Shown here piece by piece: positions 1-64,000 of a stretch of DNA of 64,000 nucleotides (the stretch's first letter is position 1; every line of letters begins with the position of its first letter). A program made the position numbers and the translations under genes. Origin of the DNA: Bacteroidaceae bacterium (lineage in GTDB: Bacteria; Bacteroidota; Bacteroidia; Bacteroidales; Bacteroidaceae); contig JAFXTC010000019.1 in assembly GCA_017525235.1 (NCBI GenBank), positions 1 to 64,000 on the forward strand, in the 5' to 3' direction. The notes below the pieces were generated by a model. That model searched no databases, had not been told where the DNA came from, and worked only from the letters and a program-made list of their open reading frames with translations.

Positions 1-358
1 GGACTTCGACATCACCTGGGCAACGGAGCCCGAAGGTACTATCCTGCTGCAGAACCCTTACGCCAAAGTATATCTTGCCGACCCGATAGGCGGATGGATA
101 GGCTTCAGTCGTGACGGCTACCTCTATACCTTTAATTATAAAGGCAAGGCTGGCTGTAAAGAGCACATCGCCATCAAGGGTACTAACCATAGCACATCGC
201 TCTACGTAAACGACAAACTGGTGCAGGAACTTAGCATAGAAAAGCGTTTCTACGCCAAGGACAAGACATATAACTACGTCCGCACGCTCGTCTTCCCTCT
301 TCAGAAAACAGGCAAGTTCAATAGTCAGATAACTAACTTTAAGGCAAAAAAGATATAA
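1..358 (+). CDS. C-terminal end of a GH20-type beta-N-acetylhexosaminidase (partial)
   Basis: The reading frame is already open at base 2 and ends at a TAA at 356-358, so only about 118 C-terminal residues are visible. They contain stretches such as GFSRDGYLYTFNY, IAIKGTNHSTSLYVN and VRTLVFPLQKTG. I recognise these as the LamG-like, beta-rich C-terminal module found on many Bacteroidota family 20 beta-N-acetylhexosaminidases. The catalytic barrel lies outside the window, so activity cannot be judged. The family assignment rests on remembered similarity of this tail. It could be the same module on another glycoside hydrolase. Confidence 0.6.
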   Translation, partial: DFDITWATEPEGTILLQNPYAKVYLADPIGGWIGFSRDGYLYTFNYKGKAGCKEHIAIKGTNHSTSLYVNDKLVQELSIEKRFYAKDKTYNYVRTLVFPLQKTGKFNSQITNFKAKKI

Positions 359-370
359 AAAGAAGAAAAT

Positions 371-398
371 TCTTTAATCTTCATTCTGCATTCTTCAT
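371..398. repeat. Heptad-periodic repeat (4 units)
   Basis: Four consecutive 7-mers: TCTTTAA, TCTTCAT, TCTGCAT, TCTTCAT. They lie between the GH20-like gene and the tRNA-Arg promoter and belong to the window-wide 7-bp-period family. Confidence 0.75.
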
Positions 399-408
399 TT
401 TTTTATTG

Positions 409-416
409 TATCTTTG
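409..416 (+). promoter_or_regulatory. Bacteroidota -7 box for tRNA-Arg
   Basis: TATCTTTG fits the TAnnTTTG -7 consensus and ends 22 bases before the tRNA 5' end. No clear -33 TTG is seen at the usual spacing. Confidence 0.45.
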
Positions 417-438
417 CAGCCGCAAAAGAAAAAAGGTC

Positions 439-513
439 GGTTCGGTAGCTCAGTTGGATTAGAGCAGCAGCCTTCTAAGCTGCGGGTCATGGGTTCGAGC
501 CCCATCCGAATCA
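439..513 (+). tRNA. tRNA-Arg (anticodon TCT)
   Basis: A full cloverleaf can be drawn. The acceptor stem is GGTTCGG with CCGAATC (one G-T pair). The D stem is GCTC/GAGC and the anticodon stem is GCAGC/GCTGC with loop CTTCTAA, so the anticodon is TCT and reads AGA. The T stem is ATGGG/CCCAT with loop TTCGAGC. The discriminator base is A513 and the CCA end is not encoded. Confidence 0.95.
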
Positions 514-550
514 CAATAAGAGCCCTCAACGGGGCTCTTATTGTTTATTC
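514..550 (+). terminator. Terminator after tRNA-Arg
   Basis: A 12-bp perfect stem (514-525 with 532-543, CAATAAGAGCCC pairing with its complement) and a 6-base loop start directly after the tRNA. A T-rich stretch (TTTATTC) follows. This is a good intrinsic terminator for the single-gene tRNA transcript. Confidence 0.7.
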
Positions 551-649
551 TGGTTTTATATATTACCACACTTCTGTTAAAATGCGGAATGTTTTGATAA
601 TTATCCATAAAAAGTTAATGTTACATAGAGAAGATAAAAGAAATAATCG

Positions 650-657
650 TAGATTTG
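650..657 (+). promoter_or_regulatory. -7 box for the SIMPL gene
   Basis: TAGATTTG matches TAnnTTTG, 42 bases before the chosen ATG at 700. No convincing -33 box is visible. Confidence 0.4.
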
Positions 658-699
658 CATAAATCAAAAATATATGAACCCATTATATTGGAGAAAATT

Positions 700-1422
700 A
701 TGAAGAACATTCAGTTTAAGTACATTGGCGAAGCATTGATTCTTGCCATTGGTCTTTTCTTGACAGGAGGAGCCATCAAGAGTGGTATTGTAAAATTCAA
801 AGAGATGGACCGTACCGTCACCGCTAAGGGGCTGTGCGAGAAAGAAGTTAAGGCCGATAAGGTTACTTGGCCTCTGAAATTCAAGGAATTGGGTAACGAC
901 CCTGCCGAGCTTTACGACCGTATTGAGAATAATACAAAGACGATAGTCTCATTCCTTAAAGAATACGGTCTTACTGACGAGGAAATCTCCATTGCCCCCC
1001 CCGCAATGGTAGACCAGCAAGCAAACATGAGCTACAGTAGCGAGCAAGTACGATATCGCTACAAGGCTAACTGCGTAGTAACAGTAGTGAGTAAGAATGT
1101 CGATTTGGTTCGTAAGATTGTAAGCAATCAGCCCAAGTTGATGCGTCAGGGAGTCACCATCGTTAGCAACGAGTACGACGAGACATCCAATGTAAGCTAC
1201 GAGTTCACGGGCTTGAATGAAATTAAACCTAAGATGATAGCCGAGGCTACCAAGAATGCCCGTAAGACAGCAGAGCAATTTGCAACGGATTCAGAAAGCG
1301 AACTGGGCAAGATTAAGACAGCCGATCAAGGTCAGTTCAGCATCAACGACCGCGACCAGAATACACCTTGGCTGAAAAACATCCGCGTAGTAACTACCGT
1401 GGTTTACTACCTGAAGGACTGA
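700..1422 (+). CDS. SIMPL-domain (DUF541) protein
   Basis: The 240-residue protein has an N-terminal hydrophobic segment (about residues 6-24) that is a signal anchor or uncleaved signal. A SIMPL/DUF541 domain follows, with the typical opening (RTVTAKGLCEKEVKADKVTW) and the later V-T-V-V-S and A-R-K-T-A-E-Q blocks. I chose the ATG at 700 because GGAGA sits 5 bases upstream and a -7 box lies at 650-657. The open frame runs further up to 655, but that part lies almost on top of the -7 box. SIMPL proteins are envelope proteins of poorly defined function. The gene stands alone between the tRNA and the convergent kinase gene. Confidence 0.85.
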   Translation: MKNIQFKYIGEALILAIGLFLTGGAIKSGIVKFKEMDRTVTAKGLCEKEVKADKVTWPLKFKELGNDPAELYDRIENNTKTIVSFLKEYGLTDEEISIAPPAMVDQQANMSYSSEQVRYRYKANCVVTVVSKNVDLVRKIVSNQPKLMRQGVTIVSNEYDETSNVSYEFTGLNEIKPKMIAEATKNARKTAEQFATDSESELGKIKTADQGQFSINDRDQNTPWLKNIRVVTTVVYYLKD

Positions 1423-1443
1423 ATTTAATTGATCGTTTAAACT

Positions 1444-2628
1444 TTAATACTGATCATACAATTCCTGCAGGAGGGTGAGTTTCTCGCCCTCTTTTTTTTC
1501 TATGTACGTGCCGCCGTAATAGAAGCATGCAAACCCACCTGAGACAATGCCCCATTTGCAAGCCTCACACAAGTCTAATCGAGAATTGAGCTTTGAGAAT
1601 TGAGAATTATTCATTTGGCGGGCCAATGAGCCTATAACACCACCGGCAAAATTGTCTCCACAACCAGTACTGTCACCCTTACGGCCTTCTTTTAGTGCTT
1701 TACCTACTGCAGCAGAAACAGGAAGGGTTTGCTGTGGAGCGTTACCAAAGAGCGGACTGTTGGCCCACAGATACACATCGCGTGCTCCGTTGGTGACCAG
1801 TACTGCCCCCACACCCTTCTCGCAGAAAAAAGTAATAGACGATGGAATGTCTGCACATCCGCTCAGGCGGAGTGCTTCTTCATGATCGACAATCAGCAGA
1901 TCCGTAAAAGGATAAGCCTCGTCGCTATCGCCCATCGGCCAACGCTGAGCAGGATTTTTCTTTTCGTTAAGGAAATCATAAACAGTATTGACAATAGTAA
2001 TACTACCCTGCTGCTTAGCCCGTTTTAGCATAGCCGTGAGTCCCTGATGAATCTTAGGCACAAGGGCTGTGCCTCCAAAGACGCATATATTGCTGTTGTA
2101 AAAGTCGTCATCCACCTCGTCAGGCAGGTAATGCCAAGAGGCACCTATGGTATTCACAAAAGTGCGCTCACCATGCCCATTGTCATATTGTGGGTCGGAC
2201 AGCACACTGGTAGAAGCCGTCTCGCTGCCTTTTTGCGTACGATAGTAGTTTAAACACACAGGGGTCTGACGCAACTTTTGCAACAACTCCTCCCCTACCT
2301 CATCATCGCCTTTGCAACCATAGAAGAATACCTCGCTCTCTTGCCATGCTAACTGCGCAGCATTGATAAGGGCTACTATGCAGGGCCCACCGATATTTTC
2401 CTTGTCGGCCTTGCGCCCCTTAGTAAGCTGGGGCAAGATATCGGTAGCAAAACTGTTCCCAGAGAAGTGCTCCAACTCTTCTTCAAACGTCAATTTACCT
2501 GGCTCCAATCCGCCATCACCAGCTTTCCTGCTTAGATACTTTCGAAACAATTCCGACGTAAAATCTACCTTATCATAAATGCGGTCGAGCAAACAACACC
2601 CAACCCCGCTTATTCGTACTTTTTTCAT
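1444..2628 (-). CDS. PfkB-family carbohydrate kinase
   Basis: The 394-residue cytoplasmic kinase has an early glycine-rich GGPCIVALINAAQ block for sugar binding. The PfkB signature near the C-terminus (DSTGCGDNFAGG) holds the catalytic Asp. It is the last gene of the minus-strand operon aldolase - GH92 - isomerase - kinase. From that context it probably phosphorylates fructose or a related ketose. The exact sugar cannot be read from sequence. The protein is longer than typical PfkB kinases (about 300-340). One reason is an extra segment, NNSQFSKLNSRL (coded around 1583-1608), which is made of 7-bp repeats inserted in frame just after the active-site helix. Confidence 0.85.
   Translation of the reverse strand: MKKVRISGVGCCLLDRIYDKVDFTSELFRKYLSRKAGDGGLEPGKLTFEEELEHFSGNSFATDILPQLTKGRKADKENIGGPCIVALINAAQLAWQESEVFFYGCKGDDEVGEELLQKLRQTPVCLNYYRTQKGSETASTSVLSDPQYDNGHGERTFVNTIGASWHYLPDEVDDDFYNSNICVFGGTALVPKIHQGLTAMLKRAKQQGSITIVNTVYDFLNEKKNPAQRWPMGDSDEAYPFTDLLIVDHEEALRLSGCADIPSSITFFCEKGVGAVLVTNGARDVYLWANSPLFGNAPQQTLPVSAAVGKALKEGRKGDSTGCGDNFAGGVIGSLARQMNNSQFSKLNSRLDLCEACKWGIVSGGFACFYYGGTYIEKKEGEKLTLLQELYDQY
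1583..1608. repeat. Heptad repeat inside the PfkB kinase gene
   Basis: On the coding strand the units are TCAATTC, TCAAAGC, TCAATTC plus a partial unit. It is in frame and codes for part of NNSQFSKLNSRL. Confidence 0.75.
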
Positions 2629-2718
2629 CTGACAGTTTACTGTTTTTGGCCGCCTTCGTTATTGCATTATAACGTTATTCCGTTATCACGACAATCTATT
2701 GCGACCCAACTTTTAATT

Positions 2719-3393
2719 TTACAAGAACTTTCCGTAATCTGAGCAGAGGAGGTGCATGGGTTGTTCGTCTTCCTCTATTTCGGGGAAGCGACCTACGGGA
2801 TTGTAGAAGCGGTTGTCTGTGTTATCATCGTTACACTGGCTAACTTCACCCACCATAACTTCTCCTTTGCCGGGTTCGCCGTAGAAGCGGTGATAGAGGT
2901 ACTGTTCCATGCAGATGCTCTGTCCCGGATGCAGAATAACCTTTCCACCTGGTTCCATAACATGTTCTATGCCGTCTATGCGGTAATACACTGGTGTATC
3001 GGCAAACTGCTCGTTCTTGTCGGCATTATAAAGTTCAATCACCAGATTGCCACCACCTCTGTTAATGATGTCCTCCATCTTTGACCAATGGAAGTGCATA
3101 GGCGTCTCTTGATTCTCCTCTACAATCATAATCTTTTCTGCATAGGGTTTCTTGTCCACACCATACTTGCCATTGCGGATGGTGAACAGGAAAAGGCCAC
3201 AGCGCAGGAAGTCGCCCGAGCCAAAGTCAGTAATGTCCCATCCCAGCATACGCTCTACGATATAATCTACCTTTTGGCGGTTAGCCTTCCAGTCGGCAAG
3301 ACTCCACTCTGCCCATTCGGGCAACACAAACTGACGTGATGCCAAGAAATCCTTAGCCTCGCGCAGAATCTGATTGATTTCACTACGTTTCAT
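2719..3393 (-). CDS. D-lyxose/D-mannose isomerase, cupin type
   Basis: The 224-residue protein resembles the D-lyxose ketol-isomerase family. These are cupin-fold, metal-dependent enzymes that interconvert D-lyxose and D-xylulose and usually also D-mannose and D-fructose. The expected metal ligands are present: H100 and H102 (MHFHW), E107, and H168 in EQYLYHRFYGE. There is no signal peptide, so it is cytoplasmic. It sits directly downstream of a GH92 alpha-mannosidase and upstream of a PfkB kinase, so mannose to fructose is the likely physiological reaction (inference). Confidence 0.85.
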   Translation of the reverse strand: MKRSEINQILREAKDFLASRQFVLPEWAEWSLADWKANRQKVDYIVERMLGWDITDFGSGDFLRCGLFLFTIRNGKYGVDKKPYAEKIMIVEENQETPMHFHWSKMEDIINRGGGNLVIELYNADKNEQFADTPVYYRIDGIEHVMEPGGKVILHPGQSICMEQYLYHRFYGEPGKGEVMVGEVSQCNDDNTDNRFYNPVGRFPEIEEDEQPMHLLCSDYGKFL

Positions 3394-3401
3394 GTTGTAT
3401 G

Positions 3402-3429
3402 TAAAGTTTAAAGTTTATGGTTTATTGCT
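3402..3429. repeat. Heptad repeat between GH92 and the isomerase gene
   Basis: The units on the plus strand are TAAAGTT, TAAAGTT, TATGGTT, TATTGCT. The repeat covers the last codons and stop of the GH92 gene and the short spacer before the isomerase start. Confidence 0.65.
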
Positions 3430-5583
3430 CATCTGCAGTTCCAGCGTGCCGCCTGCCGTCAGTTGTTCATGAGTAAGGAAAGGCTCTGTCAGAGGCTTCC
3501 CGTTCAGTCGGGCGCTCTGGATGAATTTGTTGTCTGACGAGATATCCTTTGCTCTGATGGTAAATGTCTTTCCGTTAGGCAGGTGAAGTGTTGTCTTCTC
3601 GAAAAAGGGACTCCCGATGGCATAAATAGTTGTTCCTGGTGTAACAGGGAAGAAGCCCATCATGGAGAAGACCACGAAAGCCGACATGCCACCGCCGTCT
3701 TCATCACCTGGCATACCAAGGTAAGAGTCGATGAAATAAGTGTCGATAAGGCTGTGAATATACTTCTGCGTTTTCCAAGGGGCACCCACATAGTCATAAA
3801 GATAAGGTATATGGAAACTTGGTTCGTTTCCCATCTGGAACATACCCATCAGACCTGTTGCATCGGGCAGCACATTATAGAAGCGGAACTTGGCCGTTCC
3901 CACGCCCATGTGGAAGAGCTCGTCCAGCTTTTCCTCAGCCTTCTTGTGTCCGCCCATCAACGTGAACAGTCCATCTAAGTCGTGCTTCACATCCCAGTTG
4001 AAAATATAAGCATTGTTCTCTGTGAAATAGGCTCGCCCATCGTGCAAAGGGTTAAAAGGCTCCACCCATTCACCCTTGTCGTCCTTGGGCCACATCATAC
4101 ATTGATCGGCACGGAAGACATTACGGTAATATTTCGAGCGCTCCATAAACAGTTTCTCGTCTTCCTTCTTGCCCAGTATCTTCGCCATCTGCGCAATACA
4201 CCAGTCGGAGTAACTATTCACAGTGGTCACCGACACACTCTGTCGGCGCTCCCAGTTGGGATCAACCTCGGGTATTGTCTCCTGTTCGCCCGGACGCAGA
4301 GCAGGATAGTAGCCGTGAGCATTGTAGAAGGTGTCCAGCGGAGTGGCCGGTCCTGTGCGCCAAGGCAGCATGGTACGTTCCAAAGAGTTTTTGCGGAAAC
4401 CCTCGTAGGCAGTCTCCATATCGAAACGCAGTCCTTTTGCCCAGGCATCCATCATCCAGACAGCCGCAAAATTTCCCGTCATGGCGGCCCACTCGCCCGA
4501 GGTCAGTGCAAAGCGTGGCATGATACCGCTTTCCTTGAACATCTCGATAACGGAGTTTATCTTCTGTACCTCCATGTCGGGGTTTAAGATAGTATGCAGT
4601 GGCTCCAATGCTATATGAGTGTCCCATAACCAGTTGTCCACGAAGAACGGCTGGTCCGACGTGTGGACCTTACGATCCCATGCGCTGAAAAACCGACCGT
4701 ACTCGTTGATATCTACCATACGTTCCGAACAACGATAGAGTGCCGTGTAGAAAGTCCGCTTATGCGCCTCCGTTCCACCGCTCACTTCTATCTGTCTCAA
4801 CCGCTTCTCCCATGTCTTCTTGGCATCTTGTTTCACGCGGTCGAAGTCGAACTGCGGAATCTCACGCTCCATATTAACTCGAGCCTGCTCTTTGCTGATA
4901 TAAGAGATTCCATAACGCATTATTACCACTTTCTTGTTCCCGTCGGCCGTCAGCATCAAATGTTTTGTGTCCTCTCCGGGATGGTGGATGTTGTGCATAT
5001 CGCAGTCGAATTCGGCATAAAGGTAGGCCGTCATATTTTCCTTACATTCGGGTTGCCCAAACCCTGCAGTACCCGTCACAACGCGATTGCCCTCATGGTC
5101 GTAAAAACCTATTGGCGTACGACTGCGGAAACGCATAGAATGCAGTCCATCGCCATCGAAAGTCATGCGTATGATGCCACTCTTTTTGGCTGGGGCGAAC
5201 TCAAAGGTCACGCCATCCAATTGTGCTCGGTAGTAATGTGGGTGTGTCTTCTCATTGTTGCAAACTCCTGGAGCCGACCAAACACTTTCCGGGTCGGACG
5301 TACAGAAAGGCATGAACCCGAATACCCAATGCCGTCTATGGTTGGGCATCTGCAAGGCAAAGTCATCAATCCAGTCGTCCAGCATGCTATTGCGCAAGGG
5401 AACAAAACGCAGCATCTCGTTAGGCTGGTGCATGGTCTGTCGCGTTGTCTCCAACAATACACTCACACCACCAATGGTCGGGTCGGCATAGTCTGTTAAT
5501 GATTTCTTCGAGTCACCTCTGCAAGGCAGTACCATCAGGCAAATACCAAGTATAAGAAATAATTTACCTATTTTCATGTTCAA
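3415..5583 (-). CDS. GH92 alpha-mannosidase
   Basis: The 722-residue exported glycoside hydrolase family 92 enzyme has an N-terminal hydrophobic signal ending near LPCRGDS. A lipoprotein site is possible, but the Pro before Cys is atypical. The beta-sandwich N-domain follows, then the (alpha/alpha)6 barrel with WLWDTHIALEPL. Near the C-terminus, PGDEDGGGMSAFVVFSMMGF matches the family's conserved block. GH92 enzymes are calcium-dependent exo-alpha-mannosidases acting mostly on alpha-1,2/1,3 linkages of yeast mannan or N-glycans. The linkage cannot be assigned here. The gene ends within a heptad repeat and is followed by the isomerase. Confidence 0.9.
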   Translation of the reverse strand: MNMKIGKLFLILGICLMVLPCRGDSKKSLTDYADPTIGGVSVLLETTRQTMHQPNEMLRFVPLRNSMLDDWIDDFALQMPNHRRHWVFGFMPFCTSDPESVWSAPGVCNNEKTHPHYYRAQLDGVTFEFAPAKKSGIIRMTFDGDGLHSMRFRSRTPIGFYDHEGNRVVTGTAGFGQPECKENMTAYLYAEFDCDMHNIHHPGEDTKHLMLTADGNKKVVIMRYGISYISKEQARVNMEREIPQFDFDRVKQDAKKTWEKRLRQIEVSGGTEAHKRTFYTALYRCSERMVDINEYGRFFSAWDRKVHTSDQPFFVDNWLWDTHIALEPLHTILNPDMEVQKINSVIEMFKESGIMPRFALTSGEWAAMTGNFAAVWMMDAWAKGLRFDMETAYEGFRKNSLERTMLPWRTGPATPLDTFYNAHGYYPALRPGEQETIPEVDPNWERRQSVSVTTVNSYSDWCIAQMAKILGKKEDEKLFMERSKYYRNVFRADQCMMWPKDDKGEWVEPFNPLHDGRAYFTENNAYIFNWDVKHDLDGLFTLMGGHKKAEEKLDELFHMGVGTAKFRFYNVLPDATGLMGMFQMGNEPSFHIPYLYDYVGAPWKTQKYIHSLIDTYFIDSYLGMPGDEDGGGMSAFVVFSMMGFFPVTPGTTIYAIGSPFFEKTTLHLPNGKTFTIRAKDISSDNKFIQSARLNGKPLTEPFLTHEQLTAGGTLELQMSNKP

Positions 5584-5586
5584 TCA

Positions 5587-6420
5587 CTAAAGCCTATTAT
5601 TACTTTCAAAAAGGAATATATGTTCTGTGACCATTTCACGTGATGCGTCTACCATCACTTGCTTCAGGGGGATGTAACCCTCATCGGGCTTCTGTTTCAT
5701 TCGTTCTGTAATACGTTTCATGATGCCACGCTGAATCGCTGTTGCAACGTTTATCTTGCAAATACCATTGTGAATACAAGCCTTGAAATCCTCTTCGCTT
5801 GTACCGCTGCCACCATGCAGCACCAAAGGCAGACGGTTTGCCTCGTGAATTTCTATAAGTCTTTTGATGTTCAGTTGCGGTGTATGAACATAGTGCCCAT
5901 GCAAATTGCCTATAGCAACAGCCAAGGCGTCTATGCCTGTAGCCTGGACAAACCGCACCGATTCATCCACATCCGTAAAGACGTCGGCCGTATCCTTTCC
6001 ACAATCGCCCACCTTACCCAGTTCGGCCTCCACATCTACGCCTGCCGCTTTTGCCATGCGAGTTACCTCCTTGGTTATGACCACATTCTCCTCAAACGGG
6101 AGCGCTGCACCATCGAACATCACAGAGGTGAAGCCCAACCGGATGGCTCGCACGCAAGTTTCTAGACTCTGCCCATGGTCGAGATGCACACAAACAGGCA
6201 CAGAAGAGCGCCTGGCAGCCTCCAAAAATAGCGGAGCCATCAGTTCCATTGGCGCCTCGGGAAACTGCACCTCAGCAAGTTGTAGAATAATGGGCGAACG
6301 TAGTTCCTCGGCAGCCTCCATGGCTCCCATTACATTTTCCAGACTTAGGCAATTAAATGCACCTACGGCATAGTGTCGTTCATTAGCGTCTTTTAGTATT
6401 TCACTTAAGGTTACTAACAT
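5587..6420 (-). CDS. Class II (zinc) ketose-bisphosphate aldolase
   Basis: The 277-residue class II aldolase is of the fructose/tagatose-bisphosphate type. Zinc ligands are visible in CVHLDHGQS, GNLHGHY and VLHGGSGT. The ATG at 6420 is preferred over the open frame reaching 6501: family alignment starts at MLVTLSEILKDANERHYAVG, and a -7 box lies at 6459-6466. It is the first gene of the operon and is only 3 bases from the GH92 gene. In this context it would cleave the phosphorylated ketose made by the downstream isomerase and kinase into two trioses. Whether its substrate is a 1-phosphate or a 1,6-bisphosphate is unknown. Confidence 0.88.
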   Translation of the reverse strand: MLVTLSEILKDANERHYAVGAFNCLSLENVMGAMEAAEELRSPIILQLAEVQFPEAPMELMAPLFLEAARRSSVPVCVHLDHGQSLETCVRAIRLGFTSVMFDGAALPFEENVVITKEVTRMAKAAGVDVEAELGKVGDCGKDTADVFTDVDESVRFVQATGIDALAVAIGNLHGHYVHTPQLNIKRLIEIHEANRLPLVLHGGSGTSEEDFKACIHNGICKINVATAIQRGIMKRITERMKQKPDEGYIPLKQVMVDASREMVTEHIFLFESNNRL

Positions 6421-6458
6421 AACTTTTATTTTTACTGCATTAAACCAGCTTTCACCTA

Positions 6459-6466
6459 CAAAGTTA
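6459..6466 (-). promoter_or_regulatory. -7 box for the mannose operon
   Basis: On the minus strand TAACTTTG matches TAnnTTTG, 38 bases before the aldolase ATG. The -33 box is not obvious. Confidence 0.4.
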
Positions 6467-6519
6467 CATATTTTTCTTAATTTAATAATGGTAATAATCA
6501 AAAATCAGATATTTTTGTG

Positions 6520-6527
6520 TAATTTTG
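6520..6527 (+). promoter_or_regulatory. -7 box for the GH2 gene
   Basis: TAATTTTG matches TAnnTTTG, 30 bases before the GH2 ATG at 6558. The -33 box is unclear. Confidence 0.4.
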
Positions 6528-6557
6528 CCAGCAAATAGAAATATAAACCGTTAAACA

Positions 6558-8414
6558 ATGCTAGAAAACAAGAGATTACTGACTATTGCTTCTGCAATGG
6601 TTTGCCTGCTGACAGCTTGGGCAGAAAAAAACGAGTTACCATTGATTCAAAATGTAATGGCTTATGAGTATCTTTCACTCAATGGTGAATGGAACTACAT
6701 CGTAGATGTGCAGGAAGAAGGCTATTACGATTATCGTATGAACCCTACACGTTGGGGGTTTTTCCAGAATGCAAAGCCACAAAAGCCCGAGGACCTTATA
6801 GAGTACGACTTTGACAAGTCGCCAACAATGAAAATTCCTTCTGACTGGAACACTCAAGACGAACGTCTCTTTTTCTACGAAGGCACAGTATGGTTTTATA
6901 AAAAGTTTAGAGTTGAGAGTTTAGCGTTTAGAGAAAATCGAGCTCTGCTCTACTTTGGTGCCGTGAATTACGATGCTCATGTGTATGTGAACGGACAACA
7001 TGTAGGGCATCACGTTGGAGGCTTTACACCTTTTAATTATGATGTAACAGACTTGTTGAAGGAAAGTGACAATAATGTTATTGTAAAGGTTGATAACAAG
7101 CGACATGCAGAAGATGTTCCTACACAGATTTTCGACTGGTGGAACTATGGTGGTATCACTCGCGATGTAAAGTTGGTGAAGATTCCTGCTGTATATCTTG
7201 AGGACTATAATATAAGCCTCACCCCTAACTCCTCTCCCGTGAACGAGAGGAAGAAAAATGCCAATTCTAAGACACGTGAAATCTCTTTCTCAGCTAAGCT
7301 GAATAAGGCTGAGGCAGGGCAGCAGGTTACCGTCTTCATCCCAGAACTGAAAATAGAGAAAACTTTCACCACGGATGCTGAAGGAAAAGTGAATAGTGAA
7401 AGTATAAAAGTGAAAAGTGAAAAATGCCAGCTTTGGTCGCCAGAGAATCCTAAACTTTATCAGGTAAAAATAAGTGTAGGAACCAACACTATTAGCGATG
7501 AGATAGGTTTACGTACCATAGAGACACATGACAAACAAATACTTCTAAACGGAAAGCCTATCTTCCTGAAAGGCATCAGCATACATAATGAAAAAACCAA
7601 CGGAGGCGGTCGTGCCAACAGTATTGAAGATGCACGCACTTTACTCTCATGGGCCAAGGAATTGGGCTGTAACTTTGTACGTCTTGCACACTATCCCCAC
7701 CATGAAGAAATGGTTCGCGAAGCAGAGAAAATGGGCATCTTGGTATGGTCGGAGATTCCTGTTTATTGGACAATCGCTTGGAAGAATCCTAAAACATACG
7801 AGAATGCCAAGAACCAGCTAACCGACATGATTGCTCGCGACCATAATCGTGCTAATGTTATCATATGGAGTATTGCCAATGAGACGCCACATTCACCCGA
7901 GCGCGACACCTTCCTAGGTAATCTGGCACAGTATGCTCGCAGTCTTGACTCAACCCGACTAATCTCTATGGCAATGGAAGTTACAGGTGCCTCAAACTAT
8001 GTAAATCGTTTGAACGATAACATGAACAAGTACGTAGATGTCGTAAGTTTCAATCAATATATTGGATGGTATCGGGATGTTAATGATGCACCCAAGATGA
8101 AGTGGGAGATTCCCTATAACAAACCAGTTATTATCAGTGAGTTTGGCGGTGGAGCCCGCTATGGGTTGCATGGTCCAAAGAATCAGCGCTGGACCGAAGA
8201 ATTTCAGGAAAACCTATACATAGAGAATTGTGCCATGCTTGACAAAATTGATGGTCTTGCAGGTACAACGCCTTGGATCTTAAAGGACTTCCGCTCTCCC
8301 CGGCGAGTACTGCCTGGTGTTCAAGACTACTACAACCGTAAGGGTCTCTTTAGCGATAAAGGCGAAAAGAAAAAGGCCTTCTATGTGCTGAAGAAGTGGT
8401 ATGAGGGGAAATAG
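6558..8414 (+). CDS. GH2 glycoside hydrolase (beta-galactosidase/beta-glucuronidase type)
   Basis: The 618-residue secreted or periplasmic enzyme has a signal peptide of about 22 residues ending LLTAWA. The family 2 sandwich follows, then an Ig-like domain and a TIM barrel. The acid/base is E442 (IIWSIANETP) and the nucleophile is E528 (IISEFGGGA), a normal spacing. NFVRLAHYPH is the typical barrel strand. Substrate is uncertain; the overall build resembles Bacteroidota beta-glucuronidase-like GH2 enzymes. Three unusual segments interrupt the beta domains: VESLAFREN (6903-6930), TPNSSPVNERKKN (7217-7250) and VNSESIKVKSEK (7389-7423). All are coded by low-complexity repeat DNA that stays in frame. 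Confidence 0.87.
   Translation: MLENKRLLTIASAMVCLLTAWAEKNELPLIQNVMAYEYLSLNGEWNYIVDVQEEGYYDYRMNPTRWGFFQNAKPQKPEDLIEYDFDKSPTMKIPSDWNTQDERLFFYEGTVWFYKKFRVESLAFRENRALLYFGAVNYDAHVYVNGQHVGHHVGGFTPFNYDVTDLLKESDNNVIVKVDNKRHAEDVPTQIFDWWNYGGITRDVKLVKIPAVYLEDYNISLTPNSSPVNERKKNANSKTREISFSAKLNKAEAGQQVTVFIPELKIEKTFTTDAEGKVNSESIKVKSEKCQLWSPENPKLYQVKISVGTNTISDEIGLRTIETHDKQILLNGKPIFLKGISIHNEKTNGGGRANSIEDARTLLSWAKELGCNFVRLAHYPHHEEMVREAEKMGILVWSEIPVYWTIAWKNPKTYENAKNQLTDMIARDHNRANVIIWSIANETPHSPERDTFLGNLAQYARSLDSTRLISMAMEVTGASNYVNRLNDNMNKYVDVVSFNQYIGWYRDVNDAPKMKWEIPYNKPVIISEFGGGARYGLHGPKNQRWTEEFQENLYIENCAMLDKIDGLAGTTPWILKDFRSPRRVLPGVQDYYNRKGLFSDKGEKKKAFYVLKKWYEGK
6903..6930. repeat. Heptad repeat inside the GH2 gene (first)
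   Basis: The units are AAGTTTA, GAGTTGA, GAGTTTA, GCGTTTA. They are read in frame within KKFRVESLAFREN. Confidence 0.75.
7217..7250. repeat. Short GC-richer hairpin element inside the GH2 gene
   Basis: The C-rich stretch CTCACCCCTAACT leads into CCTCTC (7231-7236), which pairs with GAGAGG (7245-7250). It is read in frame as SLTPNSSPVNER. It differs from the heptad family and looks like a separate interspersed element. Confidence 0.45.
7389..7423. repeat. Heptad repeat inside the GH2 gene (second)
   Basis: There are five units: GTGAATA, GTGAAAG, TATAAAA, GTGAAAA, GTGAAAA. They are read in frame as VNSESIKVKSEK. Confidence 0.8.
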
Positions 8415-8442
8415 GCTGATTTCGTTTTACAAACGGTTTTAC
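8415..8442 (+). terminator. Weak hairpin after GH2
   Basis: CGTTT (8423-8427) pairs with AAACG (8431-8435) and GTTTTA follows. The stem is short and lies between two convergent genes. It is a possible but weak terminator. Confidence 0.3.
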
Positions 8443-10352
8443 TCCACATTCATCTGAAACGGGCTCATCGGCAGCCCGTTTTTTCCATATACATTGGCAC
8501 GGATAGGATTATTCTTCCAAGCATAACGTACAGTGACTGGATTATTAACGGCAGACTTAATAACGATGCGGTTACCCTTCCCTTCTGCCTGTGCATTCAC
8601 GTACCTGCCATCAGAGCCAGCTACTTCAAACTCATAAAGTGGACCTTCATCTTGCAATGGGTGCGATAGCGTGCAAATCACCAAACCGTTCTCGTTTGTC
8701 GCTTTCACAACCTCGGGCGACAACGTGACACGTGGATTCCACAGCATACGCTCAAAAGCCAAAGCCACACGCTCTGCCACATCCTTCTTACGCAATGGGT
8801 GAATATCCACAGTCTCTCCCTTATCAATGGTAACAGCCAATTCAGCATATGCATCCTCCTTGGCTACCAGGCGTTGTGCCTCGCGCACTACCGACCAGCC
8901 CGATTCCTGCGGCTGCTCAGATGGCTCCATATAATTGGCCAACTGAATAATTACAAAAGGAAGGTTAGGTCGCCCAAAAGCCTGACGCCAATTTGACATT
9001 AACAGACGTAGCATGGGAGCATAGTTGGCTGCTGCCCATTCTCCTGTATTCGACTCGCCCTGATACCACAGCACGCCTGCCACAGCAAAGGGAGCCAGAG
9101 GACTAATCATACCATTGTAGGCAGTTGATGGTTGATTCTGCAAACTCACACTGCTACCTATACTACGAGGCATCTCCAGGCCTGTTTGCACTTTCCACTG
9201 CTGTGCTAATGGCTGCTCATCTTCTTTACTAAATACCAAGCGGTATGGCTTCTCCTTATAAAAATAAGGTACTCCACTCTTATTAATAAAACGGATGGTA
9301 ATGACATTGTCCCCCTCACGCAGCAATCCTTCAGGAATCTGATATCGGCGTGGCGGATACTGATATCCCGTGCTGCCAACCTTTACTCCATTGATGTAAG
9401 TCACATCATGATCATAGAGCGTGCCTAACAACAAAAGTGCCGACTTACCAGCATGTTCCTTATTTATAATAATGTGTTGACGAAGCCACAATGATCCAAT
9501 CCATTCACGCTTATCAGGCATCAGGTTAAACTGATTAACCCCAGGCCAATTAGAATCATCATAATCCAAACGTGTATATAGCCCAACTCCAGGATCATTC
9601 TTATCAAGGATTTCCTGCCAATGTTGGTTAATTAAAGACGCTGCATGCTGCTGGGCTCTCACAAATTCATCATTCTGATAAAGTTGCATCTGACGGTTCA
9701 GTACGGAATAGTGCCTTGCTATTGTATCGGCCGCAATCCATGCCTCGATGGGTGTACCCCCCCAAGCACTCTCTATAATGCCTTGGGCAACACCTTTTTC
9801 ACGTTGTAAATGCTTACCTAAAAAATAACCGATAGCAGAAAAGCGCCAAGCATTCTCGCGGTTCAAGTGCTTCCACTCAGCAGAGCGCAGGTCAGAAGAC
9901 GGTCCATGTGTATCCGTCTGATAAGGCACATGAAAGAGGCGTACCATATTGTTCGAGTCGTTCAACTCATTAGGATATTGCGGCGATACACGCTCCAATG
10001 TCGTTTCCATATTCGACTGACCCGTGCACAACCACACATCACCGATCATCACATCCGCAATTTCTCTAACCTCTAACCCATAACCTTTAACCTTTAACGT
10101 GTACGGCCCACCCGCTTTCATGGCTGGAAGATTCACACGCCAATGACCATTTTCATCAGCGATACAGGTGCAAGACCTCTTGTTCAACGATACTGTGACT
10201 ATTTCGTGTGGGTCGGCATGTCCCCATATAGGAATCGCCGTACTTCTTTGGAGCACCATGCCATTCTGGAAAATCTGAGGCAATTTAACCTCAGCACGGC
10301 AAAGAGAAGCACACAACACAAGTGCCAGAAATATTAATGCAGTCTTTCTCAT
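8439..10352 (-). CDS. Sialate O-acetylesterase-type SGNH carbohydrate esterase
   Basis: The 637-residue exported esterase has a signal peptide of about 20 residues (MRKTALIFLALVLCASLCRA). The catalytic Ser is S113 in CTGQSNM. A second block is VLWYQGESNTG, and the Asp-His end of the catalytic set is in DIHPLRKKD. A jelly-roll insert occupies about residues 265-355 (WLRQHIIINKEHAGK onward), as in Bacteroidota members of this family. Beside xylan genes it may deacetylate plant glycans rather than sialic acid (inference). The ATG at 10352 is preferred over the frame extending to 10379, since a -7 box lies at 10360-10367. KVKGYGLEVREIADV is coded by a heptad repeat. Confidence 0.87.
   Translation of the reverse strand: MRKTALIFLALVLCASLCRAEVKLPQIFQNGMVLQRSTAIPIWGHADPHEIVTVSLNKRSCTCIADENGHWRVNLPAMKAGGPYTLKVKGYGLEVREIADVMIGDVWLCTGQSNMETTLERVSPQYPNELNDSNNMVRLFHVPYQTDTHGPSSDLRSAEWKHLNRENAWRFSAIGYFLGKHLQREKGVAQGIIESAWGGTPIEAWIAADTIARHYSVLNRQMQLYQNDEFVRAQQHAASLINQHWQEILDKNDPGVGLYTRLDYDDSNWPGVNQFNLMPDKREWIGSLWLRQHIIINKEHAGKSALLLLGTLYDHDVTYINGVKVGSTGYQYPPRRYQIPEGLLREGDNVITIRFINKSGVPYFYKEKPYRLVFSKEDEQPLAQQWKVQTGLEMPRSIGSSVSLQNQPSTAYNGMISPLAPFAVAGVLWYQGESNTGEWAAANYAPMLRLLMSNWRQAFGRPNLPFVIIQLANYMEPSEQPQESGWSVVREAQRLVAKEDAYAELAVTIDKGETVDIHPLRKKDVAERVALAFERMLWNPRVTLSPEVVKATNENGLVICTLSHPLQDEGPLYEFEVAGSDGRYVNAQAEGKGNRIVIKSAVNNPVTVRYAWKNNPIRANVYGKNGLPMSPFQMNVE
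10064..10098. repeat. Heptad repeat inside the esterase gene
   Basis: There are five units on the plus strand: CTCTAAC, CTCTAAC, CCATAAC, CTTTAAC, CTTTAAC. It is in frame on the minus strand and codes for LKVKGYGLEVRE. Confidence 0.8.
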
Positions 10353-10359
10353 AACTATG

Positions 10360-10367
10360 CAAAAATA
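10360..10367 (-). promoter_or_regulatory. -7 box for the esterase gene
   Basis: On the minus strand TATTTTTG matches TAnnTTTG and ends 7 bases before the ATG at 10352. This would place the transcript start almost at the start codon. Confidence 0.35.
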
Positions 10368-10432
10368 CAAATTATTCATCTAATTGAGCATAAAAACAGG
10401 TGACTATTTACAAGAGTTCCAAGAAAAAAGGT

Positions 10433-10440
10433 TAACTTTG
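10433..10440 (+). promoter_or_regulatory. -7 box for the xylan-use operon
   Basis: TAACTTTG matches TAnnTTTG, 43 bases before the symporter ATG at 10484. The -33 box is not clear. Confidence 0.4.
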
Positions 10441-10483
10441 CAGAATAATAATCAACAAATATATCAAATATATCACTGATACT

Positions 10484-11878
10484 ATGGATCAAGAATCAAA
10501 AGGATTTTACAAACTTTCGTGGCTCCAGCGCATCGGTTTTGGTTCAGGCGATCTGGCACAAAACCTAATCTTCCAGACAGTAGCATGTTACTTAATGCTT
10601 TATCTAACCACGGTACTGAAAATTAATCCAGCTTTTGTCAGCGGACTGATTCTCTCAGTTCGACTTATTGACTGTTTCTGGAGTCCTGTGGTTGGACGTT
10701 ATATTGATAACCGCAATCCCAAATTAGGCAAATATCGTACTTACCTTCTTTATGGTGGAATTCCCCTGACTGTTGCTGCCTGCTTATTGATGCTTCCTCA
10801 GGTCACAACCTGGTCAATGAGCATGAAGATTGTTTATGCTACTGTCAGCTATACATTGCTTAGTATGATTTATTCGGTAGTGAATATTCCATACGGTTCC
10901 ATCATGGCCAGTATGACCCGTGATAACGACGAGGTGCTGAAACTTACATCTACACGAATGGTATGTGCCAATATTGGTCAGATTGTTGTTCAGGCAGGTT
11001 TCCCCATTGGTCTTGCTATCGTTGCCCATACTGTTATTGACTGGAATCAGGCAACCTTTATGGCCATTGGAACCATTCCGGCTTTCATTATCTTGCCATC
11101 GCTGCCAATATTGAAAAAATGGTTGGGCAAGAAAGGTCTTTATTATATGCTACTCTCAATCGGTTTTGTCGGATTTGCCATATTATTCACCATAGGTAAG
11201 TTCCTTGATGTTGAAAGTTGCAACACCCTTGTCCAGGCTGCAAAGGTTATGACTGGAGTGGGACTTCTTGTAGGTTCACTCATGTGGGCGCTTGTTCCTG
11301 AAGTCATCACAGAAGCTGAGTATCGTACAGGAAACAGACCTGCTGCCACAGTAAATGCCCTTGCCGGTGTTGCCTTTAAGGCAGGTTTCTCGGTAGCAGG
11401 ATGGATTACTCCTTTGGTAATGGGAATGATAGGCTTCGACTTGGTAAGCGAAAAATCAGCTTTACCCATCGATCCAAATGCATGGTTTACTGTAACATGT
11501 GTTTTTGCCATTGTCGGCTTTGTGCTTTTGCTTTATTGCTTCACGGGCTGTAAAGAAAGAATTGCCACAACACCGGAGAAACCTGTTACGTACGGTGAAA
11601 TGTTTGCCGAATTCAAGGCAAACAAGTGTCTTCAGCTAGTGCTAAGTATTTTTGTCGTGGTATTCCTTGCATCATTTATCAGTGCACCTGTTAATGCTTA
11701 TTACACTAAATTGAATGCATATTCACCAACTGCACAGAATGCAATTCTGTGGTTCACCTGTATCATTCCCGCCATTCTTCTTATTATTGTAGGATGCCTG
11801 ATATATAAATACCCTCTTACCGACGAACGATTAGATGAAATCAATAAGGAAATCGAAGAAAGAACCACAATGGGTTAG
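10484..11878 (+). CDS. GPH-family sugar:cation symporter (MFS)
   Basis: The 464-residue inner-membrane transporter has about 12 hydrophobic segments. The start, GFGSGDLAQNLIFQT, and the block GRYIDNRNPKLGKYR are characteristic of the glycoside-pentoside-hexuronide (MelB/XynP) family. It is the first gene of a three-gene unit with GH43 and GH67, so it most likely imports xylo-oligosaccharides or aldouronic-acid oligosaccharides (inference from context). Transport of another glycoside cannot be excluded. The intergenic space to GH43 is filled with a heptad repeat. Confidence 0.88.
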   Translation: MDQESKGFYKLSWLQRIGFGSGDLAQNLIFQTVACYLMLYLTTVLKINPAFVSGLILSVRLIDCFWSPVVGRYIDNRNPKLGKYRTYLLYGGIPLTVAACLLMLPQVTTWSMSMKIVYATVSYTLLSMIYSVVNIPYGSIMASMTRDNDEVLKLTSTRMVCANIGQIVVQAGFPIGLAIVAHTVIDWNQATFMAIGTIPAFIILPSLPILKKWLGKKGLYYMLLSIGFVGFAILFTIGKFLDVESCNTLVQAAKVMTGVGLLVGSLMWALVPEVITEAEYRTGNRPAATVNALAGVAFKAGFSVAGWITPLVMGMIGFDLVSEKSALPIDPNAWFTVTCVFAIVGFVLLLYCFTGCKERIATTPEKPVTYGEMFAEFKANKCLQLVLSIFVVVFLASFISAPVNAYYTKLNAYSPTAQNAILWFTCIIPAILLIIVGCLIYKYPLTDERLDEINKEIEERTTMG

Positions 11879-11891
11879 CGATTAGCGGTAA

Positions 11892-11926
11892 CTTTAAACT
11901 ATAAACTATAATCTTTAAACTTTAAA
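11892..11926. repeat. Heptad repeat directly abutting the GH43 start codon
   Basis: Five units, CTTTAAA, CTATAAA, CTATAAT, CTTTAAA, CTTTAAA, run straight into the ATG at 11927. No Shine-Dalgarno sequence is present in the repeat. Confidence 0.85.
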
Positions 11927-12958
11927 ATGAAGCCCCGATATCTTTTCCCCAGTGATTATATGGCCGATCCTGCTGGCCACGTGTTTAATGACAAGCTGTA
12001 CATCTACCCTAGCCACGATTGGGATGCAGGTGAGTGTTTCGATGATGATGGCGGTCACTTCCAAATGAAGGACTACCACGTTCTCTCGTTCGATGATGTA
12101 GAGAACGGTCCTGTTACCGACCACGGTGTGATACTTGATGTTAGTCAGGTGCCTTGGGCCGAGAAACAGATGTGGGACAGCGATGTGGTAGAGAAAAACG
12201 GCAAATACTACCTTGTCTTCTCGGCCAAAGGCTACGATGGCGTGTTCCGTCTGGGTGTAGCTATTGCCGATAAGCCAGAGGGGCCCTTCGTTCCACAGGA
12301 ATTTCCCATACGCGGCTCTTTCTCTATCGACCCCTGTATGTTCAAGGACGATGACGGTCAGATTTACTGTTACTTTGACGGACTCTGGGGCGGTCAGTTG
12401 CAATGGTGGCGTTCCCTTTATCATGGATTCTCTACCATTCCTGGCAAATACGGAGAAATTTGCGGCCTTATTGACCTCGGTCCAGCTGCCGACCATCAGA
12501 CACAGCTTTTTGCAAAACCTGATGCGCCCGCTTTGCCCAGTGCTGTTGTCCGCATGAGCGACGATGTGCAGCAGTTTGCCGAAGCTCCTCGTGCCGTGCT
12601 CATCCTGGATAAGAACGGACAGCCACTGAAGGCTGGTGACCCGCACCGCTTCTTCGAGGCCAGCTGGATGCATAAATATAAAGGAAAGTACTACTTCTCG
12701 TACTCCACTGGCGACAGTCACCTCCTCTGCTATGCTATAGGCGACAATCCTTATGGACCCTTCACCTATCAGGGCGTAATCCTGGAACCTGTAGTAGGTT
12801 GGACTACTCACCACTCTATTGTGGAGTTCAAGGGACAGTGGTATCTGCTGTATCACGATTGTGTGCCATCTAATGGCGTAACTCACTTGCGCTCATTAAA
12901 GGTGCAGCGTCTGTTCTATAACCCCGACGGGACTATCCAAACCGTTATTAATGAGTAA
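11927..12958 (+). CDS. GH43 beta-xylosidase/alpha-L-arabinofuranosidase
   Basis: The 343-residue five-bladed propeller enzyme has no signal peptide, so it is probably cytoplasmic and acts on imported oligosaccharides. The three expected carboxylates are visible: D14 (MADPAG), the base; D135 (FSIDPCM), the pKa modulator; and E244 (FFEASWM), the acid. The family is used for xylose- and arabinose-containing oligomers, and subfamily and exact activity cannot be fixed by eye. The gene overlaps the start of the GH67 gene by 8 bases. Its start codon is preceded by a heptad repeat instead of an obvious ribosome-binding site. Confidence 0.88.
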   Translation: MKPRYLFPSDYMADPAGHVFNDKLYIYPSHDWDAGECFDDDGGHFQMKDYHVLSFDDVENGPVTDHGVILDVSQVPWAEKQMWDSDVVEKNGKYYLVFSAKGYDGVFRLGVAIADKPEGPFVPQEFPIRGSFSIDPCMFKDDDGQIYCYFDGLWGGQLQWWRSLYHGFSTIPGKYGEICGLIDLGPAADHQTQLFAKPDAPALPSAVVRMSDDVQQFAEAPRAVLILDKNGQPLKAGDPHRFFEASWMHKYKGKYYFSYSTGDSHLLCYAIGDNPYGPFTYQGVILEPVVGWTTHHSIVEFKGQWYLLYHDCVPSNGVTHLRSLKVQRLFYNPDGTIQTVINE

Positions 12959-14822
12959 ACGCAAAATAGCCATACCCCTACTCTTCCTCTTGCTCACCAC
13001 AATGTTATGGGCAGAGGATGGAAGTCGTTTATGGCTGCGTAGCATCATGCCCACAGACATTACGCTGCGTATAGACAACACCATGCCAAATGATGATGGC
13101 TACCGCATCAACGGAAAGACTGTTACAGCACGAACACAGATGGGCCTGCTCTATGGCAAGTATGCCTTGCTTAGAGGCGAACAGGGCGAGTCACACCCCT
13201 TCTACAAGCTCCGCATCCTCAATCATTGGGACAATCTCGATGGTACCGTAGAACGAGGCTATGCCGGCAACAGCATCTTTTGGAATGAAGAATTAAGAGT
13301 GAAGAATGAAGAATTTGCTTCCGCACTTTCGCCAATTAATTCTCAATTATCAATTTTCAATTATCAATTGCTTCTGCGTTACGCTGAAGCCTGCGCCTCT
13401 GTTGGCATCAACGGGACGGTGCTTAACAATGTGAACGCTTCGCCAAAGATTCTCACGCCAATATATATAAATAAGGTAAAGGAGATTGCCGACATACTTC
13501 GCCCTTGGGGCATACGGGTTTATCTGTCGGTGAACTTCGGTTCGCCCAAAGCACTAGGCGAAGTGAAGACTGCCGACCCGTTGAATCCTAAGGTTCGTCG
13601 TTGGTGGCAGAAGAAAGCCAAGGAGATATACAGACAGATTCCCGATTTTGGCGGTTTTCTCGTTAAGGCCAACAGCGAGGGACAACCCGGCCCTTTCGAT
13701 TACGGTCGCACACATGCCGATGGAGCCAATATGCTGGCCGATGCGCTAAAACCCTATGGCGGTATCGTTATGTGGCGTTCCTTTGTATATGGAGCCAAGC
13801 ATCAGGGCGAAGACCGTGTAAAGCAGGCTGTATCAGAGTTTGCCGAGCTAGATGGCCAGTTCTGTGATAATGTCATACTGCAATCTAAGAACGGACCGCT
13901 CGACTTTCAACCACGTGAACCCTACGCTCCTATCTTCGACCAGATGAAGCACACGCAGCAAATGGCAGAGCTGCAGATAACACAAGAGTATCTGGGACAG
14001 AGCAAACATCTAGTTTATCTTGCTCCCATGTGGGAAGAATTCTTCAAGTTTGTTGAACCCAGTCGACTTGTCGGTATTGCAGGAGTAGCCAACATAGGAC
14101 TCGACACCAACTGGTGCGGACATCATTTCTCGCAAGCCAACTGGTACGCCTTCGGTCGCTTAGCTTGGAACCCTACCTTATCCTCAGAGCAAATAGCAAA
14201 AGAATGGATTGACCAAACCTTTGGGAGTGAAAATGAAATAGTGAAAGGTGAAACGAATCAAAATAATTCTCAATTTTCAATTATCAATTCTCAATTAGCA
14301 TCCATGATGCTCCGCAGCCGAGAAGCCTGTGTCGATTACATGATGCCCTTAGGACTGCACCACATCTTTAAGTTCGATCATCACATGGGCCCCGAGCCCG
14401 ACGGGTTTAAAGCCGACTACCCCATCGAATGGTGTCCCGTCTACTACCATCGTGCCAACAAAGACAGCATAGGTGTTGACCGAAGCAGCACAGGAACTGG
14501 TGCAACCAGTCAGTACCGCGAGCCATACCGCTCACTTTACGACAACATAGAAACCTGCCCCGACGAATATCTGCTTTGGTTCCACCGTGTGCCTTGGACA
14601 CACCGCATGCGTAGTGGGCGTAACCTGTGGGAAGAGCTACAGTGGCATTACAACAAAGGTGTTGCCGAGGTAGATGACTTCATAAACATCTGGCAGCAAG
14701 CCAAACCTTATATCGATGAACAACGCTGGAAGGAAGTGAACGAACGGATCCGCTTTCAGCAACAGGATGCCCGCCATTGGCGCGATGTCTGTCTGAAGTA
14801 TTTTAGGTCAATGGCTTCCTGA
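12951..14822 (+). CDS. GH67 alpha-glucuronidase
   Basis: The 623-residue exported enzyme (signal ending LLTTMLWA) releases 4-O-methyl-glucuronic acid from the non-reducing end of aldouronic acids. The catalytic acid candidate is E243 (VKANSEGQPGP). The paired bases are D318 (GPLDFQPREP) and E346 (ITQEYLGQ); their 28-residue spacing equals that in characterised family members. Two stretches are foreign to the fold and coded by heptad repeats. One is about residues 111-140 (ELRVKNEEF then INSQLSIFNYQL). The other is about residues 426-449 (NEIVKGETNQNNSQFS then IINSQL). Both lie in likely surface loops and keep the frame. Confidence 0.92.
   Translation: MSKRKIAIPLLFLLLTTMLWAEDGSRLWLRSIMPTDITLRIDNTMPNDDGYRINGKTVTARTQMGLLYGKYALLRGEQGESHPFYKLRILNHWDNLDGTVERGYAGNSIFWNEELRVKNEEFASALSPINSQLSIFNYQLLLRYAEACASVGINGTVLNNVNASPKILTPIYINKVKEIADILRPWGIRVYLSVNFGSPKALGEVKTADPLNPKVRRWWQKKAKEIYRQIPDFGGFLVKANSEGQPGPFDYGRTHADGANMLADALKPYGGIVMWRSFVYGAKHQGEDRVKQAVSEFAELDGQFCDNVILQSKNGPLDFQPREPYAPIFDQMKHTQQMAELQITQEYLGQSKHLVYLAPMWEEFFKFVEPSRLVGIAGVANIGLDTNWCGHHFSQANWYAFGRLAWNPTLSSEQIAKEWIDQTFGSENEIVKGETNQNNSQFSIINSQLASMMLRSREACVDYMMPLGLHHIFKFDHHMGPEPDGFKADYPIEWCPVYYHRANKDSIGVDRSSTGTGATSQYREPYRSLYDNIETCPDEYLLWFHRVPWTHRMRSGRNLWEELQWHYNKGVAEVDDFINIWQQAKPYIDEQRWKEVNERIRFQQQDARHWRDVCLKYFRSMAS
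13283..13317. repeat. Heptad repeat inside GH67 (purine-rich)
   Basis: There are five units: GAATGAA, GAATTAA, GAGTGAA, GAATGAA, GAATTTG. They are read in frame as NEELRVKNEEF. Confidence 0.8.
13343..13370. repeat. Heptad repeat inside GH67 (TCAATTN type, first)
   Basis: There are four units: TCAATTA, TCAATTT, TCAATTA, TCAATTG. They are read in frame as QLSIFNYQL, 25 bases after the purine-rich array. Confidence 0.85.
14226..14260. repeat. Heptad repeat inside GH67 (second purine-rich)
   Basis: There are five degenerate units: AGTGAAA, ATGAAAT, AGTGAAA, GGTGAAA, CGAATCA. They are in frame. Confidence 0.65.
14270..14297. repeat. Heptad repeat inside GH67 (TCAATTN type, second)
   Basis: There are four units: TCAATTT, TCAATTA, TCAATTC, TCAATTA. 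They are in frame, coding for QFSIINSQL, and are paired with the purine-rich array at 14226 just as in the first GH67 insertion. Confidence 0.85.
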
Positions 14823-14832
14823 ATCATCAGCT

Positions 14833-17316
14833 TTATTTAACCATTACCTTTTGCGTTTGTTTACCATTGGCAATGATGTAAACTCCTGATTTTCTTGGTC
14901 CAGTCGCTATGTATTGGCCGCACAAGTTATAAGTGCGAATCTCTTTTACATCGGCATGAACCGTATTTACTGCAGTCTCTTCTACCGCAGTAAGGTCCGT
15001 GAGGGTAAAGTTGTCAAAAGAATAACTGAAAGACGTTTTATTCGTTCCCACTTTCAGGGCAAAATATACAGTACCTGTAGTTGTTGCCTTCCATCTCATC
15101 ACACCTGCTGTGTGACTGGTACCGGCCTTGGCTTTGGCAGACATCATACCATCGTAGTTGGCAAGCGAGGAATCCTTCCACGAGTTTAACTGACCTATGG
15201 TATTAGCTTCTTCCAATCCCGTATCAGCATAGTCTTTGGGTTTGTCAGTAACCATGAAGGCTTGTATCCAGAAATCGCCGTTGCCACTTGCGCCTCGCAC
15301 AGCAACATCGGCCGAATAGGTGTGACCCGCCACAACCTCTACGGGCTGATACACCACCGTGTTGAGTGCTTTACTGCGTGCTGAGGAGATGCACAATGCT
15401 CCTCCGCTACCGTTGGAAGGCGTAGCTTCGGTCGAATTCCACATATATTGGGTATTGTTTATAGATGCCAAGGAGGCTATCTGCCACGCACCCTGATACT
15501 CACACTCGCCATTTGTCAGATGGTTGCGTCCTTCGTTTGTATCAGGCTTCAGCATTTCCAATTCCTGTTCGGTTGCCTTCTTTTTATTATAGAAGCGTAA
15601 CCAGTTGATGTTTAGCCCACCTTTCTCAATATACATGCGTATACGCAAGGTTCCTTCTGGCAGTGTAACACCACTAAAGGTCTTGGTTGCCCATGTGGTA
15701 TAACCTCCTGTAGATGAAAGCTTTGTAGAGGAAATGGCAGGTCGGTCGTTGACAGTAATACGTATGGTTGATGTACCCGAGTTTATGGCATAGCGCAGTT
15801 GCAACTGCCAAGTGGCAGCATCATTGGGATTCTCAATCGTATACTGAAGCCATTCACCATCCTTTGTCTCTCCCACATAATATCCGCAGTTTTTTGTGTC
15901 ATTAGGACCGCTGTACAGATCCACGCCATCGTTACGATACACCCATCCTGCCTGCCAATTGGTGAAACTCTCGCCATTGTACTGGTATGATGCATCATCT
16001 GTGTCCCAATACGCCTTGCCCATAGGTCCCATGTCGTAGTGAGCGGCATAAACATAATCGCCTGTCTGATAGGCAGTGAACGGTAGGCAGTCATCGTTAT
16101 AAGGACGTCGCAGGAGTGCATCTAAATAGTCGGTACGCACAGTACATTTGCTTATGTTCTGAGCTTCGGCCCATGCCTTGCAGGCATTCCACAGCGTAGC
16201 AGACGAAGGCTTGGTGCCATTTTGCCATTGGCTGATGACATTGTCGTAGCTTGTCACACGTTTTACCTGCAGAATGGTATTGATATTACTCTTCTTCATT
16301 GGCCAACAAGTCCATCCTGCAAACTGCATCGCCTCCTCGTAGAGATTTATGCATCCTGCTGTCCATGAATTGCTGTTCTCGCCAAACTCACCTATATATA
16401 CAGGGCAATTGTACTTGGTGGCCATATCTGCCATATACTGAACCTGACTCTTGGTATTATAGACGCCATAGCGATGAAACTGCAGCACCATCTTTGTGTC
16501 CATCTTTGTCGAGGGAAAACCCGTATAGTCGTTACTGTATGAGTTACCCTCAAGTATAACGATATGGCTGGTATCAACCTCACGGATAGCTTTTATGATA
16601 GCCTTGAAGGTATCCCAAAGTAGCTTGTTGCTGTTGGCTAAAGTCCAGTTTGTCTCATTAATCAAGTCGTATGCAGCCACGCATTTCTGGTCTTTGTAAC
16701 GTTCAGCAATCTTACGCCATAAAGCGGTGAGTTTCGTGCGGTTATCCTCACTCTCCCACAGCGAAGGTTTACTGGAATCGTAATCGCAAATGTCACCCGA
16801 AGACTGACCACCGGGGCACGCATGCATATCCAGTATGAGCAGGATGTTGTAGCGTTCAGCCCACACACACATTGAGTCGATGCGATCAAATCCCTCCTGC
16901 ACCCAAGTCTGTTCGCCAGCCACAGGTTCCTTCTCAATGGGCAGGGTAAAATATTTGTAGTGCATAGGCACACGCAAGGTATTGAATCCCTGCTCAGCAA
17001 GGAACTTCATGTCAGCCTCACCGAAGTTGTTATCCATCCACAGACGGTCAAACTCCTCAACCTTATCTTCGCCGCACATATCGGCAAGCATCTTGTCGAA
17101 CTTGAACTGGCGATCCAGGTTGCCCGAGGTATTCATCATGTACGGCTCACGCACCATCCAGTTTCCGCAGTTGGTGCCACGCATAACCAGTTTCTGGCCG
17201 TCACGTCCCAGGAGTTTGGTACCAGAAACACGTACAAAGTTATCGATTGCACTAACAGAGAAAATGCTTGAAACAAAAACAAGCATCAATATCAATAGTT
17301 TCTTCCTTGCATTCAT
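14833..17316 (-). CDS. Modular GH5 glycanase with CBM and C-terminal sorting tail
   Basis: The 827-residue secreted enzyme has a signal peptide (about 1-23) followed by a GH5 barrel. The acid/base is E221 (YDLINETNW) and the nucleophile is E310 (VYIGEFGEN). A CBM6-like module follows at about residues 480-590 (GEWLQYTIENP, LRIRMYIEKGGLNINWLRF), then a second beta-sandwich with SYSFDNFTLTDL. The last 35 residues (TYNLCGQYIATG to VYIIANGKQTQKVMVK) look like a Bacteroidota secretion/sorting tail. The ATG at 17316 is used because the promoter at 17342-17372 lies between it and the upstream in-frame codon at 17355. Activity is endo-glucanase- or mannanase-like; the subfamily is not assignable by eye. 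Confidence 0.87.
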   Translation of the reverse strand: MNARKKLLILMLVFVSSIFSVSAIDNFVRVSGTKLLGRDGQKLVMRGTNCGNWMVREPYMMNTSGNLDRQFKFDKMLADMCGEDKVEEFDRLWMDNNFGEADMKFLAEQGFNTLRVPMHYKYFTLPIEKEPVAGEQTWVQEGFDRIDSMCVWAERYNILLILDMHACPGGQSSGDICDYDSSKPSLWESEDNRTKLTALWRKIAERYKDQKCVAAYDLINETNWTLANSNKLLWDTFKAIIKAIREVDTSHIVILEGNSYSNDYTGFPSTKMDTKMVLQFHRYGVYNTKSQVQYMADMATKYNCPVYIGEFGENSNSWTAGCINLYEEAMQFAGWTCWPMKKSNINTILQVKRVTSYDNVISQWQNGTKPSSATLWNACKAWAEAQNISKCTVRTDYLDALLRRPYNDDCLPFTAYQTGDYVYAAHYDMGPMGKAYWDTDDASYQYNGESFTNWQAGWVYRNDGVDLYSGPNDTKNCGYYVGETKDGEWLQYTIENPNDAATWQLQLRYAINSGTSTIRITVNDRPAISSTKLSSTGGYTTWATKTFSGVTLPEGTLRIRMYIEKGGLNINWLRFYNKKKATEQELEMLKPDTNEGRNHLTNGECEYQGAWQIASLASINNTQYMWNSTEATPSNGSGGALCISSARSKALNTVVYQPVEVVAGHTYSADVAVRGASGNGDFWIQAFMVTDKPKDYADTGLEEANTIGQLNSWKDSSLANYDGMMSAKAKAGTSHTAGVMRWKATTTGTVYFALKVGTNKTSFSYSFDNFTLTDLTAVEETAVNTVHADVKEIRTYNLCGQYIATGPRKSGVYIIANGKQTQKVMVK

Positions 17317-17341
17317 TAGGGCTAATATATTAAATCTAATG

Positions 17342-17372
17342 CAAAGGTACGACAATGTTAAAGCAAAACAAA
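17342..17372 (-). promoter_or_regulatory. Promoter of the GH5 gene
   Basis: On the minus strand TTTG (17369-17372) and TACCTTTG (17342-17349) are separated by 19 bases. This matches the Bacteroidota -33/-7 arrangement and lies 25 bases before the ATG. Confidence 0.6.
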
Positions 17373-17594
17373 ATAATTAACACAAATGTTTTAGTTTTGA
17401 TTTTTTTTCCCCAAAAATCGCAAAACAGCCTACATGCCTACATAAAAATGCCTTTCAGCCCCGACAAATAAAGGGATTTGGCCATCCGCAAGCCTACATA
17501 AAGCCTACATGATGCCTACATGCTTTCGTTTTTTTTAACTGTTAAACTGCATCGAAGCATGTAACAAGTAAGTTCCTGTGATGTTACAAGCAGT

Positions 17595-17614
17595 AAAATT
17601 CTCTAGAGAATTTT
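17595..17614. repeat. 20-bp perfect palindrome
   Basis: AAAATTCTCTAGAGAATTTT is a perfect palindrome within the inverted array. It is a candidate dimer-binding operator. Confidence 0.7.
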
Positions 17615-17660
17615 GTTGTATTCACGCTTTATTCCACCCGAATCTAAGCTTCATTATGAA

Positions 17661-17678
17661 AAATTCTCTAGAGAATTT
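17661..17678. repeat. Second copy of the palindrome (18 bp)
   Basis: AAATTCTCTAGAGAATTT repeats the core of the palindrome at 17595 exactly, with centres 65 bp apart (about six helical turns). AAGCAGT-like flanks occur beside both copies. Confidence 0.7.
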
Positions 17679-17956
17679 ATAAGCAGTCAAGTGTCGTATC
17701 GTTCTTATGCAAGTATTAAAACTGCCAAAAGTGCGTTTTTTGGTCATTTTTATGTAGGCTCCATGTAGGCTTTATGTAGGCTTTATGTAGGCTTTATGTA
17801 GGCTTGAAGAAAACAAAAACGTGACAACCATCGGACATCAACGGCATAATCATGTAGGCATGTAGGCTGAAATGCAATTTTGAAAGTTTCAGCAACAAAT
17901 CACACTTATTAATAGCATGGGGAAGAAAATTGACAGCATTTTCTTGCAGTAAAAAG

Positions 17957-17987
17957 TTGTTCATTCCACAAAAAAGCAGTATTTTTG
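17957..17987 (+). promoter_or_regulatory. Promoter of the EPS locus
   Basis: TTG (17957-17959) and TATTTTTG (17980-17987) are 20 bases apart, matching the Bacteroidota -33/-7 pattern. The boxes end 20 bases before the UpxY-like ATG. The promoter lies just outside the right arm of the inverted array. Confidence 0.65.
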
Positions 17988-18007
17988 CAAAATATTAATT
18001 GAAATCA

Positions 18008-18682
18008 ATGAGCACATTGTCTAATGTGACAACTCGAAGAGGCGAGTCAAATCCTCCCAGCATTGGGCTTATCCCTGATGCCTTCCCCGAAGCTAAAAGC
18101 TCACAAACAGGGGTGTCGGTAAGGTATGTGCCTGACGTAAACAAGCATTGGTACGTATTCCGGGCTTCATACGGAAGAGAAGATAAGGCATTAGACTATA
18201 TTGTGGAAGACGGTACGTATGTCTATATCGCCAAGCGTTATGTTCGCAAGGTGGTTAATGGCAAGCTCAAAAATGTTCAGGAAAATCTTGTCCCGAATCT
18301 TCTTTTTGTATATGCCGATAAAGAAAAAGCAGAAGAATACGTTAAATTTACGCCCACACTATCGTACCTAACATACTATTATAATCACTTTGAACAGATT
18401 GGTGACTTAAAAAACCCTCCATTGACCATTCCATCCAAGGAAATGGAGAACTTCATCCTTGCAACTTCCAACAAGAGCGAACATTTGAGATTTGTTGATG
18501 AGTCGCATTGCCATTACAAAGTTGGTGGAACTGTTTTGGTTATCGATGGACCTTTTAAAGGCGTTGAAGGAAGGGTTGCAAGAGTTGCCGGTCAACAGCG
18601 TGTAGTCGTTTCACTCACTGGAGTTGGTCTGATTTCGACAGCCTATGTTCCCACAGCATTCTTACAGAAACTTGAAATTTGA
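18008..18682 (+). CDS. NusG/UpxY-like transcription antiterminator
   Basis: The 224-residue protein has an N-terminal extension of about 45 residues. A NusG N-terminal domain follows (KHWYVFRASYGREDKALDYI, LVPNLLFVYAD), with a C-terminal KOW motif (VGGTVLVIDGPFKGVEGRVARVAG). Specialised NusG paralogues of the UpxY/LoaP type are typically the first gene of capsule or EPS operons in Bacteroidales. They let RNA polymerase read through the long operon. Here the gene heads a 33-kb co-directional locus. No UpxZ-like inhibitor gene follows. The ATG at 18008 is preferred over an in-frame TTG at 17999, which is nearly at the predicted transcript start. Confidence 0.88.
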   Translation: MSTLSNVTTRRGESNPPSIGLIPDAFPEAKSSQTGVSVRYVPDVNKHWYVFRASYGREDKALDYIVEDGTYVYIAKRYVRKVVNGKLKNVQENLVPNLLFVYADKEKAEEYVKFTPTLSYLTYYYNHFEQIGDLKNPPLTIPSKEMENFILATSNKSEHLRFVDESHCHYKVGGTVLVIDGPFKGVEGRVARVAGQQRVVVSLTGVGLISTAYVPTAFLQKLEI

Positions 18683-18708
18683 AACTTGAATCATAAAATC
18701 ATAATTAT

Positions 18709-21222
18709 ATGTCAGACGAAAAAAAACTTACTCTCGAGAATCTCGAGGATTTATTAGACGATGAAGTTGGTGGAGGTGGTGGTGCCGACAACCGCAAGAA
18801 ACTGACTTTTCAGGCCATCTTTGACGCTTTAATTCTAAATTGGCACTGGTTCCTGTTGTCACTTATCGTCTTCGTTGGTGGTGCATTCATCTATCTGCAC
18901 TATACAGAGCCTTTTTATAAGGTTTCTGCCCGCATGCTCATCAAGGATGAGAACAAAAGAAGGGGCAATACCAACCAGATGTTTGCCGGCGTACAGGATT
19001 TGGGAATTCTAACCAACTCTACCGGTATTGACAATGAGATGGAAGTGTTGCGGTCACGTGTTTTATTACGAGAAGTGGTGAAAGACTTGAAACTTTACAC
19101 GGAGTACCGCTGCGAGAATGGGATGCGCAATGTCATTGCGTACAACCACCAGCCCGTCGATATCGACCTCGACCCGCAACATCTCGATTCTCTTGACTAC
19201 AACCTTTTGGAAAAGATACAAAAAATAGAGATGAAAATGTGGAAGGAAGACTCGGTCATTGTGCTTTCTGGAAAATGTATAGATGGTAAAAAGGAGGGAG
19301 AACCCTTCATTCACCGAATTCTGTCTCTTCCAGCCACATTCAAGACTGAGTTGGGAAACATTACCGTAACTAACAACCCTGAGCAGACATGGATAAAAGA
19401 CGCCACCTACCTTGCTACCCTCCGTCCGCCTATGGCAGTGGCTACTGTATACCTGTCGCGCCTTACCGTCAGTCCCACCTCCAAACTTACCACCATTGCT
19501 GAACTGTCTTTGACGGACAAGAACTATCGCAGAGGAATGGATGTACTACGCCAACTGACTATCTGCTATAACCGTCAGGCCAATGCCGACAAAAACGAGG
19601 TCGCTCTGCGCACCGAGGAATTTATCAACGATCGCATGTCAAAGATTAACGAGGAGCTCGGTTATACCGAGGGTGAGATACAGCGATTCAAACAGCAGCA
19701 ATCCGTCACATCCATTTCCGATGCTGCACAATCTGTGCAAATGTCAAACGAATTTTCCGCCCGTTTGTCAGAGGCAAGAACTCAGGTGCAGATGCTCGAC
19801 TACATGCGTGAGTTTGTCAACAATCCTGATAATAAGTACCAGATTATCCCCTCTAATATAGGCATAACCGATGCCGCCTCAACAACCCTTATCAACACAT
19901 ATAACAAAGCTGTTCAGGATCGCAACCGAATGTTGAAGTCTGCCAGCGAGCAGGCTCCTCAGGTTCGCACAATCACCGCAACCATCAACGAACTCCAGCA
20001 GAGTATACAAACTGCCCTTCTGCAGGCCCGCAGTTCTGCAGATATCAGACTTCAGGGTATCCAGTCACAATACGCCAAGTTTCAAGGACGTATCTCTGCC
20101 GCTCCCCATCAGGAGCGTGTTCTTAATCAAGTAGGCCGCCAGCAGGATGTAAAATCTACTATCTATATGTTGCTTCTCCAGAAGCGTGAGGAAAACAGCA
20201 TTGAACTGGCAGCTACCGCTGACAACGGAAAGCTTATTGACGAACCGCTTTATGAAGGCAAGGTCAGTCCCAAGAAAAGTATGGTGTTGATGGGAGGATT
20301 ATGTCTCGGCCTCTTTGTGCCAGGAATCATTCTCTTTCTGCTCTCCTTTTTGCGCTATAAGATTGAGGGACATGAGGACGTGGAACAACTTACCAGTCTG
20401 CCTATTATTGCCGACGTGGCCATTGCTACTGAGAGTTCCAAGAAAAAAGCTGGCATTGTTGTTCAGGCCGACAAAAACAATCAGATTGATGAGATGTTCC
20501 GCTCCATGCGAACCAATATCAAGTTCATGTTGAAAGGAAATCAAAAGGTCATCTGTTTTACTTCCTCTACACCAGGCGAAGGAAAAACCTTCAATGCTAG
20601 TAACCTCGCCGTATCATTCGCCTTACTTGGCAAGAAAGTCATCCTGTGTGGTCTTGACATCCGTAAGCCAGCCTTGGGCAGGCTTTTTGACGTCTCAGAC
20701 CATCACGAAGGCATCACGCGACTGTTGACACTCGAGAAAGTAACCAAGGAGGATCTCTTTTCTCAGATTAAAAAGTCTGGAGTTAATGAGCATCTCGACC
20801 TGCTGTTAGCAGGCCCCATACCCCCTAACCCTACAGAGCTCTTAGACCGTGAGAACTTTGTCGATGTGGTGAAACTGCTCCGCGAGAACTACGATTATGT
20901 CATTTTCGACACAGCCCCTGTAGGATTGGTGACCGATACGCTGCAGATAGGACTGCAGGCCGACATCACCGTATTTGTCTGCCGTGCTGATTATACCCCG
21001 AAATCATCTTTAACCATGATAAATGCTCTTGCAAATGAGAAGAAAATGCCTAATCCTTGTATTGTTCTCAACGGTATTGACATGTCTCGTCGTAAGTACG
21101 GCTACTACTATGGTTATGGCAAGTATGCTCACTACGGCTATGGTCGTTATGGCTATGGCAATTATGGCCAGTATGCAGCGTCACATTACGGCAACAAGGA
21201 TGACGACTCCATCAAGAGATAA
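18709..21222 (+). CDS. Wzc-like polysaccharide co-polymerase/BY-kinase
   Basis: The 837-residue inner-membrane protein has a Wzz-type chain-length region between two membrane segments (about residues 44-64 and 525-545) and a long coiled-coil periplasmic part. A cytoplasmic bacterial tyrosine kinase domain follows. Its Walker A motif is SSTPGEGKTFNASN, Walker A' is LCGLDIRKPALG and Walker B is VIFDTAPVG. The C-terminal about 45 residues are unusually rich in Tyr (GYYYGYGKYAHYGYGRYGYG and on), the autophosphorylation cluster. Cycling of its phosphorylation controls polymer length and export together with the adjacent Wza-like protein. Confidence 0.93.
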   Translation: MSDEKKLTLENLEDLLDDEVGGGGGADNRKKLTFQAIFDALILNWHWFLLSLIVFVGGAFIYLHYTEPFYKVSARMLIKDENKRRGNTNQMFAGVQDLGILTNSTGIDNEMEVLRSRVLLREVVKDLKLYTEYRCENGMRNVIAYNHQPVDIDLDPQHLDSLDYNLLEKIQKIEMKMWKEDSVIVLSGKCIDGKKEGEPFIHRILSLPATFKTELGNITVTNNPEQTWIKDATYLATLRPPMAVATVYLSRLTVSPTSKLTTIAELSLTDKNYRRGMDVLRQLTICYNRQANADKNEVALRTEEFINDRMSKINEELGYTEGEIQRFKQQQSVTSISDAAQSVQMSNEFSARLSEARTQVQMLDYMREFVNNPDNKYQIIPSNIGITDAASTTLINTYNKAVQDRNRMLKSASEQAPQVRTITATINELQQSIQTALLQARSSADIRLQGIQSQYAKFQGRISAAPHQERVLNQVGRQQDVKSTIYMLLLQKREENSIELAATADNGKLIDEPLYEGKVSPKKSMVLMGGLCLGLFVPGIILFLLSFLRYKIEGHEDVEQLTSLPIIADVAIATESSKKKAGIVVQADKNNQIDEMFRSMRTNIKFMLKGNQKVICFTSSTPGEGKTFNASNLAVSFALLGKKVILCGLDIRKPALGRLFDVSDHHEGITRLLTLEKVTKEDLFSQIKKSGVNEHLDLLLAGPIPPNPTELLDRENFVDVVKLLRENYDYVIFDTAPVGLVTDTLQIGLQADITVFVCRADYTPKSSLTMINALANEKKMPNPCIVLNGIDMSRRKYGYYYGYGKYAHYGYGRYGYGNYGQYAASHYGNKDDDSIKR

Positions 21223-21270
21223 CCAATTGTTTGCCCGTAAATAAATATTATGAAAGTAAAATAACAGATT

Positions 21271-22071
21271 ATGAAGAAATATTTTTATATCGTCCTGTCA
21301 GTTGTAACAGTTTTCCTCACCTCTTGCGGCTCAGTGAAGAATGTAGCTTATCTACAAAACAGCGATGTCGTCGATTTCTCAAATTCCGAGTACCTCTACG
21401 ATGCCCATATCATGCCTAAGGACGTATTGACAATTACAGTCAACACTGTCAATCCAGAGGCATCGGCTCCCTACAACCTCATCGTGCGTCCCACGCTGAA
21501 CAACCCATCCAGTACCATCACTACATCAGGAGGCGCACTTCAGACCTATCTCGTTGACAATGATGGTAAAATCGATTTCCCCGTGTTGGGAAGTCTTCAG
21601 GTGGGTGGCCTCTCAAAGTCAGAATGTGAAAAGATGATACACGACAAATTGCTACCCTATATGAATGAGGAAGAGAATCCTGTCGTCATCGTCCGTATGT
21701 CTAACTACAAAATATCTGTTTTGGGAGAGGTTACTCGTCCGGGAGTGTTTACAGTCAGCAATGAGAAAATCAATATTCTGGAAGCATTGGCGCAGGCTGG
21801 CGACCTGACTATCTACGGCGTACGCGACCACGTGAAACTCATCCGTGAGAGTTCCACAGGAAAAAAGACTGTCGTCACCATCAACCTCAATGATGCCGAG
21901 TTAATCAACTCACCTTACTATTATCTGCAGCAGAATGACATCGTTTATGTGGAACCTAACAAGGTGAAAGCCCGCAACTCAGGTGTCGGCACCTCCACGA
22001 GCCTATGGTTCACAGGAACCTCGATCCTCATTTCTCTGACTTCTCTCCTTTACACAATTCTGAGAAAGTAA
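21271..22071 (+). CDS. Wza-like polysaccharide export lipoprotein
   Basis: The 266-residue outer-membrane export protein has a lipobox in VFLTSCGS, so it is lipid-modified at Cys19. A Poly_export domain follows (DVLTITVN, VDNDGKIDFPVLGSLQVGG), then an SLBB domain (ISVLGEVTRPGVFTVSNEKI). A hydrophobic C-terminal helix (LWFTGTSILISLTSLLYTIL) ends the protein. Wza-type octamers form the exit channel for the polymer. The gene is co-directional with the Wzc-like gene upstream and is 5 bases from the priming transferase. Confidence 0.93.
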   Translation: MKKYFYIVLSVVTVFLTSCGSVKNVAYLQNSDVVDFSNSEYLYDAHIMPKDVLTITVNTVNPEASAPYNLIVRPTLNNPSSTITTSGGALQTYLVDNDGKIDFPVLGSLQVGGLSKSECEKMIHDKLLPYMNEEENPVVIVRMSNYKISVLGEVTRPGVFTVSNEKINILEALAQAGDLTIYGVRDHVKLIRESSTGKKTVVTINLNDAELINSPYYYLQQNDIVYVEPNKVKARNSGVGTSTSLWFTGTSILISLTSLLYTILRK

Positions 22072-22076
22072 ATGCA

Positions 22077-23468
22077 ATGCAAAAAATAAGGAGTAACAAT
22101 TATACCAACAGGCTTATTCTATTACTTATCATCGCGGGAGACTTTCTAGTGCTGTGGGTACTACTCTACTATCTGGTAGATACCATTCCCAAGTCGGAGA
22201 GTTGGGACGAAGAAAAGGCACGGGCATTCTGGATAGTATGCACATTTGCCTTCATTGTTGCGGAGTATTTATATCCATCGGCCATTCATGAGCGTGTAGT
22301 GGGTGCCAACGATATACTACGTCGCAGCACAATGCTTGTAACGACACATACCTTGCTGTCATATCTGCTGCTACGTGCCATTCACTTTACATCCCGATTG
22401 GGTTGGCAACTGTTTGCCATGGGGCTTGTCATGCTATTCTCCATCATTCTGTTGCGCTTCATAGAGCGATGGCTGGTGAAGAAACTCAGGCAGTCGGGAT
22501 ACAACACACGTTACGTAACGCTTGTCGGTTCGGACAAAGAACTACAGCGTTTATACAAGAAACTCATCCGTAATTCTACGTTTGGCTATGAAGTTCGTCA
22601 CGTCTACGGTAACATCGAGGGTCTAAGCCACGATGGTAGCGTCAGGGATTTTCAAACACTGTTGTCTCAGCCAGCAGGCCTAGAGTTGGGCGACGAGGTT
22701 TACCTTTGCGTACCTCACAATGAGCGCGAGTTGATTGAACACACAGCCAGTGTGTGTGACCACAACATGGCTAAGTTCTATTATTTGCCCACCACAGAAG
22801 AGAAACTGAACCTACAGCCCATCCTCATCGACGACATCGGGGTCATGACCACATATACTAGTCCGTTAGAAGAACCATTGAACAGGCTTATCAAACGTTT
22901 TGCCGATGTTGTCCTTTCTATCATCTTCCTGTTACCTACGGCTCTGCTACTGCCATTCGTCATGTTGATGATAAAACGACAAAGCCCAGGACCTGTATTC
23001 TTCCGCCAGTTGCGCACCGGAATCAACGGCCATGACTTCTATTGCTATAAGTTCCGTTCCATGCATGTGAATGCTGATTCCGACCGTCTGCAAGCTACCA
23101 AAAATGATCCCCGCAAGTTCTCCTTTGGCAACTTCATACGTCAGACCAACATCGACGAACTGCCGCAGTTCTGGAACGTATTGATTGGCGATATGAGCAT
23201 CGTGGGGCCACGCCCTCACATGCTGGCCCACACCGAACAATACGATAAACTGATAAGCAAGTATATGGTGCGCCACTTTGTCAAGCCTGGTCTTACTGGC
23301 TGGGCACAGGTAACGGGTTTCCGCGGTGAGACTCGTGAACTTTGGCAGATGGAGGGCCGTGTGGAGCGTGATATCTGGTATATCCAACATTGGAGTCCGT
23401 GGCTTGACATCCGTATCATCTGGATGACTGTGAAAACAATTTTCAAGAGAGACGAAAATGCGTATTAG
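22077..23468 (+). CDS. Undecaprenyl-phosphate sugar-1-phosphate transferase (priming enzyme)
   Basis: The 463-residue membrane protein has a four-helix N-terminal region and a CoA-binding-like central domain. The conserved C-terminal bacterial sugar transferase domain follows (RFADVVLSIIFLL, YKFRSMHVNAD, RQTNIDELPQFWNVL, GPRPH). This WcaJ/WbaP/CpsE class moves a hexose-1-phosphate from a UDP-sugar to undecaprenyl phosphate and starts each repeat unit. The ATG at 22077 is chosen because the longer open frame starts inside the export gene; an ATG at 22072 is out of frame. Sugar specificity cannot be told. Confidence 0.92.
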   Translation: MQKIRSNNYTNRLILLLIIAGDFLVLWVLLYYLVDTIPKSESWDEEKARAFWIVCTFAFIVAEYLYPSAIHERVVGANDILRRSTMLVTTHTLLSYLLLRAIHFTSRLGWQLFAMGLVMLFSIILLRFIERWLVKKLRQSGYNTRYVTLVGSDKELQRLYKKLIRNSTFGYEVRHVYGNIEGLSHDGSVRDFQTLLSQPAGLELGDEVYLCVPHNERELIEHTASVCDHNMAKFYYLPTTEEKLNLQPILIDDIGVMTTYTSPLEEPLNRLIKRFADVVLSIIFLLPTALLLPFVMLMIKRQSPGPVFFRQLRTGINGHDFYCYKFRSMHVNADSDRLQATKNDPRKFSFGNFIRQTNIDELPQFWNVLIGDMSIVGPRPHMLAHTEQYDKLISKYMVRHFVKPGLTGWAQVTGFRGETRELWQMEGRVERDIWYIQHWSPWLDIRIIWMTVKTIFKRDENAY

Positions 23469-23483
23469 AATGGGGAGTAAAGA

Positions 23484-24632
23484 ATGATGAAAAAGAACAG
23501 CGAGATACAACAGAAGACGATGAGGAACGAGGGCATTAAGGTGACGTCGCCGTTACTGCCCGACCTTAATGAATTCACAGAACTGCTGAAAGATATCTGG
23601 AATCGCAAATGGATTACCAATAATGGCCAGTATCACCAGCAGTTGGAGCAGGCTTTGGCAGAATATCTAAAGGTGCCCTTTGTGAGCCTATTCACTAATG
23701 GTACACTGCCACTTCTCACAGCCCTGCAGGCTTTAAACATCACAGGAGAAATCATTACCACGCCATACAGTTTTGTGGCCACTACACATAGCATCTGGTG
23801 GAACGGATGCCAACCCGTGTTTGTCGATGTCGAAGAAGAGACCTGCGGTATCGACCCAGACAAAATTGAAGCAGCTATAACACCACGGACAACAGCTATT
23901 ATGCCTGTACATTGCTATGGTCATCCTGTGAAGATGAATCGTATTCAGGAAATTGCCGACCGCCACGGATTAAAGGTTATCTATGATGCTGCGCATGCTT
24001 TCGGGGTGGAAATTGATGGCGAGAGTGTGTTAAATGCCGGGAATATGAGTACCCTCTCGTTCCACGCGACCAAGGTGTATAACACACTTGAGGGTGGTGC
24101 CTTGATTGTACATGATGCAGAGACCAAGCGCCAGATAGACTATTTGAAGAACTTTGGTTTTGCCGGCGAAACCGAAGTGGTGGCTCCAGGTATTAACAGT
24201 AAAGTTGACGAGGTACGTGCCGCCTATGGTCTGTTAAATCTGAAACAAGTAAATACGGCTATTGCCCGCCGCAAGAAAGTTGCAGAGAGATACCGCGAAG
24301 CACTGCGTGAGGTTCCTGGCATCCGCTTCTTTGACGACATGCCCAACGTGCGTCACAACTACAGCTATTTCCCCATCTTTGTCGATGCCAAGAAATATGG
24401 TATGACGCGTGACCAACTGTATTTTCGTATGCAGGAGAGTGGTATATACGGCCGACGGTATTTCTATCCTCTTATCAGCACATTCTCACCCTATCGCAAC
24501 TTGAAGAGTGCAAACCCACAAAATCTGCAAGTAGCTACTCGTCTCGCCGACGAAGTAATTTGTCTTCCTATGCACCACGAATTAAGTGACAGTGATGTAC
24601 TAAAGGTAATCGAAGTGATAAGTGAAATGTAG
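23484..24632 (+). CDS. DegT/DnrJ/EryC1/StrS sugar aminotransferase
   Basis: The 382-residue PLP enzyme of the sugar aminotransferase family has the internal-aldimine Lys at about K197 (LSFHATKVYNTLEGG). Other family blocks are TTPYSFVAT, VIYDAAHAFG and GINSKVDEVRAAYG. Such enzymes convert nucleotide 4-keto (or 3-keto) deoxysugars into amino sugars such as Qui4N, Fuc4N or Qui3N. No dehydratase for the keto-sugar is in the window, so that substrate must come from elsewhere. The following FkbH cassette suggests the new amino group could be acylated (inference). Confidence 0.88.
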   Translation: MMKKNSEIQQKTMRNEGIKVTSPLLPDLNEFTELLKDIWNRKWITNNGQYHQQLEQALAEYLKVPFVSLFTNGTLPLLTALQALNITGEIITTPYSFVATTHSIWWNGCQPVFVDVEEETCGIDPDKIEAAITPRTTAIMPVHCYGHPVKMNRIQEIADRHGLKVIYDAAHAFGVEIDGESVLNAGNMSTLSFHATKVYNTLEGGALIVHDAETKRQIDYLKNFGFAGETEVVAPGINSKVDEVRAAYGLLNLKQVNTAIARRKKVAERYREALREVPGIRFFDDMPNVRHNYSYFPIFVDAKKYGMTRDQLYFRMQESGIYGRRYFYPLISTFSPYRNLKSANPQNLQVATRLADEVICLPMHHELSDSDVLKVIEVISEM

Positions 24633-24634
24633 AT

Positions 24635-26374
24635 ATGCTTTCATTCAAAGAACTTAAGAAACTGCTAAAGAGAGACCTGTCTGGTCTGCCATCGATGAAG
24701 GTTGCCCTTATCGGTGACACAGCTACACAATTCCTCACCACCGCCATTCAAGGCACTGGCGTTGAAAGAGGTTTTCGAATTGAGCTGTTCGAAGCAGAAT
24801 ATAATCAAGTAGAGAGACAATTCCTTGATTCATCAAGTGAACTCTATCAGACTAATTCCGATTTTATCATAGTTTTTCAGTCTACACACAAACTTGGAGA
24901 GAAACATAGTCTACTATCTCTTGATCAGCAAGAAACATTGGCAGAAGAGCGTTTGGCTTTCGTCACCTCCATCTGTGAGAATCCAGCCTTTGCAAACAAG
25001 AAAATTATCTACCTGAATTATCCTGAGATAGAGGATACGGTATATGGCAGTTATGCCACGAAAGTAACCTCCTCATTCACTTACCAGGTACGAAAATTGA
25101 ACATGGGGCTGATGGACCTTTCTCAACAATATGCCAACCTATTCATATGTGATATAGCTGGTTTACAGAACAAACTAGGACGCGACATGATGTTTGCGCC
25201 GAATGTCTATGTCAGCACAGAAATGGTTTTGAGCATCGATGCCCTCCCCTATGTTGCTTCACGGGTGATGGATATCATTTGCGCAATAAAAGGCCAGTTC
25301 AAGAAATGCCTGATTCTCGACCTTGACAATACGGTATGGGGAGGTGTCGTTGGAGATGATGGATTAGAGGGTATTCAATTAGGTCACGGATTAGGAATAG
25401 GAAAGGCCTTCACTGAGTTTCAGATGTGGGTAAAGAAACTCAAACAACGTGGTATCATCATTTGTGTAGCCTCAAAGAACAACGAGGAAACCGCAAAGGA
25501 ACCATTTGAGAAGCATCCAGATATGGTGCTCAAGTTGGAGGACATTGCTGTATTTCAAGCCAACTGGGAAACCAAAGTTGATAATATCCGTACCATCCAA
25601 CACATTCTGAATATCGGTTTCGACTCCATGGTTTTCCTCGACGACAATCCGTTCGAGAGAAATATTGTAAGAGAGAATATTCCCGCTATTACTGTTCCCG
25701 AACTTCCCGAGGATCCTGGAGAATATCTGGAATACCTATATTCTTTAAACCTTTTCGAGACAGCGTCCTATAGTCAGGCTGACAAGGATAGGACCAAGCA
25801 GTATCAGGATGAAGCGCAACGAGTATCTCTGAGTAAGACCTTCACCAATGAGGCAGACTTCTTGAAGTCATTGAATATGGTTTCCGTAGTGAGTGGTTTC
25901 ACCAAGTTTAATACTCCACGTGTTGCCCAGCTTAGTCAGCGTAGTAACCAGTTCAATCTGCGTACAGTCCGCTATACTGATGCGGATATTGAAGCGTTAG
26001 CTAATGATCCCAATGTGATTGACCTGAGTTTTACACTGGAAGATAAGTTCGGTGATAATGGTTTGATTGCAGTGGTCATCATGAAACCCATAGACAAGGA
26101 ATCCCTTTTTGTAGATACCTGGTTCATGAGTTGCCGCGTACTGAAGCGTGGAATGGAGAACTTCACGCTCAACACCATGGTAGAAGCAGCCCGCCAGAAA
26201 GGTTATAAACGTATCATCGGTGAGTACTTGCCCACCCCAAAAAACAAAATGGTGGAGGGACATTATCCGTCACTTGGCTTCGATAAATTGGAAGGATTAT
26301 CGACAGCTCAATATGTGTTGGATGTAGAGCAATATCAGCCCAGAGAGAATTACATTAAAGAAGTGAAAAGATGA
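24635..26374 (+). CDS. FkbH-like HAD-IIIC protein (acyl loading onto ACP)
   Basis: The 579-residue protein has an SGNH-like N-terminal region and a HAD-IIIC domain with the nucleophile loop ILDLDNTVWGGVVGDDG (D229). The second HAD block is ICVASKNNEE and the third is MVFLDDNPFERNIV. The C-terminal GNAT-like part includes QLSQRSNQFNLRT and SCRVLKRGMENF. FkbH proteins of polyketide pathways dephosphorylate 1,3-bisphosphoglycerate and load glyceryl onto an acyl carrier protein. Relatives occur in surface-glycan loci. An ACP gene lies four genes on. The gene overlaps the MaoC gene by 4 bases. The acyl group is unknown. Confidence 0.87.
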   Translation: MLSFKELKKLLKRDLSGLPSMKVALIGDTATQFLTTAIQGTGVERGFRIELFEAEYNQVERQFLDSSSELYQTNSDFIIVFQSTHKLGEKHSLLSLDQQETLAEERLAFVTSICENPAFANKKIIYLNYPEIEDTVYGSYATKVTSSFTYQVRKLNMGLMDLSQQYANLFICDIAGLQNKLGRDMMFAPNVYVSTEMVLSIDALPYVASRVMDIICAIKGQFKKCLILDLDNTVWGGVVGDDGLEGIQLGHGLGIGKAFTEFQMWVKKLKQRGIIICVASKNNEETAKEPFEKHPDMVLKLEDIAVFQANWETKVDNIRTIQHILNIGFDSMVFLDDNPFERNIVRENIPAITVPELPEDPGEYLEYLYSLNLFETASYSQADKDRTKQYQDEAQRVSLSKTFTNEADFLKSLNMVSVVSGFTKFNTPRVAQLSQRSNQFNLRTVRYTDADIEALANDPNVIDLSFTLEDKFGDNGLIAVVIMKPIDKESLFVDTWFMSCRVLKRGMENFTLNTMVEAARQKGYKRIIGEYLPTPKNKMVEGHYPSLGFDKLEGLSTAQYVLDVEQYQPRENYIKEVKR

Positions 26375-26805
26375 CAATCTCAGAACTTGCAGAGCAAAGT
26401 GCTCAGTTGTCACATACATATCAAGTGACCCCAGAGGTCTATCAGGCTTTCCAACTCTGCAGTCAGGATTTGAATCCGCTACATATCGATGAGACCTATG
26501 CCAAAGAGAAAGGGTTTAAGGGTTGTGTGATGTATGGAAACATCCTTAATGCTTTCATATCTCATTTCATAGGGATGTGTCTGCCGACTTCTAACTTGAT
26601 GATTCAATCTCAGGACATCAGTTTTCATAGGCCTGTTTACCTCAATGATACTATTCAGCTTGAAGCAGGAATTGACACGGTTTCTGAAGCCGTTAATATT
26701 ATTAACTATAAGCTGAAGTTCCGAAGAATTACAGAAGGGGCCAAATCGGAACTGGTGGCCAAAGGACATGTGCAAATTGGTTTACTTTTAGATAAAGAAG
26801 CGTAA
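26371..26805 (+). CDS. MaoC-like hot-dog acyl dehydratase
   Basis: The 144-residue protein is a single hot-dog fold of the MaoC/R-specific enoyl hydratase type. The catalytic Asp and His are in SQDLNPLHIDETYA (D33, H38). Such enzymes hydrate or dehydrate acyl-ACP or acyl-CoA thioesters. It is translationally coupled to the FkbH gene (ATGA overlap) and sits 3 bases before an SDR gene. This suggests the three act in turn on one ACP-bound acyl group. Confidence 0.85.
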   Translation: MTISELAEQSAQLSHTYQVTPEVYQAFQLCSQDLNPLHIDETYAKEKGFKGCVMYGNILNAFISHFIGMCLPTSNLMIQSQDISFHRPVYLNDTIQLEAGIDTVSEAVNIINYKLKFRRITEGAKSELVAKGHVQIGLLLDKEA

Positions 26806-26808
26806 AGA

Positions 26809-27534
26809 ATGAACATATTGATTACTGGTGGTACCTCTGGTTTGGGTAAGGCCACAGTAGAATTATTAGTAAGGGACGGACATCAGGTATTTTTCAGCTA
26901 CTTGGCAACAGAAGAGTTTACCGCCGTTGCAAAAGAGCTGGAGACCACATACAGCAATGTAAAAGCCATACCACTGAATTTTTGCGAAACAGAAAGTGTA
27001 GATGGGTTTTGTGGAAAGATGAAAGAGTGGGATTTGGATGTGCTGGTGAACTGCACATACGTAGGAAAACCACAGAACACCTATTTTCACAAGACTGCTC
27101 CAGAAGATTTCATGAATGCTTTTGAAATGAACATCATCCCAACGGTGAAGATTACCCAAGCGGCCATTGAGGTGATGAAGAAAAAGAAGTTCGGTAAAAT
27201 TATCAACATTATAACCGAGGCAGTGATAGGTTTACCTCCGATGGGCTATACGCTTTATGCATGCAACAAAGCTTATTTGATGAAATTGTCTGATGTGATT
27301 AACAAAGAATATACGCGATACAACATCACATGTAATTGCATCCTACCCGCTTATATGCAGACAAACTTTGCAACAGTAGATGAACGTATATTGGAGCAGA
27401 TGCAACAGGAACATCCATTGAAGAAACTGCTGACAGTTGATGAAGTGGCACAGTCCATCAAATTCTTTGTGGATGCTTCGCAGCAGGTAAACGGTGTTAA
27501 GTTGCCCATCAATGCTGGGACAATGCTATTATAG
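26809..27534 (+). CDS. Short-chain dehydrogenase/reductase (FabG-like)
   Basis: The 241-residue Rossmann enzyme has the cofactor loop TGGTSGLG at 6-13 and the catalytic pair Y150/K154 (YACNK). The usual catalytic Ser strand reads NIITEAVIG, with Thr in place of Ser. The C-terminal INAGTMLL resembles the FabG-type GG-x-x end. It likely reduces a 3-oxoacyl thioester, or oxidises the reverse, on the nearby ACP. A sugar substrate cannot be excluded. Confidence 0.87.
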   Translation: MNILITGGTSGLGKATVELLVRDGHQVFFSYLATEEFTAVAKELETTYSNVKAIPLNFCETESVDGFCGKMKEWDLDVLVNCTYVGKPQNTYFHKTAPEDFMNAFEMNIIPTVKITQAAIEVMKKKKFGKIINIITEAVIGLPPMGYTLYACNKAYLMKLSDVINKEYTRYNITCNCILPAYMQTNFATVDERILEQMQQEHPLKKLLTVDEVAQSIKFFVDASQQVNGVKLPINAGTMLL

Positions 27535-27561
27535 AAACTTATTGATTGAATATTATACATT

Positions 27562-27807
27562 ATGGAAAGAGAAGAAATATTCAGCAAACTGAACGAGATT
27601 TTTGAAGACGTACTTGACTTGGAGGAGGGGGCAAATTTGACAGATAGCACCACCGCTAATGACATTGAAGAGTGGGATTCTTTGAGCCATATCCAACTAA
27701 TCGTCGCCATCGAAAAGGCATTCAAAATCAAGTTCACTTCATTAGAGATTATGAAATGGGCTAATGTAGGCGAAATGGTTGATTCAATGGAAAGCAAACT
27801 CAATTAA
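27562..27807 (+). CDS. Acyl carrier protein
   Basis: The 81-residue acidic protein is the size of a typical ACP, with the phosphopantetheine Ser at S40 in EEWDSLSHIQLI. It abuts the MBOAT gene with no gap. A dedicated ACP in an EPS locus with FkbH, MaoC and SDR genes suggests it carries the acyl group later passed to the MBOAT acyltransferase or to a sugar (inference). Confidence 0.92.
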   Translation: MEREEIFSKLNEIFEDVLDLEEGANLTDSTTANDIEEWDSLSHIQLIVAIEKAFKIKFTSLEIMKWANVGEMVDSMESKLN

Positions 27808-29271
27808 ATGATTGTAAACTCATTACAATTTTTTTTGTTTTTCGTAGTAGTATTTACCATATACTATCTACCTATTTATAGGAACACCCCGAAGTTTCAG
27901 AATCTCTGGTTATTTTTAACCAGTTACTTCTTCTATGGCTTTGCTGACTGGAGAATGGCACCCCTTTTGCTTGGGGCTACCATTGCGTTCTATTTCATTG
28001 GCCTGTGGCTAAAGTCGGAAATGGAAAAGGGGCAAACAAAGAATGCCTCTATGATTACGACGTTAGGCGTTGTCCTTGGTGTAGGAGTTCTTGTCTATTT
28101 CAAATACATGAACTTCTTTGCAGACTCCTTTGCCCAACTGCTTAAAGCCATCGGTCTTAACGTGTCATGGACCACCTTAAACATCGTATTACCCATTGGA
28201 GTCAGCTTTTTTACATTCAAGCTGATTAGCTATATTATAGAGGTGCATCGTGAACATATCCAGCCAAGCAAGGATTTTATTGAGTTTGGGACATACGTTG
28301 CATTCTTTCCAACAATTCTATCCGGCCCCATCGACCGTCCAAATAAGTTTATTCCACAACTACAAGGGGTAAGACAGTTTAACTATGATATGGCTGCTGA
28401 CGGCTGCCGCCAGGTTCTTTGGGGTATGTTCACAAAGATGTGCATTGCTGATAATCTCGCTCCGTTTACAGACCGAGTATGGGCAAATATAGATGGTTAC
28501 TCATCTGCAACCCTAATTCTTACCTCTTTTTATTATTCGGTACAATTATATGCTGATTTTGACGGTTATTCCAATATGGCCATCGGAGTAGCCAAGATTC
28601 TCAATCTTCAGGTAGAAAGGAACTTCAACCATCCATTCTTGGCGCGAAATATTGCCGAATATTGGAGGAATTGGCATATTTCTTTGACTAGTTGGCTTAC
28701 GGACTATGTCTTTGCTCCTTTGAATATTGCTTTCAGATACATGAATAACCTTGGTATCATTTTGGCTATTGTTATCAATTTTGTCCTTATTGGCTTGTGG
28801 CATGGAGCAGATTGGACTTTCGCCTTCTTTGGATTATATCATGGTTTGCTATATATTCCTCTGATACTTTCTGGTTCTTTTGCAAAGAAGAAGAAACTTC
28901 GTCCAAACAAAATAGGCATTCCTAACATGAAGGATTTCTCTTACATGTTGGTAACCTTCTTATTGGTTTCTATTGGTCTTATCTTGTTTAGAGCAGAGTC
29001 ATTTCCTCAAGCCGGAGAGTACCTCTCTTCTATATTAAAATGTAATGATATGTTTAATGCTTCCATGCTTGAAGGCAAAAGGTATATTTGGCCTGTAATT
29101 TTAATATTAGGCCTTGAGTGGTTGCAACGCGATAAACAACATGCTTTACAGTTCCCGTCTAACAAACTATTTAATTGTGCCGCTGTACGCTACTTGGTTT
29201 ATGCAGTTTTAGTATCTGCCCTTTTCATTTATGCGGGAGAAGTACAGACCTTCATTTATTTCCAATTCTAG
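27808..29271 (+). CDS. MBOAT acyltransferase (AlgI/DltB type)
   Basis: The 487-residue polytopic membrane protein has about 11 hydrophobic segments. The invariant His lies in IGLWHGADWTFAFFGLYHG, and the upstream family block EYWRNWHISLTSWL is present. MBOAT proteins of this type move acyl groups from a cytoplasmic donor across the membrane for extracellular O-acylation of polymers, usually together with an SGNH partner such as AlgX/AlgJ. That partner is the next gene, 3 bases downstream. Base composition from here to about 30300 looks more AT-rich than the neighbouring genes. Confidence 0.93.
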   Translation: MIVNSLQFFLFFVVVFTIYYLPIYRNTPKFQNLWLFLTSYFFYGFADWRMAPLLLGATIAFYFIGLWLKSEMEKGQTKNASMITTLGVVLGVGVLVYFKYMNFFADSFAQLLKAIGLNVSWTTLNIVLPIGVSFFTFKLISYIIEVHREHIQPSKDFIEFGTYVAFFPTILSGPIDRPNKFIPQLQGVRQFNYDMAADGCRQVLWGMFTKMCIADNLAPFTDRVWANIDGYSSATLILTSFYYSVQLYADFDGYSNMAIGVAKILNLQVERNFNHPFLARNIAEYWRNWHISLTSWLTDYVFAPLNIAFRYMNNLGIILAIVINFVLIGLWHGADWTFAFFGLYHGLLYIPLILSGSFAKKKKLRPNKIGIPNMKDFSYMLVTFLLVSIGLILFRAESFPQAGEYLSSILKCNDMFNASMLEGKRYIWPVILILGLEWLQRDKQHALQFPSNKLFNCAAVRYLVYAVLVSALFIYAGEVQTFIYFQF

Positions 29272-29274
29272 ACA

Positions 29275-30315
29275 ATGAAGAAGTTCCTATTTAAACTGTC
29301 CTTTACTGTTTTCCCTGTAATGCTTTTTATTATAGGATGCATGATATACTTGTCTGTATATGTTAATCCTAATGCAAGTGGAGATTTAGGAAGACTCGGC
29401 ATGATTCCTTTTGGTCATGAATACAATCGTTTCTTGGAACAAAACTATCTTAAAGAAACCTTATTCGAGACCGTTAAGCAAGAAAACCTTCGTGAAGTTC
29501 AAACGGAAGTCTTAACAATTGGTGACTCTTTTTCCCAACAAGGTATATGTGGTTATCAAAATTATATAGCTCATAAAAACATTAAGGTAATAAACTGTTT
29601 TGATAATGTTACTGATAATCCATTGCAAATAGCATACGATTTGTTAGAGAGAGATATTGTTAACCATAAGTTGACAAAGGTCTTAACAGTAGAATGTGGA
29701 GAAAGAACTATTGAGAGCAGAATTAAAAGCTTTAATCCAAACATTAGCAGTAAAGAACAGCAGCAACAGCCTGTTGGGGTAAATGAGCCTGAAACAGCAA
29801 ATAATAGCAATGACTGGTCTGTTTCAAGAGCACGGGATTTTATCTTATATAGAATTGGAATAGATAATCCTATATATAAAGCGAAGCTTCGGCATGATTT
29901 TTTTACATCTAATGAACCTAATGTCTTGTATTTTTATAACAAAGATATAGAATATGGGCATTGTTTGAAGGGTTCAACTGCAACTAAGCTCACCGAAGTA
30001 TATAAAACGTTGCAAGATAAGGCGTGGGAAAGAGGGATCAAACTATTCTTGATGGTAGCGGTGGACAAATACGACCTCTATCAGGACTATATAGTCAACA
30101 ATCAATATCCACAAAAAACAATAAACGAGGATATAGAAAAAATTATGCCTGATACCCCCGAACTTATATTAACAAAAAAATATCTTGTTCCTCTCGTGAA
30201 GAACGGCGAAAAAGACGTCTTTATGTTTAACGATACTCATTGGTCATACAAGGCATCAGAGATTGTTGCCAATGAAATCTACCGTAGAATAAAAGATGAT
30301 GTAAACAATGAATAG
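29275..30315 (+). CDS. AlgX/AlgJ-like SGNH membrane-anchored acyltransferase partner
   Basis: The 346-residue protein has one N-terminal membrane anchor (about residues 8-28) and an extracytoplasmic domain. The SGNH nucleophile block is LTIGDSFSQQG. The C-terminal NDTHWSYKAS gives the Asp-x-His-Trp pair of the AlgX/AlgJ/PatB class. A low-complexity loop, SSKEQQQQPVGVNEPETANN, lies mid-protein. It probably completes acyl transfer to the polysaccharide after the MBOAT step. Its last codons overlap the next gene by 8 bases. Confidence 0.85.
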   Translation: MKKFLFKLSFTVFPVMLFIIGCMIYLSVYVNPNASGDLGRLGMIPFGHEYNRFLEQNYLKETLFETVKQENLREVQTEVLTIGDSFSQQGICGYQNYIAHKNIKVINCFDNVTDNPLQIAYDLLERDIVNHKLTKVLTVECGERTIESRIKSFNPNISSKEQQQQPVGVNEPETANNSNDWSVSRARDFILYRIGIDNPIYKAKLRHDFFTSNEPNVLYFYNKDIEYGHCLKGSTATKLTEVYKTLQDKAWERGIKLFLMVAVDKYDLYQDYIVNNQYPQKTINEDIEKIMPDTPELILTKKYLVPLVKNGEKDVFMFNDTHWSYKASEIVANEIYRRIKDDVNNE

Positions 30316-31645
30316 GGATATGGAATTAACGACCATACTAAAGCAAAAGAAGTTTTGGATAAACGACTTCCTGCACGGGGGATGCCTATGGAATGACTTC
30401 AAGGAGATCCGTTTTATCTATGAGAACCCTGAAAAAGGAGAACTCATCAGAGAAAGACGCTTGCATGAGATTCTTGACTTTGCCAAGCAGAATATTCCAT
30501 TCTATCAAAAATGGAATGGAAAGTTAGAATCCTTTAACGATTTTCCCGTCGTTAATAAGCAGATTTATCTTCAACACTATGCCGATTTTCTTACACCAAA
30601 AGAACGGATACCTGGACAGAAAGGGGAACTGCACATCCAACGTACTAGCGGTTCGACAGGTACTCCGTTCGAAGTACCGCAAGACACGAGATGCCGAACA
30701 AGGCGCGTTGCCACCATCAAGTTTGGTAACGAACTGATAGGATTTCGTTCGTTTGAACCGATGGTACACCTGCGCTCCTTAAAGCAATATTATACAGGCA
30801 ATCCATCTGTCATCAATAAAAACTTGAATATCACCTACGCTGATAATTCGAACTTGAATGACAAGAAGATAAAGGATATCATAAACGTCATTAACAGCAC
30901 GAAGGCCAAAGTGGTACGCGGCTATACGACTCCTATTGACATTATATGCAGTTATGCTATCAGTCATGGACTTACTTTATCGAGTCATCCCACCTTCATC
31001 ACGGGTGGCGAAGGACTGATGGATTCTCTAAGATTAAAAATCATCAACGGTCTGCATTGTAACGTCGTTTCACAATATGCCAACGAAGAAAACGGTGTAT
31101 TCGGACAGACAGAGTTGAATGGCAAGGGTACCTCCATAATTCTGAACCGTGCCAACTGCATTATCGAGATACTAAAATTAGATAGCGACGAGCCCGCATC
31201 ACCCGGTGAGTTAGGAAGAATTGTGGTTACGGACTTCTTCAACTATGCCTTCCCTATGATACGTTATGATATTGGCGATGTGGCTTCCATTGGTAAAGTT
31301 CAAAATGGCATACTGATGTCGATAGACAATTTAGTGGGTAGAAAGGGCGACATGGTATATGGTACCAAAGGTCAATGGATAGACGTGGTGAATAGCATGT
31401 CAACAGAGATCCATAACAACCTTAAAATCCAGCAGTGGCAGTTTATTCAGGAAGGAGAAAAAGAATACACCTTGCGACTTGTCAGCACAGATGCTGAAAC
31501 CAGACAGAATGCAAAGCATTTCGAGAACATGATGAAAGAACTACTTGGAGAGGATGCCGTCGTGCATGTAGAATATCCGGAAGAGATACCCGTACTCAGC
31601 TCAGGCAAACGTAAGGTCGTGATATGTAAATACAAAAAAAGATAA
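30308..31645 (+). CDS. CapK/PaaK-like adenylate-forming enzyme
   Basis: The 445-residue protein of the phenylacetate-CoA-ligase-like adenylating family has the P-loop-like RTSGSTGTPF, QYANEENGVFG, FPMIRYDIGD and a C-terminal SSGKRKVVI. CapK-type relatives are found in capsule loci, where their substrate is generally unknown. It could activate a carboxylic acid for the ACP or for the two ATP-grasp enzymes that follow. An alternative start 12 bases downstream (30320) is possible. Confidence 0.85.
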   Translation: MNRDMELTTILKQKKFWINDFLHGGCLWNDFKEIRFIYENPEKGELIRERRLHEILDFAKQNIPFYQKWNGKLESFNDFPVVNKQIYLQHYADFLTPKERIPGQKGELHIQRTSGSTGTPFEVPQDTRCRTRRVATIKFGNELIGFRSFEPMVHLRSLKQYYTGNPSVINKNLNITYADNSNLNDKKIKDIINVINSTKAKVVRGYTTPIDIICSYAISHGLTLSSHPTFITGGEGLMDSLRLKIINGLHCNVVSQYANEENGVFGQTELNGKGTSIILNRANCIIEILKLDSDEPASPGELGRIVVTDFFNYAFPMIRYDIGDVASIGKVQNGILMSIDNLVGRKGDMVYGTKGQWIDVVNSMSTEIHNNLKIQQWQFIQEGEKEYTLRLVSTDAETRQNAKHFENMMKELLGEDAVVHVEYPEEIPVLSSGKRKVVICKYKKR

Positions 31646-31654
31646 ACAATAAAT

Positions 31655-32917
31655 ATGAACGAAATGATGAAAGGTAAGCGTCTTGCAGTATTTGGCGCAA
31701 ACATGGTTACTCAAGAGGTTATGGATTATGCTCATGCTCATGGTATCACTGTGCTTTCGGTGAGCAACGACCCCAATGCTGCTATACATAAAGTTTCTGA
31801 TGAGCAGTACATATTAAATAACACCGACGAAGAACAGATGATGAAGTTCTTTAAAGAGCAGCGAGTTGATGGTTTCCTTTCATGCTCTACAGAAACAGTT
31901 ATAAGAAAGAATGTCGATTTTTTGGCGAAAACCTCCTATCCATACTATGCCAAACCCAAAGCGTGGCACATTCTGATGAATAAGCAACGGTTTAAAGAAT
32001 ACTCCAAGCGTTTTGGCATCGAAGTGACGCCCAATTACCGCCTTGGAGATGAAAATATCCAGTTCCCTGTTGTCGTAAAACCAGCAGAAGGAGCAGGAGG
32101 TATGGGTAAGACAGTCTGTCGAAATTATGATGAGCTCGTACCTGCCATCGAGGAGGCACAGAAAAAAGCACTGGGAGCAGATGATTATATATGTGAGAAG
32201 TTTCTTGAAGGACCTCTTTTTCAAATATATCTCTGGCGTCAGAGAGGCAAAACATACATAGCTTCTACTTCAAGTTTCATACATTATGAGTTCGACGATA
32301 CTCTTAATTGGTCACCTATCTTAGAAATATTTCCTGCTAAAGATGAGAAATACATACTTGATAAACTCTTGACTCCACTTTCCGCAATGTTTGACGACTT
32401 AGAGGTGGAGGACGGTTCGTGCTTCCTGCAAGGTATCGTGGAAAATGGAATTCCATATCTCATCGACACGGGATTTCGTCTTCCTGGGTCGATGGACCAC
32501 AGAATCGTGACACGTGAAAAGGGAATAGACCTTATTGCCTGTCATATTGAACATGCACTCACCGGAAAGTTTGGAGATGATTTCTCTGCACTTGAAAGGC
32601 CTTACGAGCATTGTCATGCTATATTTAGCCCAGGGCTGAAGAACGGCATTATCGGAAAGATTCGCGGATTGGATGCTATTGCAGAAATTCCTGGTGTCTA
32701 TTATGTTCATCAATATCGGCAAGAGGGTGCCAAGATGACAAGGTGCGGTTATTCTGTCCACCAAGATCTTGGCCGAATCTATTTGGAGGCTCCTAATAAG
32801 GCAGAATTGCTTAAGCGAATACAAAAGATAATGGAGCTTCTGCAGGTTGAAAACGATAAAGGCGAGAATATGCTTCGTGAATATCCTGCCGGATGGCAAA
32901 ACTTTTTCATGGAATAA
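31655..32917 (+). CDS. ATP-grasp ligase-like protein (first)
   Basis: The 420-residue protein has a pre-ATP-grasp Rossmann start (KRLAVFGANMVTQEVMDYA) and an ATP-grasp core with PVVVKPAEGAGGMGKTV. ATP-grasp enzymes make amide or thioester bonds between a carboxylate and an amine through an acyl phosphate. It lies next to a CapK-like enzyme and ahead of the flippase, which suggests amide decoration of a sugar acid or amino sugar (inference). The substrate is unknown. Confidence 0.82.
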   Translation: MNEMMKGKRLAVFGANMVTQEVMDYAHAHGITVLSVSNDPNAAIHKVSDEQYILNNTDEEQMMKFFKEQRVDGFLSCSTETVIRKNVDFLAKTSYPYYAKPKAWHILMNKQRFKEYSKRFGIEVTPNYRLGDENIQFPVVVKPAEGAGGMGKTVCRNYDELVPAIEEAQKKALGADDYICEKFLEGPLFQIYLWRQRGKTYIASTSSFIHYEFDDTLNWSPILEIFPAKDEKYILDKLLTPLSAMFDDLEVEDGSCFLQGIVENGIPYLIDTGFRLPGSMDHRIVTREKGIDLIACHIEHALTGKFGDDFSALERPYEHCHAIFSPGLKNGIIGKIRGLDAIAEIPGVYYVHQYRQEGAKMTRCGYSVHQDLGRIYLEAPNKAELLKRIQKIMELLQVENDKGENMLREYPAGWQNFFME

Positions 32918-32931
32918 AAGAGAGGGTATTA

Positions 32932-34368
32932 ATGTCAGAATCGTTAAAGCAGAAAACGGTAAAAGGTCTTGGGTGGTCAGCCTTGGATAACGCGGCACGC
33001 TACGGTATGCAGTTTGTCATTGGCATTGTGCTGGCACGCCTGCTGTTGCCAGACGATTATGGGCTGCTGGGCCTTACCGGCATCTTCACCATCGTCTGCA
33101 CAGCCCTTGTTAATGGCGGCTTCACCACAGCCTTGATACGCAAAAAGGATGCCACTGATGATGATTACAACACAGTATTCATCTGTAACCTTGTTATGAG
33201 TCTGTTACTCTATGCCGTCGTGTTTTTCTGCGCTCCGCTGATAGCAGAATTCTTCAGTAGGGAAGAACTTACGGCATTGGTGCGTGTGTCATCGTTAGGT
33301 CTTATCATCGGGGCGTTGGGAATGGTACAGCAGACACGCCTAACAAAGCGCATCGATTTCAAGACCCAGACAAAAATAACCATAATAGCATCGGCAATAA
33401 GTGGAGCCGTGGGCATCGGCATGGCAATCATAGGATTCGGCGTATGGGCGTTGGTGGCCCAGCAATTGATGTCCCACGCACTGCGCACCATACAACTATA
33501 TATATATAATAGGTGGTTGCCACGCTTGCGTTTTTCCATTGAAAGTTTCCACAATCTGTTTGGCTTTGGATGGAAGATGATGGTGAGTGCACTGATTGAC
33601 ACCGTATGGAAGGAACTGTACCAAGTTGTAGTTGGAAAATTCTACACTTCAGCCACCTTGGGGCAATATACTCGAGGACAACACTATGCGAAACTATTCT
33701 CGCAAAATCTGACAACGGTGGTGCAACGTGTCACCTATCCTGTGCTGAGCAGTATTCAAGATGATAAGGAACGCATGGTGTCGGCCTATCGCCGCATCAT
33801 CCGCACCAGTATGTTCATCACAGCCGTGACGCTTATCTTCCTCGGAGCAGTTAGTGAACCGCTCCTCTACTGCATGATAGGTCCGAAATGGCACGAAGCG
33901 GCAACCTATCTGCCACTTATCTGCTTGAGCAGTACGCTTTATCCCCTTCATGCCATTAACCTGAACATGCTTCAGGTACAGGGACGCAGTGACCTCTTCC
34001 TTGGATTGGAAATCCTCAAGAAATTAATTGGTTTAGCCCCTCTTTTTATCGGTGCTTTCGTTGGCATCATTCCTATGCTTTGGACTAACATCGTTACTGG
34101 CATTATCGCATATTTCCTCAATTCTTACTATTCTGGTCGTCTGTTAGGATATAGTTCATGGATGCAATTACGCGACATTGCTCCATCATATAGTTTGGCT
34201 TTTACTATTGCCTTATCAGTATGGTTCATGAAATACCTGCCATTGAGCAACTGGATAATACTTCCCATGCAGATTTCAGTTGGAATAGTCGTGTTTTTTT
34301 CCATCTGCAGGATGTTTAAAATGAATGAGTATAAAGAAATAATGGATATACTAAGAAAGAGGCATTAA
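32932..34368 (+). CDS. Wzx-type polysaccharide flippase (MOP family)
   Basis: The 478-residue polytopic protein has the typical start KQKTVKGLGWSALDNAARYG, the block IVLARLLLPDDYGLLGL and about 12-14 membrane helices. It belongs to the WzxC-like branch. It flips undecaprenyl-linked repeat units to the periplasm. The ATG at 32932 is preferred over an in-frame codon at 32893 inside the upstream gene, because AGAGAGG sits just ahead of it. Confidence 0.92.
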   Translation: MSESLKQKTVKGLGWSALDNAARYGMQFVIGIVLARLLLPDDYGLLGLTGIFTIVCTALVNGGFTTALIRKKDATDDDYNTVFICNLVMSLLLYAVVFFCAPLIAEFFSREELTALVRVSSLGLIIGALGMVQQTRLTKRIDFKTQTKITIIASAISGAVGIGMAIIGFGVWALVAQQLMSHALRTIQLYIYNRWLPRLRFSIESFHNLFGFGWKMMVSALIDTVWKELYQVVVGKFYTSATLGQYTRGQHYAKLFSQNLTTVVQRVTYPVLSSIQDDKERMVSAYRRIIRTSMFITAVTLIFLGAVSEPLLYCMIGPKWHEAATYLPLICLSSTLYPLHAINLNMLQVQGRSDLFLGLEILKKLIGLAPLFIGAFVGIIPMLWTNIVTGIIAYFLNSYYSGRLLGYSSWMQLRDIAPSYSLAFTIALSVWFMKYLPLSNWIILPMQISVGIVVFFSICRMFKMNEYKEIMDILRKRH

Positions 34369-34378
34369 TATTGAACTT

Positions 34379-35458
34379 ATGGGGAAAATAAAGATATTAG
34401 TTACTGGAGCTTGCGGTGTCACATCACGCTCTGTGGTAAGATCACTTAATAAAAGTAATGTCTTTGCCGGAAAGTGTGAATTTATTGGTACTGACGTTTG
34501 CTACAACGAGTACGGAATATATGAAGGACTGTATAAGAAGGTATATAAAGTACCTTATTACAATAGCGAATCGTATAGACTGTTAATGGAAAGAATAATT
34601 GCAGAAAACGAGATAGAATATGCAATTCTTATACCAGAGCCCGAAGTCCTCTATTGGAGTGAGCATCCATTTAATGTAAAGTTCTTAAGAATCCCGCCCC
34701 GATTCGCAAAAAAGGTCTTGAGCAAACGGAGCCTTTATGAGACGTTGTCCTCCAAGAACTACATACCTGATTTTCAGATACTATCTCGTGAAGATATGCT
34801 TTCGTCTGAACAGAGCGTTAAACTGAACTATCCCCTTTGGATAAGGGACTTTTCTGAAGGTACTACTTCAGGAAAGGGTTCTTTGAAGGCAGAGTGTTAC
34901 GATGATGTTAAAGCTTGGGCTATCATTAACAGGAATATTCCGTCTTTCATGCTTTCCGAGTATCTTGAAGGCAGGAATCTTGGTTGTTTTACCTTGTTCC
35001 GTAACGGAAAACTTTTAAAATATGGTGTAGCACAACGTATTGATTATTTGATGGGTAAGGTTGCTGTTTCTGGCATAACAGGCAATACATGCAAAGGGAA
35101 ACTGTTAAACGACAAACGGGTATTTGAGGTCGCATACGATGCCATTATGTCTGTTATCTCTGAAACAGGAGAAACGATGAATGGGCTGGTAGTGACAGAT
35201 TTGAAGGAAAATGCAAAAGGAGAACCTGTCGTTACTGAGATAAACATCAGACATGTGGCCTTTACATCCACATTTGCAAACGCAGGACTGAATTTTGCCG
35301 AATATCAACTCTTATGCCTAATGGAAAAAGAGGCAGAAATATCAAACAACCTGACCATTGAATTTCCTGAAGACAACTGTATGTTAAGGGATGTTGACGG
35401 ACTTCCTATCTATTTGGAACATTACAGACAACTAAATGAGGGTGAATATTATGAGTAA
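34379..35458 (+). CDS. ATP-grasp ligase-like protein (second)
   Basis: The 359-residue protein starts with a Rossmann-like KIKILVTGACGVTSRSVVRSL. A divergent ATP-grasp domain follows, with NYPLWIRDFSEGTTSGKGS for nucleotide binding and VVTEINIRHVAFTS near the metal-binding end. It is unlike the first ATP-grasp protein in detail, so it is not a recent duplicate. It likely ligates an amine and a carboxylate in glycan decoration. It overlaps the following glycosyltransferase start and looks AT-rich. Confidence 0.78.
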   Translation: MGKIKILVTGACGVTSRSVVRSLNKSNVFAGKCEFIGTDVCYNEYGIYEGLYKKVYKVPYYNSESYRLLMERIIAENEIEYAILIPEPEVLYWSEHPFNVKFLRIPPRFAKKVLSKRSLYETLSSKNYIPDFQILSREDMLSSEQSVKLNYPLWIRDFSEGTTSGKGSLKAECYDDVKAWAIINRNIPSFMLSEYLEGRNLGCFTLFRNGKLLKYGVAQRIDYLMGKVAVSGITGNTCKGKLLNDKRVFEVAYDAIMSVISETGETMNGLVVTDLKENAKGEPVVTEINIRHVAFTSTFANAGLNFAEYQLLCLMEKEAEISNNLTIEFPEDNCMLRDVDGLPIYLEHYRQLNEGEYYE

Positions 35459-36512
35459 TAACTTTCAACTCTCAACTCTCAACTCTCATCTTTCATTTAG
35501 GGTGTGGGTGCGCTGCGCTACCTTCAACCAAGCACCTTATATTACGGCTACGATGGATGGATTCTGTATGCAGCAGACCAACTTCCCTTTCCTTTGTGTT
35601 ATCGTTGACGATGATAGCAAGGACGGGGAACAAGACATCATCAAACAGTATCTAAGGGAGCATTTTGAAGAAGAAGCCCCCCAGCCCCCTAAAGGGGGAG
35701 ATACTGATGCCTACCACCTCTTATTGGCTCGCCACAAAGAGAACAAGAATTGCTACTTTGCGGTTTTCTTGCTGAAATACAATCACTACAGCATAAAGAA
35801 ATCAAAGGAGTTATATTATCAGGATTTGATTGTTGGAACGGATTTTATTGCATTGTGTGAAGGTGATGACTATTGGACGGACGAGCATAAACTGCAAAAA
35901 CAGGTTGATGCCTTAGATGCCAACCCACAGGCGACATTGGTCTATACCAACTTTCGACTCATTGATGGTGAAGGCAAGCCGACAAGCAGATCACATATAA
36001 ATAAATTTCCTGGGCGTTCCCATTCCGGCGACAATCTACCTACATTGTTCCGCTATGGTAATTACATTATGACACTCACCACCATGTACCGAAGCGAGGT
36101 GTGGCAATCAGAATCCTTTATTAATTGTCCCTATAAGATGGATTTTACCCTGACACTGTCTGCAGCCCTTATGGGCGATTTTATTTGGATTCCAGATCAG
36201 ACGGCAGATTACCGCTCACTTGAGAGTGGTATGGTCATGTCCAATCATGCAAAGGTGAAACAGCAGACAAAAGCTATTTATCGTTACTACGCAGATCTGT
36301 TTATGAGCGGACAGCGTAAACCCCTTTCATTCTTTCAACGTATTCAACCTACTTTATTTATCCTCCTATGGGCATTAAAGATGAAAGACCATCAATTTAG
36401 AAAGAATATACTGAGCATTAGCCTGCTGTCGCGTCTATTGTTACCAGTGGCTTTTGTCATACTGAAAAAAGAGAGATTAAAAAAAAGAATCGAAAAGTGG
36501 AATAAAGTATGA
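35451..36512 (+). CDS. Family 2 glycosyltransferase with heptad repeat at its start
   Basis: The 353-residue GT-A enzyme has the nucleotide-sugar loop VIVDDDSKDGEQDII and the metal motif FIALCEGDDYWTDEHKLQ. The ATG at 35451 has GAGGG 7 bases upstream and is preferred over 35436. Right after the start, residues 4-15 (FQLSTLNSHLSF) are coded by three exact TCAACTC heptamers. A change of one unit would shift the frame at codon 5. A second odd segment, EEAPQPPKGGD (35675-35703), is coded by a C-rich/G-rich hairpin element. The acceptor sugar is unknown. Confidence 0.87.
   Translation: MSNNFQLSTLNSHLSFRVWVRCATFNQAPYITATMDGFCMQQTNFPFLCVIVDDDSKDGEQDIIKQYLREHFEEEAPQPPKGGDTDAYHLLLARHKENKNCYFAVFLLKYNHYSIKKSKELYYQDLIVGTDFIALCEGDDYWTDEHKLQKQVDALDANPQATLVYTNFRLIDGEGKPTSRSHINKFPGRSHSGDNLPTLFRYGNYIMTLTTMYRSEVWQSESFINCPYKMDFTLTLSAALMGDFIWIPDQTADYRSLESGMVMSNHAKVKQQTKAIYRYYADLFMSGQRKPLSFFQRIQPTLFILLWALKMKDHQFRKNILSISLLSRLLLPVAFVILKKERLKKRIEKWNKV
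35465..35490. repeat. (TCAACTC)3 heptamer tract at a glycosyltransferase start
   Basis: Three identical heptamers occupy 35465-35485 and a partial fourth (TCATC) ends at 35490. The tract begins 14 bases after the ATG and is in frame. Confidence 0.9.
35675..35701. repeat. Interspersed C-rich/G-rich hairpin element
   Basis: The core CCCCCTAAAGGGGG forms a 6-bp stem with a 2-base loop and is preceded by a CCCCCC run. It is read in frame as APQPPKGGD inside the glycosyltransferase. Confidence 0.6.
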
Positions 36513-37903
36513 AAACTGCTGCATTCATAGTAACCTTGGTGTGTTGCTGCTTGATGTTCTTTGTGAAACGCGAGACAAAGGCTGCATTGCTTATTATGGG
36601 CGCTATGACGCTGACAATAGTGGATATACCTGGCGTTCCTTTGCACAAAGCGAACTTCATACTGCAAGTGGCTTTTCTGCTATCTGAATGGAGAAATCTG
36701 CCACGACATTTCATCGGGTTGCGAGATATACCATATATTTGGATAGCACTTCTGATAGTTATTTTCTCTTCCCTTTTGGCGGCATTTACCAGTCAATACG
36801 TAGGAATAACAGAAACTATAAAATCAGAACTTTTATTCAAGTATTTTGCCCTCGTATATGCTTTCTGGGCTGTCAAGAATGAAAAATCATTAAAGCCAGT
36901 ATTGCAAATTTCCATATATTGCTTGATTGTGCTTACTATCTTTGCTATACTCAATTACATAGAAAAGAATGCTACGTTTGTCAATGCATTGACCGAAGGA
37001 AAGACAAGTAAAATATATGAAGGTGTTGCTCTTGGTGACGTTTTTACAGAAAATGCTCGGTTCAGAGTGCAGTCAATGTTTAAGTCACCTTTTGACTATG
37101 GCTATATATGTGCCGCAATGTTAATACTTCATATACATGGATGGTATCGACATTTAGAAAGCAAAACGGCATTTGTTATAGCACTTGTATGTTGTTCATT
37201 CGGAATATTGATATCTGGATGTCGCATAGTGTGGGTGAGTATTGTATTATCAGTAGTCAGTTACTCTATGTGGGTTTTCCAGCTAAGCAGAAATGTGATG
37301 TATGGCATGATTGCTATGATTCTTATGATAATGTCATATTATACCATTCCTGCTGTCGAAGATAAAGTCAACAAGGTAACTGATATCTTCGTTGAAAACA
37401 GCGAAACAAGTGGAAGTTCTATCCAATTGCGAATGTCCCAATACATGTATGTACTTATCTACACAGAAGGAAATGAATGGTTAGGTTTGGGGAAAGGGTA
37501 TTGGAACCAGACTTTTTCTGAGGATCAAGAGGCAGTCAGCGGTCTTCAAGGTGTAGAAAGTGTTATCCTCGGATATTTGCTTGAACGGGGCGTTATCGGG
37601 CTGATTTTATGGGCAATTCCTTATACGATCATTTTCATCTATTTCTGGAAAAATCGTAAAAAAAGAAAAACATTAACAGGTCTGGGATGTTCTATCCTTA
37701 CTTTGTACCTGGTTTTCTCAATAGGTACGGGAGAGTTAGCTTCTGTTTATCCAACGATGCTTCTTCTTGGTATGGCTATGAAGATGATAGAATATAAAAA
37801 GCGAAGGACAATGCTGTATGCAGTATTGCTGAAAATTATGAAGTCTAAGAACTTGACTTATAAGCAGCAACTTGGCTTAATTTTGAAAGCCCTTAGGAAG
37901 TGA
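36509..37903 (+). CDS. Wzy-type polysaccharide polymerase/O-antigen ligase-like protein
   Basis: The 464-residue polytopic membrane protein has about 11-12 helices. A large periplasmic loop near residues 280-350 carries LRMSQYMYVLIYTEGNEWLGLGKGYW, a Wzy_C-like region. It probably joins lipid-linked repeat units in the periplasm. The family is very diverse, so the call rests on topology, the loop and its place between glycosyltransferases. It overlaps the upstream gene by 4 bases. Confidence 0.82.
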   Translation: MKTAAFIVTLVCCCLMFFVKRETKAALLIMGAMTLTIVDIPGVPLHKANFILQVAFLLSEWRNLPRHFIGLRDIPYIWIALLIVIFSSLLAAFTSQYVGITETIKSELLFKYFALVYAFWAVKNEKSLKPVLQISIYCLIVLTIFAILNYIEKNATFVNALTEGKTSKIYEGVALGDVFTENARFRVQSMFKSPFDYGYICAAMLILHIHGWYRHLESKTAFVIALVCCSFGILISGCRIVWVSIVLSVVSYSMWVFQLSRNVMYGMIAMILMIMSYYTIPAVEDKVNKVTDIFVENSETSGSSIQLRMSQYMYVLIYTEGNEWLGLGKGYWNQTFSEDQEAVSGLQGVESVILGYLLERGVIGLILWAIPYTIIFIYFWKNRKKRKTLTGLGCSILTLYLVFSIGTGELASVYPTMLLLGMAMKMIEYKKRRTMLYAVLLKIMKSKNLTYKQQLGLILKALRK

Positions 37904-38860
37904 ATGAAAAACAACTTGACACATCGACTTGCGATTATAATTCCTGCATACAAAGCGGCATTTCTGCCAGCTGCGCTCGATTCCATAGCGGCGCAGACAT
38001 GCAAGGACTTCACCTTGTATGTAGGTGATGACTGTAGCACTGAACCGATAGGCGATATCGTTGAGCAATACAGAGACAAGATAGAACTGGTTTATCAGCG
38101 GTTTGATCTTAATCTGGGTGGAAAAGACCTTGTTGCCCAATGGGAACGGTGTATTGCCATGAGTAAAGATGAACCTTACATCTGGTTGTTCAGCGATGAC
38201 GATATGATGGAACCGAAATGCGTGGAGCAGTTATTTAAAACCATTGATGCAACGCAGGGAATATACGATTTGTATCACTTTGATGTGAAAGAAATCAATG
38301 AAGAAGGGACGGTGACGAAAGCACTACCAGAATATCCACAAGTGTTGAGTGCCTACGACTATTACAAAGGCAAAACCGCTGGTCGCTATCGCAGTTATGT
38401 GGTGGAAAATGTTTTTACACGCAAGATATATGAGGAGATTGGCGGCTTTAAGAATTTTGATTTAGCATGGGGCAGCGATGTAGCCACATGGTGCATCTTC
38501 TGTGGCAGCACAGGCATGTGTAAGATTTCCGATGCTCACGTCTGTTGGCGCCGCAGCAATCAAAACATCACGCCTGACAAGTCGCGGAAGACGGCTGAGC
38601 GTAAACTCATGGCCGAATGTGATTTCGTGGCATGGGCATACGCCTATTTCAAAGAAAAGTCCGACATTCTGCCAGTAAACAAGGCTCTCTTCATCCGCAA
38701 AATGATGGAATATAGAAAACGTGTGGGGTGGAAATGTTACCAGACTGCTTTTGCCACATTCTTTCGAGTTCATGGCCATCGTGAGAATAAGTTGCTATTA
38801 TGGTTATACCTAAATCTGACTCCAATAAAGTTATACCATCTCCTAAAGAAGAACGAATGA
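37904..38860 (+). CDS. Family 2 glycosyltransferase
   Basis: The 318-residue GT-A enzyme begins RLAIIIPAYKAAFLPAALDSI. The nucleotide-binding block is TLYVGDDCSTEPIGDIV and the metal motif is IWLFSDDDMMEPKCVEQL. It starts one base after the polymerase stop and overlaps the next gene by ATGA. It likely adds one sugar of the repeat unit at the cytoplasmic membrane. Confidence 0.9.
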   Translation: MKNNLTHRLAIIIPAYKAAFLPAALDSIAAQTCKDFTLYVGDDCSTEPIGDIVEQYRDKIELVYQRFDLNLGGKDLVAQWERCIAMSKDEPYIWLFSDDDMMEPKCVEQLFKTIDATQGIYDLYHFDVKEINEEGTVTKALPEYPQVLSAYDYYKGKTAGRYRSYVVENVFTRKIYEEIGGFKNFDLAWGSDVATWCIFCGSTGMCKISDAHVCWRRSNQNITPDKSRKTAERKLMAECDFVAWAYAYFKEKSDILPVNKALFIRKMMEYRKRVGWKCYQTAFATFFRVHGHRENKLLLWLYLNLTPIKLYHLLKKNE

Positions 38861-39945
38861 AAGTATATTTTGTTGTAAGTGAACCATCTGAGCGAACTAT
38901 CAATCATTTCGTATCTTCGCTTGGAAATGCCCTAGAAATACAGGGGTGTGAGGTGGTCTATGGGCATGAAAGGCTGTGGACAGACAATGTGTTTGATTGT
39001 GACATTGTTCACTTCCAGTGGCCAGAAGGAATATTCGGACTATTTGGACATCAGGTTACGGAAGAGGAACTAACACATATTAAAAACCGTCTTAAACAAT
39101 TAAAAGAGCGTGGTAAAAAAATCTTTTGTACCTGCCATAACCTTAAGCCGCATACCAACAAAAATCCCAATGTGCTTCGATTGTATGATGTCATCTACAG
39201 ACAGTGCGACGTCTTACATCATCTTGGCGCATATAGCCAAGACATATTGGCATCACAGTATCCGAATGCTAAACATGTCGTTATTCCTCATCATATTTAT
39301 GATGATGTTTATAGTTTCGATATCCAGCAAGAAGATGCACGACGACGTTTGCACCTTCCAGTTGAGGGAAAGATTGTACTAAGTTTCGGAAAGTTCCGCA
39401 ACGAACGAGAGCGTGACTTCGTCCTTTCACTCAGAAAAAACTTCAGTTTTCATTTTTCAACTCTCAACTCTCAACTCTCAACTGTCTTCCTTATGCCCGG
39501 CTTCTATCGGGAGACTTTACACACCTGGAACCCTAAGAAACTGGCAGTACGGCTATATAAAACCTATAAGTATAAACTGAAGGGCATCAAATTCTGTAAC
39601 GACGTAATTCCAGACAACCTGATGCAGTGCTATTTCCGTGCTGCCGATGTGGTACTTATACAACGTCTTGACATACTGAACTCTGGCAATCTTCCCATGG
39701 CCTTCCATGCAGGTAAAGTGGTGGTAGGACCTGATGTGGGAAACATAGGACAGATACTGCGTGAAACAGGTAATTTCACCTTTGACCCGAATGACATTAA
39801 AAGTGCTGTAAGTGCTTTGAAAAAAGCGTTGACGGAAACGACAAAGGGCCGAGACAACCAAACTTATGCCACAAAGCACTGGTCGTCAGACCTCATTGCT
39901 ACGAAATTACTAAAATGCTATCAAGAAGCAATTACCACGAATTAA
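38857..39945 (+). CDS. Glycosyltransferase (GT-B) with internal heptad repeat
   Basis: The 362-residue GT-B-type enzyme starts MKVYFVVSEPSERTINHFV. It has a C-terminal nucleotide-sugar domain with VIPDNLMQCYFRAADVVLIQ and a GNLPMAFHAGKVVVGPDVGN loop. The ATG at 38857 overlaps the previous stop (ATGA). An upstream in-frame codon at 38800 lies inside the previous gene and is less likely. Between the two domains FHFSTLNSQLSTVF is coded by a (TCAACTC)3 tract plus one variant unit, in frame. Slippage there would truncate the enzyme before its donor-binding domain. Confidence 0.83.
   Translation: MKVYFVVSEPSERTINHFVSSLGNALEIQGCEVVYGHERLWTDNVFDCDIVHFQWPEGIFGLFGHQVTEEELTHIKNRLKQLKERGKKIFCTCHNLKPHTNKNPNVLRLYDVIYRQCDVLHHLGAYSQDILASQYPNAKHVVIPHHIYDDVYSFDIQQEDARRRLHLPVEGKIVLSFGKFRNERERDFVLSLRKNFSFHFSTLNSQLSTVFLMPGFYRETLHTWNPKKLAVRLYKTYKYKLKGIKFCNDVIPDNLMQCYFRAADVVLIQRLDILNSGNLPMAFHAGKVVVGPDVGNIGQILRETGNFTFDPNDIKSAVSALKKALTETTKGRDNQTYATKHWSSDLIATKLLKCYQEAITTN
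39457..39484. repeat. (TCAACTC)3 + TCAACTG tract in a glycosyltransferase
   Basis: Three exact heptamers occupy 39457-39477 and one single-base variant occupies 39478-39484. The tract is in frame. Confidence 0.9.
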
Positions 39946-39958
39946 GATTTATATAAAT

Positions 39959-40777
39959 ATGACAGACATCGTTTTCAATACGGGTGAGACTCAATCGGAG
40001 TTGAGAGCAAAGTATAACCCCGAGGGCAGTATCCTTCGTAGGGCACAGATGAGAATGTTGGATATGCTTCTTTACTTTGATAAAGTATGTAAAGAACAAA
40101 GAATACCATATCGTATTGATGGTGGCAATGTTTTGGGGGCTGTTCGCCATGGCGGATTCATCCCTTGGGATGATGACATAGATGTTGTCATTATGAGGAA
40201 GGATTTACATCGTCTTTGTGATTACCTCATCAAGAATCCTCACCCTCAGTATAATATCCAAACTTATAAAACGGATTATGGATATGTTGGTGCATGGGTT
40301 GTATTACGAGACACAAAAAGTAAATATATCCAGGATAGTATTGAGCATAAAGTCAGAAAGTATCGTGGTTTACAAATAGATATCTTCCCATACGAAAACA
40401 GGGTGATAAAATCCCTTCATAAATTTTCAGGAAAAATAACCAAAAAGAATGGAGAATGGTTTGTTGGGAAGCATATGCGCATAGCACGTGTGGTATATGT
40501 TCTGCAACACCGAATCCTCCATCCCATATTTAGAGCAATCGGAAGGTTTTGGGGCGACCCTGACATTTATATGTATCCATACGGTGCAAGGGTTTACAGG
40601 TCACATACATCAAAATCCCAGTTTCCTTACAAGGATATTAGTTTTGAAGGGCATCTATTCCCTGGGCCAGCAGACCCAGACTTGTTTTGCAAAGAATTCT
40701 ATGGTGACAGATATATGGATTTGCCAGACGTTTCTAATAGGAACCATCATATGGCTAAATATCTGATATGGGATTAA
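39959..40777 (+). CDS. LicD-family phosphotransferase
   Basis: The 272-residue nucleotidyltransferase-fold protein has the LicD core GGNVLGAVRHGGFIPWDDDID and downstream YRGLQIDIFPYE. LicD-family enzymes move phosphocholine, or another phospho-alcohol such as phosphoribitol, from a CDP carrier to a glycan. The next three genes supply kinase- and cytidylyltransferase-like functions. No transmembrane segment is seen. The 13-base gap after the previous gene is among the few in the operon. Confidence 0.88.
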   Translation: MTDIVFNTGETQSELRAKYNPEGSILRRAQMRMLDMLLYFDKVCKEQRIPYRIDGGNVLGAVRHGGFIPWDDDIDVVIMRKDLHRLCDYLIKNPHPQYNIQTYKTDYGYVGAWVVLRDTKSKYIQDSIEHKVRKYRGLQIDIFPYENRVIKSLHKFSGKITKKNGEWFVGKHMRIARVVYVLQHRILHPIFRAIGRFWGDPDIYMYPYGARVYRSHTSKSQFPYKDISFEGHLFPGPADPDLFCKEFYGDRYMDLPDVSNRNHHMAKYLIWD

Positions 40778-40812
40778 ACTTATATTAAAAATATGTCAGA
40801 AAGAATGCTATT

Positions 40813-41760
40813 ATGAATAAGCCAATCATTGAAACGACAGGAGGAGTGATATATCCTAAAGACATGGATTATATCATCCATTGTATATGTGATGTTTTTT
40901 GTTGTGAATCAACATCAATTACAGATATACAACCCTTACAAAAAGGCTTGTCAAACTCTGTCTTGTCTTTCTGCTTCAATGGGGGAAAATATGTTTTCCG
41001 CTATCCGGGATTAGGCTCAGAATTACTTATTGATAGAGGCAGAGAATCTATTGTCCAAAAGATGATTGAGGATGCTGGGGTTGACACATCACTCGTGGCT
41101 ATGAGTGCTCGCTATGGATGGCGAATATCCCGTTTCGTGCAAACAAGACCCTTCCAATACCATGACATAAACGACATGGTGAGGGGCATCCTTTTAATCA
41201 GGAAACTGCACAGCATTAAACCTAAGGTGAGATGGGAGTTTGATGTGAAAGAAAAATGGGAATCTATCAGAGATATGACTCCAACAGACAAATATGGAGA
41301 TAACTTCTCACAGTTCCCAGAGTTTGCTGAAATCAAAGAACGTATCTATAAGTTATATGATGTAGCCCAAACCGACGGCATAAAAAAATGCCTGACTCAT
41401 GGCGATTGTCGTGATGAGAATTATTTAATTAATGACAAAGAGATTCATTTGATTGATTGGGAATATGCAGGATTTGGAGATCCAGGTTTTGACATAGGCA
41501 CGTATGTTTGTGGTGGAGACCATTCAGAAGAAGAGGTGGATAGAATCCTTTTCACTTATTTTGGGCGTATGCCTTCTATTAAAGAACAGCGTCATTTCTA
41601 TGCATACATTGCTATATCCGGATTTTTCTACATGCATTGGACCATGTATAAAGAATCTCAGGGGCAGATGATAGGATATTTGAAACCACTTTGGTATCAC
41701 TTTGCAAAAGAATATAGCAAGAAAGCACTAACGTTATATAATAGCGTCAGCTCTCTATAA
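40813..41760 (+). CDS. LicA-like choline/ethanolamine kinase-family protein
   Basis: The 315-residue protein has the aminoglycoside/choline kinase fold. The catalytic loop is CLTHGDCRDENYL and the metal-binding block is IHLIDWEYAGFGDPGFDIG. In Lic pathways LicA phosphorylates choline in the cytoplasm. Next to LicD- and LicC-like genes this is its likely role. No choline permease (LicB) gene is visible, so the alcohol and its source are open. Confidence 0.85.
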   Translation: MNKPIIETTGGVIYPKDMDYIIHCICDVFCCESTSITDIQPLQKGLSNSVLSFCFNGGKYVFRYPGLGSELLIDRGRESIVQKMIEDAGVDTSLVAMSARYGWRISRFVQTRPFQYHDINDMVRGILLIRKLHSIKPKVRWEFDVKEKWESIRDMTPTDKYGDNFSQFPEFAEIKERIYKLYDVAQTDGIKKCLTHGDCRDENYLINDKEIHLIDWEYAGFGDPGFDIGTYVCGGDHSEEEVDRILFTYFGRMPSIKEQRHFYAYIAISGFFYMHWTMYKESQGQMIGYLKPLWYHFAKEYSKKALTLYNSVSSL

Positions 41761-41761
41761 C

Positions 41762-41789
41762 CTTTAAACTATAACCAATAACCTATTTT
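41762..41789. repeat. Heptad repeat before the LicC-like gene
   Basis: The units CTTTAAA, CTATAAC, CAATAAC and CTATTTT fill the short gap before the ATG at 41797. Confidence 0.75.
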
Positions 41790-41796
41790 ACCTTTT

Positions 41797-42516
41797 ATGA
41801 CATACATAGTTTTAGTAGCAGGTCAAGGCAAGAACCTTCAGCCATTGACGTTGAGTTATCCAAAAACGCTCTATAAATTAGGTGGTGAAACAACAGTCCT
41901 CCAGCGTCTTGTCCGCTCCATCAGGAAATGCGACAAGAAAGCCGAAATAGTCATTGTTGTGGGCTTTATGTATAAGCATATACAAAAAGAACTGGAAGAT
42001 GACAACGTGCTGTTCGTTCATAATCCTTTCTATGAGGTAACAAGCTCAATGGGGTCTCTGTGGTTTGCAAAAGAATATCTGCAAAGAGAAAATGTAACCA
42101 TCATCAATGGCGATATTGTGATGAGCGATAAAATGATTAACGACGTCATTTGCGCTTATACTGATATACCCTACGTGTTGTTAGACAGCACCAAAACCAG
42201 CGACAACAAATACAATGTTCAGGTTCAAGGTGACAGGGTCTGTGTGATGAGCAAAAACCTTACAGATTTCATGGGGAACTATGTCAGCGTAACAAAACTT
42301 GACGCAGTCTCGTCTCGTTTTGTGTTTGAACAACTCTCCCTGATGGTGAATGATGGAATGTACAATTTGTTTTATGAAGATGCTTTGGTACAGATGATTT
42401 TCGATAAGGACTTCGAGCTTTATTATAAAGATGTAAAAGATTATAAATGGACTGAAATAGACAGCGTAGATGATTTATTAAAAGCTCGTCAGATTCAAGC
42501 AGAAAGCGAGATATGA
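41797..42516 (+). CDS. LicC-like nucleotidyltransferase
   Basis: The 239-residue nucleotidyltransferase has a start related to but weaker than the usual glycine loop (VLVAGQGKNLQPLTLSYPKTL). The IINGDIVMSD block would hold the metal. Its position after a LicA-like kinase suggests CTP:phosphocholine (or phospho-alcohol) cytidylyltransferase activity. The usual L-AAG-G-x-R-L motif is altered: the residue usually Arg is Asn in GKNLQPLT. It overlaps the IspD-like gene by 4 bases. Confidence 0.75.
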   Translation: MTYIVLVAGQGKNLQPLTLSYPKTLYKLGGETTVLQRLVRSIRKCDKKAEIVIVVGFMYKHIQKELEDDNVLFVHNPFYEVTSSMGSLWFAKEYLQRENVTIINGDIVMSDKMINDVICAYTDIPYVLLDSTKTSDNKYNVQVQGDRVCVMSKNLTDFMGNYVSVTKLDAVSSRFVFEQLSLMVNDGMYNLFYEDALVQMIFDKDFELYYKDVKDYKWTEIDSVDDLLKARQIQAESEI

Positions 42517-43250
42517 ATTATGTCATTATTATAGCCGGAGGTGTTGGAAGTCGCCTGGGAGCGTCTGTACCGAAACAATTTGTGGAAGTATTAGGTAAGC
42601 CTGTTATTGTTTATACCATGGAGCATTTTCAGAACCACCCTGAGATAGATGCTATAGAATTGGTGTGCGTGGATGGTTATCAGGATTACTTGAAAGGTGT
42701 TGCTGAACGATACAGAATGACCAAAGTGATAAAAATCGTAACAGGCGGTTCTGAATATGAAAGGTCGATTATGAACGGAGTGGCTGGACTTGAAGGTATA
42801 GCCCATCCCGACGATGTAATCATGCTACACTGGTCTGCTTCACCATTCCTTTCAGAAGATATTATATCGGACAATATCCGTGTCTGCAAAGAGAAAGGCA
42901 ATGCCATGACAGCAAGTTACTCATATCTTCTATATGGGTCTAATGATGGAGAATATGCTAAAAAAACCATTAACAGGGATACTTTTATGACGTTATCTGC
43001 CCCACAGTCTTTTCTTTACAGGGTAATCACTGACATTTACAAGCAGGTAGAAGAGAAAAAAATGTTTGATTATGTTGAGCCGCATACAACTGCCTTTATG
43101 ACGGAGTTAGGAATACCCATCTATTTCTCAAAAGGTAGCCATACAAATATTAAAATAACGACCAAGGAAGACATTGACCTCTTCCTGGGTTATCTGCTTG
43201 CTCAGAAGTATAAAGAGGAACACAAAGAATCTGTAAGGTATGAAAAATAG
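42513..43250 (+). CDS. IspD/TarI-like cytidylyltransferase
   Basis: The 245-residue cytidylyltransferase of the IspD/TarI family has the CTP loop IIAGGVGSRLGASVPKQFVEV intact, and TLSAPQSFLY matches the C-terminal TPQ-F block. IspD makes CDP-methylerythritol and TarI makes CDP-ribitol. Inside a glycan locus a TarI-like role in making a CDP-alcohol for LicD is more likely than isoprenoid synthesis. No TarJ reductase gene is present nearby. Confidence 0.83.
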   Translation: MNYVIIIAGGVGSRLGASVPKQFVEVLGKPVIVYTMEHFQNHPEIDAIELVCVDGYQDYLKGVAERYRMTKVIKIVTGGSEYERSIMNGVAGLEGIAHPDDVIMLHWSASPFLSEDIISDNIRVCKEKGNAMTASYSYLLYGSNDGEYAKKTINRDTFMTLSAPQSFLYRVITDIYKQVEEKKMFDYVEPHTTAFMTELGIPIYFSKGSHTNIKITTKEDIDLFLGYLLAQKYKEEHKESVRYEK

Positions 43251-44232
43251 CCCACTCATCAGCGTTGTGCTACCCACCTATAATGTAGCACAGTATTTGC
43301 AGCAATGCTTAGAGAGCGTGGCAGCACAGACCTATCAGAATATCGAGGTGATTATCATTATTGATGGAGCCACCGACGGGTCGAATGAAATAGCCCAGGA
43401 ATTCTGCAAGATAGACAGCCGCTTCTTTGTCTATTGGCAGGAGAATGCAGGCAGCGGTCCCGCACGTAACAATGGACTGGCACACTGCAACGGAGAATTG
43501 GTGATGTTTGTTGACCCCGACGACTGGATTGAGCCGGAACTATTAGAAAAACTATATGAAGCACAGAGTGAAAGTAATTGCGACCTTGTAGCATCTACGA
43601 GAATCAAGGTGGAATGTGATTCAAAAGGGCAAGTCAGGAAGATTAAGCCCCAGCATCTGTCCGACGAGACCTTAATTGGGCAAGATGTAGTGCGCCAAGC
43701 CTATATGCGGATGCTCCGCACGGGTGTGGTCAGCAATCCCACACAGAAACTTTTCAAGTTGTCCGTCATCCGTGAGCATCAAGTGGAGTTTCCCCCGCTG
43801 AAACGCTCGCAGGATATTGTGTTCAACTATCGCTATTATAGCTCTGTCCAGTCCCTGCGACTTATATCCTACAGCGGCTACTATTACCGCGCCATGCCGA
43901 CCCAAACGGCAGGCAAGTCTCATGCCGACTATTACAAGACCATCATCTACCTGTACAATGACCTTCAGGCCATGTACCAGTCGTGGGGTATGGCGTTCCC
44001 CGAACAGGAGATGTGCAATTGGTTCTTCCATGTTCGCATCTACTCCAACTTGCAGAAGTCCGTGGCGCAGAGGTGGGACATGGCTCGTCTTTTGGAAGAT
44101 ACGACCATCCTGCACATCGTGCAGACAGCGAAGCCTTCTGTGTCATATCTTAAAATGACACGGCAGCTCGTGCTGTCGCGCTCATACAGGATGCTGAAAC
44201 TTTTCCTGAAACTTATACTATTCATAAAATGA
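43240..44232 (+). CDS. Family 2 glycosyltransferase
   Basis: The 330-residue GT-A enzyme begins PLISVVLPTYNVAQYLQQCL. It has VIIIIDGATDGSNEIA, GSGPARNNGLAHCNGELVMF and the metal motif VDPDDWIEP. It overlaps both neighbours (11 bases upstream, 4 downstream). From here to about 45850 the DNA looks richer in GC than the lic-like cassette before it, which suggests a different origin of the two blocks. Confidence 0.92.
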   Translation: MKNSPLISVVLPTYNVAQYLQQCLESVAAQTYQNIEVIIIIDGATDGSNEIAQEFCKIDSRFFVYWQENAGSGPARNNGLAHCNGELVMFVDPDDWIEPELLEKLYEAQSESNCDLVASTRIKVECDSKGQVRKIKPQHLSDETLIGQDVVRQAYMRMLRTGVVSNPTQKLFKLSVIREHQVEFPPLKRSQDIVFNYRYYSSVQSLRLISYSGYYYRAMPTQTAGKSHADYYKTIIYLYNDLQAMYQSWGMAFPEQEMCNWFFHVRIYSNLQKSVAQRWDMARLLEDTTILHIVQTAKPSVSYLKMTRQLVLSRSYRMLKLFLKLILFIK

Positions 44233-44783
44233 TAAAGTCAAAAGAAGACCTTAGAGACTATTTGAAGGCAGACCAGGCGATGACGGGGAAGCCCAATCGT
44301 TTGTTCGTCAGATGGCTGACCAGAAGTGATGAGTACTACATCCGCGCTTTCATGGTCGCACTACGCCACTACGAATACTATCTGAACAAACGTCGGAACC
44401 TGCTGGATTTCATCCCATACCTATTCTGGTGGTGGAACTACCGAAGACTGAAATTGAAGTCAGAGCTGTATATCATGCCAAACACCGTTGGACCCGGATT
44501 CTATCCCCGTCATCGGGGCTTTGTTCGGATAGGTCCCACCACACATATCGGGAAGAACTGTTCCGTGATGCCTATGGTGCTCTTTGGTAAGAAACTGCCA
44601 ACGGCATACAGCGAAATAAACGTCGGTGATAACTGCTACATTGGTACGGGCGCCACCATACTCGGCCCTCTCATCATTGGCAACAACGTCACCATTGGAG
44701 CGGGAGCAGTCGTGACGAAGGATATCCCCGACAATGCCGTAGTGGCGGGAGTACCAGCCCAAATAATCAGGATACAGGAATGA
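44229..44783 (+). CDS. Hexapeptide-repeat (CysE-like) acyltransferase
   Basis: The 184-residue protein has a left-handed beta-helix C-terminal half (IGPTTHIGKNCSVMP, INVGDNCYIGTGATILG, IGNNVTIGAGAVVTKDIPDN) ending AGVPAQIIR. Such enzymes O-acetylate sugars or serine using acetyl-CoA. The long N-terminal helical part resembles serine acetyltransferase-like EPS enzymes. In this locus it is likely a sugar O-acetyltransferase acting in the cytoplasm. Confidence 0.87.
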   Translation: MIKSKEDLRDYLKADQAMTGKPNRLFVRWLTRSDEYYIRAFMVALRHYEYYLNKRRNLLDFIPYLFWWWNYRRLKLKSELYIMPNTVGPGFYPRHRGFVRIGPTTHIGKNCSVMPMVLFGKKLPTAYSEINVGDNCYIGTGATILGPLIIGNNVTIGAGAVVTKDIPDNAVVAGVPAQIIRIQE

Positions 44784-45847
44784 AGAAGGTAATCTTTGTC
44801 GGTTGGGTGAATCTGGGGAAAGCCCCTGTTGATGGCGAGACCACCAAGAACCAGTACATCATTGCGGAACTGAAGAAGTACTGCCAGCTGACGGTTCTCG
44901 ACTTCTACGAGAAGCGTCGCCATCCGTGGGTCTATCTTCAGGCTTTGTGGGCATTGCTTTCCAAGCCCAAAGCCACCATCATCTTCTCCACTTCGGCAAA
45001 GAATGTCTATGCCATTCTGCGGCTGTTCATGCGTCTGCACGTCAGGCGCGACATCATCTATTGGGTCATTGGCGGTGCTTTTGCCAAGCAAGTCAGAGAC
45101 GGCATATTCCGGGCCGATGTGTTCAACCACATAAAATACAATCTTGTGCAATGCCATAGCATGATTAACGTGTTAAATGAGGCAGGCGTGACCAATGCCC
45201 GCTTCGTCTCGAACTTCAAGCCCATTCCCTATTACCCCGACATGAAGAAAGCTTTGGCAACAAGGGCAAAGAGCGATACCCTCCGCTTCGTGTTCCTCAG
45301 CCGCATCATGCCCGACAAGGGTTGCGATTATATCTTGCAGGCCATCAGGCGGCTCAATGCGAAGGGACTCCAGACTCGTTTCTCCATCGACTTCTACGGA
45401 AAGATAGATGCCGGCTACCGCGAACAATTCCTGAAAGAAATCGGTCTGCTGGAAAATGCTTCCTGGCACGGCCTACTGAACCTTCACACCACTGGGGGCT
45501 ACGACACCCTTGCCGCCTATCATGCCATGCTCTTCCCGACATACCACCCCACCGAGGGCTTCGCAGGCGTGTTCATCGATGCGTTCATTGCCGCCTTGCC
45601 AGTGCTGGCTTCACACTGGGCCTACAATGCCGAGGCCATCACCGATGGGAAGCAGGGCATCATCTATCCCGTCCACAACGTGGAGGCATTGACGAACGTC
45701 ATGGAGAACTGCATTACGGGGCAAGTTGACCTGCAGGTGATGGCACGCAACGCCCGGGCAGAAGCTTCGGCCTATGAAGCAAAAAAAGTCCTGACGGAAG
45801 CATATCTGAAAAGTATTGGACTTATTGATGAAAAGCACGTGTTATAA
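44780..45847 (+). CDS. Family 4 glycosyltransferase
   Basis: The 355-residue GT-B enzyme has a glycine-lysine start (VGWVNLGKAPVDGETTKNQY). In the C-terminal domain are RFVFLSRIMPDKGCDYILQA and the donor-binding motif PTYHPTEGFAGVFIDAFIAALPV, typical of retaining GT4 enzymes. The coding end overlaps the CotH-like gene by 20 bases. It probably adds one sugar of the repeat unit. Confidence 0.9.
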   Translation: MKKVIFVGWVNLGKAPVDGETTKNQYIIAELKKYCQLTVLDFYEKRRHPWVYLQALWALLSKPKATIIFSTSAKNVYAILRLFMRLHVRRDIIYWVIGGAFAKQVRDGIFRADVFNHIKYNLVQCHSMINVLNEAGVTNARFVSNFKPIPYYPDMKKALATRAKSDTLRFVFLSRIMPDKGCDYILQAIRRLNAKGLQTRFSIDFYGKIDAGYREQFLKEIGLLENASWHGLLNLHTTGGYDTLAAYHAMLFPTYHPTEGFAGVFIDAFIAALPVLASHWAYNAEAITDGKQGIIYPVHNVEALTNVMENCITGQVDLQVMARNARAEASAYEAKKVLTEAYLKSIGLIDEKHVL

Positions 45848-48800
45848 CTGGACGTTCACAAAAGAAATTATCGTAGTCTTGTTGATTGCTTTGTTCTCAT
45901 CCGGTGCGATGATGGCTCAGGGTAAGGTAATGATTAATGAATTGATGCAATCTAATGTGGACTTTATGATGGTTAACCATGATTTCCCTGACTCATGGGT
46001 GGAACTCTATAACGGAAGTAACCATACAGTTGCCGTCAATAATTACCGTATCGGTCCGACAAATGTGTATGAAGAAGCTTATACGTTGTCGTCAGGTTCC
46101 GTTGGTATAGAACCTGGAGCGCACTTGATGCTCTATTGCGACAAGACGACAGGCACCCCACTCCATTACAAATTCAATCTGGAAGCAGGCAAAGGCCAAC
46201 TCTTCTTGTTCGACGACACAGGGATCCTCATCGACTCCGTCGCCTACGGGAAAATGCCGGCACCCAACATTGCCTACGGTCGAGTGACAGACGGCTGCGA
46301 GGTGTGGCAGTACGAACTGACACCCACGCCTGGAGCCTCTAACAACAGCGTGGGGAGCGACGATGTATTACCAGAACCGCTCTTCTCCGTCGAAGGTCAT
46401 CTGATGACGAACGGCCCTGAGACCGTCACCATCAGTTTGCCTAAAGGTGTGCCGGATGATACGAGCATTTACCTAACAACTGATGGCAGCGAGCCAACAT
46501 GGGAATCTGATAACGACACTCTCTTCACACTCAACATAGACCGAAGCACCGTTGTCCGTGCAAAACTTCTGTCGCATAAGATGCTCCCCATCCGCTCCAC
46601 AACACACTCCTACATCTTCCATCCGAGAGCAACCAATATCCCAATTGTCTGCATTGCTACCGACAGTGCATTCCTCTATAGCAGCGAGGAGGGCATCTGT
46701 TCTAACGAAAACACTTATGGCGCTCCCAATTATCAATATGACTGGAGACGTCCTGCAAACTTTGAGTATTTCAACATACAGAATGGGACAACTGTCTTCA
46801 ATCAATGTGGGGAAATGGCATTAGCAGGCGGGATAACCAGGGACAGACCGCAAAAAAGCTTCAAATGCTATGCAAAGAACCGTTTTGGCAAAAAGAATTT
46901 CAAAGGAGACTTCTGGCGTGACAAGCCTGAGGTGACAAAAGTAAAATCTTTCATACTGAGAAATGGCGGAAACAATTGTAAGTCAGGCCGTATTGAAGAT
47001 GCGGCTTTGCAAAAGTTATTCGGTACGAACATTGATGAAATCGACTGGCAGGCTTACGAGCCAGTAATCGTTTATATCAACGGTGTTTATAAAGGGGTGT
47101 ATGGTTTTCGTGAGCGTTCCCAAGAAGACTATGTGACAAGCAACTATGATATAGACGACAACGAGGTCGGTATCGCTACAGCCGATGCCTATATTGAGCC
47201 CGATGCCGAACCCTGCTTCTCTGATTTTTATGCTTTATATCACCGAAACAACGTCACTTACGAGAAAATGGCAGAGGTCATCAATATTGATAATTTTATG
47301 AATGCCTTTATTGCAGAATGTTATAGTTCTAATACAGATTACCCAAGGAACAATGTTTCTATGTGGAGACAGACTGGCGAAGGAAACAAATGGCATTGGA
47401 TATTGAAGGATTTAGACTATGTAGAGGAACATGATGCCTTATGGAATATGTTCAAGTACATGTTAGGCACTGACAACCCTGAAGACGAAGAGTATGAAAT
47501 CTCCCACAAGTCAGTAATTAGAAAGGCCCGATATCTATACGTAAAGATGATGCGTTTCCCGGAGTTCAGCAACCGCTTCATTACCAAATACGCTACCTAC
47601 CTCGGTGACTTTCTGCGTCCTGATGTCTGTCTGCCCATCGTAAATGAAATGGCTGAAGAGATAAGGAGCGAGATTACTCCTACTTTTGACGTTTACAATA
47701 TGTCAACACCTGCAAGACATCAGTATTACGTTGACTTGTTCTGCGACTATATCACACAACGTCCCGCGATTGTCTATCAGCAAATGGCAGACTATTTTTC
47801 GCTGGGCAATGTCATCCCCGTCAGCATCTTGAACGATGAAGAGGAAGACAGAAGCATCTCTGTGTACGACACCCCGCTTCGCACAGGAATGTTCAAAGGC
47901 GCATGGTTCACGCAATTCCCGCTCAGCATCAAGGTTACAAATGACAGCAGTGCCGGATGGATGATGGTTGTCACACATGACGACGGCAACGAATCGACAT
48001 ACGTCTATAACAAGGCAGAGATACAGCCATCGCTGGCATCATGCGCCCCTGGCGACTCCGTCACCTTCATTGCAGTCGATGCAGATGCCATAATGGCTCG
48101 TAAGGTAATGATCAATGAATTGATGCAGTCTAATGTGGACTTTATGATGGTTAACCATGATTTCCCTGACTCATGGGTGGAACTGTATAACGGAAGTGAC
48201 TATACAGTTGCCGTCAAGGGTTACCGCATCGATCCGACAAATGTGTATGTTGATGCTTATCCTTTGTCTTCAACTACCATTGATATAAAGCCTGGTGCGC
48301 ATTTGACCCTATACTGCGACAAGACAACAGACACACCTTTCCATTACAACTTCAATTTGGATTCAGGCAAGGGCACGCTCTTCTTGTTTGACGACACAGG
48401 AACACTCATCGACTCCGTCGCCTACGGGAAAATGCCGGCACCCAACATTGCCTACGGTCGAGTGACCGATGGTAGCGACGAATGGCAGTACGAACTGACA
48501 CCCACGCCAGGAACTCCCAACAACAGTGTGGGGAGCGATGATGTATTACCCGAACCGCTCTTCTCCGTCGAAGGTCATCTGATGACAAACGGCCCTGAAA
48601 CAATTACTATTACCTTGCCCGAAGGTGTGCCTGAGGATGCGCGAATCTACCTGACAACTGATGGCAGCGAGCCAACATGGGAATCTGATAACGACACTCT
48701 CTTCACACTCAACATAGACCGGAGCACCGTTATCCGTGCAAAGCTCCTGTCGCATGAGATGCTTCCCATTCGCTCCACCACACATTCATACATCTTCCAT

Positions 48801-50414
48801 CCCAGGAATACCAAGTTGCCCATTGTCTGCATTGCTACCGACAGTACATTCCTCTATAGCAGCGAAGAGGGTATCCTTTCAACCGACAGCACCAACGGGA
48901 AACCCAACTATAAATACGATTGGCGCCGCCCTGCTAACTTCGAGTACTTCCGCACTAATGATGGCACAACCGTTTTCAACCAATGCGGTGAGGTAGCAGT
49001 GGGAGGAGGTGCATCCAGAGGCGCGCCCCAGAAGAGTATCAAATGCTATGCGAAAAAACGTTTTGGCAAAAAAAACTTCAATGGCAGCTTCTGGCGCGAT
49101 AAACCAAAAGTCACAAAGGTCAAATCTTTTATGCTAAGGAATGGAGGCAACAACTGTAGAACCGCCCGCATTAACGATGCAGCCCTGCAGAAGTTTTTTG
49201 GTACTAACCTTGAAGACATCGACTGGAAGGCATACGAGCCAGCCATTGTCTATATCAACGGAACATACAAGGGCATCTATGGTTTCAGGGAGCGTTCAAA
49301 TGAAGACTACCTCACCAGCAACCATGATGTGGAGGAAGAAGATGTGGAGATGGCAACAGGCGAGAATTACGTGTATGACAATGTAAAAGGTACTCCGGAT
49401 TTCAACGTCTTCCACGCGCTCTATAACAAGGCCGACATCACATACGAAGAATTGAGCGAGGAGATGAACATTGATAATTTTATGAATGTCTTCATTGCAG
49501 AGTGTTACGGTTCCAACAGCAACTACCCGCATAATAACATTATTATCTGGAAAGACACAACCAATCAATCCAAATGGAAATGGATACTGAAAGATTTGGA
49601 TGCCGTCTATAGGCACGATGCTTCCTGGAACATGTTCAATTACATGCTTGGCACAGATGACGTACAGGCCCAAGAATACGAACGCTCTCAAAAAGCTGTG
49701 ACCGTCAAAGCAAGAAGACTTTACGAGCGGATGATGTCTTTCCCCGAGTTTCGCGACAGCTTCATTGCTGTATATGCCACCTATCTCGGCGATTTCCTGC
49801 GTCCAGATATTTGCCTGCCAATTGTCCGCGAGATGGATGATGAGATAATAAACGAGATAGCACCCACTTTTGCGGCATACGACAACATGTCCAAACTAAA
49901 GACGCACAAGGCATACCTTGAACTGTTTTGCACTTATATTGTCCAACGACCAGATTATGTGTATCAGCAAATGGCAGACTATTTCCAGCTTGGGGAACCA
50001 ATCAAGATGTGTATCAGCAGCACAAAAGGAGGGGAGATTTCTATCTGTGACACCCCACTCCGCACTGGAATGTTCCAAGGCGCATGGTTCACGCAGTTCC
50101 CGCTCAGCATCAAGGTTACAAATGACAGCAGAGCCGGATGGATGATGGTTGTCACACACGACGACGGCAACGAGTCGACATACGTCTATAACACAGCAGA
50201 GATACAGCCATCGCTGGCATCATGCGCCCCTGGCGATTCCGTCACCTTCATTGCAACCGATGCAGATATGGTGGATGGCAATATCGCGAACAACGGCAAC
50301 CGCACAATCGCATCCATCTATGATGCGACAGGCAAAATGATACCAACTCTCCATCGAGGAGTGAACATCATCCTCTATGCCGACGGCACACGACGAAAGA
50401 TACTTAAAGAGTAG
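45828..50414 (+). CDS. Secreted CotH-like protein with internal tandem duplication
   Basis: The 1528-residue exported protein has a signal peptide ending about residue 31 (GAMMAQ). Two long units follow, starting KVMINELMQSNVDFMMVNHD at residues 33 and 759, a 726-residue (2178-bp) period. Each unit has a lamin-tail-like sandwich, a chitobiase-type segment (IYLTTDGSEPTWES) and a CotH-like region with YKGVYGFRERS or YKGIYGFRERS and WILKDLD. CotH proteins are atypical secreted kinases, and the DLD is a candidate metal site. The C-terminus (SIYDATGKMIPTLHRGVN to the end) resembles a sorting tail. The ATG at 45828 is preferred over a TTG at 45816. Its role in an EPS locus is unknown. Confidence 0.8.
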   Translation: MKSTCYNWTFTKEIIVVLLIALFSSGAMMAQGKVMINELMQSNVDFMMVNHDFPDSWVELYNGSNHTVAVNNYRIGPTNVYEEAYTLSSGSVGIEPGAHLMLYCDKTTGTPLHYKFNLEAGKGQLFLFDDTGILIDSVAYGKMPAPNIAYGRVTDGCEVWQYELTPTPGASNNSVGSDDVLPEPLFSVEGHLMTNGPETVTISLPKGVPDDTSIYLTTDGSEPTWESDNDTLFTLNIDRSTVVRAKLLSHKMLPIRSTTHSYIFHPRATNIPIVCIATDSAFLYSSEEGICSNENTYGAPNYQYDWRRPANFEYFNIQNGTTVFNQCGEMALAGGITRDRPQKSFKCYAKNRFGKKNFKGDFWRDKPEVTKVKSFILRNGGNNCKSGRIEDAALQKLFGTNIDEIDWQAYEPVIVYINGVYKGVYGFRERSQEDYVTSNYDIDDNEVGIATADAYIEPDAEPCFSDFYALYHRNNVTYEKMAEVINIDNFMNAFIAECYSSNTDYPRNNVSMWRQTGEGNKWHWILKDLDYVEEHDALWNMFKYMLGTDNPEDEEYEISHKSVIRKARYLYVKMMRFPEFSNRFITKYATYLGDFLRPDVCLPIVNEMAEEIRSEITPTFDVYNMSTPARHQYYVDLFCDYITQRPAIVYQQMADYFSLGNVIPVSILNDEEEDRSISVYDTPLRTGMFKGAWFTQFPLSIKVTNDSSAGWMMVVTHDDGNESTYVYNKAEIQPSLASCAPGDSVTFIAVDADAIMARKVMINELMQSNVDFMMVNHDFPDSWVELYNGSDYTVAVKGYRIDPTNVYVDAYPLSSTTIDIKPGAHLTLYCDKTTDTPFHYNFNLDSGKGTLFLFDDTGTLIDSVAYGKMPAPNIAYGRVTDGSDEWQYELTPTPGTPNNSVGSDDVLPEPLFSVEGHLMTNGPETITITLPEGVPEDARIYLTTDGSEPTWESDNDTLFTLNIDRSTVIRAKLLSHEMLPIRSTTHSYIFHPRNTKLPIVCIATDSTFLYSSEEGILSTDSTNGKPNYKYDWRRPANFEYFRTNDGTTVFNQCGEVAVGGGASRGAPQKSIKCYAKKRFGKKNFNGSFWRDKPKVTKVKSFMLRNGGNNCRTARINDAALQKFFGTNLEDIDWKAYEPAIVYINGTYKGIYGFRERSNEDYLTSNHDVEEEDVEMATGENYVYDNVKGTPDFNVFHALYNKADITYEELSEEMNIDNFMNVFIAECYGSNSNYPHNNIIIWKDTTNQSKWKWILKDLDAVYRHDASWNMFNYMLGTDDVQAQEYERSQKAVTVKARRLYERMMSFPEFRDSFIAVYATYLGDFLRPDICLPIVREMDDEIINEIAPTFAAYDNMSKLKTHKAYLELFCTYIVQRPDYVYQQMADYFQLGEPIKMCISSTKGGEISICDTPLRTGMFQGAWFTQFPLSIKVTNDSRAGWMMVVTHDDGNESTYVYNTAEIQPSLASCAPGDSVTFIATDADMVDGNIANNGNRTIASIYDATGKMIPTLHRGVNIILYADGTRRKILKE

Positions 50415-50439
50415 TAAGTAAAACTGGGAATCAAGAACC

Positions 50440-50901
50440 ATGAGTAAAAAAATACTTGCTGTAGCCTCGATAGGCGGACACTGGATACAGTTGCTCAGAA
50501 TAGCACGGCCCATGGAAGAGCATTATGAGATGGTATTTGTCTCGACTCATCCAAAATGTGCCACGATGGTGGAAGGTCAAAAGTTCTGCCTGACAACAGA
50601 TTTCAGTAGGTCGGATGCCTGGAAACTGATACCGTCGTTCTTCAAGGCTATAAAAACGATACGAAAGGAAAAGCCTGATGCCATTATCACTACAGGCGCT
50701 GCTCCCGGATTAATCTACCTCGTTGTTGGAAAACTCTTGGGAAGAAAGACCATCTGGATTGACAGTATTGCCAATGCAGAACATCTGTCGGCAAGCGGAC
50801 GTATGGCATCAAAGTTTGCCTCACGTATCTATACGCAATGGAAAGACCTTGCTACAGGGGAAATACAATATGCCGGCAATGTTTTCGGGAACACTAAATA
50901 G
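50440..50901 (+). CDS. Alg14/PssD-like glycosyltransferase subunit
   Basis: The 153-residue protein is the membrane-recruiting, acceptor-side half of a split GT28-like glycosyltransferase. It starts KKILAVASIGGHWIQLLRIA, with ITTGAAPGLIYLVVGKLLG and IDSIANAEHLS blocks. It works with the next gene (Alg13/PssE-like), as in EpsE/EpsF- and PssD/PssE-type pairs that form the second linkage of EPS repeat units. Confidence 0.9.
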   Translation: MSKKILAVASIGGHWIQLLRIARPMEEHYEMVFVSTHPKCATMVEGQKFCLTTDFSRSDAWKLIPSFFKAIKTIRKEKPDAIITTGAAPGLIYLVVGKLLGRKTIWIDSIANAEHLSASGRMASKFASRIYTQWKDLATGEIQYAGNVFGNTK

Positions 50902-50902
50902 A

Positions 50903-50937
50903 ATTTAAACCGTAAACGGTAAACAGTAAACTATCAA
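50903..50937. repeat. Heptad repeat between the Alg14- and Alg13-like genes
   Basis: Five units, ATTTAAA, CCGTAAA, CGGTAAA, CAGTAAA, CTATCAA, lie directly upstream of the ATG at 50944. Confidence 0.8.
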
Positions 50938-50943
50938 TTACAA

Positions 50944-51417
50944 ATGATATTCGTAACTATAGGTACCCAACTTCCGTTCGACCGTCTCATCAAAATAATA
51001 GATGAGTTGGCACCACAACTGCATGAGGAAGTTATTGCGCAGGTATATCAATGTGGTTTTACACCCAAGAACATTAAGGCTATCGATTTCCTTGCACCAG
51101 ATGAGTTTAACACACTCTTTGACAAAGCCCGTCTCATAGTATCGCACGCAGGAATGGGAACTATACTGTCTGCACTGCAAAAGGACAAGCCCATCATCGT
51201 ATTCCCTCGCATTGCTGCTTTGGGGGAACATCGTAATGAACATCAGCTGGCTACGGCGCGTAAAATCAAGGAAATGGGTGCTGTCAACGTGGCAATGAAC
51301 GAAGAAGAAATTACCTCCATGCTGTTGAATGGAAATCAAATAACGTTCCAACATATCGGTAACAGGGCATCACCATCTCTTATCCAATCAATAGAGGATT
51401 TTATAGACAGGCCATGA
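50944..51417 (+). CDS. Alg13/PssE-like glycosyltransferase subunit
   Basis: The 157-residue catalytic half of the split glycosyltransferase starts IFVTIGTQLPFDRLI. The UDP-sugar-binding C-terminal GT28 motif is RLIVSHAGMGTILSALQKDKP, with FPRIAALGEHRNEHQ following. It pairs with the Alg14-like protein just upstream. It is the last clear EPS gene. The 43 bases between the two genes are almost entirely a heptad repeat with no clear ribosome-binding site. Confidence 0.9.
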   Translation: MIFVTIGTQLPFDRLIKIIDELAPQLHEEVIAQVYQCGFTPKNIKAIDFLAPDEFNTLFDKARLIVSHAGMGTILSALQKDKPIIVFPRIAALGEHRNEHQLATARKIKEMGAVNVAMNEEEITSMLLNGNQITFQHIGNRASPSLIQSIEDFIDRP

Positions 51418-51457
51418 AACTGCCTTCAGTGTAAAAACATAATAAAAAACAAACAAC

Positions 51458-51970
51458 ATGAAAACATCAGAGATAAAAGAATTATGGCGCACGCTTCCGT
51501 TATCTTCAGACAACGACATGAATAAGTTGGATAATCAGATTGAACTGAATCCTGCTGCATGGGAGGCTGTAGCCATATTCTTGAAAGAGAAAGACCTTAA
51601 TGCATTGTCATTAGGTCGTAATGAGATTGGAAATGGAGCCTATGCAAATGTTGCAGAGTACGAGACAAAGCTGCAAAATGTATATGAACTGCATCGTAAA
51701 TACATAGATGTACAACTACTGACACATGGATGTGAAGCAGTTTTTGTCGCAGACAAAGAACAGGCCAGTGAACCACAAGGCCAGTTCGACGAAGAAGGTG
51801 ATTATATACTTTATGCAAAGGCCGACAATGCACGCAAAGTGGTAGTAAGCCCTGCAAGTTACCAGGTGTTTTACCCCTCAGATGCCCACAAACCATGCAT
51901 GGCGTTGGATGAATCTCCCCTACCCGTCCGAAAGGTGTGTGTAAAGATTCCGTACAAATGTGAGGAATGA
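51458..51970 (+). CDS. YhcH/YjgK/YiaL family protein (DUF386)
   Basis: The 170-residue cupin-like protein has the family blocks ELHRKYIDVQLLTHGCEAVFV and PASYQVFYPSDAHKPCMAL. Relatives are linked to sialic acid or sugar-acid metabolism and are sometimes called the beta-galactosidase small subunit, but the reaction is not settled. It follows the EPS locus on the same strand after 40 bases and may be an independent metabolic gene. Confidence 0.87.
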   Translation: MKTSEIKELWRTLPLSSDNDMNKLDNQIELNPAAWEAVAIFLKEKDLNALSLGRNEIGNGAYANVAEYETKLQNVYELHRKYIDVQLLTHGCEAVFVADKEQASEPQGQFDEEGDYILYAKADNARKVVVSPASYQVFYPSDAHKPCMALDESPLPVRKVCVKIPYKCEE

Positions 51971-52036
51971 TGACGAAGAAGCATTAATCGATGTACACAA
52001 CCAAAGGTAAAAAAACTGTCATTAATTGGGGGGTGC

Positions 52037-52116
52037 TGTCACGCTTAGACAGAACTCTGTCAGCGCTATGACAATCTTTTGTCTACGTTTGACAATAGCG
52101 GATGTGAAGCGTGACA
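52037..52116. repeat. 10-bp inverted repeat with inner hairpins around a promoter-like box
   Basis: TGTCACGCTT (52037-52046) and AAGCGTGACA (52107-52116) are perfect inverted repeats. Between them GACAG/CTGTC (52048-52061) and CGCTAT/ATAGCG can form small stems. TACGTTTG at 52084-52091 fits the -7 consensus for the DUF2007 gene at 52153. Five TGTCA/TGACA units occur within 80 bases. It could be an operator or a structured RNA. Confidence 0.5.
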
Positions 52117-52152
52117 TCGGAATAGAATTCAATTATAAATTAAACATATAAT

Positions 52153-52371
52153 ATGGAGATAAAACGGATTACTTGTCGTTCAGCGATTGAAGCGGCAGCT
52201 CTGAAGGCTTGGCTTGAAGAGGCAAATATCAATTGTATCATATTTGATGAGACAAACAGTAAGGTGGCACGTGGACTTCTCGACCAAACAATGGATGTGA
52301 TGGTCAAAGAAGAAGATCTGGAAAGAGCAAATGCTATTTATAAAGAACTGCTCAAGGCAAACGGCAACTAA
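52153..52371 (+). CDS. DUF2007 small protein
   Basis: The 72-residue cytoplasmic protein has the DUF2007 pattern of an alpha/beta start with AIEAAALKAWLEEANINCIIF and VMVKEEDLERANAIYKELL. The family has been called a putative signal-transducing protein, but its function is unknown. An unusual inverted-repeat region lies just upstream. It stands alone and is followed by the convergent tRNA-Gly. Confidence 0.85.
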   Translation: MEIKRITCRSAIEAAALKAWLEEANINCIIFDETNSKVARGLLDQTMDVMVKEEDLERANAIYKELLKANGN

Positions 52372-52456
52372 TAGTAACCAACCGCACAAGTCAAAGAAGA
52401 CCTATACACGGAAAGACAAGCACAAGTCTTTGTGGAAATAATAAAGATCTGGAAAG

Positions 52457-52529
52457 AGCGATAGACGGGACTCGAACCCGCGACCCTCGGCTTGGGAAGC
52501 CAATGCTCTACCAACTGAGCCACTATCGC
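52457..52529 (-). tRNA. tRNA-Gly (anticodon CCC)
   Basis: On the minus strand the acceptor stem GCGATAG pairs with CTATCGC and the D stem is GCTC/GAGC. The anticodon arm TTGGC/GCCGA (one wobble pair) has loop TTCCCAA, giving anticodon CCC (GGG codon). The T arm is GCGGG/CCCGT (one G-T pair) with loop TTCGAGT. The discriminator is T and CCA is not encoded. Confidence 0.95.
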
Positions 52530-52545
52530 ATTCACTAAGACTATG

Positions 52546-52576
52546 CAAAATTACGGCATTTTCTGCACTTACACAA
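52546..52576 (-). promoter_or_regulatory. Promoter of tRNA-Gly
   Basis: On the minus strand TTG (52574-52576) and TAATTTTG (52546-52553) are 20 bases apart, 17 bases before the tRNA. The promoter overlaps the hairpin at 52552-52588. Confidence 0.6.
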
Positions 52577-52597
52577 GAAAATGCCGTAGTTTTTTTA
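52552..52597 (+). terminator. Intrinsic terminator hairpin
   Basis: TACGGCATTTTC (52552-52563) pairs perfectly with GAAAATGCCGTA (52577-52588) over 12 bp, and G plus seven T follow. On the plus strand it is a strong terminator for transcripts coming from the DUF2007 side. Its mirror could also stop the Crp/Fnr transcript. Confidence 0.75.
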
Positions 52598-53239
52598 TTT
52601 GGTAGCATGAGTCCACCATGCATCATTCTGGTCTTTTGGCGAATGTTGCTTGGTGTTACTCTGCACACTTCCGTTTCGGACACGTGAGAGTGTTTCGGGT
52701 GTCATCTGCAGGAAACTGGCAATATGCACCATTGGGGCACGGAGGATAATCTCGGGCTTCTCGCGAAGAAGACGCTCGTAGCGCTCCGAGGCATTCTCGA
52801 ATCGCTGGCTGTCGGCATGTTCCTGCGAACTGATAGCAACATGCTCAAGAATCTTACGGTAGAGCATATCAATCTCCTGATTACGTACGAGCAGGTTGTT
52901 GAGGTCGTCATACGGAATGGCATAAACCTTGGTATTCTCTAATGCCTCGACAATAAGTCGGCTAGGCTCCTGCTTCAGAAAACTCTCTATGCAGAAGACG
53001 ATACGGCCCTCGAAACTAAAGTGCTCGGTAACGTCCTTATTATTCTTATAATAATATTGGCGAACCATGCCTTTCTCTACAAAATAAAGGTTACGGCAAA
53101 CCTGCCCTTCTTGGAGAATGGTATCACCCTTCTGGAACTTCATGGGCACAAGAATACTGCCCAAGATTTGTACTGCAGGCGGTGTAAGCGTGCAGTAGAT
53201 TCGGGATATCTCACGTGCAATGTCTCTTCTTCTATCCAT
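52595..53239 (-). CDS. Crp/Fnr-family transcription regulator
   Basis: The 214-residue regulator has a cyclic-nucleotide-binding-like N-domain (FQKGDTILQEGQVCRNLYFV, KGMVRQYYYKN). The C-terminal winged-helix region reads IASFLQMTPETLSRVRNG, the helix-turn-helix. The ligand is unknown and no Cys cluster for iron-sulfur sensing is evident. It lies 37 bases after the lepA stop on the same strand and may be co-transcribed. It ends at the bidirectional hairpin. Confidence 0.9.
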   Translation of the reverse strand: MDRRRDIAREISRIYCTLTPPAVQILGSILVPMKFQKGDTILQEGQVCRNLYFVEKGMVRQYYYKNNKDVTEHFSFEGRIVFCIESFLKQEPSRLIVEALENTKVYAIPYDDLNNLLVRNQEIDMLYRKILEHVAISSQEHADSQRFENASERYERLLREKPEIILRAPMVHIASFLQMTPETLSRVRNGSVQSNTKQHSPKDQNDAWWTHATK

Positions 53240-53276
53240 TACGGTTATTTCTGGTATTTAGGCTAAGGTGGGGTTA

Positions 53277-55058
53277 CTAATCTAATTTTAATACGGCAAG
53301 GAAGGCTTTCTGCGGAACCTGTACGTTTCCGATCTGCTTCATGCGCTTCTTTCCTTTCTTTTGTTTTTCGAGCAATTTACGCTTACGGCTTACATCACCT
53401 CCGTAACACTTGGCAAGTACATCCTTACGGACCTGCTTTACCGTTTCACGGGCAATAATCTTGGCACCGATTGCGGCCTGAATGGCTATATCGAACTGCT
53501 GACGAGGCAGAAGTTCTTTAAGCTTCTCGCACATACGACGGCCAAACGTCTCGGCATTGTCGACGTGTGTCAGCGTGCTGAGGGCATCCACAGGCTCACC
53601 ATTCAACAGAATATCCATCTTTACCAGTTTGCTGGGGCGAAAGCCCGACTGGTGGTAATCAAATGAGGCATAGCCTTTACTTATGCTCTTGAGCTTATCA
53701 TAGAAATCAATTACTATCTCGCCAAGGGGCATGGCGTACTGAATCTCCACACGATTACCGCTGATATATTCTTGCTTCAACAACTCTCCTCGCTTACCCA
53801 GGCAGAGCGTCATGATATTACCGATATAAGCGGTATGCGTGATGACGGTTGCATGGATGTATGGCTCTTCGATATGATCAATGAGTGTTGCATCGGGCAT
53901 ACCTGAGGGGTTATGCACCTCCTTAACCTCGCCTTGCTTATCATATATAAGATACGATACGTTGGGTACGGTGGTAATGACGTCCATATTGAACTCACGG
54001 TCGAGACGTTCCTGTATAATCTCCATGTGCAGTAGGCCCAAGAATCCGCAACGGAAGCCAAAACCCAAGGCAACGGAACTTTCGGGTTGGAAAGTCAGGC
54101 TGGCATCATTGAGCTGCAACTTCTCGAGGCTGGCACGCAGGTTCTCGAAGTCTTCGGTTTCGATGGGATAAACACCGGCAAAGACCATTGGCTTAACCTC
54201 TTCGAAGCCCGCAATAGCCTCCTTGCAAGGGTTCTCGACCGTTGTTATGGTATCGCCCACCTTTACTTCTGTGGCAGTCTTGATACCCGAAACGATATAT
54301 CCGACATCGCCACAATGAAGTACCTTTCGCGGTACCATATCCATCTTCAGGACCCCAATCTCATCAGCCTTATATTCCTTGCCAGTATTGATGAACTGGA
54401 CCTGATCGCCACTCTTAATGCTTCCGTTAACAATCTTGAAGTAAGCAATGATACCACGGAAAGAGTTGAAGACAGAGTCGAAGATAAGTGCCTGAAGGGG
54501 TGCGTTCTCATCACCCTTGGGACAAGGAATGCGTTCAACAACAGCCTGCAAGATATCCTCAACGCCCATCCCGGTCTTACCACTGGCACGGATAATCTCC
54601 TCACGTTTGCAGCCAATAAGTTCAACTATCTCATCTTCCACTTCCTCTGGCATAGCATTGGGCATATCGCATTTGTTGATGACGGGGATAATCTCCAAGT
54701 CGTGATCAATGGCCATATACAGGTTGCTGATGGTCTGTGCCTGAACGCCCTGAGTGGCATCCACAACAAGTAAAGCGCCCTCGCAAGCTGCAATACTGCG
54801 TGAGACCTCGTAAGAAAAGTCTACGTGTCCCGGAGTGTCAATAAGATTTAGGATGTATTTCTCGCCCTGATAGTTATATTCCATCTGTATGGCGTGACTC
54901 TTGATGGTGATACCACGTTCACGCTCCAAATCCATATCATCCAACATCTGCCCTTCCGTCACCTCAATGGTATTGGTAAATTCCAACAGGCGGTCGGCAA
55001 GGGTGCTTTTTCCGTGGTCGATATGGGCTATAATACAGAAGTTTCTTATATGTTGCAT
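53277..55058 (-). CDS. lepA: Translation elongation factor 4 (LepA)
   Basis: The 593-residue ribosome-associated GTPase has the G1 motif [14 protein letters not shown]3 DTPGHVDFS and G4 NKCDMP. The LepA-specific C-terminal domain ends with [29 protein letters not shown]. It back-translocates or remodels stalled ribosomes. Length and motifs are full for the family. Its promoter (55094-55124) lies back-to-back with that of the phosphohexomutase gene. Confidence 0.97.
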
Positions 55059-55093
55059 TAAATCGTCAAATCAAGTTTTGCATTTCATGATTG

Positions 55094-55124
55094 CAAAAGT
55101 ACAAAAAAACTATCAATCCACAAA
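55094..55124 (-). promoter_or_regulatory. Promoter of lepA
   Basis: On the minus strand TTTG (55121-55124) and TACTTTTG (55094-55101) are 19 bases apart, 35 bases before the lepA ATG. This is a good Bacteroidota -33/-7 pair. Confidence 0.65.
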
Positions 55125-55141
55125 AGATAGGTTGGAAATTC

Positions 55142-55172
55142 TTGGCGTATTCACAACTTTTCAGTACCTTTG
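55142..55172 (+). promoter_or_regulatory. Promoter of the phosphohexomutase gene
   Basis: TTG (55142-55144) and TACCTTTG (55165-55172) are 20 bases apart, 31 bases before the ATG at 55204. It diverges from the lepA promoter with about 17 bases between the two -33 boxes. Confidence 0.65.
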
Positions 55173-55203
55173 CGATGAAAATTTATTTCATAAAACAAAG
55201 ATT

Positions 55204-56943
55204 ATGGATGCACAGTTAATAAAAGAATGTGAAACAAAAGCTCTTACATGGCTAAATTCACCCTACTATGATGATGAAACCAAGACCGAAATTAAGGCTA
55301 TGTTGGATAATGAAGACAAGAATCCCCTTGTAGATGCTTTCTATCAGAGTCTGGAATTTGGAACAGGCGGTTTACGCGGCATTATGGGTGCCGGCACCAA
55401 CCGTATGAACAAATACATTGTAGGTATGGCAACCCAAGGATTTGCCAACTACATCAACAAAGCTTTCCCCGAAGGTGGGAAGAGTGTTGTTGTAGGCCAC
55501 GACTGCCGTAACAATGGCCGCATGTTTGCCGAGAGTGTTGCAGATATCTTCAGTGCCAACGGTATTAAGGTTTATCTTTTCGAAGGCCTCCGCCCCACCC
55601 CAGAAATCAGTTTCGCCATCCGTCAGTTGGGTGCTGTAGCCGGTGTAAATGTAACAGCCAGCCACAACCCTCGCGAATATAACGGATACAAGGCTTACTG
55701 GAGCGATGGCGCGCAGGTTATTGCTCCGCACGACACAGGTATCATTGAGGAAGTCAACAAGGTAGCTATCGAGGATGTTAAATTCGAGGGTAACAAAGAC
55801 CTTATTAAGATTATTGGCGGTGAGATGGATTACGACTACATGATGGCTGTCAAGGAAGCTATGGTAGATCAGGACGTGATTCTGCGCCAGAAAGACCTGA
55901 ACATCGTTTATAGCCCCATGCACGGAACAGGACGTGTGATTGTGCCTCTATGTCTGCGCAGCTGGGGATTCCAGAATATAAACGTGGTGCCCGAGCAGAT
56001 GGTGGTTGACGGCAACTTCCCCACTGTTATCAGTCCCAACCCCGAGAATGCTGAGGCTATGACACTGGGTATGAAGTTAGGTACCAAGCTGAATGCCGAC
56101 CTAGTAATTGCCTCTGACCCCGATGCCGACCGTTTGGCTATCGTATGCCGCGACCCTAAGGGTGAGTGGATTATCATCAACGGCAACCAGACCTGCATGA
56201 TGTTCTGCTATTACATCATCAAGAACAAACTGGCGCTGGGCACGCTGAAACCATCCGACTTCCTAGTAAAGACCATTGTTACAACCGAGGTTATTGCCAA
56301 GATGGCAGAAAAGAATCATGTTGAGCTGCGTGACTGCTACACTGGCTTCAAATGGATTGCCCGTGAGATTGCCCTAAGCGAAGGCAAGCAGAAATATATT
56401 GGCGGAGGCGAGGAGAGCTTTGGATTCCTACCTTACGACAAGGTTCGCGACAAGGATTCACCAGCATCTATCTGCCTTATCTGCGAGATTGCCGCATGGG
56501 CAAAGGATCAGGGCAAGACGTTGTACGACCTGCTGATGGACATCTATCTTGAGTACGGCTTCAGCTATGAGCACACTATCAACGTAGTGAAGCCCGGCAA
56601 GAGCGGTGCCGACGAGATTAAGGCCATGATGGAGAACTTCCGTGCTAACCGCCCCAAGGAGATTGCAGGCAGCAAAGTGGTGCTGACTCGCGACTTCAAG
56701 ACACTTAGGAAATATGATGCACTGGGCAATGAATCGCCTCTGGTTATGCCTGCTACAAGCAACGTACTGCAGTACTTCTGCGAGGATGGTACCAAGGTTA
56801 GCGTCCGTCCCAGCGGTACAGAACCCAAGATTAAGTTCTATCTGGAAATAAAAGATACCATGGGTTGCGCTAACTGCTACCAAGGTTGCGTAGAACGTGC
56901 CAAGGTTAAGGTTGAAGAGGTTAAAAAATCATTGGGAATTTAG
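55204..56943 (+). CDS. Phosphoglucomutase/phosphomannomutase (alpha-D-phosphohexomutase)
   Basis: The 579-residue enzyme is of the PGM2-like length class. The phosphoserine loop is GVNVTASHNPREYNGYKAYW, the metal loop is ASDPDADRLAIV, the sugar-binding loop is GGGEESFGF, and the phosphate-binding C-terminus is VRPSGTEPKIKFYLEI. It interconverts hexose-1- and 6-phosphates and so feeds nucleotide sugars for the EPS. The ATG at 55204 is used because the promoter at 55142-55172 lies between it and the long upstream open frame that crosses lepA. The stop overlaps the GTG start of nudC. Confidence 0.95.
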   Translation: MDAQLIKECETKALTWLNSPYYDDETKTEIKAMLDNEDKNPLVDAFYQSLEFGTGGLRGIMGAGTNRMNKYIVGMATQGFANYINKAFPEGGKSVVVGHDCRNNGRMFAESVADIFSANGIKVYLFEGLRPTPEISFAIRQLGAVAGVNVTASHNPREYNGYKAYWSDGAQVIAPHDTGIIEEVNKVAIEDVKFEGNKDLIKIIGGEMDYDYMMAVKEAMVDQDVILRQKDLNIVYSPMHGTGRVIVPLCLRSWGFQNINVVPEQMVVDGNFPTVISPNPENAEAMTLGMKLGTKLNADLVIASDPDADRLAIVCRDPKGEWIIINGNQTCMMFCYYIIKNKLALGTLKPSDFLVKTIVTTEVIAKMAEKNHVELRDCYTGFKWIAREIALSEGKQKYIGGGEESFGFLPYDKVRDKDSPASICLICEIAAWAKDQGKTLYDLLMDIYLEYGFSYEHTINVVKPGKSGADEIKAMMENFRANRPKEIAGSKVVLTRDFKTLRKYDALGNESPLVMPATSNVLQYFCEDGTKVSVRPSGTEPKIKFYLEIKDTMGCANCYQGCVERAKVKVEEVKKSLGI

Positions 56944-57695
56944 TGATTCGATACTTAGCATATTGCCAAGGGGATATTCTTCTCACAACAGAGGGGAATA
57001 TCCCTTTTGGATTGGAGCCGCCAATCCCATTAAAGCCATGGAACTGCATTACCACCTTACACGTAGGAGACAATGAAGTCAAGGTAATTCGTTTGGATAA
57101 TCCTGTAGCAGGCAAAGAAGGCTTGCAGATGATGGGATTGCGCAAAACACATGCCCTGTTAAGCCCAGAAGACTACCAATTAGCAGGCAAGGGGGCCGAA
57201 CTTATCTATTGGGACCAGAATACGCGCTACTGCGGCGTTTGTGGTGCTCCAACGAAATGGATGACTGATATCAGTAAGAAATGTCCTGAGTGCGGCAAGG
57301 AATGGTGGCCCTCCGTTTCAACAGCAATAATCGTTAGAATACAGCGCGACGACCGTATTCTGCTAGTCAGGGCACGAAACTTCAGAACCAATCATCACGG
57401 TCTTGTAGCAGGATTCTTGGAAACAGGGGAATCTTTGGAGCAATGTGTAGAGCGTGAGGTACGCGAAGAGGCTGGCATTAAGATTAAGAACCTGCGTTAC
57501 TTTGACAGTCAGCCTTGGCCTTACCCCTTTGGACTGATGGTTGGCTTTACTGCCGATTATGACAGAGGCGAACTGAACCTTCAGAAAGAAGAGCTATGCG
57601 AAGGCGGATGGTTTACCCGTGATAATCTGCCTGAGATTCCTGACAAAGCATCCATTGCCCGTAAGTTGATTGATGACTGGCTCTCTAAAGTCTAA
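56943..57695 (+). CDS. nudC: NAD(+) diphosphatase (NADH pyrophosphatase), Nudix
   Basis: The 250-residue protein has the NudC zinc ribbon (CGVCG and CPECG, with W and Y context). The Nudix box is GFLETGESLEQCVEREVREE plus AG. The NudC-specific SQPWPYPFGLM motif distinguishes it from other Nudix enzymes. It cleaves NAD(H), and in other bacteria removes NAD caps from RNA. Translation starts at a GTG that shares a base with the previous stop, so it is coupled to the phosphohexomutase gene. The last codons and stop are formed by a heptad repeat. Confidence 0.92.
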   Translation: MIRYLAYCQGDILLTTEGNIPFGLEPPIPLKPWNCITTLHVGDNEVKVIRLDNPVAGKEGLQMMGLRKTHALLSPEDYQLAGKGAELIYWDQNTRYCGVCGAPTKWMTDISKKCPECGKEWWPSVSTAIIVRIQRDDRILLVRARNFRTNHHGLVAGFLETGESLEQCVEREVREEAGIKIKNLRYFDSQPWPYPFGLMVGFTADYDRGELNLQKEELCEGGWFTRDNLPEIPDKASIARKLIDDWLSKV

Positions 57696-57718
57696 GGACT
57701 AAAGCCTAAGGTCTAATT
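57684..57718. repeat. Heptad repeat at the nudC stop codon
   Basis: Five units, TCTAAAG, TCTAAGG, ACTAAAG, CCTAAGG, TCTAATT, cover the last nudC codons, its stop and the gap to the convergent GH27 gene. Confidence 0.8.
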
Positions 57719-60387
57719 ATTTTCTTCCCGTTCTTTATTACTATTCCCTTTTTGGTATTGCCACCATTAACCCTACGTCCTGAAAGGTCGTAAATGCCAT
57801 TTGCATATTTTTCACTTTTCACTCCCTCACTTTTCACTTCACCAATTCCATCATAATAATCAGGTAGGGGTTGGTATAGCAGGGAGAAGTTGTCGAAACA
57901 GCACCAGCTGCTACCATTATTCTTATCGCATCTCAAGCCAAAAGTCAGCGTACCTTTCTCCTGCAACGTATAAGCAAGTTCGTTCTTATAACATCCTTCA
58001 GCAAAACGGATGCCGGCAGCACGCATACTGTGTGGATAACCGTTCTGATTATCCACAGAACCATATTGCGAGGCCTCTGGCCACGTTTCGGAATATAGCG
58101 ACTTCAGCTTCACCTTCTTGTCATTGATATAAAGGTATGCCTGAATAGTTTCTTTACCGCTCTTATAGGCAGCCCCTCCATCGTTTCCTTTAGGACGATA
58201 GAAGGCATTACAACGAACGGTATAGACACCGGGGCGCATATTAGAAAGGGACTGGTACATATCGAACGCCTTGTTGAACTCCTCGCCACAACCATCGCGG
58301 TAAGTTGGTTCGCCCTCCCATCCTTCTTTGGTAGAGAAATCATAATTGACAAGGAATAACGTCATATCAAGATATTCGCCCTCCTTGGGAACTGCAGCAG
58401 TAGATTTCAGATATGTGTTTACAGCTGACTTCAGGTTAGTCAAGGCAGTACTTACCTGTGACTCTGTGGCTGCTTTTGAAAGAGTCGCATCAGCGTTCTC
58501 AATCTTCTTCACGAATGTTGTAAGGGCAGAAGTTTCCATGCTGGCCTCTACATTCTTTTCGGCATAGGCTTTCCAGAAATTGTATTCCTCGCAAAGCGGC
58601 ATAATCTTGGCAATGGTATTATGCAAAGACTGCGTTTCAGTAAGTATTGTCTTTATTTTGGTTTCTGTCAAGCCTTCTGCTTTTGCTCTTGTTAAAAGAT
58701 TTTCAATGCTTTTGCGTAACTTGTCTGTTATCAGGTTGTTATGCAACATCACTTCAAGCTGATATATAGTCTCCTCAAGTCGTCTGTTCGAGAAGGTTTT
58801 CTCGCCAACTTTCTCTAGACTCATGTAGTCGATATTTGGCATCCATCCTGTTTCGTTATAGAGTTCTATACTGTTGGATCCAGCCTTCAGATGAAGTGTC
58901 ATATTATACTCCTTGAAGATCGACCAGTTAGAGGTACTCATATTTATCTTGCCCATCTCCTCACCGTTCAGGCCAACTGTTAATGAACGAGCTTCAGCCG
59001 CGCTTCCGCAGAAGTGAACCGTATAATCTGCCTCCTCTGCCACAAAAACATCGCGCCAAAGCAATGAGTTGCTTCTCTTACCACCCAACCAACTGGTATA
59101 AGCACCTCCGCTGGCAGCAGAGTTGGTCTCATAGATAGCAGAGCCAACCGACTGATTGTTATAAATCTCCTGATAGTCGTGCATAAAACCGGTCTCAGCC
59201 TCATAAATATAACGGAACAGGCGGTTCTCTGCTTCCAGTTTGTAGATGCGTGTACCATGAGCTGGCACCACAACAGAAAGAGCGCCTTCCATCTCTCCTA
59301 AGTCTTGATGTTCAAATAAGTCGCGCACCTTCACATTACCGCCTAAATCAACCTCGCTGAAACTGATGCACATTTCCGCTTCTCTGTCAGACGGGTTGTA
59401 AAGTGCCACAGCTCGTGTGTTGCCATGAAGCGTAAGAATGTCCTTCACCAGCACATAAGTCTCTCCCACATGCTGCACCACGTATGCCTGCAAGCCCAAA
59501 GGGTCCTGATTCAGAGCTATGAGCTCAGGATTTTTCAGCAATTCAAGCGGACGTTCCTTGATGGTAGCCATATTGCAGCCAATCAGCAAGGGGCTCGACA
59601 TGATGCACCACATGCCAAAGTGTGTCTTGTCCTCTTCATCCGACATAGACCGGCCCACTTCCAACATATCCATATCATTGTAAGTACCATCGTAGCAATA
59701 AGCCGACAGATACAAATTCTCAGCCAGAATGCCCTTCACAGAAGCCCATCCGTCGTAAATGTCGCCCGTTGTACGCCAAGATGTTGAGATATCGTGGCAC
59801 CAAGTGCCCGGATAAGCCCAACGACATAGGTTGTAGCGCACATCGCGACCCGTATTCACAATAGCATCATGGATAGCCGTATATTGTTCCTGCTCATTCA
59901 AATTAAGATGACGGCCTCCACAATAGTCAACCTTGATAAAATCGAACTCGCATTCATTGAAATAATAATCTGCATCCACCTGCTCATAACCGTACATTCC
60001 CACATTTGTGTTCTGCGTATCGCCATTGCTAAGACTGCCGCATGTACAGTCGCCAGCATCGCTATATATACCAGCCTTCAAGCCTTTGGAATGGATGTAA
60101 TCACTTACAACCTTCAATCCGTTAGGGAAGCGTTGCGGGTGAATCTTTACCTTACCATTGGATAAACGACCGTACTGAAAGCCATCATCAATATTAATGT
60201 ACTGGTAGCCTGCATCCTTCAGTCCCTGAGAGACCATCGCATCAGCCTGCCCCTTTATAATTTCCTCAGATATATTAACAGCAAAGGTATTCCATGAGCT
60301 CCAACCCATTGTAGGACCTTCAACCTGTGCATTCATGGCATGCGCATTCAGCAGAATGGCAACAGCGAAAAGAGAACGTTTCATCAT
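57706..60387 (-). CDS. Modular GH27 alpha-galactosidase with CBM domains and sorting tail
   Basis: The 893-residue secreted enzyme has a signal peptide ending HAMNAQ. The GH27 barrel has nucleophile D154 (FIKVDYCGG) and acid/base D240 (YNDMDMLEVG). A C-terminal beta domain follows, then a CBM-like sandwich (about residues 390-540, YTVHFCGSAAEARSL), a helical stretch (about 545-660) and a further sandwich ending CCFDNFSLLYQ. The tail NGIYDLSGRRVNGGN to the end is a typical sorting tail. It is preceded by GEVKSEGVKSEK, coded by a heptad-like repeat. The start at 60387 has AGGAA 5 bases upstream; ATG at 60384 is an alternative. Confidence 0.92.
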   Translation of the reverse strand: MMKRSLFAVAILLNAHAMNAQVEGPTMGWSSWNTFAVNISEEIIKGQADAMVSQGLKDAGYQYINIDDGFQYGRLSNGKVKIHPQRFPNGLKVVSDYIHSKGLKAGIYSDAGDCTCGSLSNGDTQNTNVGMYGYEQVDADYYFNECEFDFIKVDYCGGRHLNLNEQEQYTAIHDAIVNTGRDVRYNLCRWAYPGTWCHDISTSWRTTGDIYDGWASVKGILAENLYLSAYCYDGTYNDMDMLEVGRSMSDEEDKTHFGMWCIMSSPLLIGCNMATIKERPLELLKNPELIALNQDPLGLQAYVVQHVGETYVLVKDILTLHGNTRAVALYNPSDREAEMCISFSEVDLGGNVKVRDLFEHQDLGEMEGALSVVVPAHGTRIYKLEAENRLFRYIYEAETGFMHDYQEIYNNQSVGSAIYETNSAASGGAYTSWLGGKRSNSLLWRDVFVAEEADYTVHFCGSAAEARSLTVGLNGEEMGKINMSTSNWSIFKEYNMTLHLKAGSNSIELYNETGWMPNIDYMSLEKVGEKTFSNRRLEETIYQLEVMLHNNLITDKLRKSIENLLTRAKAEGLTETKIKTILTETQSLHNTIAKIMPLCEEYNFWKAYAEKNVEASMETSALTTFVKKIENADATLSKAATESQVSTALTNLKSAVNTYLKSTAAVPKEGEYLDMTLFLVNYDFSTKEGWEGEPTYRDGCGEEFNKAFDMYQSLSNMRPGVYTVRCNAFYRPKGNDGGAAYKSGKETIQAYLYINDKKVKLKSLYSETWPEASQYGSVDNQNGYPHSMRAAGIRFAEGCYKNELAYTLQEKGTLTFGLRCDKNNGSSWCCFDNFSLLYQPLPDYYDGIGEVKSEGVKSEKYANGIYDLSGRRVNGGNTKKGIVIKNGKKIIRP
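57809..57837. repeat. Heptad-like repeat before the GH27 sorting tail
   Basis: On the plus strand TTTTCAC, TTTTCAC, an 8-base variant TCCCTCAC and TTTTCAC. It is in frame on the minus strand as VKSEGVKSEK. Confidence 0.65.
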
Positions 60388-60415
60388 TGTTCCTAGGTTT
60401 ATTTGTAATTTTGTT

Positions 60416-62083
60416 TTATTTAACCAAGTACCTGTCACCTGTTTCCTTTACAATCTTTCGCTTGTAGGTTTCAGGATATCCCGGACGCTTAACAGGTCGC
60501 TGATTGCCGCCAGGAGTCTTCAGATACTGACCATTATCATCTTGCTGCTTAACAGCCATATCGTTGTACTTGACGATAATGGTCTGAGCCAACTGATTCC
60601 ACTCATCCATCATACTCTGCGCCGTACGATGAGAATAGGCTGTGAGGAACTTGCGGGCCTCGGTTTCTGACATAGCAGCAGCTTTTTTCTCTGTTTCTTC
60701 CTGGAGAGAGTTATAGTCGGTTTCCAAACGGTCACGAACAGCCTGAACCTCGGGGAAGATAATAGAATAACGCAAATAGGTCATGTTGCTAACCCAGTTC
60801 TGAACCCAGTAGGCTGAACGTGTAGAAAAGTGAAAGGTATCTGCTGTACGGGCAGCATAACATTCGGGCACACTCTCTACGCCACAGTATACTGGTGTAA
60901 AGGGCACCATATTGGCATCATCATTGCCCCACCATACCACACCGCCTATGTAATCAGGTAGCCAGGAACGCATCTGAGAAACATACACATTGGCAGATTG
61001 CTGGGTACTGATGGGGCGTTCGTTGAAGTAATCATTGTCATCAACCTTGAACCTGAGTGGCGTAGGACGATAAGGCATCTCCCAAGGCCCCATACCCAGG
61101 TCATCCTGAATAGCCATCGGCGTACCCTCGTAATGGTCACGCATCATATCTTTAACATCCTGAACGCTGAGAGGGGCTTTTGGCTTTACATACAAAGGCA
61201 TGGGATTTGCCTTTACATCACCCATTGCATAAGCAAGGAACGGCTTCATATCATCTGCCGCCCATTTGTTGAAGAAACTCCAGATACGAGCCTCGCAGAA
61301 ACGTAATGCACCAAAGTCAGCTGGGGCGTAAGCATCTGCAAATGAAAAATCTGCATCCTTACCATCGAAAAAGCCTTTCTCACGTGCAAAAGAGATTACA
61401 TCCTTACTATAGAGACAGTTTTGCTTGTCCTTGAGAGGGAACTGACGGATGCGGCTCTGGTTGGCATGACCGCTGATGCAATCATCTGGAATACGAACGG
61501 CCACCCATACGGCACCCTTACGCCCAGGGCCCTTTCCTATCATATCCATTATCCATGCTTCGTTGGGGTCGGCAATAGAAAAGCTCTCACCTTCGCTGCC
61601 ATATCCGTAATCCTCAACCAACTTGGTCATGATAGCGATAGCCTCACGGGCTGTCTTGGCACGCTGTAAGGTGACATACATCAGACTTCCGTAGTCAAAC
61701 ATCCCTGTGACGGTATCACAAAGTTCTTCACGACCACCATATGTTGTCTCGTGAATGCTGAGCTGATGTTCGTTCATCAGACCCACTACGGTGTAGGTCT
61801 CTTCTGTCTCGGGAATTTCACCAAGATAGTTATTGGTCTCATAATGATAAAGCGCACGCATCTCACCCTTCTTGTGCTTGCCACCAGGAAGGAAATTCAT
61901 AAAGCCGTATGCACCATAGTCATCGCAACTGTATGAGATAATTACACTGCCATCCTTACTGGCTTTCTTGCCTACAATAAGGTTGGTGCAAGCTTTGGCT
62001 TCGCCAATTGAGAATTGAAAATTGAAAATTGAAAACTTTAGAACTCCTATCAACAAAAATGAGAACAAGAATATTCTTTTCAT
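60416..62083 (-). CDS. C69-family dipeptidase
   Basis: The 555-residue exported Ntn-hydrolase-fold peptidase has its nucleophile Cys at the mature N-terminus (ACTNLIVGKKASKDGSVI). MNEHQLSIHETTYGG and YGYGSEGESFSIADPNEAWI are typical PepD/C69 blocks. It cleaves dipeptides in the periplasm. Strikingly, part of the signal peptide (KFSIFNFQFSIGEAKA) is coded by four TCAATTN heptamers. It is downstream of nadC on the same strand and 28 bases before GH27, so it may be in one operon with them. Confidence 0.9.
   Translation of the reverse strand: MKRIFLFSFLLIGVLKFSIFNFQFSIGEAKACTNLIVGKKASKDGSVIISYSCDDYGAYGFMNFLPGGKHKKGEMRALYHYETNNYLGEIPETEETYTVVGLMNEHQLSIHETTYGGREELCDTVTGMFDYGSLMYVTLQRAKTAREAIAIMTKLVEDYGYGSEGESFSIADPNEAWIMDMIGKGPGRKGAVWVAVRIPDDCISGHANQSRIRQFPLKDKQNCLYSKDVISFAREKGFFDGKDADFSFADAYAPADFGALRFCEARIWSFFNKWAADDMKPFLAYAMGDVKANPMPLYVKPKAPLSVQDVKDMMRDHYEGTPMAIQDDLGMGPWEMPYRPTPLRFKVDDNDYFNERPISTQQSANVYVSQMRSWLPDYIGGVVWWGNDDANMVPFTPVYCGVESVPECYAARTADTFHFSTRSAYWVQNWVSNMTYLRYSIIFPEVQAVRDRLETDYNSLQEETEKKAAAMSETEARKFLTAYSHRTAQSMMDEWNQLAQTIIVKYNDMAVKQQDDNGQYLKTPGGNQRPVKRPGYPETYKRKIVKETGDRYLVK
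62005..62032. repeat. Heptad repeat inside the C69 signal-peptide region
   Basis: On the minus strand there are four units: TCAATTT, TCAATTT, TCAATTC, TCAATTG. They are in frame and code for FNFQFSIG. Confidence 0.88.
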
Positions 62084-62108
62084 ATTCCTCAGACCTTAAA
62101 CTTTTAAA

Positions 62109-62981
62109 CTAAATCTTCAACTTATCGCTATTAGCAGCTTTAAAGCTCATGTCCAAGCCTTTTACGCTGTGAGTGAGTGCACCGAATGAGATGAAGTCAA
62201 CACCTGCCTTCGCATACGGAATCATGGTATCGAAGGTAATGCCACCACTGGACTCTGTCTCACAACGACCAGCAACCAGTTCTACCGCTTTCTTGGTATC
62301 CTCGGGAGTAAAGTTATCAAACATGATACGATCACAACCCTCGGCAAGAGCCTCGTCCAATTCTTTCCAATTACGAACCTCACACTCAATCTTCAGGTTC
62401 TTGCCTTTCTCCTTGCAATACTGCTTGGCACGGGAAATGGCATTGTGAACACCTCCACAGAAATCGATGTGGTTGTCCTTGAGCAAAATCATATCGAACA
62501 GTCCTATACGATGATTCATGCCACCACCAATCTTAACTGCCTCCTTCTCCAGCATGCGCATACCTGGGGTTGTCTTACGAGTATCCAGCACACGTGTTTT
62601 GGTACCGGCATCGATAAGTGCCTGCTGATACTTGTGGGTCATGGTAGCAATGCCGCTCATACGCTGCAAGATATTAAGCATAAGACGCTCTGTCTGCAAA
62701 AGGCTCTGCACCTTGCCCTTCACACTCATCACAATATCACCAGGCTTCACGTGGGCCCCGTCTTGGATATAAACCTCAACCTGCATGGTAGGGTCAAACC
62801 TATGAAAAACTTGCTTAGCAATCTCAACGCCAGCAAAGATACCTTCTTCCTTGATAAGAAGTTTACTCTCACCCATCTCTGTATCAGGAATACAGCACAG
62901 CGTGGTATGGTCGCCATCACCTATATCCTCTGCAAATGAGAGGTCGATGAGCCTGTCGTTTAATTCTTCTACACTTAACAT
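62109..62981 (-). CDS. nadC: Nicotinate-nucleotide pyrophosphorylase (carboxylating)
   Basis: The 290-residue enzyme converts quinolinate and PRPP to nicotinate mononucleotide in NAD synthesis. Characteristic blocks are EDIGDGDHTT at the start, TRVLDTRKTTPGMRMLEK for substrate binding, and KIGGGMNHRIGLFDMILLKDNHI. Near the end is SSGGITFDTMIPYAKAGVDFIS. It is full length. It follows rlmH, with a heptad repeat filling the gap. Confidence 0.96.
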   Translation of the reverse strand: MLSVEELNDRLIDLSFAEDIGDGDHTTLCCIPDTEMGESKLLIKEEGIFAGVEIAKQVFHRFDPTMQVEVYIQDGAHVKPGDIVMSVKGKVQSLLQTERLMLNILQRMSGIATMTHKYQQALIDAGTKTRVLDTRKTTPGMRMLEKEAVKIGGGMNHRIGLFDMILLKDNHIDFCGGVHNAISRAKQYCKEKGKNLKIECEVRNWKELDEALAEGCDRIMFDNFTPEDTKKAVELVAGRCETESSGGITFDTMIPYAKAGVDFISFGALTHSVKGLDMSFKAANSDKLKI

Positions 62982-63000
62982 CGGAACAATTATTATTTAA

Positions 63001-63028
63001 CAATTTACAATTAACAACTAACAATGAA
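63001..63028. repeat. Heptad repeat between rlmH and nadC
   Basis: The units are CAATTTA, CAATTAA, CAACTAA, CAATGAA. More degenerate units (CTAAAGT, CTTAACT) continue to the rlmH stop at 63048. Confidence 0.75.
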
Positions 63029-63047
63029 TTAAGGTCTAAAGTCTTAA

Positions 63048-63521
63048 CTATTCATGATGGTACGGTTCTCCGTTCAAGATAGTCATAGCGCGGTATATTT
63101 GCTCCACGAAGAGGAGACGAATCATCTGATGGCTGAGCGTCATCTGCGAGAGAGAGACCTTCTCTTGAGCTGCAGCATAGACGGCTTCAGAGAAACCATA
63201 AGGACCTCCCACAACGAAAATCAGCCTCTTTGGTCCTGCTGCCATCTTCTTCTGCATCCACTGAGCAAACGCTATACTGCGACGCTCACATCCATGCTCA
63301 TCCAACAACACAACATAATCACCAGGCATAAACGATTTGAGAATCAACTCCCCTTCCCTCTCCTTCTGCTCCTTCTCACTCAAGTTTTTGGTGCCCTTAA
63401 GTTCTGGAATAACCTCGATAGCAAACGGGACATAATGACTGATGCGTTGTACATACTCATCGATTGAGGCAATGAAATGTTTATCAGTAGTCTTTCCTAC
63501 AACAGTAAGAACAATCTTCAT
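63048..63521 (-). CDS. rlmH: 23S rRNA (pseudouridine1915-N3)-methyltransferase RlmH
   Basis: The 157-residue SPOUT methyltransferase has the knot sequence RLIFVVGGPYGFSEAVYA for AdoMet binding. The C-terminus is SLSQMTLSHQMIRLLFVEQI plus YRA, typical of RlmH. It methylates pseudouridine in helix 69 of 23S rRNA. The ATG overlaps the stop of the upstream gene (ATGA), so the two are translationally coupled. Confidence 0.96.
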   Translation of the reverse strand: MKIVLTVVGKTTDKHFIASIDEYVQRISHYVPFAIEVIPELKGTKNLSEKEQKEREGELILKSFMPGDYVVLLDEHGCERRSIAFAQWMQKKMAAGPKRLIFVVGGPYGFSEAVYAAAQEKVSLSQMTLSHQMIRLLFVEQIYRAMTILNGEPYHHE

Positions 63522-64000
63522 TCTTTAGCGGGCATTATATATTCATAGCAGCCAGCATCAGGAGCTTCATCTGCCAAACGGCTACGACCCAGACGGTCGA
63601 ATTTCATTCCATTGATAAGTTCTGGATCTGCCATATTGCGTATCTCACTTAATGAATCGGGAGTAAAGTCATATATGAAATTATACGTATCAAAGACCTT
63701 GAAATTCTTTTCTCCCACGAGCGACATTTCTTTGTTTTCGAACTTACAATCGACAAAATTATCCTCATCATTCTCACCTACAGTACGCAAATAACAGTTA
63801 AAGAAATAATAGTATTCAGAATCCTCATATTCAGGATCCAAATTACCCATAATGACATCTTCGGCATAGCCCGTTATGACGCAGTTTAGGAACTGTATGT
63901 ATTTGAGTTCGTGATGCACTTCGTTAAAATCGATGTTAGATACATACAAAGCATCGCCACGATCGTAGCTAAGCGGATAATACTGGGCTATCGTGCAATG
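63518..64000 (-). CDS. C-terminal part of a surface-type protein (partial)
   Basis: The frame runs off the right edge of the window, so the N-terminus is missing and about 160 residues are visible. They include YDRGDALYVSNIDFNEVHHE, YIQFLNCVITGYAEDVIMG and YYYFFNCYLRTVGENDEDNF, then FDRLGRSRLADEAPDAGCYE. Short repeated strands with N-C or D-C pairs suggest a right-handed parallel beta-helix. The ending (DRLGRSR, DAGCYEY) resembles the conserved end of Bacteroidales beta-helix proteins. The function is unknown. It is coupled to rlmH through an ATGA overlap. Confidence 0.7.
   Translation of the reverse strand, partial: HCTIAQYYPLSYDRGDALYVSNIDFNEVHHELKYIQFLNCVITGYAEDVIMGNLDPEYEDSEYYYFFNCYLRTVGENDEDNFVDCKFENKEMSLVGEKNFKVFDTYNFIYDFTPDSLSEIRNMADPELINGMKFDRLGRSRLADEAPDAGCYEYIMPAKE

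Follow-up and report, generated by a model that had tools for sequence, protein, structure and literature searches.

The short arrays of 7-bp units that recur throughout the genome of this Bacteroidaceae bacterium are probably non-autonomous elements with heptad arms, similar to REPINs and Rickettsia palindromic elements, and present as both young and decayed copies; movement itself was not observed. What disperses seems to be a block of roughly four heptads, at times accompanied by a 12-bp core and an inverted partner. Halves of the best-defined family have the form AA-(RTGAAGA)4-ATTTGCTNCCGC (∼42 bp), i.e., a four-heptad block plus a defined 12-bp core; these half-elements are dispersed and sharply bounded, and one is contained in the insert of a GH67 gene.

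The window, which here denotes the whole 64,000-nucleotide stretch of DNA that was analyzed, was scanned at lags 2 to 10 plus 11 and 14, with a locus defined as at least 15 matches out of 21 at the given lag. Lag 7 yielded 18 loci versus 0 to 3 at each of the remaining lags in the 2–10 range; lag 14, a harmonic of 7, yielded 15 and lag 11 yielded 4. A segment scan returned 18 arrays at or close to the coordinates given in an earlier, sequence-only reading of the window, and Tandem Repeats Finder added an array with one 8-mer (57809–57839), bringing the total to the 19 loci that this reading had claimed as a minimum. The arrays are as follows, with the strand where one was given.

364–400, minus strand: degenerate RTGAAGA half-element (heptad array 371–402), intergenic, upstream of tRNA-Arg (439–514)
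1577–1608: heptad block inside the PfkB gene, peptide NSQFSKLNSRL
3402–3432: heptad block spanning a stop codon and a short intergenic gap
6904–6931: heptad block in GH2, peptide KFRVESLAFR
7384–7426, plus strand: heptad block in GH2, GKVNSESIKVKSEKC, found by the segment scan and Tandem Repeats Finder
10064–10103: CTNTAAC heptad block in the SASA esterase gene
11890–11926: heptad block filling the gap that precedes the ATG at 11927
13284–13324, plus strand: half-element A-(RTGAAGA-like)x4-ATTTGCTTCCGC in GH67
13338–13369, plus strand: (AATTNTC)4AATT block in GH67, adjoining the half-element at 13284–13324
14265–14296, plus strand: (AATTNTC)4AATT block in GH67
18667–18697: heptad block overlapping the 3' end of gene 17999–18682
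35460–35496, plus strand: heptad block close to the N-terminus encoded by a gene of the GT2 family
39442–39486, plus strand: heptad block in the glycosyltransferase-like gene 38800–39945 (no Pfam family at E 1e-5)
41755–41786: heptad block spanning a stop codon
50906–50945: TAAACNG block reaching the ATG at 50944
57684–57716: TCTAARG block spanning two convergent stop codons
57803–57839, minus strand: degenerate half-element that includes the 8-mer, GH27 C-terminal region
62006–62035, minus strand: TCAATTN block in the C69 peptidase gene, N-terminal region, peptide FSIFNFQFSI
62990–63024: heptad block, intergenic

The in-frame positions that had been described were verified for PfkB, GH2 (two arrays), the SASA esterase, GH67, GH27, C69, and the two glycosyltransferase-like genes. 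Four arrays had been counted in GH67; three of them exceeded the threshold, whereas the fourth (near 14240) can be made out by eye but stays below it.

The same periodicity characterizes the source genome. A sample of 1,013,185 bp of this metagenome-assembled genome (MAG), comprising 61 pieces and ∼40% of 2.6 Mb, contained 143 period-7 arrays, compared to one in a third-order Markov control and to 32, 28, and 21 arrays at periods 6, 8, and 9; the predicted excess over these three periods was thus observed. Periods 10, 5, and 4 gave 5, 2, and 1 arrays, and periods 12 and 22 gave 29 and 34. Periods 6, 8, and 9 are likewise in excess in this sample, at lower levels than period 7, an observation that counts against a mobile-element reading. 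The arrays used 52 of 1172 unit classes where ∼122 were expected, and the single repeat family proposed for the window can now be described as genome-wide, with far fewer unit words than chance would give.

Core-bearing halves (n = 227), drawn largely with a pattern of ∼1.5 heptads plus core so that just the outer heptads and boundaries are free of selection by the search, carried ∼0 bits of information beyond either end, apart from 0.6 bit at the third base past the core and 0.4 bit at the base preceding the AA, and 158 of them contained four heptads. Their consensus showed neither a GTAG end nor a CGTC-tagged palindrome. Among 245 halves we found 30 inward pairs, no pair repeating another, with spacers of 11 to 119 nt (mostly 19–54 nt); outward pairs below 245 nt were absent. 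Two inverted pairs from relatives have clear hairpin potential (RNA fold z = −12.9 and −11.5). Points against a mobile-element reading are that the GH67 copy showed no fold (z = −0.19), that single halves predominate, and that 10 neighboring halves within 73 nt point the same way. Three inward pairs lie more than 250 nt apart with no recognizable transposase frame between their halves, and the notion of an autonomous element at these places was dropped. A tolerant search of the 1.01-Mb sample reached the core at 7 places, most arrays of the source genome being without it, which also counts against this reading; the window holds one half-element in GH67 and the two degenerate minus-strand copies listed above. 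Neighboring arrays in the source genome were inverted in 5 cases, direct in 3, and otherwise arranged in 16, so inversion is not evident among its general arrays. We also withdrew an interpretation of an rRNA-methyltransferase-like loop as two insertions in opposite orientation; L336 carries one half there and L286 an inverted pair, and shared descent is therefore equally likely.

The elements are widespread among close relatives. Either arm of the GH67 insert was matched in all nine genomes searched (21–48 matches per genome), and an L336 query was matched in 95 of 139 genus genomes, with most of the listed matches falling on its element halves. The half-element is almost confined to Prevotella-type MAGs: among 80 titles listed, from at least 119, 77 were Prevotella, Prevotellaceae, Bacteroidaceae, or Bacteroidales, and the other three were two "uncultured bacterium" entries from one MAG and an Atopobiaceae contig that is possibly mis-binned. 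The TCAAYTN pattern occurred in 111 of 251 family genomes as patchy blooms: one species had 384 matches, and at least two congeners had 0. A 335-kb sample of 20 same-genus genomes contained 25 period-7 arrays versus 10 to 13 at periods 6, 8, and 9; in 245 kb taken from the order's other families the corresponding values were 1 versus 5 to 6, so the period-7 excess is not general in the order.

Presence of a given array is species-specific. We compared orthologous sites for arrays from three pieces (the window, L080, and L089), leaving aside arrays less than 220 bp from a piece end or lacking a match on either flank. The 71 comparisons, two of which repeat one gap and some of which enter arrays of one insert or gap as separate sites, revealed the same unit in 7, a different unit in 32, and no array over threshold in 32 (8 of the last retain a weak period-7 segment). 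Orthologues in other genomes did not carry the same segments throughout, as the sequence-only reading had anticipated. After deduplication the unit was shared in 7 of 35 comparisons, and the mean unit distance was 2.46 versus 3.06 for a random-pair null; some sites therefore share descent. At the 364–402 site, sister species G142 (L172) has a close (TTCATTC)n array in the same place. At the GH2 site 6904–6931, L166 has the same unit, L167 retains a weak heptad remnant, and others have a hairpin or another array. Other sites displayed other words: at the PfkB site (1577–1608), other species have either a CATTGAA array or a GC-rich hairpin, or lack both; relatives have (GTTTACN)n, (GTTTAGA)4, and (GTTGAAA)4 blocks at 3402–3432; the position aligned with 7384–7426 in GH2 carries (TCAATGT)3-4 in four relatives and (TCTCAAT)4 in one; and the G019 orthologue of GH67 (L027, L052) bears a GGARAAT array at the loop equivalent to 14265–14296. 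The TCTAARG block at 57684–57716 recurs in G124 (L125), GGTTAGC blocks occur in G057 and G066, and 11 bp is present in G098; the 11890–11926 gap is missing from G098 (L159; 2 nt) and holds other sequence in G078 (L150). These two sites, together with L080:9885–9927 and L089:12249–12277, have near-empty orthologous counterparts (gap ≤15 nt). Neither a target-site duplication nor an exact empty site could be established, the flanking bases differing too at most sites, and the comparisons did not demonstrate insertion that is clean to the base. Ancient arrays at permissive sites that stay fixed, with words rewritten by ectopic gene conversion while site and length were kept, would also produce different words of similar length at the same loop, as seen in GH2 and past the stop codon at L089:17317, and an orthologous-site unit distance below random. 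We judge this explanation unlikely in view of the presence/absence cases, the unrelated GC-rich hairpins at the same loops, and the many places at which core-bearing RTGAAGA halves occur within one genome.

The form of the arrays bears on whether they are heptanucleotide simple-sequence repeats expanded locus by locus through polymerase slippage, an idea published along with the over-representation of heptamers in bacteria (PMC4679880, PMC4692102). Array lengths in the genome sample peaked at 32–35 bp (52 of the 143) under conditions that recovered at least 96% of synthetic arrays of 28 bp or longer. The most frequent number of units was four in all but one of 14 family-by-dataset rows, of which three have just 3 to 4 arrays; the exception was TCAAYTN in the source genome, with 13 arrays at four units and 14 at five, although a strict rule gave four units in 20 of 29. 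Near-perfect units and free copy number, which define such simple-sequence repeats, do not describe a set with 7 perfect arrays out of 143 and a mode of four. Among the 132 longer arrays, the most variable phase carried 0.50 of the mismatches versus 0.41 for the null, which fits duplication of variant units, and long arrays that are nearly or wholly perfect exist outside the family (L227, L228, L234). Nevertheless, the scarcity of perfect arrays, the narrow size, the few unit classes, and the four-unit mode across different words indicate that these are not ordinary slippage repeats, in agreement with the earlier doubt that recent slippage could be their cause, and a non-repeat core travels with the heptad block; slippage is thus an improbable origin. 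The related suggestion that variation is confined to two or three unit positions was weakly borne out by the phase share but not by the state counts, as three or more states at one phase occurred in 43 of the 132 arrays versus 41 for the null; with counts no better than chance, our own idea of one hypervariable position per heptad was discarded.

According to a hand-picked gene list, 10 of the 18 window arrays are wholly intragenic, 5 run across the end of a gene, and 3 are extragenic, and noncoding DNA accounts for 34% of array bases versus 4.4% of the window, an ∼8-fold enrichment per base. This enrichment would suit selected binding arrays for transcription or translation regulators or nucleoid sites, and several blocks lie just 5' of TANNTTTG boxes that we take to be promoter-like (noted by eye, uncounted). 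Such a function is very unlikely, however, for arrays that often lie inside conserved genes, whose word is mostly unconserved (the same in 7 of 71 orthologous comparisons), and whose TCAAYTN pattern is absent from some relatives of the same genus. The source is a 69-contig MAG of 72.7% completeness, but an assembly or binning artifact is barely credible when numerous independent MAGs contain these families too, in frame and at orthologous places.

The divergent RAYT-like HUH proteins of the source genome are only a candidate for the mobilizing enzyme. RAYT-like proteins are encoded at L080:15645–16751 and L089:5435–6532. A Pfam Y1_Tnp search, which gave a single match in G000, was negative for G128, G049, and G313, all rich in arrays, but tblastn with divergent RAYT-like proteins uncovered two further genes in the 40% sample of G000; the three absences therefore mean little, and the view that array-rich genomes lack RAYT was abandoned. 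No half-element was located within 1 kb (or to the piece end) of RAYT-like genes in the 10 pieces checked. Any Y1_Tnp match was present in 13 of 20 picked core-matching genomes versus 6 of 16 picked genomes without a core match. Open frames of at least 350 aa with a partial match were present in 9 of 20 versus 0 of 16, a comparison read after the fact that we do not take as evidence of association, given that in G022, one of the 16, the match is nearly full and lies in a frame of 440 aa, and that G082 (L371), without a match, has a short frame of the same RAYT-like family by tblastn. Dispersed matches beside the L080 RAYT-like gene, considered as possible REP sequences, were recognized by eye as a coding C-terminal region.

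For elements of the REPIN or Rickettsia palindromic type, the arms would consist of about four imperfect 7-bp units (28–36 bp), and two facing halves across a spacer of mostly 19–54 nt would form a long hairpin. We infer that they spread through copying akin to transposition, with single-stranded hairpin DNA perhaps as the copied form; the core-less heptad blocks presumably arise by the same process as the core family. Copies would insert into intergenic DNA, into gene ends, and, with the reading frame kept, into permissive loops of proteins, and their later decay or replacement would leave different blocks at one loop across sister species. A more doubtful extension is a system that writes fixed-count tandem blocks, four 7-bp units whatever the word, as mobile DNA with a ruler; an HUH nuclease or a polymerase, for example, might copy or recognize four heptads per go, feeding several word families in transient blooms among sister species and steadily rewriting protein loops. 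If the mobile-element reading is correct, a bacterial group that is abundant in the ruminant gut harbors a still unnamed class of tiny mobile elements whose in-frame insertion into enzymes alters loops, N-terminal regions, and intergenic gaps between sister species, and which would explain odd peptide strings (NSQLS..., VKSEEFA...) in the proteins of these bacteria. The open question of why heptamers are common in bacterial tandem repeats would gain a concrete, testable element with a consensus, boundaries, and a candidate enzyme.

Literature searches provided no direct description of these heptad-block elements, consistent with the earlier statement that no named element of this kind was known; the following comparisons draw on the consulted parts of the sources. 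The TAACTGA repeats of Beggiatoaceae, Cyanobacteria, and some Bacteroidetes are likewise heptamer tandem arrays with a scattered phylogeny, having 2 to 6 copies in the main genome, but they use a single exact word, mostly 5' of start codons, and that part of their description includes no core or inverted-doublet family (PMC4679880). The GGGAATC and GGGGAYT repeats of Xanthomonas and Nostoc resemble ours in forming many arrays per genome that vary among close relatives; they differ in being G-rich, quadruplex-forming, and over-represented between genes, with no element core in the portion consulted (PMC4692102). BrickBuilt of Porphyromonas gingivalis is also a tandem repeat within a MITE-like element of a Bacteroidales genome, but its 23-nt unit is accompanied by a leader and a tail, strain ATCC 33277 has 19 copies, and the location is always intergenic (PMC4596501). 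Terminal inverted repeats as in MITEs are present in our inward pairs, a minority of copies. Rickettsia palindromic elements share in-frame insertion into unrelated protein genes; the heptad elements differ in sequence, host phylum, heptad arms, and their additional intergenic occurrence (PMC10969869), and are without the CGTC-tagged palindrome (PMC3733652). REPINs, REP doublets that form hairpins, differ from the heptad elements, whose arms combine a 12-bp core with four tandem units of 7 bp and have no GTAG tag, and which are often intragenic with no adjoining RAYT in the 10 pieces checked (PMC3116915). The two are nevertheless alike in being short, dispersed, high-copy, and non-autonomous, in having inverted doublets whose spacer-separated halves fold into a hairpin (in relatives, though not in the GH67 copy), and in their lineage-specific families with singlets as remnants (PMC3116915).

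The genome from which the window derives was assembled from a metagenome and comprises 2.6 Mb in 69 contigs. A lag scan of the window gave a sharp peak at lag 7, and the at least 19 loci claimed by the sequence-only reading were recovered, 18 by score and one (57809-57839) with Tandem Repeats Finder. The proposed excess over neighboring periods extended genome-wide: at a threshold of 11, 61 pieces of the genome (1,013,185 bp) contained 143 arrays of period 7 versus 2-32 at each of periods 5, 6, 8, 9, and 10, and the same scan of a Markov control returned one. Raising the threshold to 17, the strictest, left 70 arrays of period 7, with 8 and 9 at periods 6 and 8, respectively. Samples of related genomes contained 25 period-7 arrays versus 10-13 at periods 6, 8, and 9 in 335 kb from the same genus, and a single period-7 array in 245 kb from other families of the order.

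The arrays are not simple slippage repeats, in agreement with the original suggestion, as judged from their imperfection (7 of 143 perfect), narrow length distribution (median 33 bp, quartiles 29 and 36.5, with 52/143 in the 32-35 bp bin), preferred unit number, and restricted vocabulary. Their consensus units fell into 52 of the 1172 cyclic, strand-independent classes, compared with approximately 122 expected from composition-matched genome heptamers; single changes linked 133 of the 143 units. Synthetic arrays of at least 28 bp were detected in at least 96% of cases. Units were counted from a seed of two perfect ones, and further complete units could each contain a single mismatch; by this rule, four was the mode for RTGAAGA (6/10 in the source genome, 148/231 in relatives and named loci), AGTTKAG (7/10 and 14/25), GTTTACN (5/9 and 8/19), TAACCNN (11/34 and 13/33), and TCAATGY (2/4 and 5/14). 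ATTCATA arrays with four units (2/3 and 2/4) were too few for judgement. For TCAAYTN, four was the mode in relatives and named loci (35/87); in the source genome (n = 42) the loose count gave 13 arrays at four units and 14 at five, and a stricter rule of at least three perfect units gave four units in 20/29. A block length of about 30 bp, rather than the number four, may be the rule, because arrays of periods 6, 8, and 9 had similar medians (29-32 bp), and the detection threshold also restricts short arrays.

One member of the family had defined boundaries. This half-element, AA-(RTGAAGA)4 followed by a 12-bp core, spans approximately 42 bp, and the window contains the following examples:

13284-13324, half-element in the GH67 insert
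57803-57839, minus strand, degenerate half-element
364-400, minus strand, degenerate half-element

A tolerant search reached the core at 7 places in the 1.01-Mb sample of the source genome. When window positions 1-18000 were searched against eight close species (81-85% identity to the source genome in the lepA region), the GH67 insert recurred at about two dozen other places among the matches listed, and a focused search with either arm yielded at least 21-48 matches per genome in 9/9 genomes. Copies read individually had four heptads, then ATTTGCTNCCGC. In an alignment of 227 non-identical copies, information was 0.4-2.0 bits within the element and ∼0 bits on each flank, except for 0.6 bit at the third base past the core and 0.4 bit at the base preceding AA; exactly four heptads lay upstream of the core in 158. 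Among 245 halves were 30 inward pairs, at 30 distinct places, with spacers of 11-119 nt, along with 10 same-direction neighbors at most 73 nt apart, and the closest outward pair was separated by 245 nt. Two inward pairs had fold z values of -12.9 and -11.5.

Orthologous sites revealed turnover. At the positions of arrays in GH67, GH2, and PfkB and between genes, sister species held a different heptad word, a GC-rich hairpin unrelated to the arrays, or neither, so the segments are not common to all. Across 24 sites and 71 comparisons (two of which counted the same gap twice), the unit was the same in 7 and different in 32, and 32 had no array over threshold, among which 8 showed a weak period-7 segment and 6 a gap no longer than 15 nt. 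After duplicates were merged (35 comparisons, 21 sites), a minority share descent, because the mean unit distance was 2.46 versus 3.06 ± 0.19 for random, and distances of 0-1 occurred in 7 versus 2.6 expected. Two loci from named genomes, L336 with a single half and L286 with an inverted pair, carried the element in one loop, before DLCAAPGGK, of a gene that we take to be rRNA-methyltransferase-like; this would reflect either two separate hits or one hit and a later loss. A GC-rich hairpin, CTCACCCCCAACCCCTCTCC...GAGAGGGGAG, occupied the sites of window positions 13283, 6904, and 1577 in loci L177, L168, and L176, in loops that hold heptad blocks in other species. By eye, heptad blocks also recurred in one loop of similar C-termini (L184, L199, L201, L205, L207, and L208), presumably sorting domains, between D-L-S/A-G-R and a K-G-I-Y-I-like stretch.

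The distribution was patchy. Judged by 80 titles of at least 119 exact half-element matches in named genomes, the matches came almost only from Prevotella and related metagenome-assembled genomes, many bearing ruminant gut sample names. The L336 query matched 95/139 genomes of the genus, element halves taking most of the matches listed. TCAAYTN was present in 111/251 genomes of the family and 38/296 of a phylum sample, and within one genus it ranged from 384 matches in one species to zero in at least two others; the reversed control pattern was also elevated in pattern-rich genomes, which we attribute to its near identity to TCAACTN.

Other repeats were observed nearby. Dispersed ATGTAGGC repeats with an 11/22-bp period, having many copies in relatives, lay at 17414-17522 and 17749-17885, with TTCTCTAGAGAATTT palindromes between the two tracts (near 17600-17690). 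Period 22 is a separate repeat kind, with 34 arrays in the genome sample; arrays with the palindromic word CACGTG or relatives occurred at many places, and a second kind had GTCCG...CGGAC. Examples, among others, were:

L080:13709-13788, period-22 array
L082:16557-16637, period-22 array
L100:6379-6492, period-22 array
L089:4879-4946, period-22 array

A GT2 gene (35436-36512) encoded the peptide EEEAPQPPKGGDTD, which we presume to be another dispersed insert from its appearance, and 45816-50414 encoded a long protein with two similar halves.

Searches with Y1_Tnp, the Pfam family used to find RAYT-like genes, were insensitive in these genomes. Two divergent genes were located in the source genome:

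L080:15645-16751, minus strand, RAYT-like transposase gene
L089:5435-6532, minus strand, RAYT-like transposase gene

Two relatives of their products matched NCBIfam REP_Tyr_transpos below its cut-off, and no half-element lay within 1 kb of such genes in 10 pieces (L030 and L056 being one place). These proteins are only candidates for the mobilizing enzyme. A dispersed palindrome (4954-5086) was noted near the L089 gene.

The impression that these elements are unnamed held in the open-access literature, where none of the papers listed in our searches gave a description of them in this bacterial group. The available portions of PMC12699852 report high repeat density in Bacteroidota and strong enrichment of a subset with 6-9 bp units in prokaryotic phyla, and do not name the heptad element. 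Published heptamer repeats, as far as the accessible parts of PMC4679880 and PMC4692102 describe them, differ from it. Because the defining tags, GTAG of REPINs and CGTC of Rickettsia palindromic elements, are missing from its consensus, we file the heptad element as neither, although it resembles the former in architecture and the latter in habit.
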